Virus record (IMG/VR): IMGVR_UViG_3300047470_000212 | Location: 1-64,000 of that record | Reading direction: 5' to 3' (one strand) | Length of the DNA stretch: 64,000 nucleotides | Source: a virus | Part shown: piece by piece, positions 1 to 64,000 of the stretch | How the letters are laid out: every line of letters starts with the position of its first letter | Position numbering within the stretch: position 1 is the stretch's first letter | The notes under the pieces: generated by a model | The model's input: only the letters and a program-made list of their open reading frames with translations | Told to the model about the DNA's origin: nothing | The model's database searches: none | Translations under genes and position numbers: made by a program

Positions 1-997
1 GGACGTCCTTGTACGGGCTCGTCTGGGCCAGCAGGGCGAACTCCTTGCGGGCGTCCTTGTCCCACTCCGGCCGCCGCACGCGCTTCTTGATCCACTCGAA
101 CTCGTCCACGGCGTCGGCCTTGACCCGATCGAAGTCGGACTCCAGCCGGTGCACCTGCTTGTGGACCCAGGTGTAGAACTCGTCCGGGACGTGGTCGATC
201 CAGGACTCGATGCCCTGCCCGTTCGCCAGCGCGTCCCACACGGACAGGGTGCTGACGTTGGTCAGGATGCGGTGCAGCCGCACATACTCGTCGAACTTCC
301 ACTTCACCCGCAGATCGCTCTCCGGGAAGTGGACGACGAAGCCCTCCTCGTTCTGGCTCTGCGGCGCCGACAGCACATCGGCCAGCGAGGAGTAGTAGCC
401 GACCGGCGCGTTCCACGGTCCCGGCCAGTCGTACGGGTCCTTCGGGAGCGTCCGGCCGGTCTCGGTGTCGACCACCGCGATCAGGACCAGGTCGTCCATG
501 TCCTTGTAGTCGACGACGATGCGGTTCTGCGGGTAGACGATCTCGAAGAGGTACGTCAGGCCGAGGATCGGCTCGAAGGTCGGGTACCGGGTCTGGAGCA
601 CTTCCGTGGCATGGAGCGCCTGGGGGGAGGTGAAGGAGCCCCGCGTGGCGATGCGGAACTCCCCGGTATGAAGCCCGTAGAGGACACCCAGACTGCCGTC
701 CCACTTGATGTAGGTGTCGACCGGCTCGTTCATCAGCCGCGCCTGCTGGTCCGACGGGATCTGCGACCAGTTGAAGAACTTCTCGAAGGGCCGCGCGACG
801 ACCTTCTCGGTGACGGAGTTGATGATCAGGCCCCGGGTCTTCTTGGTGACCTCGTTCCACGCCCCGTCGTACTGCGCCTTGTTCGTGTAGTTGAAGATCA
901 CCCGGCTGCCGTCGGGGCTGGTCTGGGTGCGTACGTAGCCCTTGCCGATGTTGTCGATCAGGTCCTCGGGCTTGAAGACGTTGTCCAGGTGAACCAT
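1..997 (-). CDS. T4 Rnl1-type RNA ligase (3' end cut by window edge)
   Basis: ATP-dependent RNA ligase that seals 5'-phosphate/3'-OH RNA ends, for example tRNAs cut by host anticodon nucleases. The nucleotidyltransferase motifs appear in order: RGLIIN and ARPFEKFFN upstream, motif I KWDGS with the predicted AMP-accepting lysine at about residue 98, LTYLFEIVYP (motif IIIa-like), EEGFVVHF (motif IV) and LRVKWKFDEY (motif V). This matches the Rnl1 family rather than DNA ligases. The C-terminus runs off the left edge. The ATG at 997 opens the frame. A CTTCATACC repeat (GLHT) lies about ten residues after motif I. An RlaP-like nucleotidyltransferase lies three genes upstream in transcription order, which supports an RNA-repair role (inference). 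Confidence 0.88.
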   Translation of the reverse strand, partial: MVHLDNVFKPEDLIDNIGKGYVRTQTSPDGSRVIFNYTNKAQYDGAWNEVTKKTRGLIINSVTEKVVARPFEKFFNWSQIPSDQQARLMNEPVDTYIKWDGSLGVLYGLHTGEFRIATRGSFTSPQALHATEVLQTRYPTFEPILGLTYLFEIVYPQNRIVVDYKDMDDLVLIAVVDTETGRTLPKDPYDWPGPWNAPVGYYSSLADVLSAPQSQNEEGFVVHFPESDLRVKWKFDEYVRLHRILTNVSTLSVWDALANGQGIESWIDHVPDEFYTWVHKQVHRLESDFDRVKADAVDEFEWIKKRVRRPEWDKDARKEFALLAQTSPYKDV

Positions 998-1020
998 GTG
1001 CGCTCCTTGGTTGTGGTGGG

Positions 1021-1242
1021 TCAGACGCGGTGGTCGAGCGCGGTCACGACGCGGGCGGCGAACTCCTCGTAGAAGCCCTCCGGCATGTCGAGGCCGAACC
1101 ACTTCTTCGCCTCGTCGGCGACGATCTCGGTGGCCTGCTGGCGCTTGACTCCCTGGCGTCGCAGCCAGTCCTGTGCAGCGCTGCTCTTGGGGATGACCAG
1201 GTGGCCGAGGTTCAGCGTGGGGCGCTCGTCGATGGCAGTCAT
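1021..1242 (-). CDS. Small protein of unknown function (73 aa)
   Basis: Not recognised. A short, mainly helical soluble protein with alternating basic and acidic residues and no membrane segment. The ATG is preceded by a GGAAGG ribosome binding site. It follows the 1246-1677 gene by 3 bp and precedes the RNA ligase, so these probably share one transcript. Confidence 0.7.
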   Translation of the reverse strand: MTAIDERPTLNLGHLVIPKSSAAQDWLRRQGVKRQQATEIVADEAKKWFGLDMPEGFYEEFAARVVTALDHRV

Positions 1243-1245
1243 GGG

Positions 1246-1677
1246 TCAGCCTTCCTGCTGAGTCTTCTTGGCCTTCTTCGCGGCCTTCTTGGCCGCCTTC
1301 TTCTTCGCTTCGGCCAGGGCGAGGAGGTCACGGGTGTTGAGGTTTTCCTCGACGTCCGTCAGGGCCTCGTCGAGCAGTTCGACGAACTGGAAGATCGCAC
1401 CCTTGAGGACTTCCGCCTTGTGGCGGGCGTTCTGGACGTCGGCCCGCAGCTTGTCGCGGTCCTTCTGGCTGCCGACCTGCCCGTAGACGCCGAAGTCGAG
1501 GGTCACGCTGCGGGAGCAGTCCTGGATCTGGAGAGTGGCGCCGAAGTCCAGGTAGTCGTCCGCGTCGTCCCCGTCGGTGATCTCCGCAAGCACTGCACCG
1601 AGGCTGTGGTGCCCAGGGTTGTTCAGGAACTCGCGGATGTAGAGGCGGCGCTCTTCCGGGGTGGCGGTGGTGCTCAT
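1246..1677 (-). CDS. Unknown protein with lysine/alanine-rich basic tail (143 aa)
   Basis: Not recognised. The first 120 residues are acidic and soluble. The last 20 or so are lysine/alanine repeats (AKKKAAKKAAKKAKK), the kind of tail seen on nucleoid-binding proteins, so nucleic-acid contact is possible (inference). I chose the ATG at 1677 because a sigma70-like promoter lies at 1736-1764; an upstream in-frame start at 1764 would overlap that promoter. Confidence 0.75.
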   Translation of the reverse strand: MSTTATPEERRLYIREFLNNPGHHSLGAVLAEITDGDDADDYLDFGATLQIQDCSRSVTLDFGVYGQVGSQKDRDKLRADVQNARHKAEVLKGAIFQFVELLDEALTDVEENLNTRDLLALAEAKKKAAKKAAKKAKKTQQEG

Positions 1678-1735
1678 GCGGTGCTCCTTGCGTGTTGTCT
1701 TCGGGACCTTCGTGCGGCCCGTTCCGATAACCAAG

Positions 1736-1764
1736 AACCTATAACCAAGAAGCCGTAATCGCAA
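1736..1764 (-). promoter_or_regulatory. Sigma70-like promoter upstream of 1246-1677
   Basis: On the minus strand, TTGCGA (1764-1759) and TAGGTT (1741-1736) are separated by 17 bp. It sits about 60 bp before the ATG at 1677 and just after a terminator for the gene to the right. Confidence 0.55.
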
Positions 1765-1807
1765 GTGGGTTCGTTAACTCGATTTACAAGCGCAGTTACG
1801 TGACGCA

Positions 1808-1848
1808 CGAAGACCCCCGCCGGGAGGGTGTCCCAGCAGGGGTCTTCG
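1808..1848 (-). terminator. Stem-loop terminator after 1864-2517
   Basis: Inverted repeat CGAAGACCCC / GGGGTCTTCG with a loop of about 20 nt, immediately downstream of the nucleotidyltransferase stop codon. Confidence 0.65.
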
Positions 1849-1863
1849 CAGGTCAGACGGCCT

Positions 1864-2517
1864 CTACAGGCGCCGCACGTAGGTGATGAAGTCCTGGAGC
1901 CTGTCGGTCCGAGGATGCGCCGGAAGGATGCCCTGCCGGTCGTTGAAGGTGTCGAACGCCTTCCAGAACTCCTTCTCGATCTGCTCGGCGGTCATCTCGT
2001 CGAACGCCCAGTAGAACTCCGGGTCCTCCACCTTGACCGTGAGCGTGCCGTAGTCGAGCAACTGCTGGCCCTGGCGCAGCAGCCGGAAGCAGTGGCGGGC
2101 GTGCTTGGCCACACGCTTCTGGCGGCCGTCGTTCGCCAGCTCCTGCTTGATGCGCTTGATCTGACCCATGGCGTAGCCGCCGTACGCGGAGCGCACGTAG
2201 GGCTCGGAGAGGAAGTCCTCGCGGATGTCGAGCAGCCACTCCCCCTCCCAGGACTGCTGCTCGTACTCCTCCAGGTACATCAGGTCCATGATCGTGGGGT
2301 TGCACTTGAGCGCGAGGTTCACGTACTTGCCGACCTCGTGCAGGGCGACGTCCGGGTCCTTGCTCACGAGTGAGTCCTGGTGCTTGGCACCAATGCGGAA
2401 GAACTCCGGGGTCGGCCGGATGAAGATGCCCAGCCGGTCGATGTCTGAGCCGGGCCGAGCAAGGCCGAAGGCGGTTGAGCCAACGACCCCGCTCAGCAGA
2501 ATGTTCGGCGTCCCCAT
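1864..2517 (-). CDS. RlaP-like polymerase-beta-fold nucleotidyltransferase
   Basis: Predicted nucleotidyltransferase of the DNA polymerase beta superfamily, of the type found in RNA repair operons (RlaP-like). The N-terminal signature GSTAFGLARPGSDID (residues 13-27) holds the GS and DxD metal-binding motifs, followed by LGIF, as in that family. The remaining ~180 residues are helical with HxxxR-type basic clusters. The ATG overlaps the stop of the upstream gene by one base (TGATG), so the two are translationally coupled. It lies a few hundred bases from the RNA ligase, which supports a shared RNA end-repair role; substrate unknown. Confidence 0.65.
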   Translation of the reverse strand: MGTPNILLSGVVGSTAFGLARPGSDIDRLGIFIRPTPEFFRIGAKHQDSLVSKDPDVALHEVGKYVNLALKCNPTIMDLMYLEEYEQQSWEGEWLLDIREDFLSEPYVRSAYGGYAMGQIKRIKQELANDGRQKRVAKHARHCFRLLRQGQQLLDYGTLTVKVEDPEFYWAFDEMTAEQIEKEFWKAFDTFNDRQGILPAHPRTDRLQDFITYVRRL

Positions 2518-3023
2518 CAGAACCAGTAGTCCTCGGACGGGTCGTCCAGGCCGTCGGTCTCGTAGGCCTTGGCGGACTCCTCGTACGTCTCCAGGGCCTC
2601 TTCCAGCGCCCGGCCCCAGGTCTGTCCCTGATCCTGCTCAACCTGAGCAATGGTGAGCAACGCCAGCGTCTCGTTGTCGACCTTGAGATGGCCCTCCTCG
2701 ACCAGGTCCTGCACCTCCGTCACGACGCTGTTGGTCGTCTCCAGGACGTCGTACGTGACGCCCTTGTAGGACAGCACGTAGCCGACCATGCAGGAGGGGC
2801 ACTTGTCCGCCGGGTTGAAGTAGGCGCACTGAGAGCGGCCCATGTCCGTCAGCGGGGCGTAGACGTAGTCCTCACCCTTCTCCTTCACCGCGCGGGCCAG
2901 CAGTTCCTTGGCCTCGTCCAGGGTGATCTCAACGGCGTCCGGCTTGGAGGTCTTCACCTCCGGGGTATGAAGCGCCTCGTCGAGGGTGGGCACGTGGTCG
3001 ACGATCTCGAAGATGTTGGTCAT
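2517..3023 (-). CDS. Unknown acidic protein with Cys cluster (168 aa)
   Basis: Not recognised. Acidic and soluble, with three cysteines near residues 80-95 (SQCAYFNPADKCPSC) that could bind one metal. It carries CTTCATACC near its N-terminus (EALHTPE). Its stop overlaps the start of the RlaP-like gene. Confidence 0.7.
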   Translation of the reverse strand: MTNIFEIVDHVPTLDEALHTPEVKTSKPDAVEITLDEAKELLARAVKEKGEDYVYAPLTDMGRSQCAYFNPADKCPSCMVGYVLSYKGVTYDVLETTNSVVTEVQDLVEEGHLKVDNETLALLTIAQVEQDQGQTWGRALEEALETYEESAKAYETDGLDDPSEDYWF

Positions 3024-3034
3024 GGTGGTGCCTT

Positions 3035-3154
3035 TCAGGAGCAGTCGAACTCGGGGGCGGTGGTTTCGGTCTCTTCGTCCAGAGGGACGCCGTCGATGAA
3101 GATCACGTCACCGACGTCGATACCGACGTGCTCAAGCAGGGAGCGGATGCTCAC
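3035..3154 (-). CDS. Very small acidic protein (39 aa)
   Basis: GTG start overlapping the stop of the upstream gene as GTGA, a common coupling arrangement in this window. Sequence is hydrophobic then acidic (VGDVIFIDGVPLDEETE). Function unknown; real because it fills the gap between two coupled genes with typical codon use. Confidence 0.55.
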   Translation of the reverse strand: MSIRSLLEHVGIDVGDVIFIDGVPLDEETETTAPEFDCS

Positions 3155-3402
3155 AGTCCCAGCACCTCCTTCAGGCGCGTTGCGAACTCGTTGACGGTCT
3201 CCTCGCGGAGCCGGTCCTCGTGCATGTTGTAGTCGTCCTCGTCGTTCGCGGTGCGCTCCAGGAGCACTACGTCGCCGACTGAGATGGTCGTGGTGAACTC
3301 CCGGTAGCCGGTGAAGCCGCCGTCTCGCCATGTCTCAGTGGTGTTGACCTTGATCAGCGGCTCGGGGATCTCGATGGAGCCCCCGTAGGTATGAAGTGCC
3401 AT
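3151..3402 (-). CDS. Unknown small protein starting MALHTYGG (83 aa)
   Basis: Not recognised; short, beta-rich and acidic. A strong GGGAGGG site precedes the ATG. Codons 3-5 are the CTTCATACC repeat. The stretch from the base before the repeat through TACGGGGGC (19 nt) is identical to the leader ORF in front of recA, so the two gene starts share ancestry or a copied segment. Confidence 0.7.
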   Translation of the reverse strand: MALHTYGGSIEIPEPLIKVNTTETWRDGGFTGYREFTTTISVGDVVLLERTANDEDDYNMHEDRLREETVNEFATRLKEVLGL

Positions 3403-3420
3403 GCAACCCTCCCGGGTTGG

Positions 3421-3447
3421 GCGGGGCCCGGCAGTACCGAGCCCCGC
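3421..3447 (-). terminator. Stem-loop terminator after the DUF2637-like gene
   Basis: GCGGGGC / GCCCCGC inverted repeat in the gap between the stop at 3454 and the start at 3402. Confidence 0.5.
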
Positions 3448-3453
3448 GAGCTA

Positions 3454-4152
3454 TTACAGAGATTCCGGGTTGAACAGGTTCCGGCCCCTGGGATCCTTCC
3501 CGGCCGGAGTGAGCTTGCCTCGGTCCACCCACGTGCTCACCGTGCTCGGACTCACGTCGAGCAGCTCGGCCACCTCTCTCGCGGTGAGCAGGGTGGGCTC
3601 CTCCTTCGTCTCAGTGCTGTCTCGCCGGTCCGCCAGCACACCGGTCAGCCGGTGGAAGGTGAGCGCGGCCAGGTGCGTGCCGAGAGCGATACAGATGGTC
3701 GGTGCGGCCGACGCCAGGATCACGTGACCCCACGTCGTCGCGTCCGACTTCGCGGTGACGCCCTGGGCTGCCGACCCGTGAGCGACGTTGAGAACGAGTG
3801 AGATAGCGGTGAGACCGACCACCGTGCCGATCGCCCACCGGTATCCCGGGGAGCCGACCAGCGCCAGCGAGGCCACCACCGCCAGGCCGTCCAGCCCGTC
3901 GATGACCAGCGGGTAGAACTGCCGGACCTCGTGCAGGCCGATGCCGTCAGCGGTGTCTCGAAGGGGCACCCAGCTCACTCGCATACCGACCAGCGCCACG
4001 AACGCCAGCGCCACCAGGATGACGGTGAAGATGAGGATCAGGCCGGGAGCGGCCAGGCCCACGGACGGCTGAGAAGGGGGTGAGACAGGGGCTGTCTCAG
4101 TCTTGCTCGCGCGTCTCTCGCGCCAGCGACCAGTAATCTTGAGGAAGCCCAT
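3454..4152 (-). CDS. DUF2637-like membrane protein with C-terminal HTH
   Basis: Membrane-anchored protein with about four hydrophobic segments (roughly residues 35-60, 80-105, 110-135 and 150-180). The cytoplasmic C-terminal domain resembles an excisionase/MerR helix-turn-helix (LLTAREVAELLDVSPSTVS, then WVDRGKLTP). This arrangement matches the DUF2637 family common on actinobacterial plasmids and phages. Function of the family is not established; the HTH suggests DNA binding at the membrane. I took the ATG at 4152; a longer in-frame start at 4203 is possible. Confidence 0.6.
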   Translation of the reverse strand: MGFLKITGRWRERRASKTETAPVSPPSQPSVGLAAPGLILIFTVILVALAFVALVGMRVSWVPLRDTADGIGLHEVRQFYPLVIDGLDGLAVVASLALVGSPGYRWAIGTVVGLTAISLVLNVAHGSAAQGVTAKSDATTWGHVILASAAPTICIALGTHLAALTFHRLTGVLADRRDSTETKEEPTLLTAREVAELLDVSPSTVSTWVDRGKLTPAGKDPRGRNLFNPESL

Positions 4153-4229
4153 CGGAGAGACACAACCTCTCGTAGGTGGGACAGGTGCCCGGCTGGGTCG
4201 CACCCCGGCCGGGCATCCGCATACCTGGA

Positions 4230-4499
4230 CTAGGTATGAAGTCGCCCGTACATCTCTCGCAGGTACCAGCGCATGTACTCCGTGGTGCCCACCATGCGCT
4301 CACAGCGAGCCAGCGTCTCGGGACGAATGCGGATGCGTGTCTCACGCGGTCCCGCCCTGAACCTCTCCATGAAGCCCAGGTAGTCCACCATCAGGGGGCT
4401 GCTCATCCGCCTTCTCCTCTTCCTCTTCTTTGAGACCGGCCGGGACTGCTCTCGGTATCGCGTGATGACCTTCTGCTCGAACGGGTTGAGTCCGCTCAA
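4230..4499 (-). CDS. Basic protein of unknown function ending in RLHT
   Basis: Not recognised. TTG start overlapping the upstream stop (TTGA), with AAGGTGG upstream; an alternative ATG with GAGGAG lies at 4406 (58 aa). A lysine/arginine stretch (SKKRKRRRR) precedes a region that looks like a short ribbon-helix-helix (ETRIRIRPETLARCERMV), so DNA binding is possible. The last three codons are exactly the repeat CTT CAT ACC followed by TAG. Confidence 0.6.
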   Translation of the reverse strand: MSGLNPFEQKVITRYREQSRPVSKKRKRRRRMSSPLMVDYLGFMERFRAGPRETRIRIRPETLARCERMVGTTEYMRWYLREMYGRLHT

Positions 4500-4849
4500 C
4501 GGCCGACCACCTTGACCTTCACCGCGTTGCCCGACGACGGGACGAGCACGATGCTGCTGCTGGCGTGGACCTCCAGCCGGTTGTCCTCCATCAGCCGCAC
4601 CAGGAAGTAGGAGTGGAACCGCTCGCCGTCCCGGAGGAACTGGAAGGAGACGGTGGGGTTGCCGGGCACCGGCTGCCGGTTGTCGCCGTAAGGGTCGACG
4701 ATGACGTTGGCGTCCTCCGGCCCCTCGTTCAGCAGCGCGCGGGCCGTGGCCAGCTCGCCCTCCAGGCGCTGGACACGCTCCTCCAGCGACAGCACGCCGC
4801 TCTGCACCCACCTCGGCTGCTTGCCGAAGCGCTCGTCCTCGCTGATCAC
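4496..4849 (-). CDS. Unknown protein with short coiled coil (117 aa)
   Basis: Not recognised. GTG start overlapping the upstream stop. A heptad-like stretch near residues 15-40 (SLEERVQRLEGELATARAL) predicts a short coiled coil, followed by a beta-rich C-terminal half. No signal peptide. Confidence 0.65.
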   Translation of the reverse strand: MISEDERFGKQPRWVQSGVLSLEERVQRLEGELATARALLNEGPEDANVIVDPYGDNRQPVPGNPTVSFQFLRDGERFHSYFLVRLMEDNRLEVHASSSIVLVPSSGNAVKVKVVGR

Positions 4850-5166
4850 CACTGCTCTCCCACCTTCGCTTCGTTCCAGGCCTTCTCGGACACGCACACA
4901 TGGCCGGTGTCGTCGCCGTCGCGCAGGTTCAGCCGCCAGCACGCCGGGTCGGTCATCGGGATCGGGATGAAGCCCGTCAGCACCTGCGTGCACGACGTCG
5001 TCTTGCCGGACGGGGTGCACTGGGTGGTGTACATCGGCTGCATGTACGTCCAGTCGTTCTCCGGCACGTACTTCTTGCTGATGACCTCGCCGTGCTCGAT
5101 GCCTCCGCAGGCCGTCAGCAGTCCCGCGAGCGCAGCCGTAGCTGCGTAGGTATGAAGCCGCTTCAC
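4846..5166 (-). CDS. Small lipoprotein
   Basis: Signal peptide VKRLHTYAATAALAGLLTAC ends in lipobox LTAC, so it is predicted to be lipid-anchored on the outer face of the cell membrane. GTG start at 5166 with AAAAGGGG upstream. The mature part has four cysteines. Phage lipoproteins often block superinfection, but nothing here proves that. The repeat CTTCATACC forms codons 4-6 within the signal peptide's basic region. Confidence 0.7.
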   Translation of the reverse strand: MKRLHTYAATAALAGLLTACGGIEHGEVISKKYVPENDWTYMQPMYTTQCTPSGKTTSCTQVLTGFIPIPMTDPACWRLNLRDGDDTGHVCVSEKAWNEAKVGEQW

Positions 5167-5180
5167 GCGGCCACCCCTTT

Positions 5181-5342
5181 TCAGTGGTTGGTCTTGTCGG
5201 AGCACTTCTCGCCGTTCGGGCACTCCTCGCGCGGGTAGCCATCCCCGCACAGGCTCGGGTCGATCCCGAGTCCGGCGCCCAGCTCACCCAGTTCGAGTGG
5301 ACCTTCGCCGTGCGCCCATCGGTCGGCAGGGTTCTCGTACAT
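5181..5342 (-). CDS. Small acidic Cys-containing protein (53 aa)
   Basis: ATG overlaps the upstream stop (TGATG) with GAGGAGGAG just before. Cysteines at CGDGYPREECPNGEKC could form a small metal-binding knuckle. Function unknown. Confidence 0.6.
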   Translation of the reverse strand: MYENPADRWAHGEGPLELGELGAGLGIDPSLCGDGYPREECPNGEKCSDKTNH

Positions 5343-5704
5343 CAGGACTCCTCCTCGACGGTGTGGATCTGGTGGGACTCGGAGAGACCGCAGTACATAC
5401 AGCCGGAGTCCATCCCCCATGTCAGGTACTCGTCGTAGCCATGGGGAATCTGCTGCCACAACGTCAGCGGGTCACCGAAGTTGGGGAAGTGGTGCTCGTT
5501 GGGCATCCCCAAGAACTCCGCCGACAGCCGCTCGATCTCGTTCGGAGGGCCCCACTTCCTGATGCCCCCCTCAAACAGGACGAGGTGCCATCCCTTGCGC
5601 TCTCCGGTCGGGTCGTACTCCGACCACTCGCGGTCGACTATCCCGACCACGTCCCGCCAGCGAACGAGGTCCCCGTAGTAGGCCGTCGGGCACCACTTGC
5701 TCAC
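5342..5704 (-). CDS. Unknown Trp-rich protein (120 aa)
   Basis: Not recognised. Aromatic-rich, probably one small globular domain, with a CMYC pair near the C-terminus. Starts inside a 4-bp ATGA overlap with the upstream gene, so it is cotranslated with it from the promoter at 6000-6028. Confidence 0.7.
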   Translation of the reverse strand: MSKWCPTAYYGDLVRWRDVVGIVDREWSEYDPTGERKGWHLVLFEGGIRKWGPPNEIERLSAEFLGMPNEHHFPNFGDPLTLWQQIPHGYDEYLTWGMDSGCMYCGLSESHQIHTVEEES

Positions 5705-5958
5705 GCGTTCTCCTTCTCCAGGCGCTCCCAGGAGGAGGCCCAGGACGTGCGGGTGGACGGCTCCAGTCCGGACTCCTTCAGGACGTAGTCCGGGTGCAGC
5801 GAGCGGTTCTCCAGCAGGCCGTCCTCGGTGAGCACGTCCCCGCGCCAGGAGCCGGACGATCCCTGCGTGACCGAGCGGATGATCCCAGGGGCCAGGCTGT
5901 GGTCGTACATGATCGAGACACGGTCGCCGACCTTGTGCGGAGCCTTCTTCTGCACCAT
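5701..5958 (-). CDS. Unknown protein, SH3/KOW-like N-terminus (85 aa)
   Basis: Starts KVGDRVSIMYDHSLAPGIIRSV, which resembles small SH3-like barrels that bind nucleic acid or protein; a hint only. First gene after the promoter at 6000-6028. Confidence 0.65.
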   Translation of the reverse strand: MVQKKAPHKVGDRVSIMYDHSLAPGIIRSVTQGSSGSWRGDVLTEDGLLENRSLHPDYVLKESGLEPSTRTSWASSWERLEKENA

Positions 5959-5999
5959 GGTTCCTCCTTCTGCATTACTGCTTCCGAAGCAGTAACCGA

Positions 6000-6028
6000 A
6001 CTCTATCCAGAGCTACTACCCTTGTCAA
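6000..6028 (-). promoter_or_regulatory. Sigma70-like promoter for 5958 gene
   Basis: Minus strand TTGACA (6028-6023), 17-bp spacer, TAGAGT (6005-6000), about 40 bp before the ATG. Confidence 0.75.
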
Positions 6029-6061
6029 TCGGGTTCCTGCATCGACTTGCAAACATGAAGA

Positions 6062-6093
6062 AGGCCCCCACCTGGTCTCCCAGGCAGGGGCCT
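6062..6093 (-). terminator. Stem-loop terminator after 6105-6452
   Basis: AGGCCCC / GGGGCCT arms with an inner CCTGG / CCAGG pairing, just past the stop at 6105. Confidence 0.65.
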
Positions 6094-6104
6094 ATGGCTG
6101 TACG

Positions 6105-6452
6105 TCAGGCAGGGATGCGTGTAATCCGGTACGCGGGCGTCCCGTTCGGGGTCATCTCGGTCTCGCCGAGGAACCCCGCACCGTTCAGGATCTCTGCCAT
6201 GCGGTTGACCTTGTCCAGCCGCATGGCGATGTCGTCCAGGTCCCGGGAAGTCCTGCCCTCCTGGGCCAGAGCGGCGTCCTCCGGCGTGGCCCACATGAGG
6301 CTGGCCTCCCCCAACGACGGGAACAGGAAGGCGCTCCAACCCTCCCGGGTGACGATGCCGTCCTCTCCCGGCGTGCGCTCACGGCGCAGCAGCCCGTGGG
6401 GCGCCAGCGCTTCCGCGATCGTCGCGTCCAGTCCTGCTTGGTCTATAGCCAT
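6105..6452 (-). CDS. Unknown protein (115 aa)
   Basis: Not recognised. Soluble, mixed alpha/beta. Begins 1 bp after the upstream stop and shares its promoter at 7185-7213; followed by a terminator. Confidence 0.7.
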   Translation of the reverse strand: MAIDQAGLDATIAEALAPHGLLRRERTPGEDGIVTREGWSAFLFPSLGEASLMWATPEDAALAQEGRTSRDLDDIAMRLDKVNRMAEILNGAGFLGETEMTPNGTPAYRITRIPA

Positions 6453-6453
6453 C

Positions 6454-7146
6454 TCAGCTCCCTCCCCTCGCGGCCAGCTCGGCCGTCCGCTTGTCCAACA
6501 TCTCGGCCAGCCCGTCAGCGATGTGGTGCAATCCCGCCGCCCCGAGGTGCGGGCCCTCTGCCATCTCCCGCAGCTTCTCGATTGCCCACTGGGTGCCTTC
6601 CAGGTTCTCCCGGATCAGCAGACCATTGAGCGCGGTGTCGAACGCCTGCCGCGCGTAGTCCTTCGGCTGCTCCGGCGCCGCAGCGGGCTTCGAGCCCAGG
6701 ACGTCCTCCGCGACCTTGCGGAAGTTCTCCAGGCCCACGCTCGACTTCGTCCGAGTGCTCAGGTCGTAGACCTGCTGATCCGTGAGCCGGACACCGCCGC
6801 CACCGACACCGACACCGTTCGCCTTGTCGACCCAGCCCTGGCAGACCTCACGCATCCAGTCCGGCGCCACGCTGTCCGACCCCAGCGGGTCCATGAACGG
6901 GATGGCGTAGTCCCGCTTCGTGGTCACCTTCCCGTCCTTGACCTTCGGCCCGACCGCGCTGGCCGACGACACCTCCCACACGCCCGTCTCCGAGTTGGGG
7001 AAGATGCTCAGACCGATGGCGTTCGGGCGAACCATTCCCCAATCCGAACCCCCCTCCGGGTTCATCGTGTCCGGCACCTCCGTGGTGAGGTCCATCGGAA
7101 TCGTCCAATTCGAATCGCTCCGGACCTTGTAACCGACCTTGCCCAT
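6454..7146 (-). CDS. Unknown protein with Gly-rich loop (230 aa)
   Basis: Not recognised. The N-terminal ~110 residues are beta-rich; a glycine run (GVGVGGGG) then leads to a helical C-terminal half. I chose the ATG at 7146, preceded by GGGGAGCGGG, over an ATG 21 bp upstream. A sigma70-like promoter lies 40 bp upstream. Confidence 0.75.
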   Translation of the reverse strand: MGKVGYKVRSDSNWTIPMDLTTEVPDTMNPEGGSDWGMVRPNAIGLSIFPNSETGVWEVSSASAVGPKVKDGKVTTKRDYAIPFMDPLGSDSVAPDWMREVCQGWVDKANGVGVGGGGVRLTDQQVYDLSTRTKSSVGLENFRKVAEDVLGSKPAAAPEQPKDYARQAFDTALNGLLIRENLEGTQWAIEKLREMAEGPHLGAAGLHHIADGLAEMLDKRTAELAARGGS

Positions 7147-7184
7147 GTCCCGCTCCCCTTCGCCCATCCCTTGATTACGCGATA

Positions 7185-7213
7185 AGGCTATCGACGCCCT
7201 GTAGCCATGTCAA
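7185..7213 (-). promoter_or_regulatory. Sigma70-like promoter for 7146 gene
   Basis: TTGACA (7213-7208), 17 bp, TAGCCT (7190-7185) on the minus strand. Confidence 0.75.
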
Positions 7214-7222
7214 GCACTTTCA

Positions 7223-7600
7223 TCATTTCGATTGACGCTCAGGCGCCCCTTCCGCATCGTCCAGAACCTTCACGACCGCTTCCAGCACGTTGGTCGGCAC
7301 CGGCTTGTTACGCATGGTGCCGGTGAACCCGTGCACGCGCAGCCGAGCCCACAGGTCTTCGCGCTTCTGCTCGTCCTCCCAAGCCTCCCGAGTCGACAAC
7401 TCGTAGGCACCGTCCTTCGACATGCCCGTGGCGATCTCGAAGGTGTCCGTCGGACCGTCCGTCTGGTCCCCGTACCGCAGGATGTGAACCAGCGTGCGGC
7501 CGACCTTGGCCACGGTGACCGCCGTCGGCTCTTTACCGTGATGGACCCGCAGCACGCGCAGCAGCGTGTCCCCGGCCTTGACTCCCTCAAGATTGCTCAT
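7223..7600 (-). CDS. Unknown protein (125 aa)
   Basis: Not recognised. N-terminal VKAGDTLLRVLRVHHGKEP suggests a small beta-barrel. ATGA overlap with the upstream stop; third gene of the three-gene unit from the promoter at 8190-8218. Confidence 0.7.
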   Translation of the reverse strand: MSNLEGVKAGDTLLRVLRVHHGKEPTAVTVAKVGRTLVHILRYGDQTDGPTDTFEIATGMSKDGAYELSTREAWEDEQKREDLWARLRVHGFTGTMRNKPVPTNVLEAVVKVLDDAEGAPERQSK

Positions 7601-7836
7601 CCCAGCGCCCTCCACTTACGGATCTCGCTCTTGATCTTCTTGATGGCCGGGGAGCCCAGGTCCTCGCCCATGTCGATGCCGCGACCGTCGTCCAGGACGC
7701 TCTTCTCCATGCGGTCCCAGACGTCCTCCCAGTCGATGCGGCCCTCGTCGTACCAGCCCTCGACGATCCCCTGGACGATCTCCAGCACCTCGTCGGTGAC
7801 GTCCTCAGCCGTACGCACCTCGAAGTCGTTCGCCAT
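7597..7836 (-). CDS. Unknown acidic protein (79 aa)
   Basis: Not recognised. Acidic, helical. The ATG overlaps the preceding stop as TAATG. Confidence 0.7.
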   Translation of the reverse strand: MANDFEVRTAEDVTDEVLEIVQGIVEGWYDEGRIDWEDVWDRMEKSVLDDGRGIDMGEDLGSPAIKKIKSEIRKWRALG

Positions 7837-8153
7837 TACTTGCTCCCCTTGGCCAGCATCGGAACCTCGTCGATGAAGTACGGCATCTGGATCCACCTGT
7901 CCGGGCCCGCCTTGCGGGTCAGCACTAGGCGGTTGTCCCAGTCGTCGTCTTCGCCCTTCTCGACCGGCTCCCACTTGTATTGGGTGGCTCCGACGATCTT
8001 CGTCAGCATCTTCTCCGCGCGGCCCTTCAACGCGTCCAGGTCGCCAGCCGCGACCGGCCCTCCGCTTGCCCACAGCACGTGCGTCTTTGCCCGCGCCTTC
8101 ATCTCCTGTGCGGCGTCCGCGAGCCATTTCTCGTAGTCGATCTTCTCCGCCAT
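7836..8153 (-). CDS. Unknown protein (105 aa)
   Basis: Not recognised. Helical N-terminus with MAEKIDYEKWLADAAQEMK, then a beta-rich half. First gene after a strong promoter match. Confidence 0.7.
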   Translation of the reverse strand: MAEKIDYEKWLADAAQEMKARAKTHVLWASGGPVAAGDLDALKGRAEKMLTKIVGATQYKWEPVEKGEDDDWDNRLVLTRKAGPDRWIQMPYFIDEVPMLAKGSK

Positions 8154-8189
8154 GTCCCGCTCCTCCCCGCCGTTTTCAATTCCAGGAAA

Positions 8190-8218
8190 AGACTATCGGC
8201 CCCCAACCGCCTTGTCAA
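8190..8218 (-). promoter_or_regulatory. Sigma70-like promoter for 8153 gene
   Basis: TTGACA (8218-8213), 17 bp, TAGTCT (8195-8190) on the minus strand. Confidence 0.75.
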
Positions 8219-8260
8219 GGGGTTTGACCGAACCGCTTGCTTCCGCGGAATTGAACGCAC

Positions 8261-8298
8261 AGGAGCCCCCACCCAATGACTGCTGGGTAGGGGCTCCT
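8261..8298 (-). terminator. Stem-loop terminator after 8311-8811
   Basis: AGGAGCCCC / GGGGCTCCT arms extended by ACCCA / TGGGT inside. Confidence 0.7.
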
Positions 8299-8310
8299 AT
8301 TTATGGCGGA

Positions 8311-8811
8311 CTACTGGTACCAGTACCGCACTCCACGGTGACCGCTGCACGTGCCGGAGAAGTTCCCGGAGTAGCTGATGGTCCCGTCCTTGCACTCAGC
8401 CATCGCCCCGGCCGGGTGCGGCGAGCTGGCCGCGCAGGTTCCCACGGTGTGGCTGGCGCACGTCGCAGCCGTCGAGCCACCGCCGGACGAACCACCGCTC
8501 GTGCTGCTGCCCCCCGAGGTACCTCCGGAACTGCCGCTGCTGCGAGCCGACTTGGTGACCGTTACGGTCGGAGCAGGCTTGGCCTTCTTGGTGACAGTGA
8601 CAGCGGGCTCCGGCTTGGCCGTGACGGTCGCAGTCGCCGTGACGCTCACGGTCGGCTTCACCTCAGCAGCTACCGGGGTGCTGTCATCGCCGGTTCCGAT
8701 GCCCGCACCGACGCCGAGGAGCAGGACAGCTCCGGCCCACACACGCTTTCTCTTGTACAGCGGCCGGAGGTCCGCAGGTCTCGGCGCAGGCTGGTTTCCG
8801 TACGGATTCAA
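8311..8811 (-). CDS. Membrane-anchored DUF3761 protein
   Basis: One membrane segment (about residues 24-42, VWAGAVLLLGVGAGIGTG) follows a cytoplasmic N-terminus. A long Thr/Val/Lys then Ser/Gly linker leads to a C-terminal DUF3761-like domain, recognised by CKDGTISYS, GTCSGHRGVRYW. The family is common in secreted actinobacterial proteins and of unknown function. Topology places the domain outside the cell. Confidence 0.7.
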   Translation of the reverse strand: MNPYGNQPAPRPADLRPLYKRKRVWAGAVLLLGVGAGIGTGDDSTPVAAEVKPTVSVTATATVTAKPEPAVTVTKKAKPAPTVTVTKSARSSGSSGGTSGGSSTSGGSSGGGSTAATCASHTVGTCAASSPHPAGAMAECKDGTISYSGNFSGTCSGHRGVRYWYQ

Positions 8812-8858
8812 CTTGATCCCCCCATGGGATGTGTGGATTTAACTGCGGTGCCTGCCAG

Positions 8859-9359
8859 TTACGGCGTGGTGTCCTTCTTCAGCGTCTGCGGCAGGCTCTG
8901 CAAGCACGCCGTCATGAACTCGCCCCGGTCGATCGCGATCGTGGTGTACGAGCCACTCAGGGCCGAGTACTCCATGCTGCACGTCGAGTCGCTGGCCGTC
9001 ATGGTCATGTTGCCTGCGTCGTCGTACACACCCCCGCCGATGACCCCGTTCGCATAGATCCCCATCAGGGTGGACTTACCGAACGTCGGCACCTTCTTGG
9101 TCACCGTCTTCGTGACCACCTTCGGCGGCTGGTTCTTCAGTGCCTTCACCTCGGCCTGCGCCTTGGTCTCCCCCTTGCGAGCGGCGTCGACCTGGTTCTG
9201 CTTGTAGACCCCCATCGTCAACGCAGCAGCGACCGCAATTACCGCGATGCCACCCGCGCCTACCGCCACCCACTTCGACTTACCGCCGACCTGCTTCTCC
9301 TCGGCCAGCGGCTCCTCAAGCATGAGGTCCCCGTCCGCCAGCTCGTTCGTGTCGCTCAC
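8859..9359 (-). CDS. Single-pass membrane protein (166 aa)
   Basis: Acidic N-terminus, one hydrophobic segment near residues 30-50 (WVAVGAGGIAVIAVAAALT), a Lys/Ala helical stalk, then an extracellular-looking domain with two cysteines. Same architecture as the 8311-8811 neighbour; the pair may form a cell-surface module (inference). Two promoter candidates lie upstream at 9421-9449 and 9628-9657. Confidence 0.7.
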   Translation of the reverse strand: MSDTNELADGDLMLEEPLAEEKQVGGKSKWVAVGAGGIAVIAVAAALTMGVYKQNQVDAARKGETKAQAEVKALKNQPPKVVTKTVTKKVPTFGKSTLMGIYANGVIGGGVYDDAGNMTMTASDSTCSMEYSALSGSYTTIAIDRGEFMTACLQSLPQTLKKDTTP

Positions 9360-9420
9360 TTGCTTAACCCTCCCTGTACAACGGCTCGTTGGTGCCCCCC
9401 TGGCTCCGCCGTCTCCACGG

Positions 9421-9449
9421 ATTTTGCATGTTCAACTACCCCTCGTCAA
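9421..9449 (-). promoter_or_regulatory. Promoter candidate close to 9359 gene
   Basis: TTGACG (9449-9444), 17 bp, CAAAAT (9426-9421) on the minus strand. Confidence 0.45.
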
Positions 9450-9480
9450 GCGTGTTGGCCCTCCCGCTTGCAACCCGCTA

Positions 9481-9528
9481 ATTCCCCGAAATCCCCACCC
9501 CCAATTCCCCGAATCCCCGAATCCCCCG
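9481..9528 (-). repeat. G-run tract, possible G-quadruplex in leader
   Basis: The minus strand has six runs of four or five G separated by 1-5 nt (units like GATTCGGGG). It would lie in the 5' leader of RNA started at 9628-9657. Confidence 0.65.
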
Positions 9529-9627
9529 GCCACTGTGACACTGTCCGGTTCCTACATGCGGTGCGCTGCGCGGCTGTCCGGGCCCCCAGGCTCTGGAATT
9601 TATGCGTTTAAGGGTAGGGGGGTCGTA

Positions 9628-9657
9628 TATATATTCATTGCCGAGCACACTTGACAA
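9628..9657 (-). promoter_or_regulatory. Strong promoter candidate with overlapping dyad
   Basis: Minus strand TTGTCA (9657-9652), 18 bp, TATATA (9633-9628). A dyad TTGACAA-CGGT-TTGTCAA (9651-9668) covers the -35, so a repressor could act here. Confidence 0.5.
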
Positions 9658-9928
9658 CGGTTTGTCAACCCGGACACATGGGGCACACCCTAGGCATCGC
9701 GCTTCCCACCAGTATCTGCACCCTTGACCCCTGGAGTGAGCTACATCACATTCGGGGACTATGCATACAGGGCGCAGCATGTCAACAGTTTGGCACGGTG
9801 GATATTATGCAGGGCAATTGCTGTTTATTCACGCTCGGCCACTGCCCTAAACGCTGAATTGAAAGGCTGACAATAGGCCCCGGACATTGGAGGCATTGGC
9901 GCTTTTGTAGCAACTCGACAAATGGACG

Positions 9929-9983
9929 GCGTGGCAATTACGCGTAATGGCGTGGCGGTCGCATGGCTGGCGGTCGCATGGCC
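9929..9983. repeat. Palindrome and tandem duplication
   Basis: Perfect 12-bp palindrome ATTACGCGTAAT (9937-9948) between direct repeats GGCGTGGC (9929-9936, 9949-9956), followed by a 15-bp tandem duplication GGCGGTCGCATGGCT/C (9954-9968, 9969-9983). Confidence 0.8.
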
Positions 9984-10161
9984 GGAGGGGTAGACGTAGC
10001 TGTGTCTCATGTGCATTGGTCAGCAGTGGGAAGCCTTCCCCCGGCCCCGGATCCGCTGGCCTATGGGTGGTCGAGCGGCTGTGTCGGCACGGGTGGGCAT
10101 GCGGGGCGCTGTGTGGCTGCGTGGGGGCGTTGTAGGGCTTCCCTGGGGGTGGACAGCAGAA

Positions 10162-10198
10162 AGCCCCCCACCGGCCCGGGATTGGGCGGTGAGGGGCT
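10162..10198 (-). terminator. Stem-loop terminator after 10219-10716
   Basis: 12-bp arms AGCCCCCCACCG / CGGTGAGGGGCT, one wobble, downstream of the stop at 10219. Confidence 0.7.
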
Positions 10199-10218
10199 GT
10201 CGTGGCCCTGCTGTGTGG

Positions 10219-10716
10219 CTAGCGGATGTCGGTGGGGTGCGTGACCTCGTACGCCTCGCGCATGGCCTTAAAGGCCTCCCAGACCTCGCGGCCGTTGGTC
10301 TGCGGGCCGATGCCGTGGCCGTTGCTGGCCGACACGGCGACGGTGCACAGGAAGGACTCCCCGCGACGGTAGGCAAGGTGCGCGTCCGCGTCGGCGCGGC
10401 TGATCACGTAGCCGCAGCGTCCGCGACCGTTGGGCAGTTCGTCGCGGCACTCCCACGCGGCGATTTCGTCGTTTTCGACGATGGGGCGCAGCACGGTGGA
10501 CGTAACCCAGGTGTGCGCGGGGTCGCGGCGGGGGTCGCCCTTGAGCTGCGCGGCGCTCCACCCGTGGCGGTGGGCGTGCAGTCCCGTGTGGGGCAGGGTG
10601 GTGCAGCGGTCGCAGGTGGAGTAGTAACCGCCCTCCGGGGGCTCACTGTCGTACGCGCGGTCACGGGTGCAACCGGGGGTGAGGCACTGCGGGGCGGTGG
10701 TGGTGTTGGCGTCCAT
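10219..10716 (-). CDS. Cys/His-rich unknown protein (165 aa)
   Basis: Cysteines in CLTPGC (near residue 12) and CDRC (near 35), with histidines just after, suggest an N-terminal zinc-binding domain. A further WECRDELPNGRGRCGYVI pair lies near residue 90. Not assigned to a family. Followed by a terminator. Confidence 0.7.
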   Translation of the reverse strand: MDANTTTAPQCLTPGCTRDRAYDSEPPEGGYYSTCDRCTTLPHTGLHAHRHGWSAAQLKGDPRRDPAHTWVTSTVLRPIVENDEIAAWECRDELPNGRGRCGYVISRADADAHLAYRRGESFLCTVAVSASNGHGIGPQTNGREVWEAFKAMREAYEVTHPTDIR

Positions 10717-10764
10717 GGGGTGTTCCTCGTTTCCGCGATTTGGTGGGCAGTGTAGGGCGGGTGG

Positions 10765-11097
10765 TCAGTGCTGGGGGCGGCGGATCATGGTTTCTTGCGT
10801 GCCGTAGTCGCGGCTGCGTCCCTTGTTGGGCGCGAACCCGAACCGGGCGTAGAACCGGCGCAGACGGGCCACGCTGCCCCCAAAATCGGCGCTCGGGGTG
10901 GTGGCCAGGTTCAGCCCGTACGCGTCGGCGTAGGCGGTCAGTTCGTCCATGACGGCCGAGCCGGTGCCCGCGTTGCGCGCGCCCTTGGGGACGGTCAGAC
11001 GGGAGAGGATCACGAAGCCTGCCGCGTTCGTCTCGATGGACACGCGCACGCCCGGGAAGGTGTGGGCGATGTGCTGGGCGATGGTGTCGGCGCTCAC
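10765..11097 (-). CDS. GNAT-family N-acetyltransferase
   Basis: Predicted acetyltransferase using acetyl-CoA; substrate unknown. The core signature is visible: beta-strand LSRLTVPKGARNAGTGSAVM with the RxxGxGxxL-like CoA-binding loop near residues 40-50, then LNLATTPSADF and RLRRFYARFGFAPN, the usual C-terminal motif. At 110 aa it is a minimal GNAT. GTG start at 11097 with AGGAGG seven bases away; the last ~30 nt of its leader are the same as before the gene at 12621. Confidence 0.8.
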   Translation of the reverse strand: MSADTIAQHIAHTFPGVRVSIETNAAGFVILSRLTVPKGARNAGTGSAVMDELTAYADAYGLNLATTPSADFGGSVARLRRFYARFGFAPNKGRSRDYGTQETMIRRPQH

Positions 11098-11143
11098 GGC
11101 GCGGCCTCCTGGTGTGGGGCGGGTGGTTGGGAAGTGCTGGGGG

Positions 11144-11491
11144 TTAGGCGGTGGTGCGGGCGGCGGTGCCGTCCTCCCGGCCCATGGCGAGGGAGTCGGC
11201 CAACTCCGGGCGCCACGCCAGGGAGCGGCGCAGGTCGGACAGGAACGCGTGCCGGTCGAACGCTTCCCCGTCGGTGTAGGCGTCCACGGCGCCGAGCATG
11301 TACGCGGCGGCGTGGCGTCCCTCGTTCGCCGAAGAGTCCCAAACAAGCTGTCGGGCGGACGGGCTGGCGGCCAGGGTCACGCGGTAGCCGTGGCCGTCGC
11401 GGCCGGTGCCGACGCGGACGGATACGCGCTCTTTGGTGAGGGCGCCGAGGTGGGCGGCGACGGTGGCGGCGACGGTGTGGGTAATGCGCAT
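11144..11491 (-). CDS. Unknown protein (115 aa)
   Basis: Not recognised. Alanine-rich, soluble. CCAGGAGGGCCACCCC precedes the ATG. A terminator lies just upstream at 11522-11548, so it may have its own promoter or rely on read-through. Confidence 0.7.
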   Translation of the reverse strand: MRITHTVAATVAAHLGALTKERVSVRVGTGRDGHGYRVTLAASPSARQLVWDSSANEGRHAAAYMLGAVDAYTDGEAFDRHAFLSDLRRSLAWRPELADSLAMGREDGTAARTTA

Positions 11492-11521
11492 GGGGTGGCC
11501 CTCCTGGGCGGTGTGGTGGGA

Positions 11522-11548
11522 GGGGGCCGGAGCGTTTCCCCGGCCCCC
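11522..11548 (-). terminator. Stem-loop terminator after HDVFGHA gene
   Basis: GGGGGCCGG / CCGGCCCCC with a 9-nt loop, just after the stop at 11567. Confidence 0.7.
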
Positions 11549-11566
11549 GGGAACGTGGGGCGGGTG

Positions 11567-12313
11567 CTACTCGGCGAGACCCTGCGCGGCGTGGAACTTG
11601 GCCGCCTGCTTGAGAGTGGCGCGGTACTCGGCGAGCGACGCGGGGCGGACGGCTTCGAAGTCGCGGGCCCACTTGGGGAGGACGGCTACCTTCTGGTCCT
11701 GGAACTCTCCACCGGCCGCGATCATCGCGTGATTCTGGCCGCGCGTCTCAGTGGCGAGCGCCTTACGGGCGAGCGGGGAGAACATGCCGGAGTGCTTCCG
11801 GTAGGCCGCCTCTTCGCCGTGGCGGTCGACACCGCGACCCGTGCCAGCGTGGCCGAACACATCGTGCACGGCGCGGAACTGGTCGTTCACGTCGTCAGAG
11901 AAGAAGAAGTGCGAGCCGGTAACGGCGGTCGACAGCACGCGCATCCGACCGTTGGCGACGTCGTCGAAGAACGCGCGGGTACCGCCCTGGGCGCTGGTGT
12001 CGTACGGGTCGGCCTCTTCGACGGTAACGACGATGCCGAGGCCGCCGCGCGACACGGGCGCGGTCATGAACTCGAACTGCCGGGCGGTCTCTTCGGCCAT
12101 GGCGCGCCACGCGGCCGGGGCGGCGTTGTCGATGAACGGGAGCGCGTTGTACGCCTCCGCAACCTTGGCGACGGCCGACGGGGCGACGACTACGCGGGAG
12201 TAGTCCCAGTGGTCGCGGGTGGAAAGGCCGTTACGGGCGTTGAAGCGGCGGGCACCCTCGACGACGGACGCGACGGGCGAGAGGGACAGCGCGGGGATGT
12301 TGGCGGTACGCAT
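11567..12313 (-). CDS. Conserved phage protein with HDVFGHA motif
   Basis: About 248 aa. The middle carries QFRAVHDVFGHAGTGRG, then HGEEAAYRKHSGMFSPLA and ALATETRGQNH. I recall this HD-FGH plus TETRGQN pattern from actinophage and mycobacterial phage proteins of unproven function. The spaced His, Asp and Glu residues look like a metal site (inference). ATG at 12313 with GGGAG; leader CACCAACCGCCCCACAACAG is shared with other genes here. Confidence 0.7.
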   Translation of the reverse strand: MRTANIPALSLSPVASVVEGARRFNARNGLSTRDHWDYSRVVVAPSAVAKVAEAYNALPFIDNAAPAAWRAMAEETARQFEFMTAPVSRGGLGIVVTVEEADPYDTSAQGGTRAFFDDVANGRMRVLSTAVTGSHFFFSDDVNDQFRAVHDVFGHAGTGRGVDRHGEEAAYRKHSGMFSPLARKALATETRGQNHAMIAAGGEFQDQKVAVLPKWARDFEAVRPASLAEYRATLKQAAKFHAAQGLAE

Positions 12314-12359
12314 TTTCGGGGCTCCCTGTTGTGGGGCGGTTGGTGAGTGGTGCGGTGCC

Positions 12360-12425
12360 AACCTATCCCCGGATACGGCTTGTAAAGCCAGTTTCGGGGA
12401 TAGGTTGACAAGTCTTTATAAAGAC
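12360..12425. promoter_or_regulatory. Promoter region with two perfect dyads
   Basis: A 12-bp inverted repeat AACCTATCCCCG / CGGGGATAGGTT (12360-12371, 12395-12406) carries a -10-like TAGGTT in each direction; minus-strand TTTACA lies at 12386-12381 with a short 15-bp spacer. Next to it is the perfect 14-bp palindrome GTCTTTATAAAGAC (12412-12425). It precedes the HDVFGHA gene and looks like an operator. Confidence 0.6.
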
Positions 12426-12438
12426 GTGACCTAGGGCG

Positions 12439-12621
12439 CTAGAGGGTGCCGAACGAGCGGACGGCGAGAACGGCGATTCCCCGGGCGCGGTAGTCGGCCC
12501 GTATGGCCGTGTCGGCGTCCGCCAGGGAGGCCGCGCGGACGTGGCGCACGCTGGCCAGGGCGCGGGGGGTGGTGCTGCCCGGACGGGCGGGGAAGAGCAC
12601 TTGCAGCGCGTACGTGTGCAC
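12439..12621 (-). CDS. Small basic/hydrophobic unknown protein (60 aa)
   Basis: GTG start with AGGAGG in a leader segment identical to that before the GNAT gene. Alanine/arginine-rich, one small domain. Function unknown. Confidence 0.65.
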   Translation of the reverse strand: MHTYALQVLFPARPGSTTPRALASVRHVRAASLADADTAIRADYRARGIAVLAVRSFGTL

Positions 12622-12662
12622 GGCGCGGCCTCCTGGTGTGGGGCGGGTGGTGGTGGTGGTGG

Positions 12663-13649
12663 CTAGCGGGTGGTGGACGCGTCGCGGTAGTGGGGAACGG
12701 CGCGGGCGTCGGCCAGGAAGCGGGCGACGCGGTCGGCGTCACCGTTGGGGACGTGGGCGTAATTGATGCGCTCCCCGCTCTCCGTGGTCACCCAGACAGT
12801 CACGGGCGCCGGGGCGGGCTCCAGCAGGGCCAGCAGCTCCGCAGTCGTGACCACGGGCAGCGGGAGACCGGAGAGCGACGCGGGGGCGTCCTGGGGGGCG
12901 TCCTGGGCCGTCTCGGCGGCCGGGGCGGGTGCGCCTGCTACGTGCACGACGGTGCGCGTGTCGGTCCAGTTGCGGCCGACCGCTTCGAAGACCTCCGGGC
13001 GGCGGTCGGTGCGGATCACTTCACCGGCGCCGGTCGTGTCGACGATGCCCCGGCAGTACCGCTCTGCCGAACCGTCGGTGTGGCGGAACTCCGCATCTGC
13101 GTACGGGCCCCAGACGCGCCCGGCGTGGTCGCGGTAGCTCCACAGCGTGCGGTACTCGGCGGCCCACACGTACCCGGTGGCGTACTGACGCACCCAGGGG
13201 GCGACGTCGCCGTTACCCGTGATGCCGCTGGGCATGTCGCCTTCGAAAATGATCTCCCCGCCCAGGAAGACATAAAGGCGGGTGCCGTTGCCTTCGACGA
13301 CGGCCGAGACGTGCTGACCGGCCAGCCACAGCGGGCGCATCTGCGCTTCCTGCCAGGTGCGGCAACCCTCCTCCGAGGGGTAGTAGGTGGCGTCCTCCGG
13401 GCGGGCCGGGCGCGGGTGGGTGATGGACAGGTAACGGCGGTCGTTCTCCGCGTCCCAACCCTGGTAGTCGCCGTGCGTGTCGGCGTAGCGGGAGCAGGGG
13501 GAGCAGAAGACCGGCATACGGGCCGCGTCGCCGTTGCTGAGGTAGCGGGCGACCGGGCGACCGCAGACGGTTTCGTCGTTGCCGGTGCTGTAGTGCGTGG
13601 CCTTGCCCTTGCCGACCTGCGCGAGCTGGTAGCCGTTCTGCGTGTCCAT
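12663..13649 (-). CDS. Unknown protein, 328 aa, N-terminal Cys pair
   Basis: Not recognised. Residues 1-60 contain VCGRPVARY and FCSPCSRY, a possible zinc site; the middle is Trp/Tyr-rich; an Ala/Pro linker near residue 240 precedes a small beta C-terminal domain. Its promoter is at 13688-13716. Confidence 0.75.
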   Translation of the reverse strand: MDTQNGYQLAQVGKGKATHYSTGNDETVCGRPVARYLSNGDAARMPVFCSPCSRYADTHGDYQGWDAENDRRYLSITHPRPARPEDATYYPSEEGCRTWQEAQMRPLWLAGQHVSAVVEGNGTRLYVFLGGEIIFEGDMPSGITGNGDVAPWVRQYATGYVWAAEYRTLWSYRDHAGRVWGPYADAEFRHTDGSAERYCRGIVDTTGAGEVIRTDRRPEVFEAVGRNWTDTRTVVHVAGAPAPAAETAQDAPQDAPASLSGLPLPVVTTAELLALLEPAPAPVTVWVTTESGERINYAHVPNGDADRVARFLADARAVPHYRDASTTR

Positions 13650-13687
13650 GTCGTGCGCTCCTTCGTGCGGGTGTGTTGGGAGGGCTG

Positions 13688-13716
13688 ACCTTTCCGCAGG
13701 GGGAAAGGCTTGTCAA
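13688..13716 (-). promoter_or_regulatory. Sigma70-like promoter for 13649 gene
   Basis: TTGACA (13716-13711), 17 bp, AAAGGT (13693-13688). Confidence 0.7.
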
Positions 13717-13797
13717 GCCCTTTGAGCACATCGGTTTACAAGTCGTTATGAAGCCGTGACCGGCAGTCCGGGGGGCGGTGTGTTCCCATGGACGCCG

Positions 13798-13838
13798 AAA
13801 GGCCCCCACCGGCCAGCGGTACGCGGTGGGGGCCTTTT
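13798..13838 (-). terminator. Strong terminator after 13851-15908, copy 1
   Basis: Perfect AAAGGCCCCCACCG / CGGTGGGGGCCTTT stem with T tail. Nearly identical to the terminator at 16020-16060. Confidence 0.85.
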
Positions 13839-13850
13839 GCATGCCCGGGG

Positions 13851-15908
13851 TCAGACGGTGGGGGCGTCGCCGTCGCAGCCGACGGCCAGCAGCAGGCCGT
13901 CCCAGTCGGCAGTGGCCCAGCCCCGGCCACCGGCCCAGTCGGCGCCCTCGGTGAAGGCCTGGCCGAGCAGGTCGTAGGCGTCGGCGATGTTCATCCGCTC
14001 GACGTCCTCACCGAGGCGCACCCAGACGAACAGCTCACGCAGGTGCGCGAGGAAATCAAAATCCGACTGGTGCGCAGCCTGGAAACGCTCAGCCATTCCG
14101 GCCGCGCCGCCCTCGTACATCCCCAGAGGATTCCGGTTCAGTTCCAACGAGGTCTCCCGCGCAGAAATCGACTCGGTGTTCTGCGGGGACGCGGTGACGG
14201 TTTCCGGTGCGCGGTGAACGGGGGTGAGGGTCACAACGTCCCCTTCGGGCTTCACGATGCACACGTAGCCCGTGCCGTCGTAGGACACCAGGGTGTCTCG
14301 CAACTGGGTGCGGACGGCGACGACGTCAGCCGCGTAGTCGGGGGTGACCTCCCGGGGCTCCTGCGAGCGGCCCAACTCCCGGCGCAGTTCGTAGACGTAG
14401 GCGCTCGCGGTGCTGTCGATGGCAGCGCGGGCGATGGTGGCGGCCTCCTCGTCGCTGCGCCACTGGGCGCCGGTTACGCGGGTGTGGTCGTGCTCCTCGA
14501 CGAGCGGGGCCTCCTCGGCCGCCTGCGGGGCCTCCTGGGGCTCCTCGGCCACCACGGGCGCGGGAGTCTCCACAACGGCCGGAGCGGGCGTCTGCGGGGC
14601 CTCCTCGACGACGGGCGCGGGGGTCTCCTCGACGGGAGCCACAGCGGGCGCCGCAACCTTCTTGCGGGGGGTGCTCTTCTTCTTCGGAGCGTCGATCTCG
14701 TACGCCTTGGGCTCCGGCACGGCGGTCTCGACCAGGGTGCAGCGGGTGAGGACGGTTGCCTTGATGCCCTGGTACTCGTCGTGCTCCTTGACGGTCCCCC
14801 GGAAGGTGACGCGCACGCCCGTGTTCTCGCCGAGGGCGTTGTTGGACGCGAACCACTTCACGATCACGCCGGACGTCTCGTCGCGGACCTGGTAGAGGGT
14901 GGTCGAGCCGTACAGGCCGTCGATGTAGCGGATGGACTCGACCATGCCCGTGAAGGTGATGCGGGAGCCCTTGATGCCTGCGGCCTTGTCGGGCGCGGTG
15001 CCGATCCACTCGGAGGGCTTCTCGCTGCGCGCCTTGCGGATGAGGGTCTGCTCGTTGAAGCGGGCCCACGCCTGCGGGGCGGAGACGAGGATGCCGAAGT
15101 TGCGCGAGGAAGCGCGCTTGCCACCCGCGATGGCCTTCAGGTTGAGGACGTACTCAGACGTGCCGCTGAAGTCGTCGGAGAGGATGAACGCGCGGATCTC
15201 GGCGGCCTTGTCCTTGGCCTCGGCAGCGAGCGGGCGCATGGCCTCGGCGAACTCGCGGTCCTGGCGGGCCTTGCCGGGGTTGATGGCGTTGCGCACGAGC
15301 TGCACGGTCGGGGTGGCGTGGTAGTCCTGGGAGCGGACGAAGCCGAAGGCCTTGGTGCACGCCCAGGCGTAGGCGAGGACGGTGTCAGTGGACACGTCGC
15401 GGTCGCCCCCGCCGAAGCCGTAGAACTCCTTCTCCTCGTCGTCGTCGGCCGGGGTGGAGGGCCACGAGATGCCGGTGTCCCAGCCGAGGAAGTCCTTGAT
15501 GCACTGGCGGCCGATCTGCTTCTCTTCGCCGGTCTCCTCGTTCTTGACGAGGAAGGTCTCACGGCGCATGCGGTCCTTGCGGCAGTGGTCGCAAGCGCCC
15601 TCGCGCAGGCCGTCGCGGTCGACGGAGTGGACGCCGGGCGCGGTGCGCACGATCAGGCCCGCGTTCTCGTCCCAGTCCAGGGTGGCGAGGAAGGTCCAGC
15701 CGTTGTGCTTGGGGGCCTCGCCCGTGAACTCGACGTCGTACATGATCTCGACGACCTCGAAGCCCATGTCGTCCTCGCTCTTCACCTCGACCTCGGTGAC
15801 GTTGAGGTCCAGGCGGCCGGACAGGCCCTTCTTCGACGCGCGGGCGTTGATCTTCTCGATCTTCTCCAGCGTGTTGGTGAGCTGGAAGTGGTCGATGCGA
15901 GCGGACAC
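13851..15908 (-). CDS. Large Cys-motif, OB-fold-like protein (685 aa)
   Basis: Residues ~1-90 form an alpha/beta domain. CDHCRKDRMRRETFLV ... IGRQCIKDFLG (about 105-145) looks like a treble-clef zinc finger of the kind found in actinophage nucleic-acid-binding proteins. Residues ~300-400 (GSRITFTGMVESI, GVRVTFRGTVKEH, ATVLTRCTLVE) look like an OB-fold. A Pro/Ala/Glu linker at ~415-490 precedes a helical C-terminal domain. DNA or RNA binding is likely; exact role unknown. GTG start, own promoter and terminator: a single-gene unit. Confidence 0.7.
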   Translation of the reverse strand: MSARIDHFQLTNTLEKIEKINARASKKGLSGRLDLNVTEVEVKSEDDMGFEVVEIMYDVEFTGEAPKHNGWTFLATLDWDENAGLIVRTAPGVHSVDRDGLREGACDHCRKDRMRRETFLVKNEETGEEKQIGRQCIKDFLGWDTGISWPSTPADDDEEKEFYGFGGGDRDVSTDTVLAYAWACTKAFGFVRSQDYHATPTVQLVRNAINPGKARQDREFAEAMRPLAAEAKDKAAEIRAFILSDDFSGTSEYVLNLKAIAGGKRASSRNFGILVSAPQAWARFNEQTLIRKARSEKPSEWIGTAPDKAAGIKGSRITFTGMVESIRYIDGLYGSTTLYQVRDETSGVIVKWFASNNALGENTGVRVTFRGTVKEHDEYQGIKATVLTRCTLVETAVPEPKAYEIDAPKKKSTPRKKVAAPAVAPVEETPAPVVEEAPQTPAPAVVETPAPVVAEEPQEAPQAAEEAPLVEEHDHTRVTGAQWRSDEEAATIARAAIDSTASAYVYELRRELGRSQEPREVTPDYAADVVAVRTQLRDTLVSYDGTGYVCIVKPEGDVVTLTPVHRAPETVTASPQNTESISARETSLELNRNPLGMYEGGAAGMAERFQAAHQSDFDFLAHLRELFVWVRLGEDVERMNIADAYDLLGQAFTEGADWAGGRGWATADWDGLLLAVGCDGDAPTV

Positions 15909-15946
15909 GGGAGCCTCCTGATGCGGAGCGGTTGTTGACGGGCACG

Positions 15947-15975
15947 ACCTTACGGAGGTGCTTACCGCTTGTCAA
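15947..15975 (-). promoter_or_regulatory. Sigma70-like promoter for 15908 gene
   Basis: TTGACA (15975-15970), 17 bp, TAAGGT (15952-15947). Confidence 0.75.
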
Positions 15976-16019
15976 TCGCTTCCGCGCAGCGGCTTTCCAT
16001 GGTTCTATGTGCAGACACG

Positions 16020-16060
16020 AAAGGCCCCCACCGGCCAGCTCGACGCGGTGGGGGCCTTTT
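16020..16060 (-). terminator. Strong terminator after 16074-16535, copy 2
   Basis: AAAGGCCCCCACCG / CGGTGGGGGCCTTTT; stem, loop start and the downstream GCATGCCCGGGG are shared with 13798-13838. Confidence 0.85.
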
Positions 16061-16073
16061 GCATGCCCGGGGC

Positions 16074-16535
16074 CTACTCGGCCTTGTAGAGGGCGCCTCG
16101 GATGTTGCGGCGCAGGAGGCGGTACAGGACGGACCAGCCGGTCTTCTTGTCCGGCGGGGCCGGGAGGCCGTGGTCGGCTTCCCAGGCCGCCTGCACTCGC
16201 CGGATCAGGGCGTTCCACTGGTTGCCGTCGATGAGCGGTGCGCAGGTTCCGCAGGCCATCCAGTCGCCCTCGTAGCCCTGCATCTTCCCGCTGGCCGGAC
16301 TACGGCCCGCCAGGAAATCCGCCACCGGCAGAACCCACTTTTCCGATACGAGATCGTCGTTGCAGAAGTCGCAGCGGCCCAGGACTTTTCCGTCCTCGGG
16401 TTTCACGGGAATTGCCTTGTGGCCGGAGAGGGAATCCTGCTCGTGGTGCTCCCAGGTCTCCTCCCCCGTACCCTTCGCAACGTTCCGCTCCAGGGGGCGC
16501 TTGCAGACCTTGCAGACCATCGGTGGGGTACTCAC
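16074..16535 (-). CDS. Zinc-ribbon-like protein (153 aa)
   Basis: Three CxxC knuckles: CKVC (residue 8), CDFC (about 55) and CGTC (about 95), consistent with one or two zinc ribbons. Function unknown; nucleic-acid binding is plausible. GTG start in a GTGA overlap with the upstream stop. Confidence 0.7.
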   Translation of the reverse strand: MSTPPMVCKVCKRPLERNVAKGTGEETWEHHEQDSLSGHKAIPVKPEDGKVLGRCDFCNDDLVSEKWVLPVADFLAGRSPASGKMQGYEGDWMACGTCAPLIDGNQWNALIRRVQAAWEADHGLPAPPDKKTGWSVLYRLLRRNIRGALYKAE

Positions 16536-17134
16536 TGGGCGATCTCCTGCCCCGGGGAGAGGATGCGGAACCCGGTGCCGTCGTCGGCCGCCAGCTCGTG
16601 GCCGTCCTCCATGTCGGTGATGTGCGCGGCCAGCTCGCCGTAGCGCAGTCCGTGACGCTGCATCTCGTTGGTGAGGGTGCCCCAGGCCGCATCGTGGGCG
16701 GTGTCGGCGGTGCGCACCGTGCGCCACACCGTGCCCTCGTGGCGGTCCTTGATCTGCGCCCAGTAGGACGTGGCCTTGTCGGTGGCGTTGTCCAGGTACC
16801 AGTTCTTCAGGTCCGCGAAGAAGAGGGCCGTGGGGTCCGAGCTGTCCGGGTCGGGGAACTTCTGCTCGTGGCTGTCGCACAGCAGGGCGACGACCTGCTT
16901 GCGGGTGAGCCGGAGGTTGTAGGTCGGCTCCTCCGCCTTCTCCTCGACGGTGACGCGGAAGGTGCGGGTGGCGTCGGTGCCGGTGCCGTCGTTGACCAGG
17001 ACGTCCAGAGCCCAGGGGCCGCTCGCCTCCGGGTTGACGAAGTCGACGTTCAGCACGTCCTCCGTGCGCAGGCTCGGGCGGGCCGGGCTGGAGAGCATGT
17101 CGCCGATCAGCTTGCGAAGACCGAGAAGGTTCAT
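16532..17134 (-). CDS. Unknown protein (200 aa)
   Basis: Not recognised. Helical N-terminus, beta-rich middle, acidic C-terminus. First gene after the promoter at 17177-17205, followed by the zinc-ribbon gene. Confidence 0.75.
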   Translation of the reverse strand: MNLLGLRKLIGDMLSSPARPSLRTEDVLNVDFVNPEASGPWALDVLVNDGTGTDATRTFRVTVEEKAEEPTYNLRLTRKQVVALLCDSHEQKFPDPDSSDPTALFFADLKNWYLDNATDKATSYWAQIKDRHEGTVWRTVRTADTAHDAAWGTLTNEMQRHGLRYGELAAHITDMEDGHELAADDGTGFRILSPGQEIAQ

Positions 17135-17176
17135 CTTTCGCTCCTTGTCAGGGCGGGGTGGTTGGTGACAGGGACG

Positions 17177-17205
17177 AACCTAGTCACAGCAATACGTGTT
17201 GTCAA
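17177..17205 (-). promoter_or_regulatory. Sigma70-like promoter for 17134 gene
   Basis: TTGACA (17205-17200), 17 bp, TAGGTT (17182-17177). Confidence 0.75.
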
Positions 17206-17219
17206 GCGCTATCGTGAAT

Positions 17220-17441
17220 CTACTTGGCAGCGGTGTGCTTGCGCTGGACGATGCGACCCTTGGGCTTCGGCTGCTCGACCTCCGGATCCCAGTTCGGCGG
17301 GAAGACGGGGACGATCACGACGTCGCTCATCTCCGGTTCGAGCTGCCGCTTGCGGTCCTCGGCGCTCGGCCGGTCGTAGCTCACGACGGACACCTTCCGG
17401 TGACCGTTGGCGTCGGTCCACAGGACCTTGAAGTTCTCCAC
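17220..17441 (-). CDS. Unknown small protein (73 aa)
   Basis: GTG start with TAGGAG upstream, where TAG is the previous stop. Pro-rich C-terminal half with a basic end (RIVQRKHTAAK). Function unknown. Confidence 0.65.
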   Translation of the reverse strand: MENFKVLWTDANGHRKVSVVSYDRPSAEDRKRQLEPEMSDVVIVPVFPPNWDPEVEQPKPKGRIVQRKHTAAK

Positions 17442-17450
17442 GAGGTGCTC

Positions 17451-17981
17451 CTAGTCGCCGAGCTGCTTGTGGCCCTGCGCGTGCAGCACCCTGTCGAGCA
17501 TCTGGATAGCGGAGTTGGCTTCGTATGTGGGGATGAGGCACTCGACCTGGCCGTAGAGCATCAGGCGCACCGTCTCGATCCCGGTCTCTTCGTCCTCGGT
17601 GACCTTCCACCCGGAGATGGCATCGGTCTTGCCGAGGTCTTCAAGGATCTTGATGGACTCCCCGGTGAGCCCGCCCGAGAGGGTGGCGATCAGGAGGGGG
17701 ACGGTGTCCTCTTCCATGATCCAGACGCTCTTCTCGCCCTCACCGTCCTGGGCGACGAGTCCCACGCACTTGTCCGGCCGCCCGGCGACCTGGACGTACT
17801 GGGCTCCACTCAGGTCGCGGGCGACGAACGGCTTCTTCGGTTCCCTGCTCCGCTCGATCTCGTGATTGTTCACGGCCAGGTCGCAGACCGCGAGCAGCAG
17901 CTCGTCGGCGCGGGGCCGATCGAAACCAGCCTCCAGCATGGCGTCCAGGGCCTTGTCGTAGGCGGTCGGTTCGTAGGTCAC
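17451..17981 (-). CDS. Unknown acidic protein (176 aa)
   Basis: Not recognised. GTG start at 17981 with CAGGAG six bases away. Helical N-terminus, then alternating strands and helices. Second gene of the unit from the promoter at 18274-18302. Confidence 0.7.
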   Translation of the reverse strand: MTYEPTAYDKALDAMLEAGFDRPRADELLLAVCDLAVNNHEIERSREPKKPFVARDLSGAQYVQVAGRPDKCVGLVAQDGEGEKSVWIMEEDTVPLLIATLSGGLTGESIKILEDLGKTDAISGWKVTEDEETGIETVRLMLYGQVECLIPTYEANSAIQMLDRVLHAQGHKQLGD

Positions 17982-17994
17982 AATGTGCTCCTGA

Positions 17995-18234
17995 TCAGAC
18001 GAGAGTGGTGGCGTTGGCGACGCGCGGGCATCCCTGGGAAATGTAGTCCTGCCAACTGACAATGTTGTTCCGCGTGGCCTGGATACGGGTCATGAGGAGT
18101 CGCTGCCTGCGCGCCGTCTTCTCGGCCGTCCAGCGCTTCTCCAGGGCCGACAGCTCACGCTTGCGAAGCCTGATCAGCTTGCGTGCTGCGGTCTTGCGCT
18201 CGTCGAGCTGGTGGGAACGGAACGGGCTGGGCAT
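17995..18234 (-). CDS. Small very basic helical protein (79 aa)
   Basis: Arg/Lys-rich helices (RKLIRLRKRELSALEKRW) suggest nucleic-acid binding or a coiled coil. GGAGGAG before the ATG. Family unknown. Confidence 0.7.
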   Translation of the reverse strand: MPSPFRSHQLDERKTAARKLIRLRKRELSALEKRWTAEKTARRQRLLMTRIQATRNNIVSWQDYISQGCPRVANATTLV

Positions 18235-18273
18235 CTTCGCGGCTCCTCCTGGTGTGGGGTGCTTGCAGGAGAA

Positions 18274-18302
18274 ACGCTAAGGGGACCGCCTGGTGGTGTC
18301 AA
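18274..18302 (-). promoter_or_regulatory. Sigma70-like promoter for 18234 gene
   Basis: TTGACA (18302-18297), 17 bp, TAGCGT (18279-18274), interleaved with the terminator of the previous gene. Confidence 0.7.
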
Positions 18303-18312
18303 GCGGTCCCCT
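18280..18312 (-). terminator. Terminator overlapping the next promoter
   Basis: AGGGGACCGC / GCGGTCCCCT stem whose right arm abuts the -35. Termination of 18327-18659 and the start of the next unit share the same bases. Confidence 0.7.
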
Positions 18313-18326
18313 GATATTGCTTGCGT

Positions 18327-18659
18327 TTACTTGTTGAGCATCTGCTCGGTCTCGTCTACCGTCTCGGCGACGGTGCCGAAGGCGTCCGTCCAGGCAGCGT
18401 TCACGGCCTCGTAGGGCAGCGGGTGATCGGCCAGGTTGACGCCGGGCGGTACGGGCCCGTCATAGGCGAAGGTGCCGTCCAGGGGCTCCCACTTCAGCCT
18501 GGCCTCGCCCAGCTCCTCGTTGAAGCGTGCGGAGTGCTGGCGGGCCAGCTCGGCGACCAGGGCGGGAGAGGGGCTGTCGTAGCCGCACTGGGAGGAGAGG
18601 AAGTCCGTCCACTCCTGCTGCAAGGTCGGGTAGTCGAAGCCGGGGAGCTGGTGGTTCAC
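18327..18659 (-). CDS. Unknown acidic protein (110 aa)
   Basis: Not recognised. Helical and acidic with several Trp. GTG start after CACACCAGGAGG. Confidence 0.7.
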   Translation of the reverse strand: MNHQLPGFDYPTLQQEWTDFLSSQCGYDSPSPALVAELARQHSARFNEELGEARLKWEPLDGTFAYDGPVPPGVNLADHPLPYEAVNAAWTDAFGTVAETVDETEQMLNK

Positions 18660-18693
18660 GGGTACCTCCTGGTGTGGGGTGCTGGTGTGGTGG

Positions 18694-18858
18694 CTAGACC
18701 TGACGGGCGTTGATCACCGGGCCGACGGCAGCGCTCCCGTCGATGCGGCGGGTGTCGTCCTTGGGCGCCCAGTAGTGGCCCTTGTAGACGTGGCCCGGGT
18801 AACCCTCTTCGGTCTTCTTCAGGTGCCCCTCGAAGCTGCGGGCTCCGCACTTGCACAT
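18694..18858 (-). CDS. Small Cys/His protein (54 aa)
   Basis: Starts MCKCGARSFEGHLKK, a CxC-type metal ligand set, then basic residues. Possibly a mini zinc protein. GAGGAG lies in the end of the preceding gene. Confidence 0.6.
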   Translation of the reverse strand: MCKCGARSFEGHLKKTEEGYPGHVYKGHYWAPKDDTRRIDGSAAVGPVINARQV

Positions 18859-18860
18859 GA

Positions 18861-19259
18861 TCAGTTCTCCTCGTCCTCGATCAGCATGATGATCTGGGTC
18901 TCGGTCAGGAAGCGCTTCGCGGCCTCCTGCGTCAGGTGCTGGTGGACGCCATACAGGCCGGACTGCTGGGAGCGGTAGCTGAGCAACCAATCGGTCAGGC
19001 TCTTGCGCTGGTCCTCGATGCGGTCCAGGACCTTGTCGTCGTCGAACGGGCTGTCACCGTTGGCGTCCAGGCTCAGCTTCTCGGAGTAGGCGTTGGCGAC
19101 GGCTCGCAGCTCCATGAACTTCTCGAAGTCCATCACCGAGTCGACGCGGTTGGGGCCGGTCTCCAGCTTCTGCCGAAGGCTTTCGGCGAAGCCGAGGTAC
19201 GCGGTGTGCGCGCTCTTGGCGTAGGTGCGGACGCCTCGGATGGCCATGGCCTGGTTCAT
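18861..19259 (-). CDS. Unknown helical protein (132 aa)
   Basis: Not recognised. Nearly all alpha-helix by composition, ending in LTETQIIMLIEDEEN. Coupled to the downstream small Cys/His gene. Confidence 0.7.
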   Translation of the reverse strand: MNQAMAIRGVRTYAKSAHTAYLGFAESLRQKLETGPNRVDSVMDFEKFMELRAVANAYSEKLSLDANGDSPFDDDKVLDRIEDQRKSLTDWLLSYRSQQSGLYGVHQHLTQEAAKRFLTETQIIMLIEDEEN

Positions 19260-19264
19260 GGTCG

Positions 19265-19408
19265 CTACTCCTGGTCTCGTATCGCTGCGTGCTTGGCAGT
19301 CTTGCGGGTGCGCTGCTTGCGCGGGCGGGAATCGTGACCTCCGGCCGCTCCGCTGCGCCGACGTTCCTGGACGGCGCGGATGTGCTCGGGGTCCTGCTGG
19401 GCGTTCAT
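19265..19408 (-). CDS. Short basic protein (47 aa)
   Basis: ATG at 19408 after CCGGAGGCACAC. The product is strongly basic (RAVQERRRSG, RPRKQRTRKTAKH). Too short to assign; likely nucleic-acid or ribosome binding. It lies directly before the 18861-19259 gene. Confidence 0.6.
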   Translation of the reverse strand: MNAQQDPEHIRAVQERRRSGAAGGHDSRPRKQRTRKTAKHAAIRDQE

Positions 19409-19421
19409 GTGTGCCTCCGGG

Positions 19422-19462
19422 GCCGTAGGGAAGTTCCCAGGTTACGGGTTCTTCCCTACGGC
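19422..19462 (-). terminator. Terminator after 19476-20333
   Basis: 12-bp arms GCCGTAGGGAAG / CTTCCCTACGGC. Confidence 0.8.
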
Positions 19463-19475
19463 TTCAGAGTTACGT

Positions 19476-20333
19476 CTACCTGCGGCGGGCTGCGCGCTTC
19501 TTGGCCTCGTCGATGACCACCTCGGCGGTCTTGCCCTCCTTGTGGGCGATGGCCTCGGCAACCTTGTTCACGTCGCGGTGGGTGCCGTTGTTGCCGCGCC
19601 AGGCCTCGTACTGGTCGGCCAGCCAGGAGCGGGCGGCGGCCAGGGTCGCGATGGTCTGGAAGCGGTCGTGCGCGGGCTCGGTGACGAGGCCGTTCCGCGT
19701 CTGGCGCTGACGCTCGGGGACGCGCCAGTCGAAGACCTCAAGCGGGCTGCCGTCGGGGTTGGCGATGGCCTTGGCGGCCTTCTTCGCCTCGCGCTCGGCC
19801 TTCTTGGCTTCACGCTCCAGGCGGGCGGCCTTGCGCTCCGGCGCCTCCAGCTTCGTCTTCTGCTTGAGGATGTCGACCGGGGCCCACGGGAAGCAGACGG
19901 TGCACGCCTTCTCGCCCGCCAGCACGACCAGGTCCTCGGCCGACATGCCGGACTGCTCGACCAGCCAGGCGTACCGGGTGGTGGGGAAGCAGGTGTCGCA
20001 GTGCTCATCCTTGTGGACGTGACCGTTGCTGTTGTCGACCAGGTAGTACCGGGTCCAGCGGCGGTCGTTGTACTGCGCCTCGCGGGGGTACACCTCGGCG
20101 TCAAGGATTTCCCAGATGCGCTTCTGGAGGGCTTCGATCTCGGCGACCAGCTTGGCGCGGTTCTCCGGCGAGTGGGCCGGGAGCATGGACTGGTAGGAGC
20201 CGGGCTCGACCGCGTCGATACGGGACACCGTGGCGGTGAGGCGGTGCTGCTGGCTGGTCAGGTCGGCGATCTTGCCGTAGGCACCGAGGAGCGCGGTGTC
20301 GATCTCGACCGGGGTGGCGGTGGTGAGGTCCAT
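19476..20333 (-). CDS. Unknown protein with zinc-like Cys/His motifs (285 aa)
   Basis: N-terminal ~80 residues form a coiled coil. The centre holds VHKDEHCDTCF and KACTVCFPW, a CxxC pair set likely to bind zinc. A Lys/Glu/Ala helix follows (EREAKKAEREAKKAAKA), then a conserved-looking C-terminal domain. I recall similar proteins in other actinophages without known function. Own promoter (20374-20402) and terminator: a single-gene unit. Confidence 0.7.
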   Translation of the reverse strand: MDLTTATPVEIDTALLGAYGKIADLTSQQHRLTATVSRIDAVEPGSYQSMLPAHSPENRAKLVAEIEALQKRIWEILDAEVYPREAQYNDRRWTRYYLVDNSNGHVHKDEHCDTCFPTTRYAWLVEQSGMSAEDLVVLAGEKACTVCFPWAPVDILKQKTKLEAPERKAARLEREAKKAEREAKKAAKAIANPDGSPLEVFDWRVPERQRQTRNGLVTEPAHDRFQTIATLAAARSWLADQYEAWRGNNGTHRDVNKVAEAIAHKEGKTAEVVIDEAKKRAARRR

Positions 20334-20373
20334 CGTGTGCCTCCTGTTGTGGAGCGGTTGGTGACAGGTAGAA

Positions 20374-20402
20374 CTCTACGGAGGGCCCTACCCCTTGTCA
20401 AG
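20374..20402 (-). promoter_or_regulatory. Sigma70-like promoter inside end of upstream gene
   Basis: TTGACA (20402-20397), 17 bp, TAGAGT (20379-20374). The -35 overlaps the last codons of the 20388-20723 gene. Confidence 0.75.
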
Positions 20403-20723
20403 CGAAATCGGGTTACCGCTTGCGTCGATGTACTGCTCGATCTCGTAGCCCATGTTCAGGCTGTTCACGCGCTTCGCACCGATCGACTTCACGCGCAGTT
20501 CCAGGCGGGTGGTCCAGTCCGCTACCGCGTCCGGGGAGATCGGGCCGACGTTGCACTGGCGCAGCCACAGGATGGGGTCGAAGCGGTCGCTCGTGCCGGT
20601 GAGGGCGTCAGCGATGTTGAAGGCGATGTTGCGGCGCGCGTTGAAGTCCTGGTCGTCTGAGTCGGCGAGGGCGGCGGACAGGGTCTCGTAGTCGCTGCGG
20701 CTCATGTTGCGGGGCGCGGGCAT
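20388..20723 (-). CDS. Unknown protein (111 aa)
   Basis: Not recognised. Soluble, mixed charge. Leader CCGCACCAGGAGGAG. Its 3' end doubles as the promoter for the next gene. Confidence 0.7.
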   Translation of the reverse strand: MPAPRNMSRSDYETLSAALADSDDQDFNARRNIAFNIADALTGTSDRFDPILWLRQCNVGPISPDAVADWTTRLELRVKSIGAKRVNSLNMGYEIEQYIDASGNPISLDKG

Positions 20724-20763
20724 GGCGGGCTCCTCCTGGTGCGGGGATGAATGGTCGCGGGAA

Positions 20764-20810
20764 GCGTACGGGCCGCCCGGCTCAGGTGTCGAGTCGGACG
20801 GCCCGTACGC
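20764..20810 (-). terminator. Terminator after 20827-21057
   Basis: 12-bp arms GCGTACGGGCCG / CGGCCCGTACGC. Confidence 0.8.
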
Positions 20811-20826
20811 AGGGGGTGCGTAAGGA

Positions 20827-21057
20827 TCACGCGGCGGGGCGCTCCAGGTAGTACCACAGGCCGCTGTTCACCTGGACTGTGTAGCGGGCGCCGTCGGCGG
20901 ACTCGACCAGCCGAGCCTTGGGGTAGGTCGCCAGGGCCTGCCAGGCGCGGTCGGCGTCCACGGGGACCATCTCGCTACCGTTGTAGACACGGCAGGCGGT
21001 GAAGTCGGCCTTGATGGCTGCGATCTTCTTCGTGGCGGTGCGGGCGATGGTGCGCAT
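20827..21057 (-). CDS. Unknown small protein (76 aa)
   Basis: ATG at 21057 with TAGGAG eight bases upstream. Basic N-terminus, then YTVQVNSGLWYYLERPAA. Function unknown. Confidence 0.65.
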   Translation of the reverse strand: MRTIARTATKKIAAIKADFTACRVYNGSEMVPVDADRAWQALATYPKARLVESADGARYTVQVNSGLWYYLERPAA

Positions 21058-21076
21058 GCTGGGGTCTCCTAGGGTC

Positions 21077-21931
21077 TCAGGCGGCGAGGGAGGTGCGCTG
21101 GCCACCGAGGGCCTTGGCGCTGCCCAGGCGGGCGGACTGGCCCGCGTTGTCACCGGCCACACGGGCGGCGGTGCTGTACGCGGTGGTGCGGCTGGAGCCC
21201 TTCCAGGAGCCCTTGGCGGTGGACGCCTTCGCGTAGTAGGCGCCGATCTCCTTCTTCTTGTCGAAGAGGACCAGTTCGGCGGTCACCTCGATCTCGTACT
21301 CCACGCCGTTCTCGCCCGTGGTGGGCAGGGTGTAGACGTTCTCCTTGGCCGCCTCCAGGGCCTCGCGGCGGGCGTCCCACAGGCGGGAGGAGATTCGCCG
21401 GGTGAAGGCGTCGTAGAAGTTGGCGCGGGCGGTGCGTCCGTCCAGCGAGCGCTCTTCCAGGTCCTTGTAGGTGCCCCAGGCGTCGCGCTTGGTCACCTGC
21501 CGCAGGACCTTCTCCTGCTTGTACTCGCCGGTCTTCAGCCAGGCGTTGGCGGCCTCGGTCATCTGGTACAGCAGGGAGGCGTACAGGACCTCGACGACCT
21601 CGATGTCCGACGGCATGCCGAAGGCGATCACGAAGGTGGAGTTCATCGCGATGTTGACCTTGACGTCGTTGTTGTCCGCGATGGCGATGAACAGGTTCAC
21701 CAAGCGGGCGTTGTTGTTCTTGCGGGGCTGGCCAATGGTGATGTGCTTGTGGGTCGGCTGCTCGCGCTGCTCCTTCTTCGCGGTGTGCTGCCGGGCCACG
21801 GCGAGGTCGATGCTGCCGAGGGTGGCCAGGGACTGCGCCTTCTTCATGTAGGTCGCGGCTTCCTCGGGGGTCGAGGCGTTCTCGGCCTTGGCGAGGATCT
21901 TGGCCAGCTTGTCGAGCATGCGGTCAGCCAT
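21077..21931 (-). CDS. DUF2786 domain protein (284 aa)
   Basis: The first 45 residues (LDKLAKILAKAENASTPEEA, then AATYMKKAQSLATLGSID) match the DUF2786 helical domain. The rest is alpha/beta with LWDARREALEAAKEN and a Ser/Thr-rich C-terminus. The family occurs in actinobacteria and their phages; function unknown. Promoter at 21971-21999, leader CAACCGCCCCCGCAACAGGA. Confidence 0.7.
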   Translation of the reverse strand: MADRMLDKLAKILAKAENASTPEEAATYMKKAQSLATLGSIDLAVARQHTAKKEQREQPTHKHITIGQPRKNNNARLVNLFIAIADNNDVKVNIAMNSTFVIAFGMPSDIEVVEVLYASLLYQMTEAANAWLKTGEYKQEKVLRQVTKRDAWGTYKDLEERSLDGRTARANFYDAFTRRISSRLWDARREALEAAKENVYTLPTTGENGVEYEIEVTAELVLFDKKKEIGAYYAKASTAKGSWKGSSRTTAYSTAARVAGDNAGQSARLGSAKALGGQRTSLAA

Positions 21932-21970
21932 CGTGGGCTCCTCCTGTTGCGGGGGCGGTTGATGAGGTAG

Positions 21971-21999
21971 AACTTACGGGTTTCGGTATTGCTTGTCAA
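21971..21999 (-). promoter_or_regulatory. Sigma70-like promoter for DUF2786 gene
   Basis: TTGACA (21999-21994), 17 bp, TAAGTT (21976-21971). Confidence 0.75.
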
Positions 22000-22013
22000 G
22001 CAATTCTCTGGAC

Positions 22014-22352
22014 TTACTTGCGAGGCTGTCCACCGCTGGGGATGCCGACCACGCGCTTCCCCTGGCGGTAGTCCCAGGTCTGCTCGTGGACGCGGTCGGC
22101 CTCGAACTCGTCGTAGGTCTCCTGCACGGCCTTGATGACGTCCAGGACGGTGTCGTACGGGCCGCCGGAGCGGGTGGTCAGACGCGGCGCCGAGATGTCG
22201 AAGTGCCAGCCGACGTCGTCGGCCGTGATGTCGTCCTCGGTGCCGAACTCGACCACGGCGTCCTCACCCACGCGCCAGATGGACCCGAGGGAGCCAAAAC
22301 GGTCGGTGACCTGGAGGTTGTCCGGGTCGTCAGTGGTCTTGAAGGTCAGCAT
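22014..22352 (-). CDS. Unknown acidic protein (112 aa)
   Basis: Not recognised. Beta-rich N-terminal half, ending GIPSGGQPRK. Follows the HEIAHH gene by 10 bp with GAAAGG as ribosome site. Confidence 0.65.
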   Translation of the reverse strand: MLTFKTTDDPDNLQVTDRFGSLGSIWRVGEDAVVEFGTEDDITADDVGWHFDISAPRLTTRSGGPYDTVLDVIKAVQETYDEFEADRVHEQTWDYRQGKRVVGIPSGGQPRK

Positions 22353-22362
22353 GTGGTGCCTT

Positions 22363-22884
22363 TCAGGCGGCGACGGGGGCGGCGAGGCGCACACCGTGGC
22401 GGGTGTAGGAGTCGGTGAGCAGGAGGCCGACCTCCGGCCCGAGCAGTTCGGTGACCAGGTGGAGCATGGTCCGCGTGAACTCGGCGCCGTGGGTCTGGGT
22501 GCTGCGGGTCAGGTGGTGGGCGATCTCGTGGATGATGACGATCTCTCGCATGGCCCACGAGATGCCGCTCACGTGCGGCGGGACGGCGATGATGGCGCCC
22601 CACGGCTCATAGTGGGCGAAGCGGCTCCCCTTGCGGGCCCGGATCGTGATGGGGCGCTCGGCGCGGGCGTAGTCGGCCTTGACCCAGTTGAGGGCCAGGA
22701 CCGCGTCCACGTAGCGCTGGACGCCGTCGATGTCGCCGAACTTGCGCTCGGCCGGGACCAGCAGGCTGGAGCCGTAGAAGTCGAAGGTGCGCACGTCGGT
22801 CTTGGCAAGGGAGTCGAGGATTTCTCGCACGAACCGTTCGGCGTCGTAGACCTTGGAGACCTGCATGTCGCGAGTGGTGCCCAT
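22363..22884 (-). CDS. HExxH metalloprotein (TIGR04338-like)
   Basis: Putative zinc metallohydrolase. The core REIVIIHEIAHHLT (about residues 105-118) gives HExxH plus a third His, with a downstream HGAEFTRTM segment for the remaining ligand. This arrangement matches a family of short actinobacterial/phage HExxH proteins (TIGR04338). No secretion signal, so it would act in the cytoplasm; substrate unknown. ATG at 22884 after CACCAGGAGGAG. Confidence 0.7.
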   Translation of the reverse strand: MGTTRDMQVSKVYDAERFVREILDSLAKTDVRTFDFYGSSLLVPAERKFGDIDGVQRYVDAVLALNWVKADYARAERPITIRARKGSRFAHYEPWGAIIAVPPHVSGISWAMREIVIIHEIAHHLTRSTQTHGAEFTRTMLHLVTELLGPEVGLLLTDSYTRHGVRLAAPVAA

Positions 22885-22931
22885 CGGGTGCTCCTCCTGG
22901 TGGGGGGCGGTTGGTGTGTTCGACATGGGAA

Positions 22932-22959
22932 ACAATACTCAGGAAGCCGTAATCGTCAA
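22932..22959 (-). promoter_or_regulatory. Promoter for HExxH gene
   Basis: TTGACG (22959-22954), 16 bp, TATTGT (22937-22932). Direct repeat AGCCGTAATCG lies over the -35 region. Confidence 0.6.
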
Positions 22960-22977
22960 GCCGTAATCGGAAAGCAG

Positions 22978-23018
22978 TAAGCCGTGAGCTGCGTCACATA
23001 CGCGGCCCACGGCTTACC
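22978..23018 (-). terminator. Terminator after 23038-23436
   Basis: GTAAGCCGTG / CACGGCTTAC arms with an inner GC pairing. Confidence 0.7.
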
Positions 23019-23037
23019 GGGTTGACTGGCTATGAAA

Positions 23038-23436
23038 TTACTTGGTAGACCTTGGCGCTTCCGTCACCGTTTCCTTTGGGCACGGGACCTTGACCTGCAC
23101 GGAATGCGTGTGCGCCAGCCCATACACCGGTGCGTAAGGCGTGGCCGACGACGTAGGTGCAGGTATTGCGGGCGACGGCCCGATCACGAGCGATACCTTG
23201 CACGTGCCCGAGGACTTCGACTTCGATTCCTTCGGGGTTTTCGATGGGAGATACCGCGTCACGGTAGGTACGGGCTGCGGATCGGAATCCCCTTCTGCCG
23301 CCGGAGAATCCGACCGGGAATTCTGGGTATGAAGCCCGTCGAAATCCTGCTGCGGAACCACGGAAAGTCCGATAGCCGGTACTGCGAGAATTCCGATTGC
23401 GGCCAGGGCGACTTTGATGCGCTGGAATGTGCTCAT
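23038..23436 (-). CDS. Secreted or membrane-anchored protein (132 aa)
   Basis: Hydrophobic N-terminal segment (VALAAIGILAVPAIGLSVV, residues 8-26) followed by a Ser/Pro/Lys-rich low-complexity region and two cysteines. Probably exported; function unknown. CTTCATACC encodes GLHT just after the membrane segment. It overlaps the preceding mini zinc-finger gene by ATGA. Confidence 0.65.
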   Translation of the reverse strand: MSTFQRIKVALAAIGILAVPAIGLSVVPQQDFDGLHTQNSRSDSPAAEGDSDPQPVPTVTRYLPSKTPKESKSKSSGTCKVSLVIGPSPAIPAPTSSATPYAPVYGLAHTHSVQVKVPCPKETVTEAPRSTK

Positions 23437-23582
23437 ACCAGCACCGTACCGAAGCCCTCGCACGGGACGCAGTCGGCGCCCTCGCGGTCCTCACCGGACC
23501 CATAGCACCGCTTGCAGTCGATCTCCTCTGCCGTGCTCTCGCCGCTTTCGGCGAAAGACACTGCATGCACGTGTGCGCTCAT
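23433..23582 (-). CDS. Mini DnaJ-type zinc-finger protein (49 aa)
   Basis: Contains CKRCYGSG and CVPCEGFG, two CxxCxGxG repeats as in the DnaJ cysteine-rich domain: one complete zinc site. No J domain. Such short proteins occur in actinophages; role unknown, perhaps a chaperone or RNA contact. Ends in an ATGA overlap with the next gene. Ribosome site weak. Confidence 0.65.
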   Translation of the reverse strand: MSAHVHAVSFAESGESTAEEIDCKRCYGSGEDREGADCVPCEGFGTVLV

Positions 23583-23594
23583 GAGAAGTACTAA

Positions 23595-25133
23595 CTAACC
23601 TTCCTGGTTGACATAAGTTGGTACATCGACGATTTCGGCGTCGATGAATCCGGTGGACTGCTCGATCATCCGGTCTGCTGAGACCGGCCTGTCGATGGAA
23701 GTCATCTGCTCCCCAGCGTCACGGCCGAAGATACGGCTGATCATACCGGCCCCACCGCCATTCCCCTTAGCCTCCAGTTTCACGGAGAACGTATCCTGCT
23801 CCAGTTCCGTCTTCACCTTCACCAGTTTCTGGAGACGGTCGATCTCGCCGGAAAGGTTCGGATCCGCGTAGCCGCCGGTCATATCCTCGACCATCTTCAT
23901 GAAGAGGACCCGCTGCGCCTGCATCTCGATGAGCGAATTCTGGAGCGATTGCATCTGCTGCTTGCTCTTAACCTGCACCGGGATGTCGTACGCGCAGTTG
24001 GCATTAGGGTCGTACGCCGGGCACTTCGAGGACAGGAAGCAGGACGAGCAGGCGCGCATGGACTGGCTGCGCACGGTGACGAGGGGGACGTCCCGCTCCT
24101 TGTTCACGCCGTCGTCGGGGTCGGTGTAGACCTCCTTCTCCTGCACCACACCGATGACCGGCAAGTTGGTACGCGGACGGTCCTTCCGAGGGGCCGGAGT
24201 TGTTCCGGCGTTGAGCGTTTTCTCGCCCGCCGTATCAACTTCGGTACCACCCAATTGAGCGAAACCCGAAAGTACCCCTGAACCAGAGGTAGTAACTGTT
24301 TCTGCCTCCTGTGGCCGGTGCTGGTCGATGGAGGCGGCCAACTGCTGCCACGACCAGATGGTGAACCGCAGGATCTCGTCGTTCTCCCCGGCCTCGATCC
24401 GGTCAGGGTCGAAGCCCGCTTCAGTGAACAGAGTGCGGTGTCGCTTTCGCGCCTGGTCCTTGTATTTCTTCGGGTAGCGCTTCAATTCCCGACCGGTCCA
24501 CACAATGGTGTCGCCATACTGGGAAGGGGAAAGCCAGGAAGTCGACGCGACGGAATCCCAGGTGACGGCAGCCATTTCCGCAGGCTTAGTCATTGCTACT
24601 CCGTGGAGCAGCGTGCCGTATTTCCGGGTGATCTCGTTGAGGATAGGCGTGAGGTTCCTACCGTCCAAGTCCGTCTGCGTTACGCCGACGCGCTTGTATC
24701 GCTGGGCGAGCCTGTCGAGTTCGTCGACTCCCCATTCCGAATGCCATATCGGAAGGAATTTCTCTTCCGGAAGATCCTCGTAGAAGTCTTCTCGGCGGGC
24801 CTCTATCCATTCACGTCCGAGAACGACAGCGTCGAACTCGGACACCATATGAAGCGAGTCGATGTTCTGCTGTACGAAGGCTTCGTAGTGGGCGGCGATG
24901 TCCTTCAATTCGCCGATCGAGTATTTGTCGTCGTCGGCCTTGTTGACCGTGTAGGCGCCGGAGTCCAGGAAGACCTTCTGGCTGTCGAGGTAGTTGTCCT
25001 CGATCAGCCAGGGCCTCGTGAACTTGGTCCGGCGCCGCAGTCCCATGTACGAGAGGGAGACGGTCTCGACGCCTTCCTCGGCCAGCATCTTGCGCCAGCC
25101 GGGAATCTCGGATCCGCCGAGGAAGAGGTGCAC
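23595..25133 (-). CDS. TIM-barrel protein resembling TGT/DpdA (512 aa)
   Basis: Residues 50-250 carry FLDSGAYTV (compare the DSGGFQ loop of tRNA-guanine transglycosylases), SEFDAVVLG, LPIWHSEWGVDEL, GVTQTDLDG and LHGVAMTKPAEM, a strand-by-strand pattern of a (beta/alpha)8 barrel. Family resemblance to phage DpdA-type transglycosylases is tentative. A C-terminal cluster CSSCFLSSKCPAYDPNANC (about residue 375) may bind Zn or FeS. If correct it would modify DNA or tRNA bases. It carries the variant repeat CTTCATATG (SLHM). Confidence 0.45.
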   Translation of the reverse strand: MHLFLGGSEIPGWRKMLAEEGVETVSLSYMGLRRRTKFTRPWLIEDNYLDSQKVFLDSGAYTVNKADDDKYSIGELKDIAAHYEAFVQQNIDSLHMVSEFDAVVLGREWIEARREDFYEDLPEEKFLPIWHSEWGVDELDRLAQRYKRVGVTQTDLDGRNLTPILNEITRKYGTLLHGVAMTKPAEMAAVTWDSVASTSWLSPSQYGDTIVWTGRELKRYPKKYKDQARKRHRTLFTEAGFDPDRIEAGENDEILRFTIWSWQQLAASIDQHRPQEAETVTTSGSGVLSGFAQLGGTEVDTAGEKTLNAGTTPAPRKDRPRTNLPVIGVVQEKEVYTDPDDGVNKERDVPLVTVRSQSMRACSSCFLSSKCPAYDPNANCAYDIPVQVKSKQQMQSLQNSLIEMQAQRVLFMKMVEDMTGGYADPNLSGEIDRLQKLVKVKTELEQDTFSVKLEAKGNGGGAGMISRIFGRDAGEQMTSIDRPVSADRMIEQSTGFIDAEIVDVPTYVNQEG

Positions 25134-25161
25134 GGTTGGGTTCTCCGAATCAGGGGTTGGG

Positions 25162-25893
25162 TTACTTCTTGACGCGCTTGACGGCGCTCTTCGGGAAGAG
25201 GCCGGGCTGGGTGACGCGGGGGCCGCGCGGGGCGGTCATGGTCGGCTTCCCCTGGGGCCGGGGGCCTTCGGTGGCCGCGAGACCGAACTGCTGTGGGGCG
25301 CGGACCTGGCTCGGACCGAACAGACCGGCCTGGACGACGCGCTGCGGCTTGGCGGCCGGGGGCGTCTGCGAGGCGCTGGCCCGCTTGAGCGGGGCGTCTG
25401 GAGTCTTCTTGCCGGACGGCTGGAAGGCGCCGACGCGGGACGTCCAGCCCTTGTCCTCGTCCTGGTTGTAGACACCCGGCGAGGAGGGAGCAGGCGTGGC
25501 CGCGTGAGGCTTGGAGCCGAACGCGGCGTGGAAGTCGTCCCAGGCCCCACCGGACGGCTTGCTCTGCGCCTGGACCTCCCCCATGCGGGAGTTGAAGGTA
25601 TGAAGCAGGTCGGAGGCTGCGCCGGAGTGCTTGGCGTGCCAGGCGTCCAGGTCCGAGCGGTGGTCCTCTCCCACGCGCTGGACCTCGGTATGAAGGTGCT
25701 GCGTTGCGGCGGCCGGGGTGTTCTCCTGGCCGAGCGGGCCGTGGGCGGGGACCTCGGGGGTGCCCTGCTTCTGGCGGGCGTTCTCCAGGGCGCCAACGCG
25801 GTCCTCGATCGTGTTGCTGCGCCGGAACTGGAGTGGATGCAGGTAGCGGTCTCTGAACTGGGTCGCGATGGCGTGGAATGCCTGGGCGCTCAT
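25162..25893 (-). CDS. Unknown protein with two LHT repeats (243 aa)
   Basis: Not recognised. Helical N-terminal part followed by Pro/Lys/Gln-rich repeats and a basic end (FPKSAVKRVKK). Two CTTCATACC copies lie 90 bp apart (HLHTE and LLHTF), both in frame. Possibly a virion-packaged DNA-contact protein (inference from the basic, low-complexity tail). Confidence 0.65.
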   Translation of the reverse strand: MSAQAFHAIATQFRDRYLHPLQFRRSNTIEDRVGALENARQKQGTPEVPAHGPLGQENTPAAATQHLHTEVQRVGEDHRSDLDAWHAKHSGAASDLLHTFNSRMGEVQAQSKPSGGAWDDFHAAFGSKPHAATPAPSSPGVYNQDEDKGWTSRVGAFQPSGKKTPDAPLKRASASQTPPAAKPQRVVQAGLFGPSQVRAPQQFGLAATEGPRPQGKPTMTAPRGPRVTQPGLFPKSAVKRVKK

Positions 25894-26189
25894 GATCTGG
25901 TGTCCCTTCGGACGAAGTAGAGGTAGCGGTGCCCGGCCACGAAGGAGGCCAGGAAGCCGACGTTGACCAGCGACCGGCTGGAGGTGGTCGACGTCAGGAA
26001 CAGGGCGGTGAACGCGGTCACGTTGGCGCTGTAGACGAAGAGGGTTGCGGCCAGCCATCGCTCGGTGACGCCGAGCTGGCGCCAGGCGGGGATGGTGGCC
26101 CGAAGCAGCAGGGCCGCGAATGCTGCCCCGGTGAGGACGGACAGGACGCGGGTGATGCCGATGAACAGGACGAAGCCGTGGCTGGTCAC
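25890..26189 (-). CDS. Three-helix membrane protein (99 aa)
   Basis: Hydrophobic segments at about residues 6-28, 40-62 and 70-90. Size and topology are compatible with a holin, but also with other small membrane proteins; it lies 4 kb from the endolysin gene. GTG start in a GTGA overlap. Confidence 0.6.
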   Translation of the reverse strand: MTSHGFVLFIGITRVLSVLTGAAFAALLLRATIPAWRQLGVTERWLAATLFVYSANVTAFTALFLTSTTSSRSLVNVGFLASFVAGHRYLYFVRRDTRS

Positions 26190-26680
26190 AGGATCTCCAT
26201 GTGTGGGCGCGGGTCTTCTTCGCGTAGTGCTCGCTGCCTCTCCACTTCGTCCACCAGTGCCGACCAGGGCGTGACGCTCTCCTGGTAGTCGGGGCGGAAG
26301 CGCGGAGAGGAGTAGTTCGGGTGCAGGTAGTTCAGGACTCCGACACCATTCGCCATGACGTGCGCGGCGATCTTCGGGTCGGGCTCGACCAGTAGCTCGA
26401 CATTGCATCCGGCCTGCCGCAGCCGGGAGATCTGCTGCATACGCCGCTCGGCCGGGTCTTCTGAATCCCGGATCTGGGCGGGGATGAGGTAGGGGTGCTT
26501 GTTGAAGCCGTTGACGTGGAGCCAGTGCTTGACCGGCTCGATGTCGGTGCGGTCGGTGATGAGGGCGACCTTGTAGGTCTCCATCAGGCCCCAGTACAGG
26601 CGCTGGCCCTGGTGGATGACACCCTCCCCTACCTCGCGTGAGAGGACGCCCTCGATGACGATGGCGACGGTTGCTGACAT
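26186..26680 (-). CDS. HAD-fold-like protein lacking catalytic Asp (164 aa)
   Basis: Starts with strand VAIVIEGVLS where a HAD phosphatase has DxDGTL, then VALITDRTD (HAD motif II-like) and VEPDPKIAAHVMANGVGVLNYL (motif IV-like region). The nucleophile Asp is replaced, so it is probably inactive as a phosphatase. Assignment is from fold-like pattern only. Confidence 0.4.
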   Translation of the reverse strand: MSATVAIVIEGVLSREVGEGVIHQGQRLYWGLMETYKVALITDRTDIEPVKHWLHVNGFNKHPYLIPAQIRDSEDPAERRMQQISRLRQAGCNVELLVEPDPKIAAHVMANGVGVLNYLHPNYSSPRFRPDYQESVTPWSALVDEVERQRALREEDPRPHMEIL

Positions 26681-26687
26681 GACGGCC

Positions 26688-27536
26688 TCAGTGCTCGTGC
26701 TCGTGCTCGAACAGGCCCGTGTTGTGCTCGTTCACGTGCCCGTAGAAGCCTTCGCGGGCGGCGTAGTTCGGGCTGTATCCGTGGTGCTCGACCATGTGCT
26801 GGACGATGTCCTCTTGCGGGGTCTTCTTCTTGATCTTCGGCATCGGCTGGGCCTTGAACTGGTCCAGGTTGAGCACGTGGGCACCGACGTGGGTGTCTCC
26901 CCGGCCCCGGGCTTCTGCGAGGCGGTGGTGCGCGTCAGCGACGTACGGCGTACCGCCCTGGACGACGACCTTGACGTGCGGGTGCTCAGGGTCGAGCGGG
27001 CCGGTGATGTAGGAGTGTGACCCCGTCTCGTGCTCGGTCTGGCCGGTATGAAGCACCGCGCTGGTGCTGATGCTCTGGAACTTGGCGTGCTTGTCCCAGA
27101 AGGCCGCGTTGCCGTCGGACATCTGCGGGCCGTGCTTCTCGTACCACTGGTCGTCGATCTTGGTGTCGACGACGTTTCCGTGACCGTCCAGATGCCCGAA
27201 CTGCTGCGGGTTGTGGGGAGGACCCATCACCATCTGCCCACGGGACTGCGGGTAGTTGGTGCGCTCCTCGGCATGGCGATCCGTCTCGTCGCGGGCTGCG
27301 CCGATCGAGGTGACCTTGGTGAACATCCCGCCGCTGTGAGGCGTGGGATGCCCGATATGAAGTGCGCCGGGTTTGGCCTGCAAGTGCAGCGGGGTGTCCC
27401 GGGTCAGGTGGTACTTCGCCCGCAGAGCGGTCTGCTTCTGTCCTTGGGCGGATACCTTGCTGCCCAGAGGCACCGGGATCGTGGTCTGCTCGAACTGCGG
27501 ACCGGCTGCATCCGGCTTACGACTTGGAAGGGCCAT
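26688..27536 (-). CDS. ParB/Srx-like protein with His-rich tail (282 aa)
   Basis: The C-terminal half has VVVQGGTPYVADAHHRLAEA, like the GxxR/HR nucleotide-binding turn of ParB-like nucleases. It ends in a His/Glu run (FEHEHEH) that could bind metal. Repeat copies: CTTCATACC (VLHT) and CTTCATATC (ALHI). ATG overlaps the previous stop (TGATG). Function unproven. Confidence 0.5.
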   Translation of the reverse strand: MALPSRKPDAAGPQFEQTTIPVPLGSKVSAQGQKQTALRAKYHLTRDTPLHLQAKPGALHIGHPTPHSGGMFTKVTSIGAARDETDRHAEERTNYPQSRGQMVMGPPHNPQQFGHLDGHGNVVDTKIDDQWYEKHGPQMSDGNAAFWDKHAKFQSISTSAVLHTGQTEHETGSHSYITGPLDPEHPHVKVVVQGGTPYVADAHHRLAEARGRGDTHVGAHVLNLDQFKAQPMPKIKKKTPQEDIVQHMVEHHGYSPNYAAREGFYGHVNEHNTGLFEHEHEH

Positions 27537-28528
27537 CACGGTCTCCTGTAGGGGGTGTTCCAAAGGGCTGCCTTGGCCAGTGCCGTGGCAGCGTCATCGA
27601 GGGGTGCCCCGTACAGGTCCGTCTGCTGCGCCTTGCGGGCCTCGGTGTCCATCGTTGCCAGGGTGTTGAGGGCCTGGACGGTCCCTGCCTCCTTGTGCGC
27701 CTGCCAGCGATAGTTGTAGAAGTCGCTGTAGCCGTCGCCGGTCTGGGAGAAGGCGTTTCGGCGGGACAGGTGGATGTCGTCGAAGAGGGCCTTGGCCTGC
27801 TCGACGACGATCTTCTGGCTGTCCATGGCGTTCTTCCAGGCCGGACTGTTCTCGACGGTCTGGGCGCTCTGGGAGCGCAGGAGGTTGTAGCGGTCGACGA
27901 GCACGCTGGCGTGCTTCTGCTCGTCCTCGATGGTCTTGTGCCACTCGGCCGGGTAGAGGCTGCGCGGGTCGTCCGGCAGCTCGGGCGGAGTGATGTCCCA
28001 TCGGTCGGCGGTGAGGTTGTAGGCCGCGTACGGGTGGATGGCCGCGATGCTGTGTGCGGTCGTGCCGGGGTTCAGGTAATACGTGACCTCGTAGGTCTGC
28101 CCGTGGAAATTGGTCTCGGCGGTGGTCGGCCAGAGACTCTTCTTCAGATCCGAGTTCAGCAGGTCGGCGAATTCCGACTCGGAGATTCCCTGATACGTGG
28201 GGTTGTCCTCGTAGAACTTCGGGAAGTCGAGTCCGAACAGGACGTCGAGGTCTCCGTTTCCACGGTCTCCGGCCCACTGGTAGGAAATACCGGAACCGGC
28301 CAGCCACGCGGCGGACCAGGAACGGGCGCCCTTGTAGCGGGAGTCCAGGAAGTTGTTCAGGATCCCGAGGATGTGGTCGCGCACGTCGGGCTTGATGTGC
28401 TTCCCGTCGAAGATGTGCGGGTCCAGTCCACGCTGGGGCGCGCTGAAATAGCCGGAGGCGCCCGTGTGAATGTCGGGCTGTGCTCCCTGGCTCACTGCTC
28501 GATTGAGGTAGAACTCGTATCCGGCCAT
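27536..28528 (-). CDS. Nucleotidyltransferase-like protein (330 aa)
   Basis: Residues ~75-100 (WLAGSGISYQWAG, then DRGNGDLDVLFGLDF) fit the GS...DxD nucleotidyltransferase signature; residues 100-200 are alpha/beta, the rest helical. Such proteins recur in actinophages. Substrate unknown. A strong terminator lies just upstream at 28553-28589, so it may have its own promoter. Confidence 0.55.
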   Translation of the reverse strand: MAGYEFYLNRAVSQGAQPDIHTGASGYFSAPQRGLDPHIFDGKHIKPDVRDHILGILNNFLDSRYKGARSWSAAWLAGSGISYQWAGDRGNGDLDVLFGLDFPKFYEDNPTYQGISESEFADLLNSDLKKSLWPTTAETNFHGQTYEVTYYLNPGTTAHSIAAIHPYAAYNLTADRWDITPPELPDDPRSLYPAEWHKTIEDEQKHASVLVDRYNLLRSQSAQTVENSPAWKNAMDSQKIVVEQAKALFDDIHLSRRNAFSQTGDGYSDFYNYRWQAHKEAGTVQALNTLATMDTEARKAQQTDLYGAPLDDAATALAKAALWNTPYRRP

Positions 28529-28552
28529 GATTTCGATTCTAGCGGGAAAGGG

Positions 28553-28589
28553 GAAAGCCCCCGATTCTGGATGCTAATCGGGGGCTTTC
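28553..28589 (-). terminator. Strong terminator after 28603-28995
   Basis: 13-bp perfect stem GAAAGCCCCCGAT / ATCGGGGGCTTTC with T-rich end. Confidence 0.85.
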
Positions 28590-28602
28590 TAGTTGCTATT
28601 TC

Positions 28603-28995
28603 TCAGAGTTTCAGAGAGGAGCGGATTTGGGCCTCCTGGGCCTGCCGCTGCATTGCCTGCCCGACCATCATCATCTGCTGCTGGGTGCGCTGGGCCGTCT
28701 CCATGACGGTGAGGTCCTTCTGCACCACGGCGACCGCCCCGTAGATGTCGTCAGGGGTGGCGCCGCGCCGGGGCACGAACTGCTGGGTCAGGTCGCTGGT
28801 GGCGATGACCGCGCCGTCCAGGCCGATGGCGACGATGAACGCGGTGGTGCAGGGGGTGCCGATCTCGTCCTCGCCGGGCGGGTTCTCGTCCGCCATCTTG
28901 GCCAGGGCCTCACGCTGCTCGGGCGTGAGGTCGTCGGTATGAAGCGCGTCGGTGTTGGCGGTACTGGGGGTCTGGCCGAGGATCGGGATGCTCAT
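28603..28995 (-). CDS. Unknown protein with Gln/Met-rich helix (130 aa)
   Basis: Not recognised. Acidic N-terminus with the repeat (ALHT at residue 17), a hydrophobic strand (TAFIVAIGLDGAVIATS), then a Gln/Met-rich C-terminal helix. Followed by a strong terminator. Confidence 0.65.
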   Translation of the reverse strand: MSIPILGQTPSTANTDALHTDDLTPEQREALAKMADENPPGEDEIGTPCTTAFIVAIGLDGAVIATSDLTQQFVPRRGATPDDIYGAVAVVQKDLTVMETAQRTQQQMMMVGQAMQRQAQEAQIRSSLKL

Positions 28996-29023
28996 GAGTG
29001 CTCCAGGTGTGTGTCGGTTGGGG

Positions 29024-29509
29024 TTACTTGTAGAGTCCGGCCTTCTCGCGTGCGGACTGCACGACGAGGGAGTGGACCGGGCAGAACTCGCAGAGGTAGC
29101 GGTCCTGGGCGGACTTGTATCGCGGAAGGCCTGCCGCCTTGCGCTCAGCCGCCGTGTCGGGCGTGAGCCGCTTGGAGCCGGTCTTGTAGTCACTGCATCC
29201 GGGGTTGCGGGCGTGAGCCTTCCAGCAGGCGTGGGCGTCTTCCTGGAAGGTGTTCTTCGCCGCGTAGAACGTCGGGTCGAGGCCCGTGTGGCCGGTCTTG
29301 TCACGGATCTGGGCGATGATCGCGTCCCGGGTGCTGGGGCTGTCCCAGTGCTTCTTCTCCACACGCAGCATCGGGTGCGCGATGTGGTTGGGGTGCTTCT
29401 GGACCAGCGCTTCCAGGAGGAAGTCGTTGCGGGGGTCGCCCTCGTAGTCGGGCAGTTCCTCCATGGATCCGCACGTCTTGCAGAGCAGGAGCCGTATTTG
29501 CTCGGCCAT
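29024..29509 (-). CDS. Unknown Cys-rich protein (161 aa)
   Basis: CKTC at residue 10, further Cys near 100 and CEFC near 143, with several His: possible Zn or FeS site bringing the termini together. Not assigned. GGAAGG before the ATG at 29509. Confidence 0.65.
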   Translation of the reverse strand: MAEQIRLLLCKTCGSMEELPDYEGDPRNDFLLEALVQKHPNHIAHPMLRVEKKHWDSPSTRDAIIAQIRDKTGHTGLDPTFYAAKNTFQEDAHACWKAHARNPGCSDYKTGSKRLTPDTAAERKAAGLPRYKSAQDRYLCEFCPVHSLVVQSAREKAGLYK

Positions 29510-29611
29510 GTTGTCCTTCCGGATCAGTACCAGGTGGTGTCGTTCGTGTCCTATGAACGTAGCATCCCCACTACGCATTTGGAAGCCGTAGTGGGGATGA
29601 CGTAGTTCAGA

Positions 29612-30484
29612 TCACTTCTTGATGGTGAACAGGCCGCTGTCCTTGGCCAACTTCGTCAGGGACTCCAGGCCCGGCGCACCCTTCGCGTCGTCACCCCGGT
29701 AGCCCTTCTTGGCCCGGTACAGGTTGTAGGCGGTGTCGGTCTTGGTGCCCCACGAGCCGTCCACCCACCGCGCGTCCAGGTAGCCCAGAGCCGACAGCGC
29801 GTGCTCGACGAGCGAGACGTCCGCCTTGTGGGTCACGTGACCGGTGGCCGCCGGGAGGTCCTTCTTCCGGGCCTCCACCACGTTGGAGAGGTCGACGACC
29901 GGCTTCGGCTTCGGGGCAGGCTTCACAGGAGGCTTCGGGGCGGCCGGAGTGGCCGGGGTATGAAGCGAAGGGTTCTGCGACTTCCACGCCGGGTCGGCCG
30001 ACTCGATGCCGCCGTCGTAGAGCGGGTACCCGTAGCCGTAGACGTGCGGGTCGGTGCGGAGATGCGTCTTGGAGTAGACACCGTCTCCCTCTGGCGAACC
30101 GTTGGCGTTCGTGTTTCCTTCTACTGAGAACACGTGAGTCGCGTCGAATCCGATGACGACGCCGGTATGCGTACCACCACCCGGCCCGTAGAAGATCTGG
30201 GCGCCGATGGCGGGGTAGGCGGAGAAACGCTTCCGGGCCTTGAACCAGGAAACTCCGGTCGCGCACGAGGCGGTAACCGGGTAGGAACCCTTCGGGAGGC
30301 CAGCCGTCTGGAAGGCCCACGCCGCGAATACAGCGCACCAGGCGCCCTCGACGTTGTCGACCCATTCCAGGCCGGGGACGAGATCGGCGTACTTCTCGTG
30401 GTTGTTCCAGTGGCCGCCGGAAAAGCCCTCGTGGTATCCGACCTCGGCCTTTACGACCTTGGCGAGAGTATCGGTGATCGACAT
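29612..30484 (-). CDS. Endolysin: CHAP-type peptidoglycan hydrolase with C-terminal binding domain
   Basis: Cleaves host peptidoglycan at the end of infection. The N-terminal ~150 residues match CHAP/NlpC-like amidases: NVEGAWCAVFAAWAF holds the catalytic Cys and GGGTHTGVVIGFD the catalytic His. A Pro/Lys linker (about 170-200) with the repeat (SLHT) joins a C-terminal domain (LSALGYLDARWVDGSWGTKT) resembling a peptidoglycan-binding module. No signal peptide, so export needs a holin. ATGA overlap with the upstream gene. Confidence 0.8.
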   Translation of the reverse strand: MSITDTLAKVVKAEVGYHEGFSGGHWNNHEKYADLVPGLEWVDNVEGAWCAVFAAWAFQTAGLPKGSYPVTASCATGVSWFKARKRFSAYPAIGAQIFYGPGGGTHTGVVIGFDATHVFSVEGNTNANGSPEGDGVYSKTHLRTDPHVYGYGYPLYDGGIESADPAWKSQNPSLHTPATPAAPKPPVKPAPKPKPVVDLSNVVEARKKDLPAATGHVTHKADVSLVEHALSALGYLDARWVDGSWGTKTDTAYNLYRAKKGYRGDDAKGAPGLESLTKLAKDSGLFTIKK

Positions 30485-30486
30485 GC

Positions 30487-30735
30487 TCAGAATCCTGCCT
30501 GCGATGGGGGCGTCTGTACGAAATTGGGGGTGTGAACCGGCTGGCCGTCGGGACGAATCTTGATCTCGTCCTCGTGCCGCCCGTACCACACGTCGTTAAG
30601 GTCGATGCGGGCGCGGGTTGTCGCAGAAGTCGTAACACCGAGACCACCACGGTCGACGATGATCTTCTTGTACTTGCCGTCCGTGGCGCCCTCATTGAGT
30701 TCGGCGTTCATGGACCGGGGAGTGGCGTGTGCCAT
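30487..30735 (-). CDS. Unknown small protein (82 aa)
   Basis: Not recognised. Polar, disordered-looking; ends TPPSQAGF. TAATG overlap with the upstream small gene. Confidence 0.65.
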   Translation of the reverse strand: MAHATPRSMNAELNEGATDGKYKKIIVDRGGLGVTTSATTRARIDLNDVWYGRHEDEIKIRPDGQPVHTPNFVQTPPSQAGF

Positions 30736-30899
30736 TACTTCGCTCTCTTTCCGTTTCCGTTCGCGCCGCGCCGGTCATTGAAGATGGCCAGGGGTCGGGC
30801 CGCACCGGTAGAGGCCTCGCGGACGGTACGCAGGTTGTTATCGGACATACCGGAACGCCGCTTGTCGTCGGCGCGATGTGGCTTTCTGTGCTTGGCCAT
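30735..30899 (-). CDS. Small basic protein (54 aa)
   Basis: Starts MAKHRKPHRADDKRRSG and ends GANGNGKRAK; strongly basic. Overlaps both neighbours by single bases (TAATG), which makes it convincing despite its length. Possibly DNA binding or virion-internal. Confidence 0.65.
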   Translation of the reverse strand: MAKHRKPHRADDKRRSGMSDNNLRTVREASTGAARPLAIFNDRRGANGNGKRAK

Positions 30900-31192
30900 T
30901 AGAAGCCCCCAATGGTTGGCCTTGAACTTCCAGAATAGCCGCCGATACTGCCCACTCCGTTAGTCGGAGCAGGGAACTGGCTATTCACCTGGAGCACGTC
31001 CTGGATTCCCAGTTCCGTGGTCCTGTATCCGTACTTCGGAGGAAACAAAGGACGGACGACCGGGGGCGGCGGGGCCTGGAGAGAAAGCACGTCGCCCGGA
31101 ATATCAGCAACGCCGAGCGCGTCCGTGAGAATCCGCTCTGGAAGAGAGGCCCACGGACGCGTCCGGTCGTAGATCGAATCTGCCTGCTGCAT
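30899..31192 (-). CDS. Unknown Pro-rich protein (97 aa)
   Basis: Not recognised. Pro/Gly-rich with APPPPVVRPLFPP. Part of the tightly packed 30-33.7 kb run of polar proteins. Confidence 0.65.
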   Translation of the reverse strand: MQQADSIYDRTRPWASLPERILTDALGVADIPGDVLSLQAPPPPVVRPLFPPKYGYRTTELGIQDVLQVNSQFPAPTNGVGSIGGYSGSSRPTIGGF

Positions 31193-31195
31193 CGG

Positions 31196-32452
31196 TTAGA
31201 ACAACTTCTGCTGGCCCGGGTGGACCTCGGTATGAAGCCCGTTCTTGCCGTAGGTGTTCAGGCTGTTGTCGTGGTTGTCGCCCCGGCGCCGCTTCTCCTC
31301 GGACCACTGGGCCGACTGCATGTTGGTGAGGGAGTTGAGTCCTCGCTCCTGCATGACGTTGCGGGCCACGTGGTCGTGGAAGGCGTGGATGCCCTTGATG
31401 CCCATGTAGGCCTGCTGGGATCCGGAGCCCTTCTTGTCCTCCAGGTGCGGAGCGAACGCGCCACCGCCGGAGTGTGTGTCGGACACCCAGAACTGCGAAG
31501 AGCCGTGAGGGTCCACCCAGGAGTTGTGATAGGCGGAGACCTTCTCACCGGCCGTTGGCTTCCAGGCGTCGGACAACTGCTTGCCGTTGAGGACCTGGTG
31601 CGTGACGTCGACCGCGAGGGCGTGGTTACGGGGGTAACCGTTGGCGGGGTAGGCCCGGGTGTCGCCTTCCTTCTTCACCAGTTCCGTGGACTTCTTGCCT
31701 GCCTTCGAGGTGACGGTCTTCTCGACCTTGTCCTCGCGCGGGACGTAGTAGTCCTTGTGGTACTGGTAGTCGGCGCCGGTCTTGCCGGACTTGGCCCACT
31801 GAATCGCGTGGCTCGCTGCCTGGTCGTTGGGGTAGACCGCCTTGCCCGTCACCTTGTCCGGCCGCACGAAGACGTTCTGCGGGGACGTGATGGCGTTCGC
31901 AGCAGCCTGCACACCGAACGGGACTCCATTCTCCTTCGCCGACGTCTTCAGACGTGCACGCGGGCTCAGGGAGCCGTCGCGGGTGTGGTCCGAAGCCGGG
32001 CTGTAGAAGGAGTCATGGTGGCCGCCCTCGTGCGTGTAGGCGCGGTCGACCTGGGCTGCCAGAGCCTTGTGCGCGCTGTCGGGGGTGACACCGAACTTGG
32101 CCGCCGAGCGCAGCACGCGGGTCTGCTCGGCTGGGGTGTGGTCCTCCCACCTACGGTTGACCGGCATCATGTCCCGGGCGGGGTTCATGGTGTGCTGGCC
32201 GTGCCAGACGTTCGAGCCCTCGGGGCCCGCCAGTTCCATCTGTCCGTGGACGTTCGGGGACTTGTCGGTGTTGCCCATCAGCCGGTACGACTGCTTGGCG
32301 TTGCGACCGGCGCCGGGCTGGTCCTGGATGGTCTTGAACCGCTCGGGGTTGGCGGCCTCGTAGGACGCGCGCTTAAGCGAGGCGTCCTTGACGGTCTTGT
32401 TGTAGACGCGTGTATCGGCAGCCTTCTGTGCCGGTGTTTTCGCAGCAGCCAT
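31196..32452 (-). CDS. Large basic polar protein of unknown function (418 aa)
   Basis: Not recognised. Lys/His/Asp-rich and mostly hydrophilic; HEGGHHDSFY near residue 140 and a FHDHVARNVM segment near 360 give several possible metal ligands. The repeat (GLHTE) sits 10 residues from the C-terminus. Size and composition would suit a capsid-internal or tail-associated protein (inference). Confidence 0.65.
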   Translation of the reverse strand: MAAAKTPAQKAADTRVYNKTVKDASLKRASYEAANPERFKTIQDQPGAGRNAKQSYRLMGNTDKSPNVHGQMELAGPEGSNVWHGQHTMNPARDMMPVNRRWEDHTPAEQTRVLRSAAKFGVTPDSAHKALAAQVDRAYTHEGGHHDSFYSPASDHTRDGSLSPRARLKTSAKENGVPFGVQAAANAITSPQNVFVRPDKVTGKAVYPNDQAASHAIQWAKSGKTGADYQYHKDYYVPREDKVEKTVTSKAGKKSTELVKKEGDTRAYPANGYPRNHALAVDVTHQVLNGKQLSDAWKPTAGEKVSAYHNSWVDPHGSSQFWVSDTHSGGGAFAPHLEDKKGSGSQQAYMGIKGIHAFHDHVARNVMQERGLNSLTNMQSAQWSEEKRRRGDNHDNSLNTYGKNGLHTEVHPGQQKLF

Positions 32453-32456
32453 CGGG

Positions 32457-33014
32457 CTACCTCCACTGATCGGGGCTGTTGTATGGAGACGCCGAGGGGA
32501 GCAGCTTCTTCATCCGCTCGGAGCGCACTGGGTCGATGTCGGCCATGACCTCGGAGATGCCGTACTTCTGCTGGAGCGTGGCCATTTCAGACGGGGACAG
32601 GGCGTTGACCTTGCCGCCGTGGGCCAGGCGCTCGGTGACGTTGCCCTGCTGGGTCCACTTGAGGCCTCGGGCCTGGTAGACGAGTCCGGCCTGGGGGTTG
32701 ACCCCTCCGGCGTCGGGCCACATGTAGTCCCCGGCGTCGATCTTGTCTCCCTTGTGGACACCGCGTTGATAGCTGCGGTCGGTCAGGCGCTTCTGCACGC
32801 CCTGGAGCACTCGGTCCTGGCGCCGGTCATTGATGGTGCCGAGGTAGCCGTCGGGGTATTCCGCCGACGGGACGCGTCCGCCCATGGCAGCGCGCCGGGC
32901 GTCGAGTGAATCGCGGAAGGAGAGCGCATCTGTTCCGGCTCCTCCGTTCGCGCGCACTGGTGCGCCCGGCTGCCCAATTCCATATGGCGTGGCGTACTGC
33001 CAGTTGCTGGACAC
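32457..33014 (-). CDS. Unknown protein (185 aa)
   Basis: Not recognised. Polar; contains RRQDRVLQGVQKRLTDR and a C-terminal helix (MADIDPVRSERMKKLL). Confidence 0.65.
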   Translation of the reverse strand: MSSNWQYATPYGIGQPGAPVRANGGAGTDALSFRDSLDARRAAMGGRVPSAEYPDGYLGTINDRRQDRVLQGVQKRLTDRSYQRGVHKGDKIDAGDYMWPDAGGVNPQAGLVYQARGLKWTQQGNVTERLAHGGKVNALSPSEMATLQQKYGISEVMADIDPVRSERMKKLLPSASPYNSPDQWR

Positions 33015-33031
33015 TGCTGCCTACTTCTGGG

Positions 33032-33373
33032 TCAGAGCCCCTGTCGGTACTGGCGCCGGAGGTAGAAGTCGCGGTTTCCGATAGCGGAGGGGACCACGAC
33101 GGTGTTGCGCTGGACGAGGCCTGCCTCGGCCGCGTTCGCCTGGTAAAGGACTGCGGTCGGACGCAGGGATGCGCCGTTGCGCTCCAGGATGTTCGGTCGG
33201 TGGGTGGCGGTAGCCGCCTCCAGGAATCCGCCCTTGGCCTGGTTCTTCTTCGGGACGGACCGGCCCTTGATGGGCTTGGCCACATTCCCGACTCGGGACG
33301 CATCGGTTCCCATAGTCGGCCGCAGCGACGGGTCATTCGTCGTCACGGTGTTGTCGCTCTTGTTCTTCGCCAC
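33032..33373 (-). CDS. Unknown basic protein (113 aa)
   Basis: GTG at 33373 with AAGGAG six bases before. Basic, low complexity at the N-terminus. Not recognised. Confidence 0.65.
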   Translation of the reverse strand: MAKNKSDNTVTTNDPSLRPTMGTDASRVGNVAKPIKGRSVPKKNQAKGGFLEAATATHRPNILERNGASLRPTAVLYQANAAEAGLVQRNTVVVPSAIGNRDFYLRRQYRQGL

Positions 33374-33383
33374 TTCTGGCTCC

Positions 33384-33662
33384 TTATCCGCCGATGGTTC
33401 GGTACGGGTTCTTGTCGATCCACAGCCGCTTGTCGTACGTCTGCGACGAGGAACCATTCGGGGAAGGGGCCGAGCCCCCGCCTATGCGCCTACGGTCGTA
33501 GTCGTTGCCGGACAGCCCATTGCTTGAGCCGCGCACCTGCGTCTCGTCAAAGACAGAGGTAGGCGTGAATCGCTGGGGCCGGATCGGCAGGGTCGACGGG
33601 TACTTTGTCTCCATTGCACCGGTCGAGAAGGATCCATTCCTTCCGTCCGTTACACCGTTCAT
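33384..33662 (-). CDS. Unknown polar protein (92 aa)
   Basis: Not recognised. Ser/Gly/Arg-rich and probably disordered; same character as its two downstream neighbours. Confidence 0.6.
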   Translation of the reverse strand: MNGVTDGRNGSFSTGAMETKYPSTLPIRPQRFTPTSVFDETQVRGSSNGLSGNDYDRRRIGGGSAPSPNGSSSQTYDKRLWIDKNPYRTIGG

Positions 33663-33720
33663 TTCGCCTCCACAGGATCATCCCCAGTGTAAAGACGGAA
33701 TGGCGGCGGATTAGAACTCA

Positions 33721-34020
33721 TCAGTGGACGAGGATCCGCAGCAGAAGCGCGCTGATTTCCCCGGCGTCGGGGGTGTTCACCGTGGTGAATCCGGGTCGGC
33801 AGTCGAGCACGATTCCCCGGGGCGCCACAAAACTGTTGGCGATGGCGATTGCCTTCATGGCCTGGTTTACTGCACCGGCACCGATGGCTCGCAGGGTGAC
33901 TCTCTTACCGTCATAGACGGCGTGCGAGATGGCGCTGGCAAGGCTGGCTGCGGACGAGGATGACTTGACCCGCAGGATGGCCTCGCTACTCGCGGACTCG
34001 TCGTCGAACTGAACTCCCAT
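33721..34020 (-). CDS. SpoVS-like (Alba-like fold) protein
   Basis: Strong match to the stage V sporulation protein S family. ILRVKSSSSAASLASAI is the N-terminal strand/helix, and LRAIGAGAVNQAMKAIAIA and FVAPRGIVLDCRPGF are the family hallmark. At 99 aa it is full length for the family. SpoVS proteins are small and have an Alba-like fold, with nucleic-acid binding suspected. A phage copy could influence host development (inference). Start at ATG 34020. Confidence 0.85.
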   Translation of the reverse strand: MGVQFDDESASSEAILRVKSSSSAASLASAISHAVYDGKRVTLRAIGAGAVNQAMKAIAIANSFVAPRGIVLDCRPGFTTVNTPDAGEISALLLRILVH

Positions 34021-34094
34021 TAGTGTCTCCTGTTGCTCCGATTTGCGTCACATTTTGAGAATACGGAGCAGCAGGAATCTTGTGTTAATGACAA

Positions 34095-34128
34095 CAGGCC
34101 CCGGGGCGTCGTCTCCACCCGGGGCCTG
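34095..34128 (-). terminator. Terminator after endonuclease VII gene
   Basis: CAGGCCCCGGG / CCCGGGGCCTG, 11-bp perfect arms. Confidence 0.8.
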
Positions 34129-34143
34129 CTGCGCTATTAGTTG

Positions 34144-34551
34144 TTACTTCTGGGAGATCCAGCGTCCGATTTCCTGCGCCGGAGGCTTTTCGAGGTAGAC
34201 CTTGGCTCGGGTGAAGAACTCCGGGTCGTCCCGTGCGTGGCCGAGCAGGTCATTGCACGGCCGACATAGAAGTCCTCGAACCAGCAGAGTCTTGTGGTCA
34301 TGGTCGACGGACAGGCGCCGGGTGGCACCGGTTGCTCTGCGGCAGATTGCGCACCGGCCGCCCTGGGCCTCATACAGGGTGGTGTAGTCACCCTCACCGA
34401 GTCCGTAGGTGGTCTGTACGCGCTTCTCGTGCGCGGCCTTGCTTCGGCGCTTCTTCTCGTCGCGCCAGTGGGTGGCGCACCGGGGGCCGGGGTTGGGCGC
34501 TGGGCGCTTGCTCCCCGGCTCACAGTCCTTGCAGACCTTGGGGGTGGTCAC
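34144..34551 (-). CDS. Recombination endonuclease VII-like resolvase
   Basis: Cuts branched DNA such as Holliday junctions before packaging. C-terminal domain matches endonuclease VII: YEAQGGRCAICRR, SVDHDHKT (catalytic His), VRGLLCRPCNDLLGHARDD. Four Cys (two CxxC) bind the structural zinc. Extra N-terminal Cys residues (CKDCEPG). GTG start in GTGA overlap with the kinase gene. Confidence 0.85.
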   Translation of the reverse strand: MTTPKVCKDCEPGSKRPAPNPGPRCATHWRDEKKRRSKAAHEKRVQTTYGLGEGDYTTLYEAQGGRCAICRRATGATRRLSVDHDHKTLLVRGLLCRPCNDLLGHARDDPEFFTRAKVYLEKPPAQEIGRWISQK

Positions 34552-35150
34552 GCGAGGGCCAGGATGTCCCTGACCTTGGTATGAAGGTCGGTCAGGTCGC
34601 CGTCGTTCTTGATGTGGGCGTCGAACCACTTGTCCGGGAGTTCCTTCTCCGACTTGTGGTCGTTGACCGCGCCGACGCCGGGCCGGGTGACCTTGATGAG
34701 CAGGCCGAGACGGCTGTCGATGGCGTGGTGCTCGTTCTCGAACCGCAGGTCGGTGAACACGTACTTCTTCTTGTCGTCCAGGTCCTTGAAGGCGGCGTTG
34801 ACCCACACGTCCTGGCTGATCATTTCCCGGCCGACCTCGGTACCCAGGACCTGGAGCATCCGGCGGATCTCCTCGTAGCGTCGCTTGGCATCCTCCCAGC
34901 CGATGTCGTCCACGATCTCCTGGAGGGACCAGGTACGGCCATCGGCATCGGAGAGGATGACGGGGTTGAGGACGTACAGGGCCTCGCGCAGGATGTCGGC
35001 GAAGGCGACGCGGTTGTATCCGTAGTCGGCCAGGATGCGGGCGACGGAGTCCTTACCGGCGCCCGGGTAGCCGTGGAGTCCGACGAACTGCGGAAGCCAG
35101 GCCTCAATGATGTCGGGGGCGTCGATGGTGTTGGTGGTGGCGGTGCTCAC
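34548..35150 (-). CDS. Deoxynucleoside monophosphate kinase
   Basis: Phosphorylates dNMPs for phage DNA synthesis (T4 gp1-like). P-loop GLHGYPGAGKDSVA near residues 24-37, with the lid/base-binding region AFADILREALYVLN and a C-terminal TDLRFENEHHAID segment typical of phage dNMP kinases. 200 aa, usual length. Next to thyX, consistent with dTTP supply. Repeat (DLHT) lies near the C-terminus. Confidence 0.8.
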   Translation of the reverse strand: MSTATTNTIDAPDIIEAWLPQFVGLHGYPGAGKDSVARILADYGYNRVAFADILREALYVLNPVILSDADGRTWSLQEIVDDIGWEDAKRRYEEIRRMLQVLGTEVGREMISQDVWVNAAFKDLDDKKKYVFTDLRFENEHHAIDSRLGLLIKVTRPGVGAVNDHKSEKELPDKWFDAHIKNDGDLTDLHTKVRDILALA

Positions 35151-35497
35151 TTGTTCTCTCCAGTGATGTTGCGGATGTGGTCGCGGACGAGGGGGATGTC
35201 CCAGAGCGCCTTGCGGGCGTTGTCCACGGTCGTGTTGCGCTTGTTCTCCAGGCGGACGAGGGTGTCGAACTGGCCCTTCCACGCGCCGGTCATCCAGTCC
35301 GTCTTCTCGATCAGCGGGGTGACTCTGCTGACCACTTCGAGGACCTGGTCCTCGGTCTCCTTGAGGCGCTTTCGCTCGGCTTCGAGTTCGGCGATCTTCT
35401 CGTCGAGTACGGCCCGGGTCTTGATCAGGCTGCAACCGGCGTATAGGACGAGCGCGCTGTAGACGGTGGCGCCGAAGACGAGGACGTAGTTGTTCAT
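35147..35497 (-). CDS. Membrane protein with coiled coil (116 aa)
   Basis: N-terminal membrane segment (YVLVFGATVYSALVLYAGC), then a charged coiled coil (LDEKIAELEAERKRLKETE). Cytoplasmic C-terminus predicted. Resembles phage spanin/holin-associated proteins in outline only. Confidence 0.6.
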   Translation of the reverse strand: MNNYVLVFGATVYSALVLYAGCSLIKTRAVLDEKIAELEAERKRLKETEDQVLEVVSRVTPLIEKTDWMTGAWKGQFDTLVRLENKRNTTVDNARKALWDIPLVRDHIRNITGENK

Positions 35498-35652
35498 CGG
35501 TGCATCAAGCACCGGGCGGGCACATCCTTGACCGGCGCGAGTCCGTACCACGAGCAGGGTGCCGAGGCGCGGAACCAGATGCTTCCCAGCACGAGGGCGG
35601 CGAGGGCGGTGCCGACCAGGATGCCGAAGGCGGAGTCAGTGCGTCTGCTCAT
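35494..35652 (-). CDS. Small membrane protein (52 aa)
   Basis: One membrane helix (FGILVGTALAALVLGSIWF). Overlaps both neighbours (TGATG at its start, ATGA at its end), which supports it as a real gene. Function unknown. Confidence 0.6.
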   Translation of the reverse strand: MSRRTDSAFGILVGTALAALVLGSIWFRASAPCSWYGLAPVKDVPARCLMHR

Positions 35653-36359
35653 CAGGGAGCAACCCTTCCGTTCTTGACGAAGGCTTCGTAGGTGAGCGGG
35701 AAGTGCTCGGCGAAGGCGACTTCCATGTCCAGGGCCACGCGCTCGATCTCCTCCTGCGGGAAGGACTTGAACGCGGAGTCGTCGGTCTTGGTCCGCAGGG
35801 ACAGGAAGTGCATCAGTGAGCGCGGGTTCGCCGTGGCGTAGAAGGAGGTGAAGAGTCCGACCGGCAGGACGTTGCGGGCGACCTCGCGGGCGATACCGGC
35901 TCTGAGCATCTGCTGGTAGTGGCTGTATGCCGCGTTGTAGACCACGCTCATGGAGTGCTCGGCGCTGAGGTACTGCTCGTCGCTGCCCTGGATGAACTCG
36001 TACTCGCCGGGCTTGCCCTGCTGCACCAGCGGGCGGTAGCGGCCGGGGATGTAGAAGACGGGGTCCAGTTCCTTGTATCTGCCCGAAGTTTCGTTGTAAC
36101 TCCAGCCAGCGCGGTGCCTCATGAACTCGCGGGCCACGAAGATCGGCGCCTCGACGAGGAAGGACAGTTGGCCGTGCTCGAACGGGCTGCCGTGCCGGTT
36201 CTTCATCAGGTAGTTGATCAGGCCCCGGGCCTCTCCCGATTCCGCCGCAGCGGAGCCGAGGGTGGAGACGCGGGCCGCCTGGCAGATCTTCGCGTCGCTA
36301 CCGGCCAGGTTCTCCTGGTCGAGCGCGGCGGAGACGGAGGAGCGGAAGGTCACGGGCAT
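35652..36359 (-). CDS. thyX: Flavin-dependent thymidylate synthase
   Basis: Makes dTMP from dUMP with FAD and methylenetetrahydrofolate. The ThyX signature RHRAGWSYNETSGRY (RHRxxSxNExSxRY) is complete, and FEHGQLSFLVEAPIFVAREF precedes it as usual. 235 aa, normal length. Located with dNMP kinase and ribonucleotide reductase in the nucleotide block. Confidence 0.92.
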   Translation of the reverse strand: MPVTFRSSVSAALDQENLAGSDAKICQAARVSTLGSAAAESGEARGLINYLMKNRHGSPFEHGQLSFLVEAPIFVAREFMRHRAGWSYNETSGRYKELDPVFYIPGRYRPLVQQGKPGEYEFIQGSDEQYLSAEHSMSVVYNAAYSHYQQMLRAGIAREVARNVLPVGLFTSFYATANPRSLMHFLSLRTKTDDSAFKSFPQEEIERVALDMEVAFAEHFPLTYEAFVKNGRVAP

Positions 36360-36366
36360 GTGGTGG

Positions 36367-36792
36367 TCAGTCCCCTTCGTAGGACGAGTAAGCGCTGAGT
36401 GGGATTCCGAAGCGGGGGCCGTAGGGGGTCTCAACCGTTCCTCCGGCCGCGAGTGCTTCCTTCTTGGAGATACGAAACACCATCTCGCGATGGTTGTCAA
36501 CGTACTCAATCCAATCCGTTGACAAGCGGATTCCAGGCATCTCGGTGTCGAGGTCGTACAGGACGTAGCCCTCCCACCGGACGGACTGCTCCGAGACGCC
36601 GACGTGCTGGTACAGCCGCAGCATCCAGTCGAACTGCCCGACCTTGTAGAGGTGGTCGCCCTGGCGCACGTAGACCGGATCGCGGTAGTTGGACAGGCAC
36701 GTGCGGGGCGCCCCGGCCCGGAAGGAGTTACGCCACTCCCACGGCGGCCGGGGCTGCTCCACGTGTGTCACCTTGCGGCGTACGCGCCTCAT
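36367..36792 (-). CDS. Unknown protein (141 aa)
   Basis: Not recognised. Aromatic/basic, mixed alpha/beta. ATGA overlap with its upstream neighbour. Confidence 0.7.
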   Translation of the reverse strand: MRRVRRKVTHVEQPRPPWEWRNSFRAGAPRTCLSNYRDPVYVRQGDHLYKVGQFDWMLRLYQHVGVSEQSVRWEGYVLYDLDTEMPGIRLSTDWIEYVDNHREMVFRISKKEALAAGGTVETPYGPRFGIPLSAYSSYEGD

Positions 36793-37298
36793 GCGTTCAT
36801 CCGCCCGGCGCGGTTCTCCCGGTCTCCCCGGCCGACCCTGCGCGTCAGTTCACGGCTCAGGAGGGTGTTCTTGCGGTCGGCGGAGTCGTAGACGGCCTGG
36901 AGCATCTTCCGGTAGGCGTAGGCGGCCGTCTTGGCCTCCTGGGCCGCCACGTACTCCGGGTCCTCGTACGCCATCGCCTTGGCCGCCGTCACGGTTTTCT
37001 GGTTGGAGTTCCGGACGGCGGACAGGGCCTTATGCGCTTCGAGTGTGTCGACGGACGACTTTTCGTCCACCTCCGCTGCTGCCAGACGGGCTCCCGTGTA
37101 CTCCACCCACGACGTCGTTCTGGCGAACAGGCTCATCAGGGCGCCGTCGCTTAGTTCGGTGGGATCCTCCGGAAGTTCGGGCACGTCGCCCGGCGGCTTC
37201 GGGGGCAGGTACAGGTCCTCGCGCTCCAGTCTCCTGGTCGCCTTCTGGCTGGGCGTCTGTACCGCTTCCCAGCCCTTCCTCGCTACTGCTCGCGCCAT
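36789..37298 (-). CDS. Unknown protein overlapping exonuclease tail (169 aa)
   Basis: Not recognised. Pro-rich stretch (YLPPKPPGDVPELPEDP) then helical region with a basic end. Its first ~90 codons overlap, out of frame, the 3' end of the exonuclease gene. Confidence 0.65.
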   Translation of the reverse strand: MARAVARKGWEAVQTPSQKATRRLEREDLYLPPKPPGDVPELPEDPTELSDGALMSLFARTTSWVEYTGARLAAAEVDEKSSVDTLEAHKALSAVRNSNQKTVTAAKAMAYEDPEYVAAQEAKTAAYAYRKMLQAVYDSADRKNTLLSRELTRRVGRGDRENRAGRMNA

Positions 37299-38232
37299 CG
37301 GTGGCGGTCTCCCAACAGGTCGAAAAGAACGGACAGTCCTTGCAGGTCTTCTTGTCGACCCCGCAGAACTCCGGCCGTGGTGGTGGCTTGCCCTTCTTGA
37401 GGGCGTACTTGACGTCCAGAGCGGACTCGAACAGCGGCTCGGCGATCTCCGGGTTGTACTTGACGACGAACTCCTTGTGCGCCTGCGTCGCCTTGTACTC
37501 GTAGAGGAAGATCACCTTGTCGAAGGGCAGACCCATCTCCTTGCACAGCCGGAGGTAGATCTGGGTCTGGCGGATGTGGCTGCCGAAGGGGCGCCGGAGC
37601 GACTTCCACAGACCGTCGGTGTCGATGACGGTCTTGCCGTCCTCGGTCTTCACGGTGAACTGCCGCAGCAGCTCGGGCTGGTCGAACCGAACGGTGCCGT
37701 TACCGATGGACTTGATCTCCACCAGGGCGTTCAGGTCCTCGATGGCGCCGTCCTCGTGCCCGGCTATCAGGAACTCCGACTCCGCCTCGACGGGCACCTC
37801 GCGGTACTCCAGGGGCTGGCGGGCCTCGCAGTTCTGGCAGTGCAGAATGCCGCCCGTGGCCGTTTCCGACCAGCCGCACTCAGCGCAGCGCCACTTGCCC
37901 CAGAGCCGCCCCATCTGCTGGAGCCACTTCTGCCACTTCGCGTGGATGGCATGGCCCTCTTCGAAGACGGTCTCCAGTTGCGCGGAGAAGTTCCGGCTCT
38001 TCTCGGGGGAAGCCCCCGCCAGCCTGTAGTAGGTCTGACGGGGGCACCAGTCGCTCTTGGCCATCTCCGACGGGTGGATGATGTCCTGCCGCCGGTCGGT
38101 CGGCTTGTCGTGCTCCTCCAGGAGGTGCCGGTGGATGTCGCCGAGCAGGACGTTCTTACTCTTCTTCGTCTCCGCCAGCGACGCGATCCGGCCAGACGGC
38201 TTCAAGGGTTTCCTTGCTCGGGGCACTCTCAA
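37030..38232 (-). CDS. Cas4/RecB-family exonuclease (PD-(D/E)XK, FeS)
   Basis: DNA exonuclease for recombination or DNA processing. Residues 50-75 have SEMAKSDWCPRQTYYRL (first Cys ligand and motif I region); GHEDGAIED and ALVEIKSIG supply the catalytic Asp and ExK; QTQIYLRL is the QxxxY motif; CGVDKKTCKDCPFFSTC holds the remaining FeS cysteines. The conserved domain ends near residue 310. The remaining ~90 residues (Gly/Arg/Pro-rich) overlap the next gene out of frame and may be accidental. The start overlaps the WhiB gene by 77 bp. Confidence 0.82.
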   Translation of the reverse strand: MRVPRARKPLKPSGRIASLAETKKSKNVLLGDIHRHLLEEHDKPTDRRQDIIHPSEMAKSDWCPRQTYYRLAGASPEKSRNFSAQLETVFEEGHAIHAKWQKWLQQMGRLWGKWRCAECGWSETATGGILHCQNCEARQPLEYREVPVEAESEFLIAGHEDGAIEDLNALVEIKSIGNGTVRFDQPELLRQFTVKTEDGKTVIDTDGLWKSLRRPFGSHIRQTQIYLRLCKEMGLPFDKVIFLYEYKATQAHKEFVVKYNPEIAEPLFESALDVKYALKKGKPPPRPEFCGVDKKTCKDCPFFSTCWETATDGASSSEEGLGSGTDAQPEGDQETGARGPVPAPEAAGRRARTSGGSHRTKRRRPDEPVRQNDVVGGVHGSPSGSSGGGRKVVRRHTRSA

Positions 38233-38530
38233 AACTCCACTCGGTCTTGGGCACGAACCTCCGTATGTAGGCCCGCTCCAGGACGTTCAGCCCGCCCCAG
38301 ATTCCGTAGTGCTCGTTGTTGACGAGCGCGAATTCGAGACACTGTTCTCGGAGCGGACAGACCGTTCCGGTATAGGTGCCGTTGCAGATGTGCTTGGCCT
38401 GGGATTCGCTGCCGGTGCCATCTCCGAAGAAGTCGTCGTGCTCCCTCGTGGGCCGGAACTTCCGACAGGCGGCCTCCTTGTCGGGATTGCCACCGCCGTC
38501 CCATTCCGGGGCATTGATGCGAAGGTGCAT
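38156..38530 (-). CDS. WhiB-family iron-sulfur transcription regulator
   Basis: Actinobacterial-type regulator; phage WhiBs can redirect host sigma factor activity. Cysteine ligands: EAAC (about residue 22), KHIC, TVC and EQC with CPLREQCLEFAL, followed by the turn NEHYGIWGGL, which is the WhiB hallmark, and basic AYIRRF. 124 aa. TAATG overlap with the resolvase gene. Confidence 0.85.
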   Translation of the reverse strand: MHLRINAPEWDGGGNPDKEAACRKFRPTREHDDFFGDGTGSESQAKHICNGTYTGTVCPLREQCLEFALVNNEHYGIWGGLNVLERAYIRRFVPKTEWSFESAPSKETLEAVWPDRVAGGDEEE

Positions 38531-38874
38531 TACCAAGGCAGAATCTCCTCCGCATCCATTTCCGGATGCGCCAAAGTATGAAGCGACAGGAAAGTCTCTT
38601 CCGACATCGTGATCCAGTTCCTTCCGCTGGCCATCTGAGTGCCGAAGAGCATTTCCCTGCCGTCGAGGAGGGCCTGCTTCTCTGCGGTGATCAGTTCCTT
38701 GTCCTTGAGCGAATACGACACCTTGCTGGTGACCTTGTATTCGATCGAGTAGTCCGTGGTGCGGACGTCGTTCTTCCGGACCCACCCATTCCCGCTACCT
38801 GCATTTACCGTCCCGCCGAGGAGTTCCGCCCCCCGCCTCTCCTGCTTCTGGCTCTTCTTCAACATGTCCGCCAT
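38530..38874 (-). CDS. Holliday junction resolvase-like nuclease
   Basis: Small nuclease (114 aa). N-terminal QKQERRGAELLGG, then GWVRKNDVRTTDYSIEYKVT with the D...ExK core, and SYSLKDKEL, the pattern of phage resolvases of the PD-(D/E)XK type. Repeat (SLHT) near the C-terminus with ACT as third codon. GGAGG before ATG 38874. Confidence 0.75.
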   Translation of the reverse strand: MADMLKKSQKQERRGAELLGGTVNAGSGNGWVRKNDVRTTDYSIEYKVTSKVSYSLKDKELITAEKQALLDGREMLFGTQMASGRNWITMSEETFLSLHTLAHPEMDAEEILPW

Positions 38875-39007
38875 AAGAGACCTCCAGAAGCGTGGCGAGG
38901 AGATTGAACTTCTCGTGGGCCCGGCCCTGGCGCCGGGAGTACCGGACGCCAAGGACCAGGATGTAAATGGCTGCTAGACCCAGCAGCACGGAGAGCATGG
39001 CCACCAT
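38795..39007 (-). CDS. Small membrane protein (70 aa)
   Basis: One membrane helix (VAMLSVLLGLAAIYILVLGV) and an acidic C-terminus. Starts in a TGATG overlap with recA and overlaps the resolvase start by 80 bp. Confidence 0.6.
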   Translation of the reverse strand: MVAMLSVLLGLAAIYILVLGVRYSRRQGRAHEKFNLLATLLEVSYGGHVEEEPEAGEAGGGTPRRDGKCR

Positions 39008-40194
39008 CAGGCGGCCTCGGTATGAAGCCCGTCGGTCTCTTCGGGCTTGGGCCGTCGGCTGACCTTCTTGGTTCCTGCGGTCTGGGCGGCGTCGAGGTCG
39101 TCCTCGGAGATGCTTCGCTCGTCGGCGTGCGTGGACGCGGCCAGGACCTGCTCGTAGAGGTCTTCCTGAAGAGTCAGGTCCTGGCGGAGCCGGTCGAGCA
39201 TGGGCTCCTTGCCCTGCCAGCGCAGAACCGGCTTTCCCTTCTCGTCGAATTCCCCGTTGTCGATCTCGAAGTAGGCGCCCTTGCGCTTGATCACGTCGAA
39301 GAGAATGCCCATGATCATGATTTCCTTGACGGTGTCGAAGTCACCGCGAGCGAAATTCAGGAACGGGGCGGAGCGGAAGTAGGCGTCGATCGTTGCGACC
39401 TGCTGCGGGGCGGCCGACTTGTTCTTGATGGTCTTTACCTTGATGACCTGGCCGACATTTACCTTGCCCTTTCCGGGCCGGGCTTCCTGAATCCACTCGT
39501 CGCGCCGGACTTCCACCCGGGTGTAGAAAGCGTAATTCTTGGCGTTTCCACCGGGAGTCGTGGTCGGCGTACCGTGCGGGGAGAACTTACCGATCGCGTC
39601 GCGGTACTGGTTGATGACGATTCCGAGCAGCGGTCGGTCGTCGGGGTCGGTCATGGACCGCTTGGTCGCGGCGCCGGACTTGCGGAAGAACTTGCCGGTG
39701 AGGCGGGCGCCGAGCGCCATGGTCGCCTCGTCCATGTCCTTCTCGGATTCCTCGTCCGGAATGAGGGCCGGGTAGGAGTCGAGCACGATCATGTCGACCG
39801 AGCGGGACGTCGCGAAGTCGAGCATGGTCTGGTAGGCGAATTCCATGGCCTGGGTCGGGACCACGATGACGCGGTCGTTGTCGACGCCCAGCGCCTCGGC
39901 CTGGTCGGTGTCGTAGTGCTCTGCGGCGATCCACAGGCAGGTGAAGTTCGGGTCCTTCTTCTGGTTGGCGGCCAGCGTCTTGTAGACGATGAACGTCTTG
40001 CCGTGGGACTCGCGGCCGATGACCTCGACCCACTGGTTGCCCGGCCAGCCGCCACCGAGGGCGATGTCCAGGGAGAGGGAGCCGGAGGTGAACCGCTTGG
40101 CCACCTTCATCTCGGAGGCGAAGCAGACGGCGCCTGCACCGTGCTCCTTGTTGACCTTGGCGATGAGAGCGAGGGCGTCCTTGTTGATGCTCAA
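39007..40194 (-). CDS. recA: RecA-family recombinase (TTG start or -1 shift from leader)
   Basis: ATP-dependent strand-exchange protein. Walker A GRESHGKT near residue 60, Walker B MIVLDSYPAL, and GIVINQYRD with the loop PGGNAKNYAF match RecA. The C-terminal ~60 residues are acidic/basic and end GLHTEAA with the repeat. The frame opens at TTG 40194, preceded only by a G run; the clear ribosome site belongs to a leader ORF at 40223 that overlaps this TTG. Confidence 0.88.
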   Translation of the reverse strand: MSINKDALALIAKVNKEHGAGAVCFASEMKVAKRFTSGSLSLDIALGGGWPGNQWVEVIGRESHGKTFIVYKTLAANQKKDPNFTCLWIAAEHYDTDQAEALGVDNDRVIVVPTQAMEFAYQTMLDFATSRSVDMIVLDSYPALIPDEESEKDMDEATMALGARLTGKFFRKSGAATKRSMTDPDDRPLLGIVINQYRDAIGKFSPHGTPTTTPGGNAKNYAFYTRVEVRRDEWIQEARPGKGKVNVGQVIKVKTIKNKSAAPQQVATIDAYFRSAPFLNFARGDFDTVKEIMIMGILFDVIKRKGAYFEIDNGEFDEKGKPVLRWQGKEPMLDRLRQDLTLQEDLYEQVLAASTHADERSISEDDLDAAQTAGTKKVSRRPKPEETDGLHTEAA

Positions 40195-40223
40195 CAGGGG
40201 CCCCCGTAGGTATGAAGTCGCAT
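40191..40223 (-). CDS. recA leader ORF MRLHTYGGPC
   Basis: ATG 40223 with CAGGAG nine bases upstream encodes 10 residues and stops at TGA overlapping recA's TTG. It contains the repeat CTT CAT ACC and, at codons 8-9, the heptamer G GGC CCC. A -1 slip there reads on as CTG TTG AGC into recA. Confidence 0.5.
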   Translation of the reverse strand: MRLHTYGGPC

Positions 40224-40267
40224 GTGGTGTTACTCCTGATCCGATAACGGCAATGCCGTAACGAAGA

Positions 40268-40308
40268 ACCGGTAGTCCCTATACCGTAATGGTGAAGGAA
40301 CTACCGGT
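40268..40308 (-). terminator. Terminator between nrdJ and recA
   Basis: ACCGGTAGT / ACTACCGGT perfect arms. A second dyad TTACGGCATTGCCGTTA (about 40244-40260) lies closer to recA. Confidence 0.65.
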
Positions 40309-40352
40309 CCACTCATGTATCAACTAGTCAGAGCAAGATCTTTTGGGAAGTT

Positions 40353-42311
40353 TCAGGTGGTCACGAGGTCGACGACCTCACACGCCCCTGCGACGCACGC
40401 CAGTTCCTGGGAGCCCACGGTCTGGTCGTAGGTCTCGTAGAAAGCGAGGTCCGACCACTCAACGCGGTGCTCCTCAGTGGCCTGCGCCTCGTACTCCTCC
40501 TTCGTGATCTCCGTGTACGGCGCCTGCACGTACGTGTGATCGCTGTAGGGGAGGAAGGAGACACCACTGATCTCGTCCAGGTGCTCCCAGACCCACTCGC
40601 CGACCTCGGCCCACTCGTGCTCACGGACGCTGATGGTCACCGAAGGCTTGTGCTCACACCAGTGCCGCTGATAGGCCAGCCAGATCTCCAGGTGCTCGAT
40701 CGCGGAGACGTCCTCCCGCACCAGGGCCGTGTCGCTGGCCCGCTGGGGGAAGGTGAACACCCACGCGGAGGAGTTGTAGGCGTCCTCCTCGTGCGGGATC
40801 CCGGCGTCGATCATCACGAACGCGATGGGGTCCTTCTTGTCCACGCGCACACGCCGCTCGTAGAAGCGGGCGTGCTTGGTATGAAGCCCGGACTCGCAGT
40901 CGACCAACTGGGAGACGGTGCCGGAGGGCTTGACGCAGGTGATCGCATCCGAGGACGGGATACCGATGCGCTGGGCCTCGGTCTCGTTGGCGACGCGTGC
41001 CGTCAGGCGAAGGTCGGTCAGCGAGAGGGACGTCAGTCCCATGCCCAGGCTGCCATTGGTGAACTGGTTGCCGAAGACACCGGTGAGGCTGACGCCGAGG
41101 AGTCGCTCCTCCTCCGCGTTCTTGCGCCACTCCTCACGCAGGTACGGGTAGTCCGTCAGCGTGCTCTGCCAGGTGCCGAGGATGGCCGCCAGGCGTACCT
41201 TGCGCTCCAGGTCCTCGACGGTGTCCTCCGGCCGGACGACGACCTCGGACAAGTTGCAGAAACTGAACGGCCGCAAAATGATCTCGCTGCACGGGTTGGT
41301 CCCGTAGTCGGTGTCGGCCGACCGGTGCCCGTACTCAGCGGCCTGACGCTGGGCTGCACCACGGTGGAAGATGCCGCGCTCACCCGAGCCGGACGCGACG
41401 ATCGAGTCCCACTCCTGGTTGAAGTCCTCGTAGCGCATGCCGTCGTAGTAGACCGCACTGTTGTTGGCGAGGGCTCGGTAGGCGTGATCGACCCACCACT
41501 CCCCTGCCTTCGCCTGCGCCATCTCCTGGTCGTCCAGGTCGGACAGGGAGATCATCGCCGAGCGCCGGACGCCACCGACCACAACGACGCTGGCTATCTT
41601 GCACGCCAGGTCGTGGACCTCGATCGGACGGAACTGGCGGCCCTTGGCGCCGTGGAACAGCGCGGTGGTGAAGTTGAACAGGTCGTCGAGCGGACCCGGT
41701 CCGGAGGCTCGCCCTCCGAAGGTATGAAGACGGGCGCCCGCCGGTCGCACCTTGGACAGGTCCCACTGCCGTACTTCACCGGCCCACAGACCCTCCAGCA
41801 GCGAGCGGAAGGCCAGTCCCCAACCTTCCTTGCTGTCCTCGACCACGATCACGTCGGAGGCAGCCACCAGGGCGTCGGGGACGGCGGGGAGTTGGTCGGT
41901 GTACTTCTTCTCGACGCTGTAACCGACGCCAGTGCCGTTCATGAGGATGTAGAGGAGTTCGTCCAGGGCGCGGGCGTCCTGCAACGGCAGGTACGAACAG
42001 TTGAAGCCCGCGATATTCGAGCGGTCCAGGGCAGCACCGGCAGTCATCACCGCGCGCATGGACGGCATGACCTCGTGGGTTAGCACGGCCTGGCGGACGG
42101 CCTCGACGACCTCCGGCTCGGGGGTGTAGTCGTGCTTGTTCTTCAACTGGCCGATCATGAAGCCGACGTAGCGGTCCACGGTCTCGGTCCAGGTCTCGCG
42201 GCGATTCGCGTCCTCCAGCCAGCGGCTGTATCGGCTCTTCGCGATGAAGGAGCGGTAAGGGTCGGCGATGTCGCCGGAAGGGGTGAGCAGGGAGGTCACC
42301 AGGAAATCCAT
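40353..42311 (-). CDS. nrdJ: B12-dependent ribonucleotide reductase (class II)
   Basis: Reduces ribonucleotides to deoxyribonucleotides using adenosylcobalamin. Visible landmarks: MPSMRAVMTAG, GFNCSYLPL (first redox Cys), NPCSEIILRP (catalytic Cys and Glu), CVKPSGTVSQLVDC and a C-terminal CVAGAC redox pair. 652 aa, as expected. Two repeat copies: RLHTFGGRASGP, where the family usually has LKTFGG, and SGLHTKHA, where it usually has SGIHPRY/H. Confidence 0.88.
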   Translation of the reverse strand: MDFLVTSLLTPSGDIADPYRSFIAKSRYSRWLEDANRRETWTETVDRYVGFMIGQLKNKHDYTPEPEVVEAVRQAVLTHEVMPSMRAVMTAGAALDRSNIAGFNCSYLPLQDARALDELLYILMNGTGVGYSVEKKYTDQLPAVPDALVAASDVIVVEDSKEGWGLAFRSLLEGLWAGEVRQWDLSKVRPAGARLHTFGGRASGPGPLDDLFNFTTALFHGAKGRQFRPIEVHDLACKIASVVVVGGVRRSAMISLSDLDDQEMAQAKAGEWWVDHAYRALANNSAVYYDGMRYEDFNQEWDSIVASGSGERGIFHRGAAQRQAAEYGHRSADTDYGTNPCSEIILRPFSFCNLSEVVVRPEDTVEDLERKVRLAAILGTWQSTLTDYPYLREEWRKNAEEERLLGVSLTGVFGNQFTNGSLGMGLTSLSLTDLRLTARVANETEAQRIGIPSSDAITCVKPSGTVSQLVDCESGLHTKHARFYERRVRVDKKDPIAFVMIDAGIPHEEDAYNSSAWVFTFPQRASDTALVREDVSAIEHLEIWLAYQRHWCEHKPSVTISVREHEWAEVGEWVWEHLDEISGVSFLPYSDHTYVQAPYTEITKEEYEAQATEEHRVEWSDLAFYETYDQTVGSQELACVAGACEVVDLVTT

Positions 42312-42334
42312 TCGCTTGCGTTCGGTAAGGGGGG

Positions 42335-42787
42335 TCAGACGGTGCCGTCAGCCCGGATGATCGTGCTCGGCTTGTAGTTGCTCCGGCCGCCCGCTCCCCC
42401 GCTGGCCGTCTGCTTGGACGGGGTCGCAGGGCCGTCGCTGGTGCTGCCGGACGGCAGTCCTGCGGTGGTCTGCGTGAAGCGGGGGTTGTAGCCGCACGTG
42501 TAGCACTGGGGCATCGCGTTGGGGTGGCCGACGGGCTTGAAGTACTCGCCGCCCTGGCAGTCGGGGCAGTGGGTGTCCTGCTTGGTGACCATCGCCCTGG
42601 CCGGGGGCTTGCCTTGGGGCTGCTCTGGCACTGTCTGCGGAGCCGGTGCCGGGGTGGGGTAGGGCTGCTGTCCCGATGCCCACCACGGGCCGCTGGACTG
42701 CTGCTGCTGTGGGGCCTGTGCGGCCGGGGCCGGGGCGGCCGGACGTGCAGCCGCCCCTCCCAACTTGTTAGCCCAGAAGTTACTCAC
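42335..42787 (-). CDS. Pro/Gln/Ala-rich protein with zinc ribbon (150 aa)
   Basis: Low-complexity N-terminal half, then CPDCQGGEYF and CYTCGYN, a zinc ribbon, and a disordered tail. GTG overlaps the preceding stop. Possibly an adaptor on DNA or RNA polymerase; not assigned. Confidence 0.65.
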   Translation of the reverse strand: MSNFWANKLGGAAARPAAPAPAAQAPQQQQSSGPWWASGQQPYPTPAPAPQTVPEQPQGKPPARAMVTKQDTHCPDCQGGEYFKPVGHPNAMPQCYTCGYNPRFTQTTAGLPSGSTSDGPATPSKQTASGGAGGRSNYKPSTIIRADGTV

Positions 42788-43250
42788 CGAATTGCACTCC
42801 GTCCGCGTACGTGATGATTCCCATGTCGAGCAGGTTGGCGAGGACTGCCACCATTCCGGCACGCAGTACAGAGGAATGATGCCGCTGTAGAGCGACGGCC
42901 GTTTCCTCGTCCGCTGAAATGCCAGAGTTAACCAGCATAGCCGAGGCAGTAATGCCGGAAACTAGTGGACCGAGGAGGTCCAGCATTTCCTTGAGGGGAA
43001 GGACCTGCGCGAGCCTTTCGTGGCTGGCCCGGTGCTCCATTTCGCTGACGTCCGGGCTCTCCGGGCTCAGTTTCATGAGCGGGATCATCTTCTCCACGTC
43101 CGAGCACGGGATGATGTCCCAGAGCAGGCGCTTGGTGAGCATCTGCGGAGTGAAGAGGTCGACCTGCGGCTCTTCTTCCTCGAAGTCCTCGTAGTCCTCG
43201 TAGTCCTCGTAGTCCCCGAAGTCCCTGTTCTTACGGTTGAAGAATCCCAT
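42780..43250 (-). CDS. Unknown protein with DYE repeats (156 aa)
   Basis: Starts MGFFNRKNRDFG, then tandem DYEDYEDYEDFEEEE (in-frame near-repeats of gactacgag), then a helical domain. Starts in an overlap with the polymerase stop. Function unknown. Confidence 0.65.
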   Translation of the reverse strand: MGFFNRKNRDFGDYEDYEDYEDFEEEEPQVDLFTPQMLTKRLLWDIIPCSDVEKMIPLMKLSPESPDVSEMEHRASHERLAQVLPLKEMLDLLGPLVSGITASAMLVNSGISADEETAVALQRHHSSVLRAGMVAVLANLLDMGIITYADGVQFGE

Positions 43251-45229
43251 TACTTAGCCTCACTCCAGCGGTCAACGATTTTCACGTCCGACGACAGCGG
43301 CACCTTGAGCAGTTTCTGGATGTCCTCGCCGAGCATGGCTTCCCGAACAAGGTCGGCGGCCTCTTCGGCGCGGTCCTCCGGAGCGAGGACGACGAGTTCG
43401 TCGTGCACCGAAAGGATCAGGCGGATTTCGTTCGGCAGGGAGTTGTTCAGCCGGATCATCGCCAACTTGATCAGGTCGGCTGCGCTTCCCTGGATCAGGC
43501 TGTTGACTGCCTGGCGCTCGGCGCCCATTCGCAGGCCGTTGTTCTGCGAGAGCATGAGCGGCAGGCGACGCTTGCGGCCGAGCAGCGTGCGGATGTACGG
43601 AGGTCGCCGCGACCGGCAGACCTGGATGACCCTTTCCTTGAAGGCGTAGATCTCCGGGAACAACTTCTGGTGCATCTCCATGAAGCGCTTGGCTTCCTTG
43701 ACGGAGATCTTCGCCATGCTGGCGACCTTGTCCGGGCCAGCGCCGTAGACCACGGCAAAGTTGATGCCCTTTGCGACCTGCCGGAAGTCGATACACGTAC
43801 GGTCGCCGCTCTTTACCCGCGCCATGAATTCCTGCGGGTCCACGCCCATAAGCGCGGCAGCGGTGGCCGAGTGAGGGTCGACGCCGTTGTGGAATCCCTT
43901 GTAGAGATCGCCTCGACCGATGAAGTGCGCGAGCACCACGAGTTCGATCTGCCCGTAGTCCGCGACGACCAGTTTGTATCCGGCCGGTGCGACGAACAGG
44001 CCACGGATTCGCTTACCGAGGTCCGTGTCCGGGCGCGGGATGTTCTGGAGGTTGGGTTCCCGGCAGGAGAATCGTCCGGTCACCGTTCCGTACTGGACGA
44101 AGTCGGCGTGGATCCTGCCGTCGAAGATGCGGCACGGCTTCTTCGGGTCGTCCTCGATACCGAGGTAGGACAGCGGGTAGTCGAGCAGCTTGCTGACTTC
44201 CGCGTACTCCAGCAGTTTCTTGACGACCGCGTTGTTCTCGTGCTTCTCCAGGCTGTCGGCGTCGGTGGAGTAGTCCTTCCACTCCAGCTCCTGCCCTGCC
44301 TCGCGCTTCTTCTTTCCGCCGTCGGTCGGCTTGGTGGGGCGCAGGCCCTGGCCGCCGTCCTTCTTGGGGGCGTACAGGACTGCGGCCTTCTGGGCCGGGG
44401 CGTTGAGGTTGAACTGCTGTCCGGCAGCGCGGTAGATGTCGGCCTCGATCTCGACCAGGCGGGCGCTCATGTCGCGCACCAGCTCCTGCATGGCCATCTG
44501 GTCGACAGGTGCTCCGGTGATGCCCATGTCGAGCAGCACGCCGAGGACGTCCTCTTCCAGGCGCCGGACGTTGATCAGGCCCTGGTCGTGGATGCGCTTC
44601 TGGAACTTTTTCCAGAGGAGCCAGGTGTACTTGGCGTCCATGTACGCGTAGTGCGCGACCTTGCCGAAGGGGTGGGCCTCGACGCACTTGCCGACGTTCT
44701 CGGTGTCGTAGTCGACCTTGTAGTACTTCTTGACGAGTTCCTTGAGGCCCTTCTGCTTGAGGTTTTCGTCGAGGAGCCACTGGAGGACGATCGTGTCGCT
44801 GTACTGCGGGGGTGCGATCTCGCCCCAGTACTTCGCCGTGGAGATGAGGTCGAAGGTCGCGTTGTGCGCGATCTTGATCTTGTCCTCGGCGAAGAACAGC
44901 GGCTTGAGGATGGAGAACACCTCGCTCGGGAGCATCTGCTCCGGCGGGGCGTCGTAGACAGCCGGGATGGCGTCGAACTTCCCGGTGATCTTGTTCTTCT
45001 TCTTCGTGGCCTTGCTCAGCAGGACGTCGCCGTTGGGGTGGCCGAACGGGATGGCCACAGCCATGCCGTCGGTGGCAAGGCTCATCCAGTTGGCGACGTT
45101 CTGCGTCGGGACGTTCCGGTTGGGGCCGAAGGTCTCGATGTCGAAGGAGAAGGCCGGGCGCTCCATGAAGCGCTCGACCACGGTATGAAGTCGGTCGGGG
45201 GTGAGGATGACGCTGTTCCTGATGGTCAC
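43250..45229 (-). CDS. DNA polymerase I (family A) with 3'-5' exonuclease
   Basis: Replicative phage polymerase. Exonuclease motif FSFDIETFG (residues 25-33) and later exo segments; polymerase motif A VVADYGQIELVVLAH, motif B region RQVAKGINFAVVYGAG and motif C SVHDELVV. 659 aa, no 5' nuclease domain. GTG start at 45229 with GGAGG; repeat (RLHT) at about residues 13-15, before the exonuclease domain. Confidence 0.92.
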   Translation of the reverse strand: MTIRNSVILTPDRLHTVVERFMERPAFSFDIETFGPNRNVPTQNVANWMSLATDGMAVAIPFGHPNGDVLLSKATKKKNKITGKFDAIPAVYDAPPEQMLPSEVFSILKPLFFAEDKIKIAHNATFDLISTAKYWGEIAPPQYSDTIVLQWLLDENLKQKGLKELVKKYYKVDYDTENVGKCVEAHPFGKVAHYAYMDAKYTWLLWKKFQKRIHDQGLINVRRLEEDVLGVLLDMGITGAPVDQMAMQELVRDMSARLVEIEADIYRAAGQQFNLNAPAQKAAVLYAPKKDGGQGLRPTKPTDGGKKKREAGQELEWKDYSTDADSLEKHENNAVVKKLLEYAEVSKLLDYPLSYLGIEDDPKKPCRIFDGRIHADFVQYGTVTGRFSCREPNLQNIPRPDTDLGKRIRGLFVAPAGYKLVVADYGQIELVVLAHFIGRGDLYKGFHNGVDPHSATAAALMGVDPQEFMARVKSGDRTCIDFRQVAKGINFAVVYGAGPDKVASMAKISVKEAKRFMEMHQKLFPEIYAFKERVIQVCRSRRPPYIRTLLGRKRRLPLMLSQNNGLRMGAERQAVNSLIQGSAADLIKLAMIRLNNSLPNEIRLILSVHDELVVLAPEDRAEEAADLVREAMLGEDIQKLLKVPLSSDVKIVDRWSEAK

Positions 45230-45264
45230 GTGCGGTACCTCCTGGTGGTGTGGTGGGAAGCTGA

Positions 45265-45302
45265 GGGGGAGGCCCCGGCAGCTAGGTGCCAGAACCTCCC
45301 CC
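45265..45302 (-). terminator. Terminator after 45313-46122
   Basis: GGGGGAGG / CCTCCCCC arms just upstream of the polymerase leader. Confidence 0.6.
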
Positions 45303-45312
45303 GGGAGGCTGA

Positions 45313-46122
45313 TCAGTCGTTCAGGATCTCGCGGGCGATCTGCTTGAGTTCGTTCCGCGTGTTGACGTGCAGGACGTCCTCGTCGTAGGCCTTGGAGTCG
45401 AACTCCTCCAGGTCCTCCTCGGTCAGCGGGTCGATGTCCCAGTCGTCGAGGAGGTCCCGCTCCTTGACCGGGGTGATGTAGTACGTGGTCTTGTTGTTCT
45501 TGCTCTGCTTGGAGACGCTGAAGTACAGGTCGTCCCGGTTGATCGGGGCGGTCTTCTTGTCCTTGGAGTAGTTCTTGAGGATGTCGGCGACCATCGGACC
45601 GAACTGCCACACCTTGATGACCGGGTCCTCGGGGTCGGTGAAGTCGACGACGTTGAACGCAATCTGCTGGGACGGCTTGTCACCCGCGTCATCGCACAGC
45701 GGGCAGCGGCTCTCCAGGCACGTCCAGGACCGCTTGCCCTTGCGCTCGATCCAGTGCTGGAGGAAGACCAGGAACGGCTCCTCGTCCAGGATCTTCACCA
45801 CCACGGCCTCGTTGGTGACCTTGAAGTTCTCCGGGAAGCCGGACGTGGCGGACTTGGTCTTCTCGTAGGAACCCCAGCCCTTGCCACCGACCTTCGGCGC
45901 AGGCTCGTTGTCCTCCTCGTCGTCCTCCTCGGAGGCGCGGCGCGAGCGGCGGGAGGCGGGGGCCTCCTCGGTATGAAGCGACTCGCGGCGCGAGCGGCGA
46001 GAGCCCCGGGCCGGGCGCTCGGTCTCCTCCTCGGCGTAGCCGTGCTCCTCCTGCTCGTCGTCGGCGGGGGTGTAGGCCTCGGTCGCGGCAGCGGTACGGC
46101 GGCGGGTCAGAGTGCGGGGCAT
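45313..46122 (-). CDS. Candidate phage ssDNA-binding protein with zinc motif
   Basis: The N-terminal 90 residues are charged and disordered (Arg/Ser and acidic runs) and hold the repeat (SLHT). The core KRSWTCLESRCPLCDDAGDK has three cysteines plus aromatic strands (FNVVDFTD, IKVWQFGPMV), as in gp32-like phage ssDNA-binding proteins. Acidic C-terminal region present. Location next to the polymerase fits. Not proven. Confidence 0.55.
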   Translation of the reverse strand: MPRTLTRRRTAAATEAYTPADDEQEEHGYAEEETERPARGSRRSRRESLHTEEAPASRRSRRASEEDDEEDNEPAPKVGGKGWGSYEKTKSATSGFPENFKVTNEAVVVKILDEEPFLVFLQHWIERKGKRSWTCLESRCPLCDDAGDKPSQQIAFNVVDFTDPEDPVIKVWQFGPMVADILKNYSKDKKTAPINRDDLYFSVSKQSKNNKTTYYITPVKERDLLDDWDIDPLTEEDLEEFDSKAYDEDVLHVNTRNELKQIAREILND

Positions 46123-46361
46123 CAGTTGTTCTCCTGCTGGTAGAGATGGATGTACGACTTGTCCTCGGCTGTGTTCAGCCGGGCCTCTTCGATGTCAGCG
46201 GCCAGCGCGTCGTGGATGTAGTCGACGGCGATCTTGTCGAGGTCCATGGGGGTGCGTGCCTTGGGGAAGTTGTCGGAGTCGATCTCCACGGAGGCGGAGA
46301 ACTCGACCCACTCGAAGTTGCCCATGGACACGTGGTGGCTGGCGCTGCGGGTGATCTTCAC
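46122..46361 (-). CDS. Unknown small protein (79 aa)
   Basis: GTG in GTGA overlap with the regulator gene. Single alpha/beta domain (FEWVEFSASVEID). Not recognised. Confidence 0.65.
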   Translation of the reverse strand: MKITRSASHHVSMGNFEWVEFSASVEIDSDNFPKARTPMDLDKIAVDYIHDALAADIEEARLNTAEDKSYIHLYQQENN

Positions 46362-46822
46362 TGCTCGGCCAGCCTCTTGAAGAGGTCGATGACGCGGGCG
46401 GTGAACTGGGTGCCCTTGATGGGCTTCTGGTGCGAGACCAGAACGCCCTCCTCGTGCGCGATGCGGACGATGCCCTCGACCTGCTCGCGGGTGTAGAGGC
46501 GGCGACGGCCGCGCGGGTCGTCGTCCTTGCCCGGGGACTGGAAGGTGGACTTGGGAATGACTCCCTCCCTCTCCCACTTGCGGATGGTCACCGGCTGACG
46601 GCTCAGTGCCTTGGCGAGTTGACCGAGGGTGAAGAACTCAGTCTCCACACCGCCCACCGTGTACTTCCGGGGCTTGTGGTCCCAGTCGGCCGCCGACGTG
46701 GCGGCCTTGGTATGAAGCCCGTTGCGGTTGTGGTGGCGGACGATCGGCTTGGTGGACCCGGGGTAGAAGGCTTCCCCGATCTCCGCGAAGTCCTGCTCGA
46801 TGCTGGCGAGTGCAGTGCTCAT
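46358..46822 (-). CDS. MerR-type helix-turn-helix regulator
   Basis: Central FTLGQLAKALSRQPVTIRKW, then EREGVIPK, is the MerR-like winged helix; GRRRLYTREQVEGIVRI follows as the wing and third helix. No effector domain, so it is excisionase- or RacA-like in size. The N-terminal extension carries the repeat (GLHTK). Probably DNA binding; target unknown. Confidence 0.7.
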   Translation of the reverse strand: MSTALASIEQDFAEIGEAFYPGSTKPIVRHHNRNGLHTKAATSAADWDHKPRKYTVGGVETEFFTLGQLAKALSRQPVTIRKWEREGVIPKSTFQSPGKDDDPRGRRRLYTREQVEGIVRIAHEEGVLVSHQKPIKGTQFTARVIDLFKRLAEQ

Positions 46823-46837
46823 GTGGTGGTGCTCCGA

Positions 46838-47314
46838 TCAGCCGGTGAGCGGCTTGAAGGCGTACGAGATCTTCTCGGTGAACAGGGCGTCCAGTTCCTC
46901 GTCGGAGATGACGCCCTCCTGGTTGAGGACGTACAACTCGTCCTGGTCCAGGACGGTCGTGGTGACCTCCTTGAAGACGCGGTCGCGGATGCCCTTGGCG
47001 TTGACCAGGGTGTCGACGGCGTCCTCGTCCAGGCCGATCGAGGTGCGCTTCTCGCGCTTGATCTCGGTGAAGGTCTGGCCGTTGACCTCCATGGGGGCCG
47101 GGAGTTTCCAGAACTTCGAGCCCTTCTCGTCGACCTCGCCGTTCTCGTCCACGTAGGCGCTGATCTCGTCGCGCAGGTGGTTCTTGCGGGTCACGACCTG
47201 GGTTTCCTGGAACTTCAGGACCAGGAACTGGCGGACCTTCTCGACCGGGTTCTCGGGGTTGAGGCTGATGGGCTTCTCAACGCGGCGGGTGGTGCGCCGG
47301 GGCACGGTAGCCAT
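46838..47314 (-). CDS. Unknown charged protein (158 aa)
   Basis: Not recognised. Basic N-terminus, then helical with many acidic residues. Own promoter at 47362-47390 and placement in the replication block. Confidence 0.65.
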   Translation of the reverse strand: MATVPRRTTRRVEKPISLNPENPVEKVRQFLVLKFQETQVVTRKNHLRDEISAYVDENGEVDEKGSKFWKLPAPMEVNGQTFTEIKREKRTSIGLDEDAVDTLVNAKGIRDRVFKEVTTTVLDQDELYVLNQEGVISDEELDALFTEKISYAFKPLTG

Positions 47315-47361
47315 AGAGCGGGGCTCTCTTTCTTCCGGGGTAGTTGGTGGATCGAGTAGTG

Positions 47362-47390
47362 ACTCTACACTACGGATTCGATGTTGTCGA
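47362..47390 (-). promoter_or_regulatory. Promoter for 47314 gene
   Basis: TCGACA (47390-47385), 17 bp, TAGAGT (47367-47362). Confidence 0.6.
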
Positions 47391-47397
47391 TTCCTAA

Positions 47398-47751
47398 TTA
47401 CGGCTTCTTCGGATCCATTCGAACCGTGCGCCGGGCCGCGTAGGCGCGGGCGTCGTCGTCCAACTGATCCATGCGGACTTCAGTCTCGGCCACGTCCTGG
47501 TAGACGGTGACCACGCGGTGGTCGGCCGGGTCGACGATGGCGACGATGTCCCCTCGTACGTGGCGCCACTGTCCGGGGACGCGGGCCGAGGGGTAGGTAT
47601 GAAGCGGCTTGTCGGCCGCGAGGAGAACATCCTCGCTGGTCCAGCCCTTGGCGGCGGCCTGCTTCTGCGCGTGGTAGGTCAGCCGGTACTCCGGCGACTC
47701 GGTGGCGGGAGCGGTCCAGGTGATGCCCAGAGCTTCGGCGATGGTGGCCAT
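47398..47751 (-). CDS. DUF4258-like protein (117 aa)
   Basis: YRLTYHAQKQAAAKGWTSED, then VLLAAD, HVRGDIVAIVDPADHRVVTV has the order of DUF4258 proteins, a RelE/BrnT-like small fold. Here the repeat encodes PLHTY in the middle of the fold. Could be a nuclease-like toxin relative; weak evidence. Confidence 0.5.
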   Translation of the reverse strand: MATIAEALGITWTAPATESPEYRLTYHAQKQAAAKGWTSEDVLLAADKPLHTYPSARVPGQWRHVRGDIVAIVDPADHRVVTVYQDVAETEVRMDQLDDDARAYAARRTVRMDPKKP

Positions 47752-47797
47752 CTCGGTCTCCTCTGTTCGAGCCTCTGTTCGAGGCCTTGTGAGGACG

Positions 47798-47827
47798 ACT
47801 CTAAGATCACGCACCACCTCATGTCAA
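47798..47827 (-). promoter_or_regulatory. Promoter for 47751 gene
   Basis: TTGACA (47827-47822), 18 bp, TAGAGT (47803-47798). Confidence 0.6.
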
Positions 47828-47854
47828 CGACTTTCAGCCAATCGTTTGACAAGT

Positions 47855-47989
47855 TCACCAGCGGTCGGCGACAGCACCGCGCAGAGCCAGGCGGACGGGG
47901 GTCAGATCCCAGTCCTCCCGCTCCTCCGGGGGATAGATGACGTCCTCCAGCCCCTCACGGAGCAGGACATCGAGTGGTTCTTCTCGCAT
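47855..47989 (-). CDS. Very small acidic protein (44 aa)
   Basis: MREEPLDVLLREGLEDVIYP... reads as plausible coding sequence but lacks a clear ribosome site. Function unknown. Confidence 0.4.
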   Translation of the reverse strand: MREEPLDVLLREGLEDVIYPPEEREDWDLTPVRLALRGAVADRW

Positions 47990-48054
47990 AGCTTGATACT
48001 GACATGCGATTACGTCTTTAGAACCACTCGACGTCCTGCGTGAGATCCTGAAAG

Positions 48055-49698
48055 TTATGCCGCTTCCAGGCACTGCGTGAGGCTCACCAGGTCGTTCTCG
48101 ATGCGGCCCTTGTCGTCCGCACCACGGCCGTCAGTGATGGCCGCTCCCACCCTGCGCTTGTGCGCGAGCATGGCGTACTTACGGGGCTCGGTCGTGGCCT
48201 GGGTGATCGCGTTCAGCACGTAGATGTTCTTGAACAGGCTGGACGCCCGGTCGTGCCTCTTGTTGATCTGGTCCTGTTTACCGCTGCTCCAGGCCAGGTC
48301 GTAGTTGATCAGGTAGTTCGCCATCCACAGGTCCGTGCCGAACGCTCCGGCGTGGCTGGACAGGAACACCCGGCAGCCCTCCTCCGTCTCGAACCGGGAG
48401 GCCGCGTACGCCTTGGCCCCGGCACTCATCCGACCCGTGTAGGTGACGGCCACACCCTCCGGCAGCCGGTCGGCCATCAGGTCGAGCATGTCGGGGTTGA
48501 CCGAGAAGACGATGGCCTTGTTGCCAGGCACCGCGAGGATGTCCTCGATCGACTGCACCACGGCATCCAACTTCGGGGTCGCAGTGACGTCGTCCAGGAG
48601 CCCGGACTGCCACACCTCGTAGCAGTACTTCGAGCCCGGCCAGGTCTGCTTCTCCGCCCCGCCCTGCCGCGCCTGCTCGCTCTCCTCATACCGCTGCCCG
48701 GACGCGATGATCAGGTCCGGGTGGTTCAGCAGCATGTCGAGCGCCTGCATGCGAGACATGATCTTGCCCTGCTGGCTGTTCTCGTTCGGTGTCTCACCGC
48801 CGTGGTAGTGGGCGAACAGGTCGAAGTCCGAGGTGTTCGGGCCGAGGGCGTGCAGCTCAGCCAGCAGGTCGGCGGAGATGTGCTTGTACGCCTTGCGGGT
48901 CTTGGCGTCCAGGTTCACCGGGATGGTGCTCTCCTGGACCTTGGGCAGGTACGGCTTGACGTCCTCGTCCATGCGGGTCTTGCGCACCATGGCGTCGGCC
49001 AGTTTGGCGTGCAGGACAGGCAGGTTCTTGTAGTGCTGGACCCCGCCGAACTTGTTCCGCACGATGTAGGTCTTGTCGTACAGGTCGAAGCGTCCCAGCA
49101 CCTCGTCGTCGACCCACTGCATGATGCTGAACAACTCCTCCGGCCGCCCGTTCTCCACCGGGGTGCCGGTCAGTGCGTAGCGGTACGGCGCCGTCAGTCG
49201 CTTGATCTTCCGGGTGCGCTGCGCCTTGAAAGTCTTGATGGCGGTCGCCTCGTCCAGGACGATGCACTCCGGCTTGATCCTCCTGACGAAGTTCCAGTCG
49301 TTGACGACGTTCTCGTAGCCCATGATCACGTAGTCCGGCCGGTACGTCTTCACCTTGACGTACTGACCGGCCCGCTTCTTGGTGTCGCCGTCGATGAGGA
49401 TGCAGTACTCCTCCGTCGGCACGGTGATCTCCTGGGTCTGCCCGTCCTCGCGCACCTTGATGACCCGCGTGGGAACGTCGGTGAGTTTGGCGATCTGTTT
49501 GGCCCACTGGTACTTGAGCGAGGCCGGGACCACGATGACGGCGGTCTCGACCTCGCTCTTCTCGATCAACTCCTCAATGGCGGCCAGGGCGATCGGTGTC
49601 TTGCCCAGGCCCATCTCGTAGGCGATGAGGAGGGAACCGCGCTCGACGGCGCGGTCCACTGCGGACTCCTGGTACGTGTGCAGGTCGATGGTCAGCAC
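48055..49698 (-). CDS. SNF2/SF2-family helicase
   Basis: ATP-dependent DNA translocase for repair or replication fork processing. Motif I YEMGLGKTP, motif II VLDEATAIK (DEAx), motif III ALTGTPVENG, motif V-like SHAGAFGTDL and motif VI DQINKRHDR. 547 aa, GTG start. Its native LHT (IDLHTYQ) uses CTG CAC ACG, so it is not a copy of the repeat. Confidence 0.85.
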   Translation of the reverse strand: MLTIDLHTYQESAVDRAVERGSLLIAYEMGLGKTPIALAAIEELIEKSEVETAVIVVPASLKYQWAKQIAKLTDVPTRVIKVREDGQTQEITVPTEEYCILIDGDTKKRAGQYVKVKTYRPDYVIMGYENVVNDWNFVRRIKPECIVLDEATAIKTFKAQRTRKIKRLTAPYRYALTGTPVENGRPEELFSIMQWVDDEVLGRFDLYDKTYIVRNKFGGVQHYKNLPVLHAKLADAMVRKTRMDEDVKPYLPKVQESTIPVNLDAKTRKAYKHISADLLAELHALGPNTSDFDLFAHYHGGETPNENSQQGKIMSRMQALDMLLNHPDLIIASGQRYEESEQARQGGAEKQTWPGSKYCYEVWQSGLLDDVTATPKLDAVVQSIEDILAVPGNKAIVFSVNPDMLDLMADRLPEGVAVTYTGRMSAGAKAYAASRFETEEGCRVFLSSHAGAFGTDLWMANYLINYDLAWSSGKQDQINKRHDRASSLFKNIYVLNAITQATTEPRKYAMLAHKRRVGAAITDGRGADDKGRIENDLVSLTQCLEAA

Positions 49699-49985
49699 TG
49701 GGAGTACTGCCGATCGAACTGCCTGCTGGTGCGCGGGCGCCGGGCGAAGGGGACGCCGGGGGTGTAGTGCCCCTCCTGGATGTGGTCCGGGTTGGCGCAC
49801 ATCCGTCGCGTGCACGCGCGGTGCTTCTGGCTGCCGCCTCCGGTGATGAAGGACAGCAGGCTCTGGCCCTTGTAGGTGGGCCGGGTCGCGGTGGACTGGA
49901 AGATCAGGCAGTCGGTGTCCGGGTCCGGCTGGACGCGGTCCCAGAAGGCCTGTCCCAGGTGTTCGTAGCCATCAGGCGGAAGCAT
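49692..49985 (-). CDS. Short HNH-type endonuclease-like protein (97 aa)
   Basis: CTRRMCANPDHIQEGHYTPG matches the C-N-xxH core of HNH_3 homing-type nucleases, with a Lys/Arg-rich end. Small, perhaps partial. GGAGG before the ATG lies inside the leader ORF. Confidence 0.6.
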   Translation of the reverse strand: MLPPDGYEHLGQAFWDRVQPDPDTDCLIFQSTATRPTYKGQSLLSFITGGGSQKHRACTRRMCANPDHIQEGHYTPGVPFARRPRTSRQFDRQYSQC

Positions 49986-50031
49986 TGGCGGCCTCCGCCC
50001 AGGTATGAAGCCGGTTGTTCATGGGGTGCAT
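49972..50031 (-). CDS. 19-residue leader ORF with LHT repeat
   Basis: MHPMNNRLHTWAEAANASA; ATG overlaps the primase stop (TGATG) with GAGG five bases before. The stop lies 8 codons after the HNH gene start. Codons 8-10 are CTT CAT ACC. Confidence 0.45.
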   Translation of the reverse strand: MHPMNNRLHTWAEAANASA

Positions 50032-50999
50032 CAGAACCTCGCTATGACGGATGAGTAGGCGTTGCGGACGGCGTTCTTGAGGGCGTCGGCCCCCATGTCG
50101 CCGGGGTCCTTGCAGGGGGTGCCGGAGTAGTCCAGGAACTTCAGGGACAGGCCTCGGCCGGTCCACTCCTCGCGCAGCCGCTTGCACGTCTCGGCTCCTG
50201 CGGTGTCGTTGTCGAGCGCGATGATCACGGAGTCGAAGTGGTCCCGGATCAGGGACATCTGGGCGTCGGAGACTCCGGCGCCGAAGGAGGCGAGACCGGC
50301 CTTGAAACCGCAGGCCCGGAGCCGGACGACGTCCAGAGGAGACTCAACCAGGATGGCCGTGTCGTCCTCGTAGGTATGAAGTCCGAAGAGGGTCTTCGAC
50401 TTGGCCATGCCCGGCGGCCGGTTGCGGAAATAGCGCTCGTTCTTCTCCTGCCAGCCCCACAGCATTCCCGTGTCGGGGTCGCGGACCGGGATGATCCACA
50501 TCTCCCGCTCGGTGTCCCACAGCACGCCGCAGGCTTCCGCGTCCTCCGGCATGAAGAACCGCTCGGCGCAGGGGGTCAGCGGCGGGGTGACGTACAGGGC
50601 CAGGCTGGCCTCGTTGATCTGCTTGGTCGTGTCGACCGTCTTGGGGTCAGCCTTCTTCGCCAGGAACTTCTTGACCCGCTCGATCCCGCCCCGCTGCCGG
50701 ACCCAGGCGACCGCGTCCCCGTACGGGAGGTCGAGCATGTCCTTTACGAGGACCACGAAAGGGCCCTGGTAGCGGCAGGAGAAGCAGTTGAAATACCCAG
50801 CGTCGTAGTTTATGGAAAAGGATGGGTGCTTGTCTTTCTTTCCGGTCCGCGCCTCATGCATCGGGCACGGCATGTGAATCTCGTCGCCGCTGACCTTGTA
50901 ATCCAGGCCAATCTCATCCAGGCAGGCGGTGACGTTGCCGGGAACCGGAGTTCCTACTGCGTCCCAGCCGCGCGCCTTAGAACGAACCCTGGTAGCCAT
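50031..50999 (-). CDS. DnaG-type primase
   Basis: Makes RNA primers. N-terminal zinc finger: CPMHEARTGKKDKHPSFSIN, YFNCFSC (CHC2 type). Toprim core: AILVESPLDVVRL (catalytic Glu) and IIALDNDTAG (DxD). 322 aa, shorter than bacterial DnaG as it lacks a helicase-binding domain. Repeat (GLHTY) just before Toprim. Overlaps the helicase gene by 23 bp. Confidence 0.87.
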   Translation of the reverse strand: MATRVRSKARGWDAVGTPVPGNVTACLDEIGLDYKVSGDEIHMPCPMHEARTGKKDKHPSFSINYDAGYFNCFSCRYQGPFVVLVKDMLDLPYGDAVAWVRQRGGIERVKKFLAKKADPKTVDTTKQINEASLALYVTPPLTPCAERFFMPEDAEACGVLWDTEREMWIIPVRDPDTGMLWGWQEKNERYFRNRPPGMAKSKTLFGLHTYEDDTAILVESPLDVVRLRACGFKAGLASFGAGVSDAQMSLIRDHFDSVIIALDNDTAGAETCKRLREEWTGRGLSLKFLDYSGTPCKDPGDMGADALKNAVRNAYSSVIARF

Positions 51000-52242
51000 C
51001 AGTGTTCTCCTCCTCCATGGCGAAAGGATCCTCGTTCAGTTCCTCGAACTTTCCCGTCTCCCAATCCCACTGGCAGTAGGTCTCCAGAGGCGGGCAGTTA
51101 CGGGCCAGGACGACCTTGATCTTGTTGATGTTCGAGTCATCCGTGGACTCGACACCGAGAATGACGTCGGAGTCCTGGGCGAAGGAGGACGAATATCCGA
51201 TGGAGTCGGAGGTAATGCCCTTCTTCTTGTTCATCTTCCATTCCAGGACCTGCGTGGAAATGACGATCGGGAGTTGCAGGTTCTTCGCCATGCGCTTGAA
51301 TCCTCGGGTGAGGTTGGTAAGCGCCTGGCTGGATCCCTGAGCCTCGCCGAGTTCGTCCTGCATCATGTAGATGCCGTCCACGAATACGATCGTCGGCCGA
51401 ATGGCATCGATCTTCGACTGCACACCGGTAAGCGTGGTCGCATTCATGGAGTCCGAGGAAAGGAAGAACGAGGGCATAGCCTCAAGTTCCCGAAGGGCCC
51501 TTTCGAGTTTGTCCCACTCGGTCTTCTTGAGCGTTCCGTTCCGCAGCCGGGCATGGGAAATCCCCGCGCGGATTGCGTCGAAGCGTTCCTCCTGCTCCTC
51601 GTTGCTCATCTCGAAGCCGATGAACAGCGGGCGCTCACCGTGCAGGTGGGCAGCCATGGCGGCCAGCAGAAGCAGCGTCGACTTACCAGCCTTCGGAGGG
51701 CCGACGAAGGTGACCAACTGCTCCTTCTGGAGGCCCTGGGTGGCCCTGTCGATCGTGTTGAAGCCGGTGGGGATACCCCGGAGCCCGTCGGGCAGGTCCT
51801 TGAGCGTGAGGTACCGCGCAAGGCGTTCCTGGCCCGTCTCCGTCAGGTCGGTGTCGCGGGCGTTGGGTACCGCCGAGGCGATGTTGGCCAGCGTGCGGGC
51901 CAACGCCTCCATCGCGGCGGTGGCGTTGCCCTCTTCGTGTGCGTCGACCGAGTCGGCCAGGCCCTGCTCCAGCAGGGCCAAAGTATGAAGTTCTCGCAGC
52001 CGGTCGGTCAGCACTTCCATGCTGTCCTCGACCTTGACGAACCGGTACGTGGGGAAGTCGGTCTTGATCGTGGTGAGGCTCGGGACCTCGCCGTAGTTCC
52101 CCTTGTGCCGCAGGATCGCCTTGAAGACGGACTTGTTGTCCGGGTCTCCGAAGAAGTCGGGGGTGATGCCCGCGTCCGCGACGACAGCCAGGTCCTTGTC
52201 CTGGATGACGCGGGACACGAGCAAGCGCTCGAAGTCCGCCAC
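50977..52242 (-). CDS. DnaB-family replicative helicase
   Basis: Ring helicase. Walker A VGPPKAGKSTLLL (about residue 190), Walker B TIVFVDGIYMMQ, and ELGEAQGSSQALTNLTR ahead of motif H4. N-terminal ~150 residues form the usual helical collar. 421 aa. Repeat (ELHT, third codon ACT) in the N-terminal domain. Confidence 0.85.
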   Translation of the reverse strand: MADFERLLVSRVIQDKDLAVVADAGITPDFFGDPDNKSVFKAILRHKGNYGEVPSLTTIKTDFPTYRFVKVEDSMEVLTDRLRELHTLALLEQGLADSVDAHEEGNATAAMEALARTLANIASAVPNARDTDLTETGQERLARYLTLKDLPDGLRGIPTGFNTIDRATQGLQKEQLVTFVGPPKAGKSTLLLLAAMAAHLHGERPLFIGFEMSNEEQEERFDAIRAGISHARLRNGTLKKTEWDKLERALRELEAMPSFFLSSDSMNATTLTGVQSKIDAIRPTIVFVDGIYMMQDELGEAQGSSQALTNLTRGFKRMAKNLQLPIVISTQVLEWKMNKKKGITSDSIGYSSSFAQDSDVILGVESTDDSNINKIKVVLARNCPPLETYCQWDWETGKFEELNEDPFAMEEENTDGYQGSF

Positions 52243-52685
52243 TACATTGCTCCGATCAGGGTGGTGGGTACGGCCGGGAGCATGCGTCCCTTGCTGCCGT
52301 AGATCAGGTGGTTCTCGTTGTCGAAGACGGCCGCTACGTCAGGCATGTGGGCCAGGCGGCGGGCCAGCTTCTTGGGGTCCTCGCACCACACGCGGCCGAT
52401 GGGCAGGCCCTCGATGTCCAGGCGCCATTCCAGGGCCTCGGCGAACTCGTCACCCAGGTACGTGATGACGTCGACCGAGTAGCGGTAGCGCCAGACCGTG
52501 TCCCAGATGACGTGGGCCAGCGGCTCGTTGATCTCGTAGGCCTTCACAGCGCGCTTCCACTGGTGCGCCCGGCGGGCCACTGCTTCACCAGCTCGGGCTC
52601 GCGCGGTGGGCAGGTTGCCCAGCAGTCCTTCGAAGACCAGGACCATGCGCGGGGAGACCTCGTTGCTTATGTCCCCGCCCTGCAT
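52242..52685 (-). CDS. Unknown replication-block protein (147 aa)
   Basis: Not recognised. Alpha/beta; VFEGLLGN and VITYLGDEFAEALEW may point to a HAD-like fold without key residues. Coupled to its neighbours in the helicase operon. Confidence 0.6.
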   Translation of the reverse strand: MQGGDISNEVSPRMVLVFEGLLGNLPTARARAGEAVARRAHQWKRAVKAYEINEPLAHVIWDTVWRYRYSVDVITYLGDEFAEALEWRLDIEGLPIGRVWCEDPKKLARRLAHMPDVAAVFDNENHLIYGSKGRMLPAVPTTLIGAM

Positions 52686-52930
52686 CAGGCTCGCTCCGCT
52701 TCGGCGCGGAGCCAGATATGAAGTCGTCCGTGCCGGAGTTCTGTGATCACACGGTGCTCGCGCACGCGGAATCCGAGGGCGGCAGCCTTGTAGACCGCGA
52801 GGAAGAGCAGCCGCTTGGCGGTCGCACGCTGCTCGGGGAACCGTCCGGTGATCGTCGCCGGGATCTCGTCCTTGTAGAGAACCGACAAGACCTCGTCCTC
52901 GAAGGGGAGGACCATCTGCTCATGCGGCAC
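52685..52930 (-). CDS. Small protein ending RLHIWLRAEAERA (81 aa)
   Basis: GTG start inside the end of the loader gene. Helical basic centre (RATAKRLLFLAVYKAAALG). Carries the variant repeat CTTCATATC near the end. Function unknown. Confidence 0.6.
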   Translation of the reverse strand: MPHEQMVLPFEDEVLSVLYKDEIPATITGRFPEQRATAKRLLFLAVYKAAALGFRVREHRVITELRHGRLHIWLRAEAERA

Positions 52931-53579
52931 GGCGATCTCCTCCGACGACGGTGATGTGGGTGAAGGCGCCCTGGATGAAGGAGCCCATCGAGGGGTTGTA
53001 TGTGTCCCCCCACTTGCTCGGCGGGACGTTGGAGGTGACGAGGGTCGGCCGGGCCTCGCGGTGTCGAAGGCGCAGCAGGTCGTCCAGCAGGCCTTCGGCG
53101 TAGCCGGACTTGGTCTTGTGCTCCTTGCCGACGTCGTCGAGGAGGAGGACGGGCGCCTTCTCGGCCGCGACGATCTTGTCCGTGATCTCCCACCAGCGGG
53201 CAACGGCCTCGGGCTCGTGCCGGTCCTGGAGACCCATCCGCTCGATGGACAACTTCACGTAGTCCGAGTAGGCCAGCCACGCCACGGGCAGGCGGCGGCC
53301 GAAGTAGACCTCCAGCAGCGTGGACGTGGCGAGCGTGGTCTTGCCTGTGCCGGGCGGCCCTACGACCAGCAGCCCCTTGCCGATGGTGCTCCAGTCGGCC
53401 GGGTACTCGTTCAGGGGGCGCTTGTCCGTGACGTAGTGGTCCCGGAGGTTGTCCACGAACTCCTGGCAGACGGCCTTGTGCGGCGAGTCCGCCAACGTAT
53501 GAAGACGCAGGTGCTTGTAGTGCGCCGGGATGCCGTACTCCTTGAGCCGCAAGGCGTGGACCCGGGGGTCAGTCGCCAT
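52920..53579 (-). CDS. DnaC-like helicase loader (AAA+)
   Basis: Loads the DnaB-like helicase. Walker A VVGPPGTGKTTLA (about residue 63), Walker B PVLLLDDVGKE, sensor I LVTSNVPPSKW. 219 aa. ATG with AGGAGG at 53579. Repeat variant CTTCATACG (RLHT) at residue 26. Next to helicase, primase and initiator genes. Confidence 0.83.
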   Translation of the reverse strand: MATDPRVHALRLKEYGIPAHYKHLRLHTLADSPHKAVCQEFVDNLRDHYVTDKRPLNEYPADWSTIGKGLLVVGPPGTGKTTLATSTLLEVYFGRRLPVAWLAYSDYVKLSIERMGLQDRHEPEAVARWWEITDKIVAAEKAPVLLLDDVGKEHKTKSGYAEGLLDDLLRLRHREARPTLVTSNVPPSKWGDTYNPSMGSFIQGAFTHITVVGGDRRAA

Positions 53580-53663
53580 GTGGATACCTCCTGGTGGTGG
53601 TGGGTTCAACGTTCAGGAGGCTACCACAGTTATCGCTTCCTGGATACGTCTTCGGAACGCGTA

Positions 53664-53693
53664 AGGGGCGGGCTGCCGAAGCAACCCGCCCCT
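53664..53693 (-). terminator. Terminator after initiator gene
   Basis: AGGGGCGGG / CCCGCCCCT arms, between stop 53703 and the loader gene. Confidence 0.7.
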
Positions 53694-53702
53694 GTGGGTC
53701 GG

Positions 53703-54770
53703 TCAGGACCAGTAGTCCTCGTTGAACCTGTTGTTCTCCACCTCGTCGACCTTGTCAGCCTTGCCCAGTCGCTGGGTCAGCAGCCCACGGGCGGCAAGGA
53801 AGTCCTTCCAGGCGACCACGTTGTCCGAGCGCTGCCAGGAGGTGGACCAGTAGGTGATGATCATCTGGCGTACCTCTTCGCGCCCAAGGCCCTGGGCCAT
53901 CCACCGGCCGAAGGTCCCAGTCAGGGCTCCGAGGTTGGTGGAGCCGGGGACCGGGTGACCTACTTCCCCGGCCCGGTGGTCGAAGAATTCCGCCAGTTCC
54001 TCCGAAGGCCTCTTGGAGCGCTTCTTAGGAGTTCGCCGGGCCGGAGGGGCCAGGTCGCCATCCGAAGCCGGGAGACGGGCGGCCAGGGACTCTCCTGGAT
54101 CACCGTCACCGATGGCCTGGGATACCACGTAGGCCGGATCGAGTTCCCGCTCGGCCTGCTCCTGCTCCAAGGCCTCCTGCTTCCGGGACTTCCTCTTGCC
54201 GCCAGGACCCCGGAGGGGGCGTACCGCATTCCAGCCCTTGGCTCCCGGCCTGGGAGTCTCCTCGGCATCGTAGAGATCCGACCGCGCCGACTGGCGCGGT
54301 GGAAGAGACGTAGTCTCTTCTATTTCTCTAGTAGTACTAGTTAGGTAGTTAGGGGTTGGGTGCACTCCAGTGCAGGGTGCAATATTTGCAGGGTCCTCTG
54401 GAGTTGTTATGTCACAACTACCTTCGTCGACCCCTGCATTATTTGCAGGTGTAGTTCTTGCACCCTTCTCGGGCTCCGGAATCCACTCTTCGATGGGGAG
54501 AATCCGGCGCACAGCGGACTTGTACCGCAGGGACTCCAGAGGCCTCTCCTCGTCGGAAACGGACTCGATGATGCGACGCTCCTCCAGGTCCCGCAGGACG
54601 TTGTAGGTCTGCCGCTCCTTGATGTTGGCCTTGCTGGCGATGGTTGGTACTGAAAGCCAGCACATCCGGAAGTCGTCATCCGCTGCGTCGGCCATGGCCA
54701 GCAGGACCAGTCGGGATGCAAGTCGGGTGTGCTTGCTCCGCATCACCTCGCCCATGATGATTACGCTCAC
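53703..54770 (-). CDS. Winged-helix replication initiator-like protein (355 aa)
   Basis: N-terminal winged helix (SRLVLLAMADAADDDFRMCW, SVPTIASKANIKERQTYNVL, RDLEERRIIE) as in phage replication or DnaD-like proteins. A central disordered segment (about 100-150) is coded by AT-rich repeat DNA, then basic Ser/Arg regions, and a C-terminal LGREEVRQMIITYW helical domain. GTG start overlapping the leader ORF stop. Likely origin-binding protein (inference). Confidence 0.6.
   Translation of the reverse strand: MSVIIMGEVMRSKHTRLASRLVLLAMADAADDDFRMCWLSVPTIASKANIKERQTYNVLRDLEERRIIESVSDEERPLESLRYKSAVRRILPIEEWIPEPEKGARTTPANNAGVDEGSCDITTPEDPANIAPCTGVHPTPNYLTSTTREIEETTSLPPRQSARSDLYDAEETPRPGAKGWNAVRPLRGPGGKRKSRKQEALEQEQAERELDPAYVVSQAIGDGDPGESLAARLPASDGDLAPPARRTPKKRSKRPSEELAEFFDHRAGEVGHPVPGSTNLGALTGTFGRWMAQGLGREEVRQMIITYWSTSWQRSDNVVAWKDFLAARGLLTQRLGKADKVDEVENNRFNEDYWS
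54300..54480. other. Candidate replication origin inside initiator gene
   Basis: AT-rich dip with related dyads: CCCTGCAAATATTGCACCC and ACCTGCAAATAATGCAGGG (minus strand), TGCACT / AGTGCA, and GTAGTACTAG. Iterons inside an initiator gene are a common phage origin design. Inference only. Confidence 0.4.
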
Positions 54771-54814
54771 TCGGCGACTCCGAGGAAGCGATAAGTATGA
54801 AGCGATAGCGTCAT
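54767..54814 (-). CDS. 15-residue leader ORF with LHT repeat
   Basis: MTLSLHTYRFLGVAE; its TGA overlaps the initiator GTG (GTGA). Codons 5-7 are CTT CAT ACT. The initiator's own GGAG lies within it. Confidence 0.45.
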   Translation of the reverse strand: MTLSLHTYRFLGVAE

Positions 54815-54867
54815 GGTAATGTGCTCTCTATCTCGGGGTTTGTGGTGGGCCTCGGGGTGTGGTGGGC

Positions 54868-54923
54868 AAAGGCCCCCGGCAGTGGCTTGAAGGTCTTGAA
54901 CCTCGCCAGCGCCGGGGGCCTTT
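54868..54923 (-). terminator. Terminator after 54931-56160
   Basis: 13-bp arms AAAGGCCCCCGGC / GCCGGGGGCCTTT with a long loop. Confidence 0.7.
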
Positions 54924-54930
54924 GCGTTAC

Positions 54931-56160
54931 TCACTCCGAGTCGAGTTCGAGGCCCTTCTCCTCGATCTCCGCCCGGGTCAACTGCACGACGGTCTGTCCG
55001 GCCGGGATGCGGCCACGGCCGCGACGGGTGTAGTTGCCCTCGTCGTCGACCAGGTAGGCGAACGTCTTGTTCTCGTCACGCGGGCGACCACGACGCCGAC
55101 GGGGAGAGGACTGCTCCTCCTGGTCACCCTCCGGCTCCTGGTCACCCTCCGGCTCCTCGGCCGCCTCCGGCGCCTTCTGCTTCTGCTCGCCGGTCTCCGG
55201 CAGCGTATGAAGCGCCTTGCGCAGCAGTTCGGTCAGCGGTCGCTCGCGCACGTCGGCCTGGTTGATGATCGCGTTGCGCTCGTCCTCCAGACGGAAGGAG
55301 TTGTAGGCACCCTCCAAAGCGGCGCGTATCAGGAGCAGGTCGATCTCGGCGTCCGGGACCGGCTTGTCGGTCTCCTTCTGCTGCGCCTTGTGCTGCGCGC
55401 GGGCGATCGTCTCCTGCAAGGACTCCTTCTCCTCCTCGACAGGCGCCTCTTCCTCGACCGGCTCGGCGGCCTTGCGACCACGACGGCGGGGCTCCGGCTT
55501 CGGCTCCTCCTCCGGCTTGTCCTCGGTCAGCGGCTCCTCTTCCGGCTCGGCCGTCTCCGGCTCGGCGCGACGGCCACGGCGACCGCGACGGCGGGGCTCC
55601 TCCGGCTCGGGCTCCGGCTCGGGCTCCGGCTCGGGCTCCGGCTCCGCCTCGGGCTCGGCGTGGGTCTCGGCAGCGAAGGAGATGTCGTCGAGTCCGGCCG
55701 TCAGGTCCTTGGCCGTGATCCCAGCGGCCTCGGCCGCGTCCAGGAGGAGTTCGGCCTCCTCGCTGCCCTCGGAACCCCACAGCAGGATCACGTGGGCGTC
55801 GCCCTGACTGTCGGCGTTCTTGAGGAGTTCGACGATCCCGGCGGTGACGTTGGCAGTCTTCACGACCTCCTCGGCGTCCTTGAGGATCTTGTCGACGGCC
55901 CGGCTCTTCTCGCCGTCGGTGACCGCGACGAACGGGATGTCGGCCCACTCGGACCACTCCAGGACGGTCTCCAGTCCGTCGGACAGGTGCTTCTTGGTGA
56001 TCGGGAGGATGAGCGTGATCTCGCGCTCGGAGGGCTCGGGGTAGCCGTCCTTGTCTTCCTCGCCGAGGCCCACGAAGTCGTTCAGGAGGGCCTTGACGTT
56101 GTCCAGGTCGGTGGCGGCGTCGCCAGCGAAGGCGAGTGCGATGGGCTGAGTGCTGCTCAA
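54931..56160 (-). CDS. Acidic Pro/Glu-repeat protein with AT-hook (409 aa)
   Basis: Residues 1-180 form an alpha/beta domain (ALAFAGDAA, TLILPITKKHL, HVILLWGSEG). Then PEPEPEPEPEPEPE and Arg/Gly clusters (EPRRRGRRGRR), and near the C-terminus RRRRGRPRDEN and RRGRGRIP, AT-hook-like. Suggests a DNA-organising protein (inference). TTG start at 56160 with GGGAG. Repeat variant CTTCATACG (ALHT). Confidence 0.6.
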   Translation of the reverse strand: MSSTQPIALAFAGDAATDLDNVKALLNDFVGLGEEDKDGYPEPSEREITLILPITKKHLSDGLETVLEWSEWADIPFVAVTDGEKSRAVDKILKDAEEVVKTANVTAGIVELLKNADSQGDAHVILLWGSEGSEEAELLLDAAEAAGITAKDLTAGLDDISFAAETHAEPEAEPEPEPEPEPEPEPEEPRRRGRRGRRAEPETAEPEEEPLTEDKPEEEPKPEPRRRGRKAAEPVEEEAPVEEEKESLQETIARAQHKAQQKETDKPVPDAEIDLLLIRAALEGAYNSFRLEDERNAIINQADVRERPLTELLRKALHTLPETGEQKQKAPEAAEEPEGDQEPEGDQEEQSSPRRRRGRPRDENKTFAYLVDDEGNYTRRGRGRIPAGQTVVQLTRAEIEEKGLELDSE

Positions 56161-56238
56161 GTCTGCTCCCGATGTGGTGTGTTTGCCGCCCTTCCGGCGA
56201 CAGGAGAAGACGTTACCGGTTACGGCTTCTAAAAGCAA

Positions 56239-56267
56239 GAAACCCCCGCTTCGCAAGCGAGGGTTTC
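56239..56267 (-). terminator. Terminator between lysis and replication blocks
   Basis: GAAACCC-CGCT / AGCG-GGGTTTC with a short loop. Confidence 0.85.
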
Positions 56268-56281
56268 AAAGCGTTTGACAA

Positions 56282-56566
56282 CTAGGGCAGGTCAGGAACC
56301 CTGCGACCGGTGGCCGGATGCCTACGAGGAAGCCGCAGCGCCGGGGCCACCGAACCACCCCGGACAGGGATGTGCAGCAGGGCCACCACTCCGGCCGCAG
56401 CCGCAGCAGTCAGCCAGGGGACGGGAACACGCTGCGCCTCGTAGGCCAGGCCGACAACCACGAGGGGCTGGAGCCAGGCCGGGAGGGTGAACGGGAGCAC
56501 GACGACCAGCCACTCCCACGCGGTGAACGTGGCGAATGCGATCAGCAGGAGCCGGAACCAGTCCAT
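56282..56566 (-). CDS. Small membrane protein (94 aa), holin candidate
   Basis: Two to three hydrophobic segments (WFRLLLIAFATFTAWEWLVV; LQPLVVVGLAYE; WLTAAAAAGVVALLHI) and an Arg-rich tail. Next to another candidate. Confidence 0.6.
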   Translation of the reverse strand: MDWFRLLLIAFATFTAWEWLVVVLPFTLPAWLQPLVVVGLAYEAQRVPVPWLTAAAAAGVVALLHIPVRGGSVAPALRLPRRHPATGRRVPDLP

Positions 56567-56569
56567 AGG

Positions 56570-57100
56570 TCAGACCGACCTCGGGCCGAGGGGAGACTGC
56601 GGGAGCGCCTGGGTGGTGATGGTCTCCTGGGCGACCAGGGCTGGCTTGACCGCACGCTGGAGCGCAGCGTGCAGGGCGACGGCGATCTGCTCGATGGCCT
56701 CGGGACTCAGGGTGGCGCCGCTGACCTGCGCCGGGGGCTCGACTGCCTCCGTCTCCTCGACGTACTTGGCCAAGGTGGCGGGCGATATATGAAGCCGGTT
56801 CTCGGTCTCGGTGATCAGGGCGTTCTGGAGCCAGCCGAACCACGCGTACTTCTTGAGCAGCGAGTGGTAGAAGGCGGTGCCGGTCACCCAGGCGAGGAAG
56901 GACGCGACGACGGCCGGGGCCCAGTAGAAGTGCTGGGGGTGGGCCTGGTAGACGGCCCAGAAGCCCGTGGCGACCGCGAGGACGGCATGCGCGGCACCCT
57001 TGACCGTGGCGTTGGTCGACGGCCGGGTGAACAGCGCGACGATGGCTGGCAGGGCCAGGCCGACGACGAGGGAAGCCGCGTCGGCGTAGTTGGTGAGCAT
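56570..57100 (-). CDS. Membrane protein (176 aa), holin candidate
   Basis: Three N-terminal membrane segments (residues 7-25, 35-52, 60-80) and a long soluble C-terminal part with the repeat variant CTTCATATA (RLHI). Located between tail genes and the replication block, a usual place for lysis genes, although the endolysin is at 30 kb. Confidence 0.55.
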   Translation of the reverse strand: MLTNYADAASLVVGLALPAIVALFTRPSTNATVKGAAHAVLAVATGFWAVYQAHPQHFYWAPAVVASFLAWVTGTAFYHSLLKKYAWFGWLQNALITETENRLHISPATLAKYVEETEAVEPPAQVSGATLSPEAIEQIAVALHAALQRAVKPALVAQETITTQALPQSPLGPRSV

Positions 57101-57123
57101 GCGTGTCCTTTACGGGTTCGTGG

Positions 57124-58338
57124 TTACTGGGTCGGGAGTACGGCATATTGGGGAACCGCTGAAGTGATTCCCAAAGGAGTATTCTCGTCGAGCAACGTGC
57201 GGATGAGGTAACTCCGCTCGGTGTAGTTCTCGTAGTAGTAGGAGCGGGTCAGGTTCGCGGTGCCGCTGGCTTCCCAGAGGTAGTCGGCGCCCATTGAGCC
57301 GTCGAAGTACGGGCGTACCGCTGCGCCTTCTTCGACCAGGACTCCGTCGAACCAGAAGATGCTCGACTGCCCGGCGGCCATGGTGGTCCGATCAACGAAC
57401 AGCCCCAAGGTCGTCGTTGATGCGCTCACGTCGAAGGTGACCCACACTGTGCGCCAGCGCTTGTTGCTCGGGTCCGGCTTGGCGCTGCGGAAGGAGACGC
57501 GGTTGACCAGGGTTGCGTTGTTCGACGCGTACGGAATGACATCCCCGCAGCCCTGCGCGACGGCGACACGTACGCTCGCCGTGTAGCGGCGCCCCGGGAT
57601 GAGCCCGTTCAGCGTCCAGTGGCTTCCGCCGTTGAGGGTTCCGGCAGATGGCACTGTGACCACGCACGAGGAGGTGCCTCGCCAACACAGGGAGTCCTGC
57701 GCCACGGTGGCGCTATTGAATCCGGTGACCCCTGTAATCCCACTCTCGAAGTTTGGGTTGGCGGCGTAGTTCAACCGTGTTGGCTTGATGACGACGCGCA
57801 GTTCCCTTGCGTTCTGGTAGGCGCTCGGTCCGGCCGAGCCCAGGGACAGCGGCTCGAACTGCACGGCGTCCAGGATCTGGTGTTTGTTCGCTGACATGCT
57901 GGCGAACTTGAAGCCGACGGAGGCGTACGTTGCCCGCTTCCAGGCGTACCCACCGCCGGATACGGGGTAGTCGACCGGGCCGGTGAACGCGGCGTACGGG
58001 CGGCTGTAGGAGCCTGCTACTCCTGACTTGAGCGTGCCGGAGGTGATGCCCATCCATGCCTGCGCCGGGTCGACACCTTGGTAGGGGTAGTGGGAGAAGT
58101 CCTTGAAGGCAGCCGCCGGGGCCTTCACTCCGGCCGAGAGCGCACCGTCCACGGAGAACTGTCCCGCCAGCGGCGCCAGTGGCTTGCCGCGTGGCACCTT
58201 GATGGCCAGGCCACCGTTGATGGTGACCAGGCCGAACAGGTCCGGGGAGTACGTGGTGAACTTCCGCGCGACGATGGTGCCGCTGACGGAGAACTGGTTG
58301 AAGTACTCCGTGGTGTTGCTGAAGGTCAGGTTCGGCAT
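57124..58338 (-). CDS. Tail protein with carbohydrate-binding-like domain (404 aa)
   Basis: Beta-rich, Gly/Ser/Thr-rich. The C-terminal ~170 residues contain ANPNFESGITG, then GGSHWTLNGLIPGRRYTASV, the usual layout of CBM4/9-like jelly-roll domains in phage tail tips. Likely host surface recognition. ATG overlaps the upstream stop. Confidence 0.65.
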   Translation of the reverse strand: MPNLTFSNTTEYFNQFSVSGTIVARKFTTYSPDLFGLVTINGGLAIKVPRGKPLAPLAGQFSVDGALSAGVKAPAAAFKDFSHYPYQGVDPAQAWMGITSGTLKSGVAGSYSRPYAAFTGPVDYPVSGGGYAWKRATYASVGFKFASMSANKHQILDAVQFEPLSLGSAGPSAYQNARELRVVIKPTRLNYAANPNFESGITGVTGFNSATVAQDSLCWRGTSSCVVTVPSAGTLNGGSHWTLNGLIPGRRYTASVRVAVAQGCGDVIPYASNNATLVNRVSFRSAKPDPSNKRWRTVWVTFDVSASTTTLGLFVDRTTMAAGQSSIFWFDGVLVEEGAAVRPYFDGSMGADYLWEASGTANLTRSYYYENYTERSYLIRTLLDENTPLGITSAVPQYAVLPTQ

Positions 58339-60320
58339 CAGGTGACCGCCATTCCCACGCGGGTGGCAGTGCTGAGCGTCGAGTTGGTAGTCGTGAGCAC
58401 CTGAGATCCGTTCCGGTAGACCGTGATGTTGCTCCCGGAGTAGGCCACCGTGATGCGGTCGCCGTCCGAGAACGCCGTGGAGTAGTTGAGGGTCGTGGTC
58501 GCCACGCCCGCCTGGATGAGGTGGAGTGCCGTCCTCCCGGCCCGCCAGTAGTTGCTGGAGTCCTGGAGCCGGAAGACCACACCCTGCTTGAGGGTGTTGC
58601 CGGGGTTGGTCAGGAGGGTCCCCGCCACCGTGCCGTCAGCGTGGCCCGGGATCGTGGCGATCGACGCCGTTGCACCAACTGGGTACGCGCAGCCGCCCCC
58701 GTAGCCGCCGGAGGTCCACTGCCCAAGGGTCTCGGCCCAGGACGCGGCCCCGATGTCCGAGGTGCGGGTCGTCCAGTTCACCCATCCCTGGGTGAAGGAG
58801 TCGAGCACGTTGTACGCGGGCAGGGCGTCGCTGTACAGCGAGGTGATCAGAGTTCCGTGGTTGTCGTAGTACTCGACGAACGGGTACACGTTCACCTGCT
58901 CGCCGGAGTACGCCTGCGCGTAGCCGGACAGGCACATCTGCACGCGCTCGTCGTATCCCAGCGGCGTCCACTGTGCGTTCGCGGTAGGTGTGTCCGGCGG
59001 GGCGACGTTGATGCTCGCGGTGAGCGCCTGGTAGACGCGGCCGTGGAAGATGACGGAGTCGCCGGGCTGGTAGTAGGTGTCGTCGTCCCAGGACTGCCAG
59101 GTGTACGGCAGCGGGACGCCGAACAGGACCGGCTGCTGCGGGTCCATCGTCGCCTGCCCGGAGACGCGGCCGACGGAGCGCACGCCCATGGTGGCGACCG
59201 ACCCACCGGAGTTGGTGTTACGCACCCACAGCGCGTTGCCCGCCTTGTCATCAGGGTTGGTTGGGTTCTGCACGCCGATGCCCACCAGGACGCCGTTGGT
59301 GCCCGGGGTGACGCCTGCGGTGAAGGAGATCTCTTCCCATCCGGCGACGTGTCCGTTGGCGTCGACCAGCGTGGAGTCTGTGCCGTACTGAACCACCGTC
59401 CAGTAGGCATTGGAGGAGTTGGTACCCGTAGGGATCTGGGAGGCACCGTAGGCGCCGCTGCTGCCCGCCTGGTAGAGGTAGGAGCCGAACTCAGCCTTGT
59501 CTCCGGCCGCATAGTTCACGCTCGCGTCCCACTGCGGGAAGGACGGGTGGTCGAAGTCCGCCTGGTCGTCGGAGAGCATGAGGTTGTAGCCGATGGACAG
59601 GTCGGCGTCGTAGCCGGTCGTCTCGGAGATGATGGACCTGATCTGCTCCAGGGTGCCCTTCTGGCGGCCGAGGGTCGCAGCGTCACGCACCCGCTGCCGG
59701 AAGAGGTAGGCCGGAGTGGACGCCTCGTACTCGATACCGAACTGCGTAGCCAACTGGGAGATGTTGTCGAAGCGGGTGCGCATCGCATCGTTGGTGTACC
59801 GGTTGGAGTCGTAGTACGACCTCACCATGTCGAAGCCGAACCCGAAGATCGACAGGAACGGATGCAGGAACGGGTTCAAGGTGTTGGAGTCGTCGGTGAC
59901 GTTGTTGCCCGGCGCGATGTCGACCTTGTAGTGCTCGGGAACGAGCCCGTACAGGAGGTCGGTGTACCCGTTGTCCTTCGGCATGAGGCAGGACACTGTG
60001 CCCGCGCGGGACCACTGGCCGGACGCCTTGATGAAGATCGTGTAGTACAGCCAGTGCCCCCCGACCACGCCCCTGTCGACGAACGACGTCGACTTGGATG
60101 TCTGGTCGAGCAGGACCTCTCCGTCGTTCTCGTTGACGGCCCAGCCGAACCTGTTGCGCAGTAGGCGCAGGTTGGTCCACGAACCGGCTGGGGACGCCCA
60201 GTCGAGCAGCACGGTGGAGTAGTCGGCGGGCGTGGCTGTGAACGGGCTGACGTCGAACTCGGCCCGGATGTCCGTGCCGTACTTCGAGAGCCCGTATTTG
60301 GAGACGCCGTATGTACCCAA
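58338..60320 (-). CDS. Tail protein I-like minor tail protein (660 aa)
   Basis: Residues ~125-260 (LYGLVPEHYK, FLSIFGFGFDMVRSYYDS, LATQFGIEYE, FRQRVRDAATLGRQKGTLEQ) match the P2 gpI/tail protein I fold that links baseplate to fibres. The rest is beta-rich with Trp/Gly repeats (WTVVQYG, QALTASINVAPPDTP), typical of receptor-binding segments. Confidence 0.7.
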   Translation of the reverse strand: MGTYGVSKYGLSKYGTDIRAEFDVSPFTATPADYSTVLLDWASPAGSWTNLRLLRNRFGWAVNENDGEVLLDQTSKSTSFVDRGVVGGHWLYYTIFIKASGQWSRAGTVSCLMPKDNGYTDLLYGLVPEHYKVDIAPGNNVTDDSNTLNPFLHPFLSIFGFGFDMVRSYYDSNRYTNDAMRTRFDNISQLATQFGIEYEASTPAYLFRQRVRDAATLGRQKGTLEQIRSIISETTGYDADLSIGYNLMLSDDQADFDHPSFPQWDASVNYAAGDKAEFGSYLYQAGSSGAYGASQIPTGTNSSNAYWTVVQYGTDSTLVDANGHVAGWEEISFTAGVTPGTNGVLVGIGVQNPTNPDDKAGNALWVRNTNSGGSVATMGVRSVGRVSGQATMDPQQPVLFGVPLPYTWQSWDDDTYYQPGDSVIFHGRVYQALTASINVAPPDTPTANAQWTPLGYDERVQMCLSGYAQAYSGEQVNVYPFVEYYDNHGTLITSLYSDALPAYNVLDSFTQGWVNWTTRTSDIGAASWAETLGQWTSGGYGGGCAYPVGATASIATIPGHADGTVAGTLLTNPGNTLKQGVVFRLQDSSNYWRAGRTALHLIQAGVATTTLNYSTAFSDGDRITVAYSGSNITVYRNGSQVLTTTNSTLSTATRVGMAVT

Positions 60321-60326
60321 GGCGGA

Positions 60327-60974
60327 TCACATCTCCCGGAGCATGGAGACGGAGAAATTGATCTCGTCCAGGGTGTAGGTCTTGCCACCGAAGGGGTTGC
60401 GCTCGATCATCTCGATCTTCTTGCCCGCGCTCACGGGGCCCTGCCAGAACGCCGTCGTGTGGCTGTAGCCGTTGAAGTTGTGCGTGACGGTGTGGCAGAC
60501 GACGCGGCTACCGCCGACGGCGATGCCCAGCCAGCGCTCGGGGTCTTCGAGCAGGATCGTGCCTCGGCAGTACGCGGAGGCTAGCCACCAGCCGGTGCGG
60601 TTGGCGGTGACCGAGGAGCCGTTGAAGATGCCCTCGGGGTCGTTGGTCGCCGACGGCCTGGGGAACGGGATCGGCACGCGCTCGGCAGCGGCGGAGATGT
60701 GCGTCTTCACAGGCTTGAAGGTGTGCGAGGTCTTGGTCATGTAGCAGACGGGTATGCCCTTGCCGCGCTGGATGGAGTCGAGACGATCGGCGACCGAGGC
60801 CCACTTGTTCGTCTTCATCTTCAGCGTGGTGTCCTGGTGCGGGTTGATGCCCAGGGTCTGCTGCATGGCCAGCACTTCGTCTTGCAGGTTGTTCACGTGG
60901 GAGGCGTCGATATCCTCGACGAGGTTCTTGTGCGTCGTGAACGTCTTGTACTGGTGTGGGTAGACAGCGGCCAT
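60327..60974 (-). CDS. Tail-associated protein (215 aa)
   Basis: N-terminus has DIDASHVNNLQDEVLAMQQT, a trimer-like helix common in tail fibres, then a beta-rich domain with an NFNGYSHTTAFWQG segment. TAATG overlap with the baseplate J gene. Confidence 0.65.
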   Translation of the reverse strand: MAAVYPHQYKTFTTHKNLVEDIDASHVNNLQDEVLAMQQTLGINPHQDTTLKMKTNKWASVADRLDSIQRGKGIPVCYMTKTSHTFKPVKTHISAAAERVPIPFPRPSATNDPEGIFNGSSVTANRTGWWLASAYCRGTILLEDPERWLGIAVGGSRVVCHTVTHNFNGYSHTTAFWQGPVSAGKKIEMIERNPFGGKTYTLDEINFSVSMLREM

Positions 60975-62446
60975 TAGCCGATCCCTCCGGTCATGGTGAT
61001 GTTGGAGATGTTTCCGACCTTCGGGATCTCCCAGGCGCGGAAGACAACGTCGGCTGTGCCGGTCTGCGCGGCGTCCGCGCGGGCGATCATGGGGATGTCG
61101 ACGTAGCGCACGCCGTCCACCGCGAGCAGGGCCTTGTAGAAGTCGCTGAGGGTCATCCGCATACCGAAGTCGACGTTGGCGAATCCGAGCATGTTCTTCA
61201 GGGCCTGCTGCACGTCGTAGAGGACCGAGGCCCTGGAGTAGCGGGGCCAGCACTCGACGGTGATGGGCTTGGTGGACGAGCCGACGTTCACGCTGACCAC
61301 GGATGGGCCTGCCACGGTGACTGTGGAGCCCGCCAGGGCCTTGGCCTGGAGGGTGGCCTGCACGTTGTTCAGGGTCGTTGTGTTGGGCTGTCCGCCGTCC
61401 GCTCCGATGACGTACACGGAGACGCTGGTGTAGGTCGAGGCGACGGCGTTGGCCCGGACGATGCCGGGAAGGGTCAGTGCCAGGTCGGAGAAGTCCCGGA
61501 GGGTGACGCAGCGGTCCTGACTGCGGAAGATTCGCGGCGCGTTGGCCCTGATCTGATCGTTGGTCTCGGGGTCTGCACCGCCGGACATGGCCGAGGAGAT
61601 CGCCGTGCCGCTGGAGTTCTGGGCGATGGTGACGCCGGGCAGGTTCGAGGAGGCGAGGGCGTTGACCACGCCCGCGTTGACGTTTCCGATCGTGCCGCCA
61701 CCGACGCGGTAGGTCGCGTAGATGGTCAACTGACTGTTGGGGATGGCGCCGTTGATGTTGTCGCCGAAGCGGATCCACGCTGCGCCGGAGTCGTCCAGGA
61801 ACGTCGTGAACACCTTGTCTTCGGGGTCGGCGTCCACCAGGTAGTTGATGTAGGTCCACTCGGTCGCGGCGTTGACGTCGTCCACGAAGACCTGCACGGT
61901 GCCGTTGATGACGGGCACGTCCGGCAGCCGGAACTCCTGCACGGGCAGGCCCGAGCTGGTGCCAACGTTGACCTGGCTGCGGGTGACTCCCTGGGTGACC
62001 GGGACTGTGGCCTTGCCACCGTTGACCGGCACCAGGATGTCGGAGTCGGTCTCGTAGGTGACCGGGCTGTCGATGGTGTCGATGTAGTCGGTGACGACCT
62101 GAGTGCCCGCAGGCACCAGGACAGCCGGTCCGGGGTTGGACGTCTGGAAGGTGACCGTGCCAGTGGCCGGGACACCGTTGCTCGGGGTGTAGCCGAGCAG
62201 GTCCGCAATCTGGAGCAGGGACAGGCGCTGGGTCGCGGTCGGCAGGAAGGCCTCCTGCTGGAGCCGGTCACCGTAGTAGGAGAGGCTGTCCCCGAGGTAG
62301 GAGAACAGCTCGACCATGAGCACGCCGAAGTCGCCCTCCGAGCCAGGTACCCACTGCGGGAAGGCTCGGGCGGCGTAGTCCAGCAGGGAGGCCTTGAAGC
62401 CCTCGTAATCCCGACTGGTGTAGTCGATAGCCGGTACGTCAGCCAC
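60974..62446 (-). CDS. Baseplate J-like protein
   Basis: Baseplate wedge component of a contractile-type tail. YTSRDYEGFKASLLDYAARA, SEGDFGVLMVELFSYLGDSL and ATQRLSLLQIADLLGYTPS are the family N-terminus (Mu gp47/P2 gpJ). 490 aa. Overlaps the gp25 gene by 8 bp. Confidence 0.88.
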   Translation of the reverse strand: MADVPAIDYTSRDYEGFKASLLDYAARAFPQWVPGSEGDFGVLMVELFSYLGDSLSYYGDRLQQEAFLPTATQRLSLLQIADLLGYTPSNGVPATGTVTFQTSNPGPAVLVPAGTQVVTDYIDTIDSPVTYETDSDILVPVNGGKATVPVTQGVTRSQVNVGTSSGLPVQEFRLPDVPVINGTVQVFVDDVNAATEWTYINYLVDADPEDKVFTTFLDDSGAAWIRFGDNINGAIPNSQLTIYATYRVGGGTIGNVNAGVVNALASSNLPGVTIAQNSSGTAISSAMSGGADPETNDQIRANAPRIFRSQDRCVTLRDFSDLALTLPGIVRANAVASTYTSVSVYVIGADGGQPNTTTLNNVQATLQAKALAGSTVTVAGPSVVSVNVGSSTKPITVECWPRYSRASVLYDVQQALKNMLGFANVDFGMRMTLSDFYKALLAVDGVRYVDIPMIARADAAQTGTADVVFRAWEIPKVGNISNITMTGGIG

Positions 62447-62858
62447 TGATGACCTCGCTTACGGTGCCGCCCACACGCACCACAGCGGTGTTGGTCTGGA
62501 GCGACAGGCTGGATGGGGACGCCCCGGCCTCGCGGCGCATGTAGTCGACCTCGATACGGGCGAGCGACATCTGGGAGGCATCAGGGATAGGGGTGGCCCT
62601 CTGGAGGAGCACACCGGGCTCGTACCGGTCGAATGCAGAGGTCACGGCACGGCTGATTTCCTGCGCGACAAAGGTCGCGTCAGGGTCGAAAAGCAGATCG
62701 GCCACCGGGACTCCATAGTCCGGGAGCATGACCCGCTCCCCCGGCTGCGTGCCGACGAGCGCATTGACATGCTGGGCGATCTGCCTGTCGGGATTCGTCT
62801 CGACGGCGATTTTCCCGTCGGACGCAAGTCGAAATGGAACTGCAATCTCGGTAGGCAT
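62439..62858 (-). CDS. GPW/gp25-type baseplate protein
   Basis: Baseplate wedge protein. VNALVGTQPGERVMLPDYG, RYEPGVLLQRATPI is the gp25/GPW signature. 139 aa. Its start codon and first seven codons form the left arm of a perfect 23-bp inverted repeat. Confidence 0.85.
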   Translation of the reverse strand: MPTEIAVPFRLASDGKIAVETNPDRQIAQHVNALVGTQPGERVMLPDYGVPVADLLFDPDATFVAQEISRAVTSAFDRYEPGVLLQRATPIPDASQMSLARIEVDYMRREAGASPSSLSLQTNTAVVRVGGTVSEVISG

Positions 62859-62899
62859 GCTTGCATTCTCCCAGGAATGCCTACCGAGATTGCAGTTCC
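62836..62899. repeat. Perfect 23-bp inverted repeat at gp25 start
   Basis: Arms 62836-62858 and 62877-62899 are exact reverse complements with an 18-nt loop that contains the gp25 ribosome site (GGGAG). In mRNA the start codon is in the stem. Confidence 0.9.
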
Positions 62900-62908
62900 G
62901 TTCTCAGA

Positions 62909-63208
62909 TCAGAAGCCGGGGAACGCTACCTGCCCGTCGGCCAGCACCTGGTCGTTCTGTGCGGCGACGTCTACGTCTATCTGGTGCCTGGCGGCGTTGT
63001 AGTCCTGGGCGGCCTGGTTGTAGAGCGGCGAGGCAGCGTTCTGGTTCACGTTCTGCTCCCACGACAGCCAGTTGTCCCTGACGTAGGACTTGAACGCGTA
63101 CTCCAGGAGTTCCTGGTCGCCCAACTGAGAGTCGACGTAGATGCCGTGGAAGGACGCTGCTACTCGGGGCCAGAATTCGTCGGGAATAGAGATCGTGATG
63201 TCGGTCAT
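62909..63208 (-). CDS. Unknown tail-region protein (99 aa)
   Basis: Starts MTDITISIPDEFWPRV; helical, Asn/Gln-rich. Possibly a small tail assembly or tip protein; not recognised. Confidence 0.6.
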   Translation of the reverse strand: MTDITISIPDEFWPRVAASFHGIYVDSQLGDQELLEYAFKSYVRDNWLSWEQNVNQNAASPLYNQAAQDYNAARHQIDVDVAAQNDQVLADGQVAFPGF

Positions 63209-63224
63209 TAAAGGGACGTCCTCA

Positions 63225-64000
63225 CTACTTTGTGTACGTGATTTTGAGTTGCGGCGGGTGGCTGTCTCCGACACCGCTGAAGATGCCGTAGTAAGTCTTG
63301 TCGGTGCTGGAGCCGAGATCTCCACCGAGCGTGATTCCACGATACGGGGTAGCGGAGTTCCAACCTGAATTCCAGGACGACGGCAAAGTAACCCACTTGC
63401 CTGCACCAACCGGCCACGATGAAACGGTCAGGTTGTTGCTGGAGGCCATTCCGGACGCAACGCCAGTCTGGGTGTGCACACCGATATGCGCGGTACCGCC
63501 ACCGTTGTAATACCAGTGGCTGGCGTAGAGGTAGATCTCGACCTTGGAGACCTTCGCCGTGGAGCCCATGTCTGTGAACGGCTGGGTACCGAATCCGACC
63601 ATCGACTTCTGGGTGCCCCAGGTTCCGGAGTAGTAGCCCTGGTACATCGTGCCGTCGGTGTTACCTGCGTTACCGAATCGCCGGGACCACACCGCGTTGT
63701 AGGTCTTGGTGTACGTCTTCGTCGCGGTGACCGCAGCGCCGCCCGTGTTGTAGACGCCGCCCTCGGGTACGGCCGGGCCGATGTCCTCGACGTAGAAGTC
63801 CGAGGACTGCGCGGGGCTGTAGTTGCGCAGACCCCAGCCGGTGGCATTGCCCGAGTGGATGGCCCCTACCCACAGGATCCGGTGATCGCCTGGAGCCAGG
63901 GCCGTGTTCGACGCGTAGAGACCGCCTGCGTCGGACGAGCACACGATGATGCCCTCGACCACGCACGTGCCATCCGAGCCCGCGCCGTCGTAGAACATGC
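63225..64000 (-). CDS. Tail/fibre protein, N-terminus beyond window
   Basis: Beta-rich Gly/Ser/Thr/Tyr protein (YYSGTWGTQKSMVGFGTQ, YASHWYYNGGGTAHIGVHTQ), ending PPQLKITYTK, in the style of phage minor tail proteins with repeated beta modules. The frame is open to the right edge, so the start is outside. Its IGVHTQ is not the repeat. Confidence 0.6.
   Translation of the reverse strand, partial: MFYDGAGSDGTCVVEGIIVCSSDAGGLYASNTALAPGDHRILWVGAIHSGNATGWGLRNYSPAQSSDFYVEDIGPAVPEGGVYNTGGAAVTATKTYTKTYNAVWSRRFGNAGNTDGTMYQGYYSGTWGTQKSMVGFGTQPFTDMGSTAKVSKVEIYLYASHWYYNGGGTAHIGVHTQTGVASGMASSNNLTVSSWPVGAGKWVTLPSSWNSGWNSATPYRGITLGGDLGSSTDKTYYGIFSGVGDSHPPQLKITYTK

Follow-up and report, generated by a model that had tools for sequence, protein, structure and literature searches.

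The window analysed here comprises 64,000 nt, the first part of a 107-kb viral record (IMGVR_UViG_3300047470_000212). De novo detection returned GGTATGAAG on the plus strand, whose coding-strand form is CTTCATACC. The window has 23 exact copies where 0.33 would be expected, all on one strand. Counting the exact word together with its tolerated variants, the repeat of the coding (-) strand reads CTTCATAYN and is found 32 times in the window (Table 1) and 47 times in the record. The copies show no significant regular spacing (P = 0.11), and a literature search for the word gave no relevant match. A known structured RNA family was rejected as the identity of the element, as an Rfam scan of the window gave no match at the gathering score.

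Table 1. Copies of the repeat and associated features; positions are those of the window unless given as record positions
Feature	Position	Strand	Remarks
Element CTTCATACC	665..673	-	GLHTG, in long ORF, left end
Element CTTCATACC	2964..2972	-	stem-loop (6-bp stem)
Element	3388..3396	-	codon 3 of 83-aa gene
Element	4233..4241	-	stop codon directly after (LHT*)
Element	5149..5157	-	stem-loop; codon 4 of 106-aa gene; last before gap
Accessory block without repeat	5158..23325	-	genes g013-g046; mostly no Pfam match, patchy in relatives
Nine strict sigma70-like promoters (span)	5999..22959	-	strict scan; 5' ends 6028, 7213, 8218, 15975, 17205, 18302, 20401, 21999, 22959
Near miss CTTCATAAC	13745..13753	-	intergenic, inside gap; without usual strong stem; not counted
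Element CTTCATACC	23326..23334	-	first after gap, in ORF 23038-23463
Element CTTCATATG	24846..24854	-	in 512-aa gene
Element	25597..25605	-	
Element	25687..25695	-	
Element	27045..27053	-	relatives: CTG CAC ACC (peptide identical, codons differ)
Element CTTCATATC	27354..27362	-	
Element	28936..28944	-	stem-loop begins 5 nt downstream
Element	29957..29965	-	
Element	31229..31237	-	near a C-terminus
Element	34578..34586	-	near C-terminus of dNMP kinase-like gene
Element CTTCATACT	38575..38583	-	
Element	39019..39027	-	C-terminus of RecA-like gene
Element	40209..40217	-	mini-ORF MRLHTYGGPC*, AGGAG upstream
Element	40878..40886	-	ribonucleotide reductase gene
Element	41721..41729	-	ribonucleotide reductase gene; AAT-type relatives: LNT
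Element	45182..45190	-	DNA polymerase gene; AAT-type relatives: LNT
Element	45970..45978	-	outgroup G012 has looser GTTCATACC at same place
Element	46709..46717	-	7-bp stem-loop
Element	47596..47604	-	
Element	50002..50010	-	mini-ORF (MNNRLHTWAEAANASA*)
Element	50373..50381	-	AAT-type relatives: CTG/TTG CAC ACC
Element CTTCATACT	51982..51990	-	8-bp stem-loop; DnaB-like helicase gene
Element CTTCATATC	52715..52723	-	
Element CTTCATACG	53496..53504	-	
Element CTTCATACT	54794..54802	-	mini-ORF MTLSLHTYRFLGVAE*
Element CTTCATACG	55204..55212	-	
Element CTTCATATA	56786..56794	-	last in window
HicA-like protein gene	record 93411-93653		candidate reader, outside window
64-aa protein gene	record 99080-99274		candidate reader, outside window

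A repeat-free block with its own promoters

The initial annotation described the repeat as absent from 5.2-23.3 kb and present about once per kb in the flanks, and both statements hold: CTTCATAYN occurs five times in 1-5160 (0.97/kb), not at all in 5161-23320, and 27 times in 23321-57100 (0.80/kb). The 18,177-nt gap is improbable under random placement of 32 copies (P = 0.0007), as is a count of zero in 18.2 kb at the density of the remaining window (P = 3e-6), and four relatives have a syntenic gap (18.5, 17.1, 18.7, and 15.3 kb) between the same genes. The suggested absence from tail genes needs to be narrowed. The region 56.8-64 kb is indeed empty (no copy in 57101-64000), but six copies lie in 57.1-86.4 kb of the record (0.20/kb), one of them (67068-67076) inside a 1452-aa gene (63225-67583) whose start falls within the window. 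Structural genes are repeat-poor, not repeat-free.

A strict scan for sigma70-like promoters on the minus strand of the whole record (TTGACN, spacer 16-18, TANNNT) gave 11 matches, nine of which fall within 5161-23320, one in 23321-57100, and none in 1-5160, in agreement with the earlier remark that many genes in 5.3-23 kb have a promoter of their own. The block without the repeat is thus individually promoted, and the repeat-bearing genes form long arrays without such promoters. With copies in the growth genes and none in this separately switched block, the phage may have an undescribed way of marking its own messages. The annotation had left open whether the repeat follows expression class or gene ancestry. 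Expression unit explains the gap better, because nine of the 11 promoters fall in the repeat-free block, although this support for expression class is indirect. An age effect, in which recently acquired genes are too young to have gained copies, would fit the patchy occurrence of the accessory genes among relatives. However, in the repeat-rich core it is the patchy genes that are richer in copies (seven in 4.0 kb, 1.76/kb) than the conserved ones (20 in 31.4 kb, 0.64/kb), and the accessory block lacks copies in its conserved genes (over 4.1 kb only) as well as in its patchy genes (11.1 kb), which makes such an effect very unlikely in our view.

Reading frame and stem-loop

Across eight genomes, each of the 254 copies located in a called gene on the same strand is read in frame 0 (CTT-CAT-ACC or variants), and none in frames 1 or 2. 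This bias is not forced by stop codons, because all other-frame readings of CTTCATACC are open. For 29 of the 33 copies outside called genes, a start codon in the same frame occurs within 15 codons (frame +1: 7; frame +2: 1), and most intergenic copies sit in mini-ORFs. Positions 1-7 are invariant, with 0-2 single-base variants in frame 0 against 108 consensus copies in four CAT genomes. In this genome, 34 of 37 LHT tripeptides are encoded by CTTCATACN, and relatives without a copy often show CTG CAC ACC at the corresponding place. Judged by this codon usage, the conserved unit is the word and not the peptide; a function of the Leu-His-Thr peptide is ruled out, as the codons are fixed and the second residue switches to Asn. 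A DNA uptake or Chi-like oriented word would be expected to be neutral to frame and to occur outside genes as well, which does not fit the frame 0 lock.

A stem-loop of variable sequence usually begins about 2 nt downstream of the element. The sequence 3' of 193 distinct copies folds more strongly than its synonymous-codon resamplings (mean z -0.81, P = 4e-12), and neither the upstream sequence nor that further downstream gives such a signal; orthologous places without the site fold almost as well (difference P = 0.067). A covariation count of orthologous stems was uninformative and badly controlled, and is not used here. Comparison across the copies establishes, at the level of sequence, the repeat as an RNA element within translated codons, with the in-frame form CUU-[C or A]AU-AYN and, in most cases, a short stem-loop.

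One could instead propose repressor sites in DNA resembling stoperators, where the asymmetric word would be the target of an immunity protein that halts transcription, and the accessory block is spared as it is expressed in the lysogen. The single orientation, genome-wide spread, and group specificity of the word are in line with this, as are the integrase and XRE-DUF5753 regulator encoded in the genome and the lack of the word in a separately promoted block. However, a DNA site should be independent of frame, and all 254 copies in called genes are in frame; copies also lie within genes, or in mini-ORFs that have a start codon of their own. The downstream stem would also be left unexplained, and the XRE regulator does not track the word type (four state changes). 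We therefore regard DNA sites as improbable.

Another explanation dispenses with a reader altogether: a slow CAU or AAU codon, with a hairpin at 5 nt, would make the ribosome pause or slip by +1 at CUU. CUU in the P site is shift-prone, and this, along with the fixed frame and the spacing of the stem, speaks for pausing or recoding. On the other hand, +1 and +2 stops are no closer than they are for control codons (medians 45 vs. 32 and 94 vs. 65), and pausing would need neither the strict third codon AYN nor the uniform C/A switch, so we give this explanation little credence. Frameshifting itself is disfavoured, the next stops in the other frames being more distant than for the controls, though a shift product would be invisible from sequence alone.

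Word types among relatives

In sister phages, the places of the CAT-type copies hold CTTAATACC. The CAT and AAT words swap at orthologous places, with 429 matching and no wrong-state cases; position 4 has one and the same letter in essentially every copy of a given phage, and this letter separates the two sister groups. This uniformity suggests that a single trans-acting reader of the element probably exists. The two types mostly form two clades (for 33 of 63 genes, the gene tree requires only one state change), and thus any link between word type and candidate genes is confounded by phylogeny. The element is absent from the named phages BRock, GiJojo, and pSt2308 and from the outgroups G010 and G011, and the outgroup G012 has a looser [CG]TTCATAY, in frame in nine of nine copies. 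A third word in G010, CTTCTAG, was set aside, as it lacks a stem and could reflect codon context. Genes for tRNA-His and tRNA-Asn are present here, and tRNA-His was rejected as the reader, since the CAT-type genome G003 lacks it. No close relatives were found in GTDB genomes, the only match being a 51% polymerase homologue in Nonomuraea.

The uniform word state of each genome would also be expected if a host factor or host RNA read the word and CAT and AAT phages differed in host. Two observations argue weakly against this: both types share metagenomes (e.g. 3300046616, with L014 of CAT type and L031 of AAT type), and two phage genes separate by word type. We consider a host reader unlikely.

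Candidate readers and a possible mechanism

These two genes, encoding a HicA-like protein and a 64-aa protein, are the only ones of about 100 with a large clean gap between the word types, and their co-divergence may reflect a single event in the past. The HicA-like ORF closes with the word of the matching state, and its homologue in the element-free G010 ends in CTGAACGTC. Matches of the protein to known families are weak (Pfam HicA_toxin, E 0.0038 and 17.8 bits, below the 27-bit cut-off; PHROG toxin, 7e-4; PADLOC HicA-like, 0.0026). Its model has a helix-three strands-helix order (H20-31 E35-39 E43-47 E53-58 H64-76) consistent with a dsRBD-like fold (core pLDDT ~80, pTM 0.52). Foldseek places 1whz on top (E 0.095), and the VIA top eight include 5yrz, 6hpb, 4p78, 6g26, and 1whz; HicA chains reach Z 4.1-4.7 over 55-59 residues, a level also reachable by chance. 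RnlA is among the weak fold matches as well. Gly-x-His is needed for HicA toxicity (Gly22, His24; PMC3969222), and G41-N42-H43 is invariant in 13 homologues, that of G010 included. Pfam recognised no HicB partner in the neighbouring genes, and we therefore name the protein HicA-like and do not speak of a HicAB system. The weak HicA scores and the lack of a recognised HicB count against a HicA-like reader, as does the presence of a homologue in G010, which has no such element. Neither gene has homologues in named phages, and the HicA-like gene has none in plasmids. The 64-aa protein gives weak, mixed fold matches (ribosomal LX, p56, Dmd), nothing firm.

Our tentative proposal, which we hold to be possible though short of an even chance, is that a single trans-acting factor encoded by the phage reads the element while the mRNA is under translation, and thereby controls core mRNAs. 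As the stem begins 5 nt past the CAU/AAU codon, a ribosome with that codon in its A site would meet the hairpin. The likeliest reader would be the HicA-like protein (dsRBD-like fold, G-x-H), perhaps together with the 64-aa protein, acting in codon phase on the core mRNAs of its own phage by cutting or blocking them. E. coli HicA cleavage has a strong codon-phase bias (PMC8546651), which fits a codon-phased reader of this kind, and we infer that the HicA-like protein may cleave mRNAs with the element. The copy at the 3' end of the HicA-like gene would let this gene regulate itself, and accessory genes would be exempt as separate transcription units kept on early or in the lysogen. The fuller account is more doubtful: that a three-codon in-frame word with a hairpin marks core mRNAs genome-wide and is read by the HicA-like factor on translating ribosomes only, that a one-base switch in specificity dragged dozens of copies along, and that separately promoted accessory genes are kept word-free to escape.

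If the HicA-like protein does read the element, the copies would amount to a set of natural substrates for an enzyme of HicA type, would bear on whether HicA acts on ribosomes, and would represent a new variant of mRNA-decay control in a phage. The repeat-free block predicts which genes escape control.

Comparison with known systems

In its mode of action, the proposed reader would resemble RegB of T4, a phage endoribonuclease that cuts a class of the phage's own mRNAs, including its own, at a short word (GGAG) with the help of a ribosomal protein (PMC3014915). However, most RegB sites fall in translation initiation regions; structure inhibits them, and they are not tied to a frame, whereas the present word lies within codons, in frame, with a downstream stem. 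Translation-coupled mRNA cleavage, as proposed for the element, is known from E. coli RNase LS (RnlA) and T4 Dmd (PMC3014915), but RNase LS is a host nuclease of loose specificity, with no homology shown. The candidate reader is like HicA in being small, in its predicted dsRBD-like fold, and in its conserved G-x-H, and within HicA/HicB systems a phage HicB can be 65 aa (Adephagia gp91/gp90; PMC11373665), close to the 64-aa gene here. The candidate reader differs in its weak sequence score and in having no neighbouring HicB. We are not aware of any HicA whose cognate words are long, in frame, and spread over a whole genome.

Cluster A mycobacteriophage stoperators are, like the element, asymmetric, multi-copy, and group-specific (PMC9283540, PMC6550527), but they are DNA sites, with no codon phase or stem-loop. 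Such a phase and stem-loop set the element apart from them. Bacterial frameshift and SECIS-type recoding signals do combine an in-frame codon with a stem-loop a few nucleotides downstream; the element differs in its dozens of copies per genome and in having no evident shift product. To our knowledge, no described system has a frame-locked regulatory word that is spread genome-wide in genes and dedicated mini-ORFs together with a one-base specificity switch common to all copies.

The repeat is a translated RNA element

A template-free word search of the window, which is the opening 64,000 nt of a virus record 107,080 nt long (the remainder being loci L007-L009), returned GGTATGAAG as the top word, with 23 copies against 0.33 expected; its other strand reads CTTCATACC. 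The phage is akin to BRock and other Streptomyces myoviruses, at 74% identity in the major capsid protein and about 54% in the DNA polymerase. All copies of GGTATGAAG in the window share a single orientation, and because nearly every gene (147 of the 160 that we called) is encoded on the minus strand, the mRNA reads CUUCAUACC.

Every copy within a called gene of the record is read as CTT CAT AYN, and with one gene caller used throughout for seven close genomes, including this one, and one outgroup, all 254 of 254 copies within same-strand genes of these eight genomes are in frame 0. Stop codons cannot force this frame in the CAT type, since all three frames of its word are open. Outside called genes, 29 of 33 copies lie in short ORFs with a start codon just upstream (e.g. 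MRLHTYGGPC*), and 15 of the copies outside called genes have a recognisable ribosome-binding site. The repeat is thus a translated RNA element, enriched near gene ends (44 of 145 copies against 14% expected), which is where added residues do least harm. A stem-loop lies 3' of the nine-mer, most commonly starting 2 nt after it, and its folding exceeds the prediction from synonymous recoding; word-less places fold nearly as strongly, so that the stem, which likely belongs to the element, is less certain than the word.

The outgroup G010 (L158-L162) has an excess of coding-strand CTTCTAG (32 against 6 expected; frame CTT CTA G), and these copies, which have no downstream stem, may reflect codon context. 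In the outgroup G012 (L169-L171), GAACCGGTT repeats are over-represented on both strands, separately from the in-frame word.

Two word types and candidate readers

Among viral collection sequences, 41 close loci carry CTTCATACC or CTTAATACC, and at orthologous places the words swap by type (CAT or AAT): 215 and 214 cross-type comparisons fit the genome's own word, with none wrong. The AAT-type loci around the gene for a 64-aa protein (L183-L189, L191) do have exactly one CTTCATAY copy each. A one-base change made uniformly across dozens of copies points to a single trans-acting reader. When every gene of this genome was compared across both types, two showed a clean identity gap, encoding an 80-aa protein (at least 71% within type, at most 51% between) and the 64-aa protein (75% or more within, 61% or less between). 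Weak yet agreeing family scores and a predicted fold suggest that the former is HicA-like. The two types largely correspond to two clades, so this co-divergence counts as one contrast, not many; trees of many further genes split by type as well, less sharply than the two candidates.

Distribution of copies

The initial annotation described a repeat missing from the accessory block and from tail genes, with about one copy per kb elsewhere. The block indeed holds none of the window's 32 copies, and density elsewhere in the window, outside the gaps, is 0.8-1.0 per kb. The long gap is not due to chance (P = 0.0007 under random placement) and recurs at the same place in four relatives. The tail-gene claim has to be softened: 56.8-64 kb has no copy, but structural genes past the window hold six in 29 kb. 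Expression class and gene ancestry had both been offered as explanations. The block, whose genes are mostly of no assigned function and patchy among relatives, holds 9 of the record's 11 strict sigma70-like promoters, while patchy genes outside it do carry copies, making age a poor explanation; separate transcription explains the gap better. Given an encoded tyrosine integrase, serine recombinase and XRE-DUF5753 regulator, a temperate life is possible, and the accessory genes may be a putative lysogen-expressed set. These genes share a minus-strand leader, CCCCACACCAGGAGG or near it, around the ribosome-binding site.

Coordinates of features in the window (w) and the record (r)
Feature	Position	Strand	Remark
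Repeat-free accessory block	w 5158-23325
Shared accessory leader	w 11105-11143, 12629-12667, 18245-18283, 22893-22931	minus-strand reading	direct-repeat families D11, D15, D20
Second repeat	w 1750-1761, 22944-22955, 22958-22969	+	AAGCCGTAATCG or near variant
Second repeat	w 48007-48018, 56217-56228	-	AAGCCGTAATCG or near variant
Second repeat	r 103587-103598	-	AAGCCGTAATCG or near variant
Small gene by integrase	r 88188-88346	+
Serine recombinase	r 88469-90553	+	single ORF, C-terminal DUF4096 (IS4/5 transposase-type) domain
RlaP-like nucleotidyltransferase, polynucleotide kinase-phosphatase	w 1864-2517; r 105637-106554		RNA-repair type
HicA-like protein	r 93411-93653		80 aa
64-aa protein	r 99080-99274

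A second repeat occurs at six places in the record and is possibly an operator or promoter element; in relatives, the small plus-strand gene beside the integrase has similar words ahead of its start. In this record, the small gene there contains the sole opposite-strand copy of the element; in several relatives the place is taken by an unrelated small protein, with the word again in frame near its start.

Proposed mechanism and known systems

Judged by the stem spacing, a ribosome arriving at the hairpin would have its A site on CAU or AAU, and a ribosome-dependent HicA-like factor would account for the fixed frame. What we infer is the outcome at the element, be it cleavage, repression or both, and its timing; should RNA be cleaved in the course of infection, the RNA-repair type genes would be of interest. 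E. coli HicA is reported to favour strongly cuts that precede the first base of a codon, a pattern hard to reconcile with full ribosome independence (PMC8546651). The HicA-like reading frame itself ends in the word matching its type, a likeness to T4 regB mRNA, which undergoes self-cleavage (PMC3014915).

What the first reader, a model, noticed from the sequence alone, without database searches (positions are those of the whole stretch)
40878..41729. In nrdJ the repeat replaces near-matching conserved residues
Two copies lie at RLHTFGGRASGP and SGLHTKHA. Class II reductases usually have LKTFGG and SGIHPRY/H there. So copies occupy places where the protein was already close to LHT, which suggests selection for the nucleotide string within protein tolerance.
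Basis: partly seen in the sequence, partly recalled or inferred. Interest (0 to 1): 0.72.

Follow-up and report, generated by a model that had tools for sequence, protein, structure and literature searches.

The report
Frame-locked nine-base word in phage genes
A group of Streptomyces-type phages keeps the same nine-base word in dozens of its genes, always on the coding strand and always in the same reading frame, and one branch of the group changed one letter in all its copies together, which points to an unknown mechanism that reads this word in messenger RNA while it is being translated.

Summary
nrdJ (40353-42311, minus) holds two exact copies of GGTATGAAG (sense CTT CAT ACC, Leu-His-Thr); the window holds 23, all on one strand (0.13 expected). 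At site 1 the close C-type relative has CTT CAT ACC, while relatives whose genome-wide word is GGTATTAAG have CTT AAT ACC. Phages without the family have LKT, LRT or LQT with other codons. Site 2 exists only where the word has His, a residue homologues keep there. The pattern goes beyond tolerance. In 15 genomes, 347 of 347 exact copies in called genes share one codon phase. Copies outside called genes sit in frame too, mostly behind their own ribosome site and start codon. Of 57 orthologous sites, 25 are used by both types, each in its own spelling, with one exception. Protein tolerance and mutational supply would have allowed other frames. The sites are not classic stoperators, which in two cluster A phages are 35/40 intergenic. 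Best explanation: the word is read in mRNA during translation by a phage factor. Candidates are a RelE-like protein (47398-47751) and a HicA-like protein whose two alleles split with the word. What the reading does (cut or pause) is not shown.

The parts
40353..42311 (-). nrdJ, class II (B12-dependent) ribonucleotide reductase, 652 aa
   Evidence: ORF; tblastn to annotated phage ribonucleotide reductases, up to 59% identity over 99%
41721..41729 (-). nrdJ site 1, sense CTT CAT ACC = L-H-T (RLHTFGGRASGP)
   Evidence: CTT AAT ACC in A-type relatives, LKT in phages without the family
40878..40886 (-). nrdJ site 2, sense CTT CAT ACC = L-H-T (SGLHTKHA)
   Evidence: only in the window's own sub-clade, CTG CAC CAG or CTG CAC CCG in the other close relatives aligned
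665..673 (-). copy, frame 0 (LHT) in gene 2-997
2964..2972 (-). copy, frame 0 in gene 2517-3023
3388..3396 (-). copy, frame 0 at codon 3 of gene 3151-3402 (MALHTYGG)
4233..4241 (-). copy, frame 0 at the C-terminus of an ORF (RLHT stop); 5' half of stem P1
4145..4253 (-). conserved structured RNA element; P1 pairs MAUACCU with (A/G)GGUAUK, P2 and P3 follow, P3 covers the start of a membrane-protein gene
   Evidence: no Rfam match above gathering score
5149..5157 (-). copy, frame 0 at codon 4 of gene 4846-5166
23326..23334 (-). copy, frame 0 in a conserved ORF not picked by the gene caller
25597..25605 (-). copy, frame 0 in gene 25162-25893
25687..25695 (-). copy, frame 0 in gene 25162-25893
27045..27053 (-). 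copy, in a frame-0 ORF of the minus strand (an opposing + call is probably spurious)
28936..28944 (-). copy, frame 0 in gene 28603-28995; orthologous site kept in both types
29957..29965 (-). copy, frame 0 in gene 29612-30484
31229..31237 (-). copy, frame 0 near the C-terminus of gene 31196-32452
34578..34586 (-). copy, frame 0 near the C-terminus of gene 34548-35150 (dNMP kinase)
39019..39027 (-). copy, frame 0 at the C-terminus of the recA-like ORF 39007-40194 (LHTEAA stop)
40209..40217 (-). copy in leader mini-ORF MRLHTYGGPC stop, with AGGAG and ATG, overlapping the start of the recA-like gene
45182..45190 (-). copy, frame 0 at codon 14 of polA 43250-45229
45970..45978 (-). copy, frame 0 in gene 45313-46122
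46709..46717 (-). copy, frame 0 in gene 46358-46822
47596..47604 (-). copy, frame 0 inside the RelE-like gene (PLHT; PQHT or PHHT in A-type phages)
47398..47751 (-). RelE-like/DUF4258 protein, 117 aa, core gene of the clade: candidate reading factor
   Evidence: Pfam DUF4258 in 9 of 11 members, best E 7e-4, below cut-off in the window copy; AF2 core pLDDT about 90 and RelE/BECR folds among the top Foldseek hits, none with E below 0.001
50002..50010 (-). copy in mini-ORF MHPMNNRLHTWAEAANASA stop
50373..50381 (-). copy, frame 0 in gene 50031-50999

Best explanation
The two nrdJ copies belong to a phage-wide set of about 35 copies of one codon string, sense (G)CTT CAT ACC(KASG). Selection keeps the string as nucleotides, on the coding strand and in one codon phase, and places it where the protein can bear Leu-His-Thr (or Leu-Asn-Thr). 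SHOWN: nucleotide-level conservation, strand lock, frame lock, and a one-letter difference that orthologous sites share by phage type. INFERRED: the string is read in mRNA while ribosomes translate it, by a phage-encoded factor whose specificity changed once (C to A at base 4), all sites following. INFERRED, LESS SURE: the factor is a ribosome-dependent RNase-like protein that cuts or stalls phage mRNAs at CUU-MAU-A to set the level or timing of expression. The RelE-like protein at 47398-47751 would explain the frame requirement. The HicA-like protein at record position 93411-93653 would explain the specificity switch.
For: Nucleotide level: LHT with other codons is at background, and 68 of 85 LHT in three genomes are exactly CTTCATACC although CTT and CAT are minor codons. 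Frame: 347 of 347 exact copies in called genes of 15 genomes are in one phase; near-variants CTTCATATC, ACT and ACG are in that phase too apart from one copy. Copies outside called genes: 35 of 54 have SD plus start open to the word in frame 0, against 2 and 3 of 54 in the other frames, including mini-ORFs such as MRLHTYGGPC and MRRLNT. Frame not set by supply or tolerance: 3-mismatch neighbours in C-type genomes are most frequent in frame 2 (824 against 393), and orthologue-compatible windows are 112 for frame 1 against 56 for LHT. Concerted switch: contigs are almost purely C-type or A-type and none has the G or T form there (two stray G-form words turned up in one A-type record); 25 of 57 orthologous sites occur in both types with 1 wrong-type cell; the A-type is one clade (support 99). 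Sense lock follows genes, not the replicon: minority-strand genes carry the word in their own sense. Candidates: RelE-like; HicA-like with 38-40% identity between types against a median of about 75%, the highest density of type-diagnostic residues among 95 core families.
Against: No RNA or ribosome data exist for these phages, so cutting or pausing is not shown. Known HicA toxins are described as translation-independent, which does not fit a frame requirement. The RelE-like protein barely differs between types (1 diagnostic column), so it does not itself show the specificity switch. A 9-14 nt signal is longer than any ribosome-dependent nuclease is known (from memory) to read. A distant HicA-like homologue (L231) lies in a phage without the word. 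Both fold assignments are weak (no Foldseek E below 0.001).
Confidence: 0.5

Rival explanations
1. Stoperator-like sites: a phage repressor binds the word as double-stranded DNA and blocks elongation in one orientation. The frame follows from coding constraints.
For: About 24-38 copies per large contig, one orientation relative to transcription, and a consensus that changes between related phages, all as in cluster A stoperators. In A-type phages one of the other frames would put a TAA stop in the word. An extended asymmetric 14-base preference suggests base-by-base recognition.
Against: Stoperators in two cluster A phages are 35/40 intergenic and the in-gene ones lie in mixed frames. Here none lies outside a frame-0 ORF although about 12% of each genome is uncovered by called genes. 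C-type phages, which look ancestral, have no stop in either other frame, and tolerance windows favour frame 1. No cognate repressor was identified.
Confidence: 0.22
2. The structured RNA at 4145-4253 acts in trans: its GGUAUK strand pairs with MAUACC in the mRNAs (antisense control or trans-splicing).
For: The pairing strand changes with the word type in all 10 genomes inspected (G with C, U with A).
Against: Pairing in cis within stem P1 explains the covariation by itself. Pairing needs no reading frame unless splicing follows. No group I intron or other Rfam family matches.
Confidence: 0.1
3. A DNA-level signal for replication, recombination or packaging (Chi, KOPS or uptake-sequence type).
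For: A short one-stranded word spread over much of the genome.
Against: The strand follows the gene, also for genes that run against the majority, and the codon phase is absolute. Uptake sequences occur in both orientations in genes (PMC2346458).
Confidence: 0.06
4. A peptide tag (LHT or LNT) is what is selected.
For: The reading frame is constant.
Against: Synonymous spellings are at background; H-to-N replacement and LHI variants keep the nucleotides instead.
Confidence: 0.02

Closest known systems
Cluster A mycobacteriophage stoperators (L5/Bxb1 type)
   Same: Tens of short asymmetric copies, one orientation relative to transcription, consensus that differs between related phages (PMC6550527, PMC9283540)
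   Different: Stoperators lie mostly between genes, with mixed phase inside genes; here every copy is in frame 0 of an ORF; no cognate repressor found
Frame-dependent mRNA cleavage on the ribosome (RelE, YafQ, Rae1)
   Same: Reading depends on codon phase and translation, and cryptic mini-ORFs can serve as sites (Rae1, YafQ and RelE as described or cited in PMC12320835)
   Different: Known enzymes read about one to two codons (from memory); no set of tens of identical 9-nt sites in one genome, and no cleavage shown here
DNA uptake sequences of Pasteurellaceae and Neisseria
   Same: Short word spread through coding regions, biased in location and orientation (PMC2346458)
   Different: Those occur in both orientations; here one orientation and one frame only
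Streptomyces phage R4 / phi-Scoe stoperators
   Same: Streptomyces phages with many repressor sites (PMC10276819)
   Different: Reported there as intergenic sites
Streptomyces phage BRock (Borockvirus)
   Same: Closest named phage by DNA polymerase I (53% identity)
   Different: Lacks the repeat family

Membership tests
Cluster A-type stoperators | tens of copies of a short asymmetric site | tested here: met
   23 in the window, 35 in the record
Cluster A-type stoperators | one orientation relative to transcription | tested here: met
   347 sense, 3 antisense to called genes, the 3 opposing calls probably spurious
Cluster A-type stoperators | mainly between genes | tested here: not met
   35/40 in two cluster A phages, against no copy outside a frame-0 ORF here
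Cluster A-type stoperators | bound by the phage's immunity repressor | not testable with these tools
   no covarying DNA-binding repressor was recognised among 95 core families
Ribosome-dependent mRNA cleavage sites (RelE, YafQ, Rae1) | dependence on reading frame and translation | tested here: inconclusive
   indirect support only, by frame lock and start codons of non-genic copies
Ribosome-dependent mRNA cleavage sites (RelE, YafQ, Rae1) | mRNA is cut at the site | not testable with these tools
   needs RNA end mapping during infection
Ribosome-dependent mRNA cleavage sites (RelE, YafQ, Rae1) | a cognate nuclease of that fold in the phage | tested here: inconclusive
   RelE-like core protein, weak fold and family matches
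HicA toxins (for the HicA-like protein) | HicA sequence family and fold | tested here: inconclusive
   7 of 12 members match Pfam HicA, best E 5e-5, the window phage's copy at 0.0038 below cut-off; Foldseek hits 1whz and HicA 6g26 and 4c26 at TM about 0.35-0.54
DNA uptake sequences | found in both orientations in genes | tested here: not met
   sense only
Chi/KOPS-type polar replication signals | polarity follows the replicon, not the gene | tested here: not met
   minority-strand genes carry the word in their own sense

The most novel reading that the evidence does not exclude
Probability: 0.45. Interest if true: 0.92.

Novelty: categorically new. Interest (0 to 1): 0.83.

Why it matters
A genome-wide nucleotide word that is locked to one codon phase and differs by the same letter at about 25 orthologous sites between two phage types is, as far as these searches show, not described. 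It rewrites conserved residues of enzymes such as NrdJ, so the selection must be strong. If the word is read on the ribosome, it would be a new way for a virus to control or mark its own mRNAs. The two types give ready-made pairs for testing it.

Tried and rejected
Plain chance and codon usage: rejected. Peptide-level selection: rejected. Group I intron or other known RNA at 4145-4253: no Rfam match above gathering score. Recombination at the word as a general rule: at almost all sites the differences are small local changes; only the 4233 locus has unrelated sequence upstream of it. Third word types: none among the clade contigs, and no comparable word in BRock, G016, G017 or the Faust stretch, or CTTNATACC in the distant HicA-like carrier. 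polA alone does not resolve the order of types; 27 concatenated families put the A-type as one clade inside the C-type, but the two deep nodes have only 61% support.

Full report
WHAT IS THERE. The window is the first 64 kb of a 107,080-base phage record. Nearly all genes run on the minus strand. nrdJ lies at 40353-42311 and carries GGTATGAAG at 40878 and 41721, sense CTT CAT ACC, read as L-H-T. The window has 23 exact copies on + and none on -, against 0.13 expected. The record has 34 on + and 1 on -. The minus copy, at 88203, is in a small + strand gene, in sense and in the same frame.

THE nrdJ TEST. Five close relatives were found (nrdJ 79-87% identical). Two of them carry the same word genome-wide (24 copies each). 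The other three carry GGTATTAAG instead, 16, 21 and 27 copies, with the same strand lock. At nrdJ site 1 the C-type relative L001 has CTT CAT ACC, the three A-type relatives have CTT AAT ACC, L005 (C-type) has CTT CAT ACT, and more distant phages have LKT with any codons. At site 2 the window phage and L001 have CTT CAT ACC, the A-type relatives have CTG CAC CAG and L005 has CTG CAC CCG. His at site 2 is kept in all 29 sequences aligned there, so LNT could not be written without losing it; at site 1 the middle residue varies (K, R, Q, H, N), so both types can write their word. This is what selection for a nucleotide string within protein tolerance predicts.

ALL SITES. Orthologous sites were tabulated for 57 places in gene families of 15 genomes: 25 are used in both types, 17 only in C-type, 15 only in A-type, with one wrong-type cell. 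Relatives without a copy already resemble the word at these columns. The RelE-like gene repeats the nrdJ story: PQHT or PHHT (mostly CAG CAC ACC) in A-type phages, PLHT (CTT CAT ACC, once ACT) in C-type phages.

STRAND AND FRAME LOCK. In 15 genomes there are 401 exact copies; 347 lie in called genes on the sense strand, all 347 in one codon phase. The 54 others lie in frame-0 ORFs missed by my simple gene caller or in mini-ORFs; 35 of them have a Shine-Dalgarno plus start codon open to the word in frame 0, against 2 and 3 in the other frames. Many of the 54 are orthologues of each other, so they are not 54 independent events. Synonymous spellings of LHT are at background. Variants at the last two bases (ATC, ACT, ACG) keep the phase, apart from one ACG copy. 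The extended preference is G-CTTMATACC-KASG. Mutational supply in C-type genomes favours frame 2 and protein tolerance favours frame 1. If tolerance alone set the frame, frame 0 would have a share of about 0.3, and 57 of 57 would have a probability near 1e-30 (an inference that treats the sites as independent). In A-type phages a stop codon forbids one other frame, but the C-type looks ancestral: 27 concatenated families put the A-type as one clade (support 99) inside a paraphyletic C-type, the two deep nodes having 61% support.

CONTROLS. In two cluster A mycobacteriophages, 35 of 40 stoperators are intergenic and the in-gene ones lie in different frames. BRock, G016, G017 and 50 kb of Faust show no comparable word. 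Genes on the minority strand carry the word in their own sense.

WHO READS IT. Among 95 core families, the HicA-like protein (record 93411-93653, 80 aa) has the highest density of type-diagnostic residues: 38-40% identity across types against a genome median of about 75%, while within types it behaves normally. Its fold prediction (helix, three strands, helix; mean pLDDT 70) and Pfam matches suggest HicA but weakly. A RelE-like protein (window 47398-47751) is present in the five near-complete carriers and in G005, has no reciprocal-best homologue in the three outgroup genomes, and has RelE and CdiA-type RNases among its top Foldseek hits, none with E below 0.001; weaker homologues, one annotated BrnT-like toxin, occur in other Streptomyces phages. 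RelE-type proteins, YafQ and Rae1 are known to act on mRNA in the ribosome, YafQ in a frame-dependent way and Rae1 with a cryptic ORF as a site (described or cited in PMC12320835). I therefore commit to a translation-read mRNA site with a phage-encoded reader. I hold the steps at: nucleotide selection about 0.97, reading during translation about 0.7, an RNase-like reader about 0.35.

A SPECIAL COPY. At 4233 the word ends an ORF (RLHT stop) and forms stem P1 of a conserved RNA element (4145-4253): MAUACCU pairs with (A/G)GGUAUK. The partner strand changes with the word type, and stems P2 and P3 follow, P3 covering the start of a membrane-protein gene. The sequence upstream of this element is unrelated between groups of genomes. 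It may be a regulatory site of the system itself; that is inference.

LIMITS. The gene calls are my own; most genomes are uncultivated contigs; no expression data exist. Two papers on Rae1 were not held and are known to me only through citations. The literature library is open-access only, so the absence of a precedent is not proof of novelty.

Noticed in passing
L082:17737-17822 (record 101737-101822, minus): tRNA-His(GUG) on a class II body with a long variable arm like tRNA-Leu, yet with encoded G-1 and C73; found only in the window's sub-clade (G000, G001, G012, G013).
   Followed up: partly
window 4145-4253 (minus): Conserved three-hairpin RNA element in front of a membrane-protein gene, not in Rfam, with compensatory pairs.
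   Followed up: partly
window 40190-40230 (minus): Leader mini-ORF MRLHTYGGPC whose TGA overlaps the TTG start of the recA-like gene; in A-type phages the same stretch is fused in frame as the RecA N-terminus (MALNTCAGGPDKEA).
   Followed up: partly
window 11105, 12629, 18245, 22893: Repeated CCTCCTGGTGTGGGG in front of minus-strand genes, i.e. CCCCACACCAGGAGG, an extended ribosome-site repeat like start-associated sequences.
   Followed up: no
window 1727-1764 and 22921-22972; also counts in G003 and G004: Repeated AAGCCGTAA/TTACGGCTT-type word in gaps between genes, a possible promoter or operator family distinct from the nine-base word.
   Followed up: no
record 87002-88078 (minus) and 88469-90553 (plus); L082: Tyrosine recombinase and large serine recombinase close together, plus an XRE/DUF5753 gene at 96730-97584, hinting at a temperate or plasmid-like life.
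   Followed up: partly
L176 (Nonomuraea typhae NZ_VRLV01000004.1): A relative (polA 51% identical) lies inside a 735 kb bacterial contig, suggesting a prophage outside the clade.
   Followed up: no
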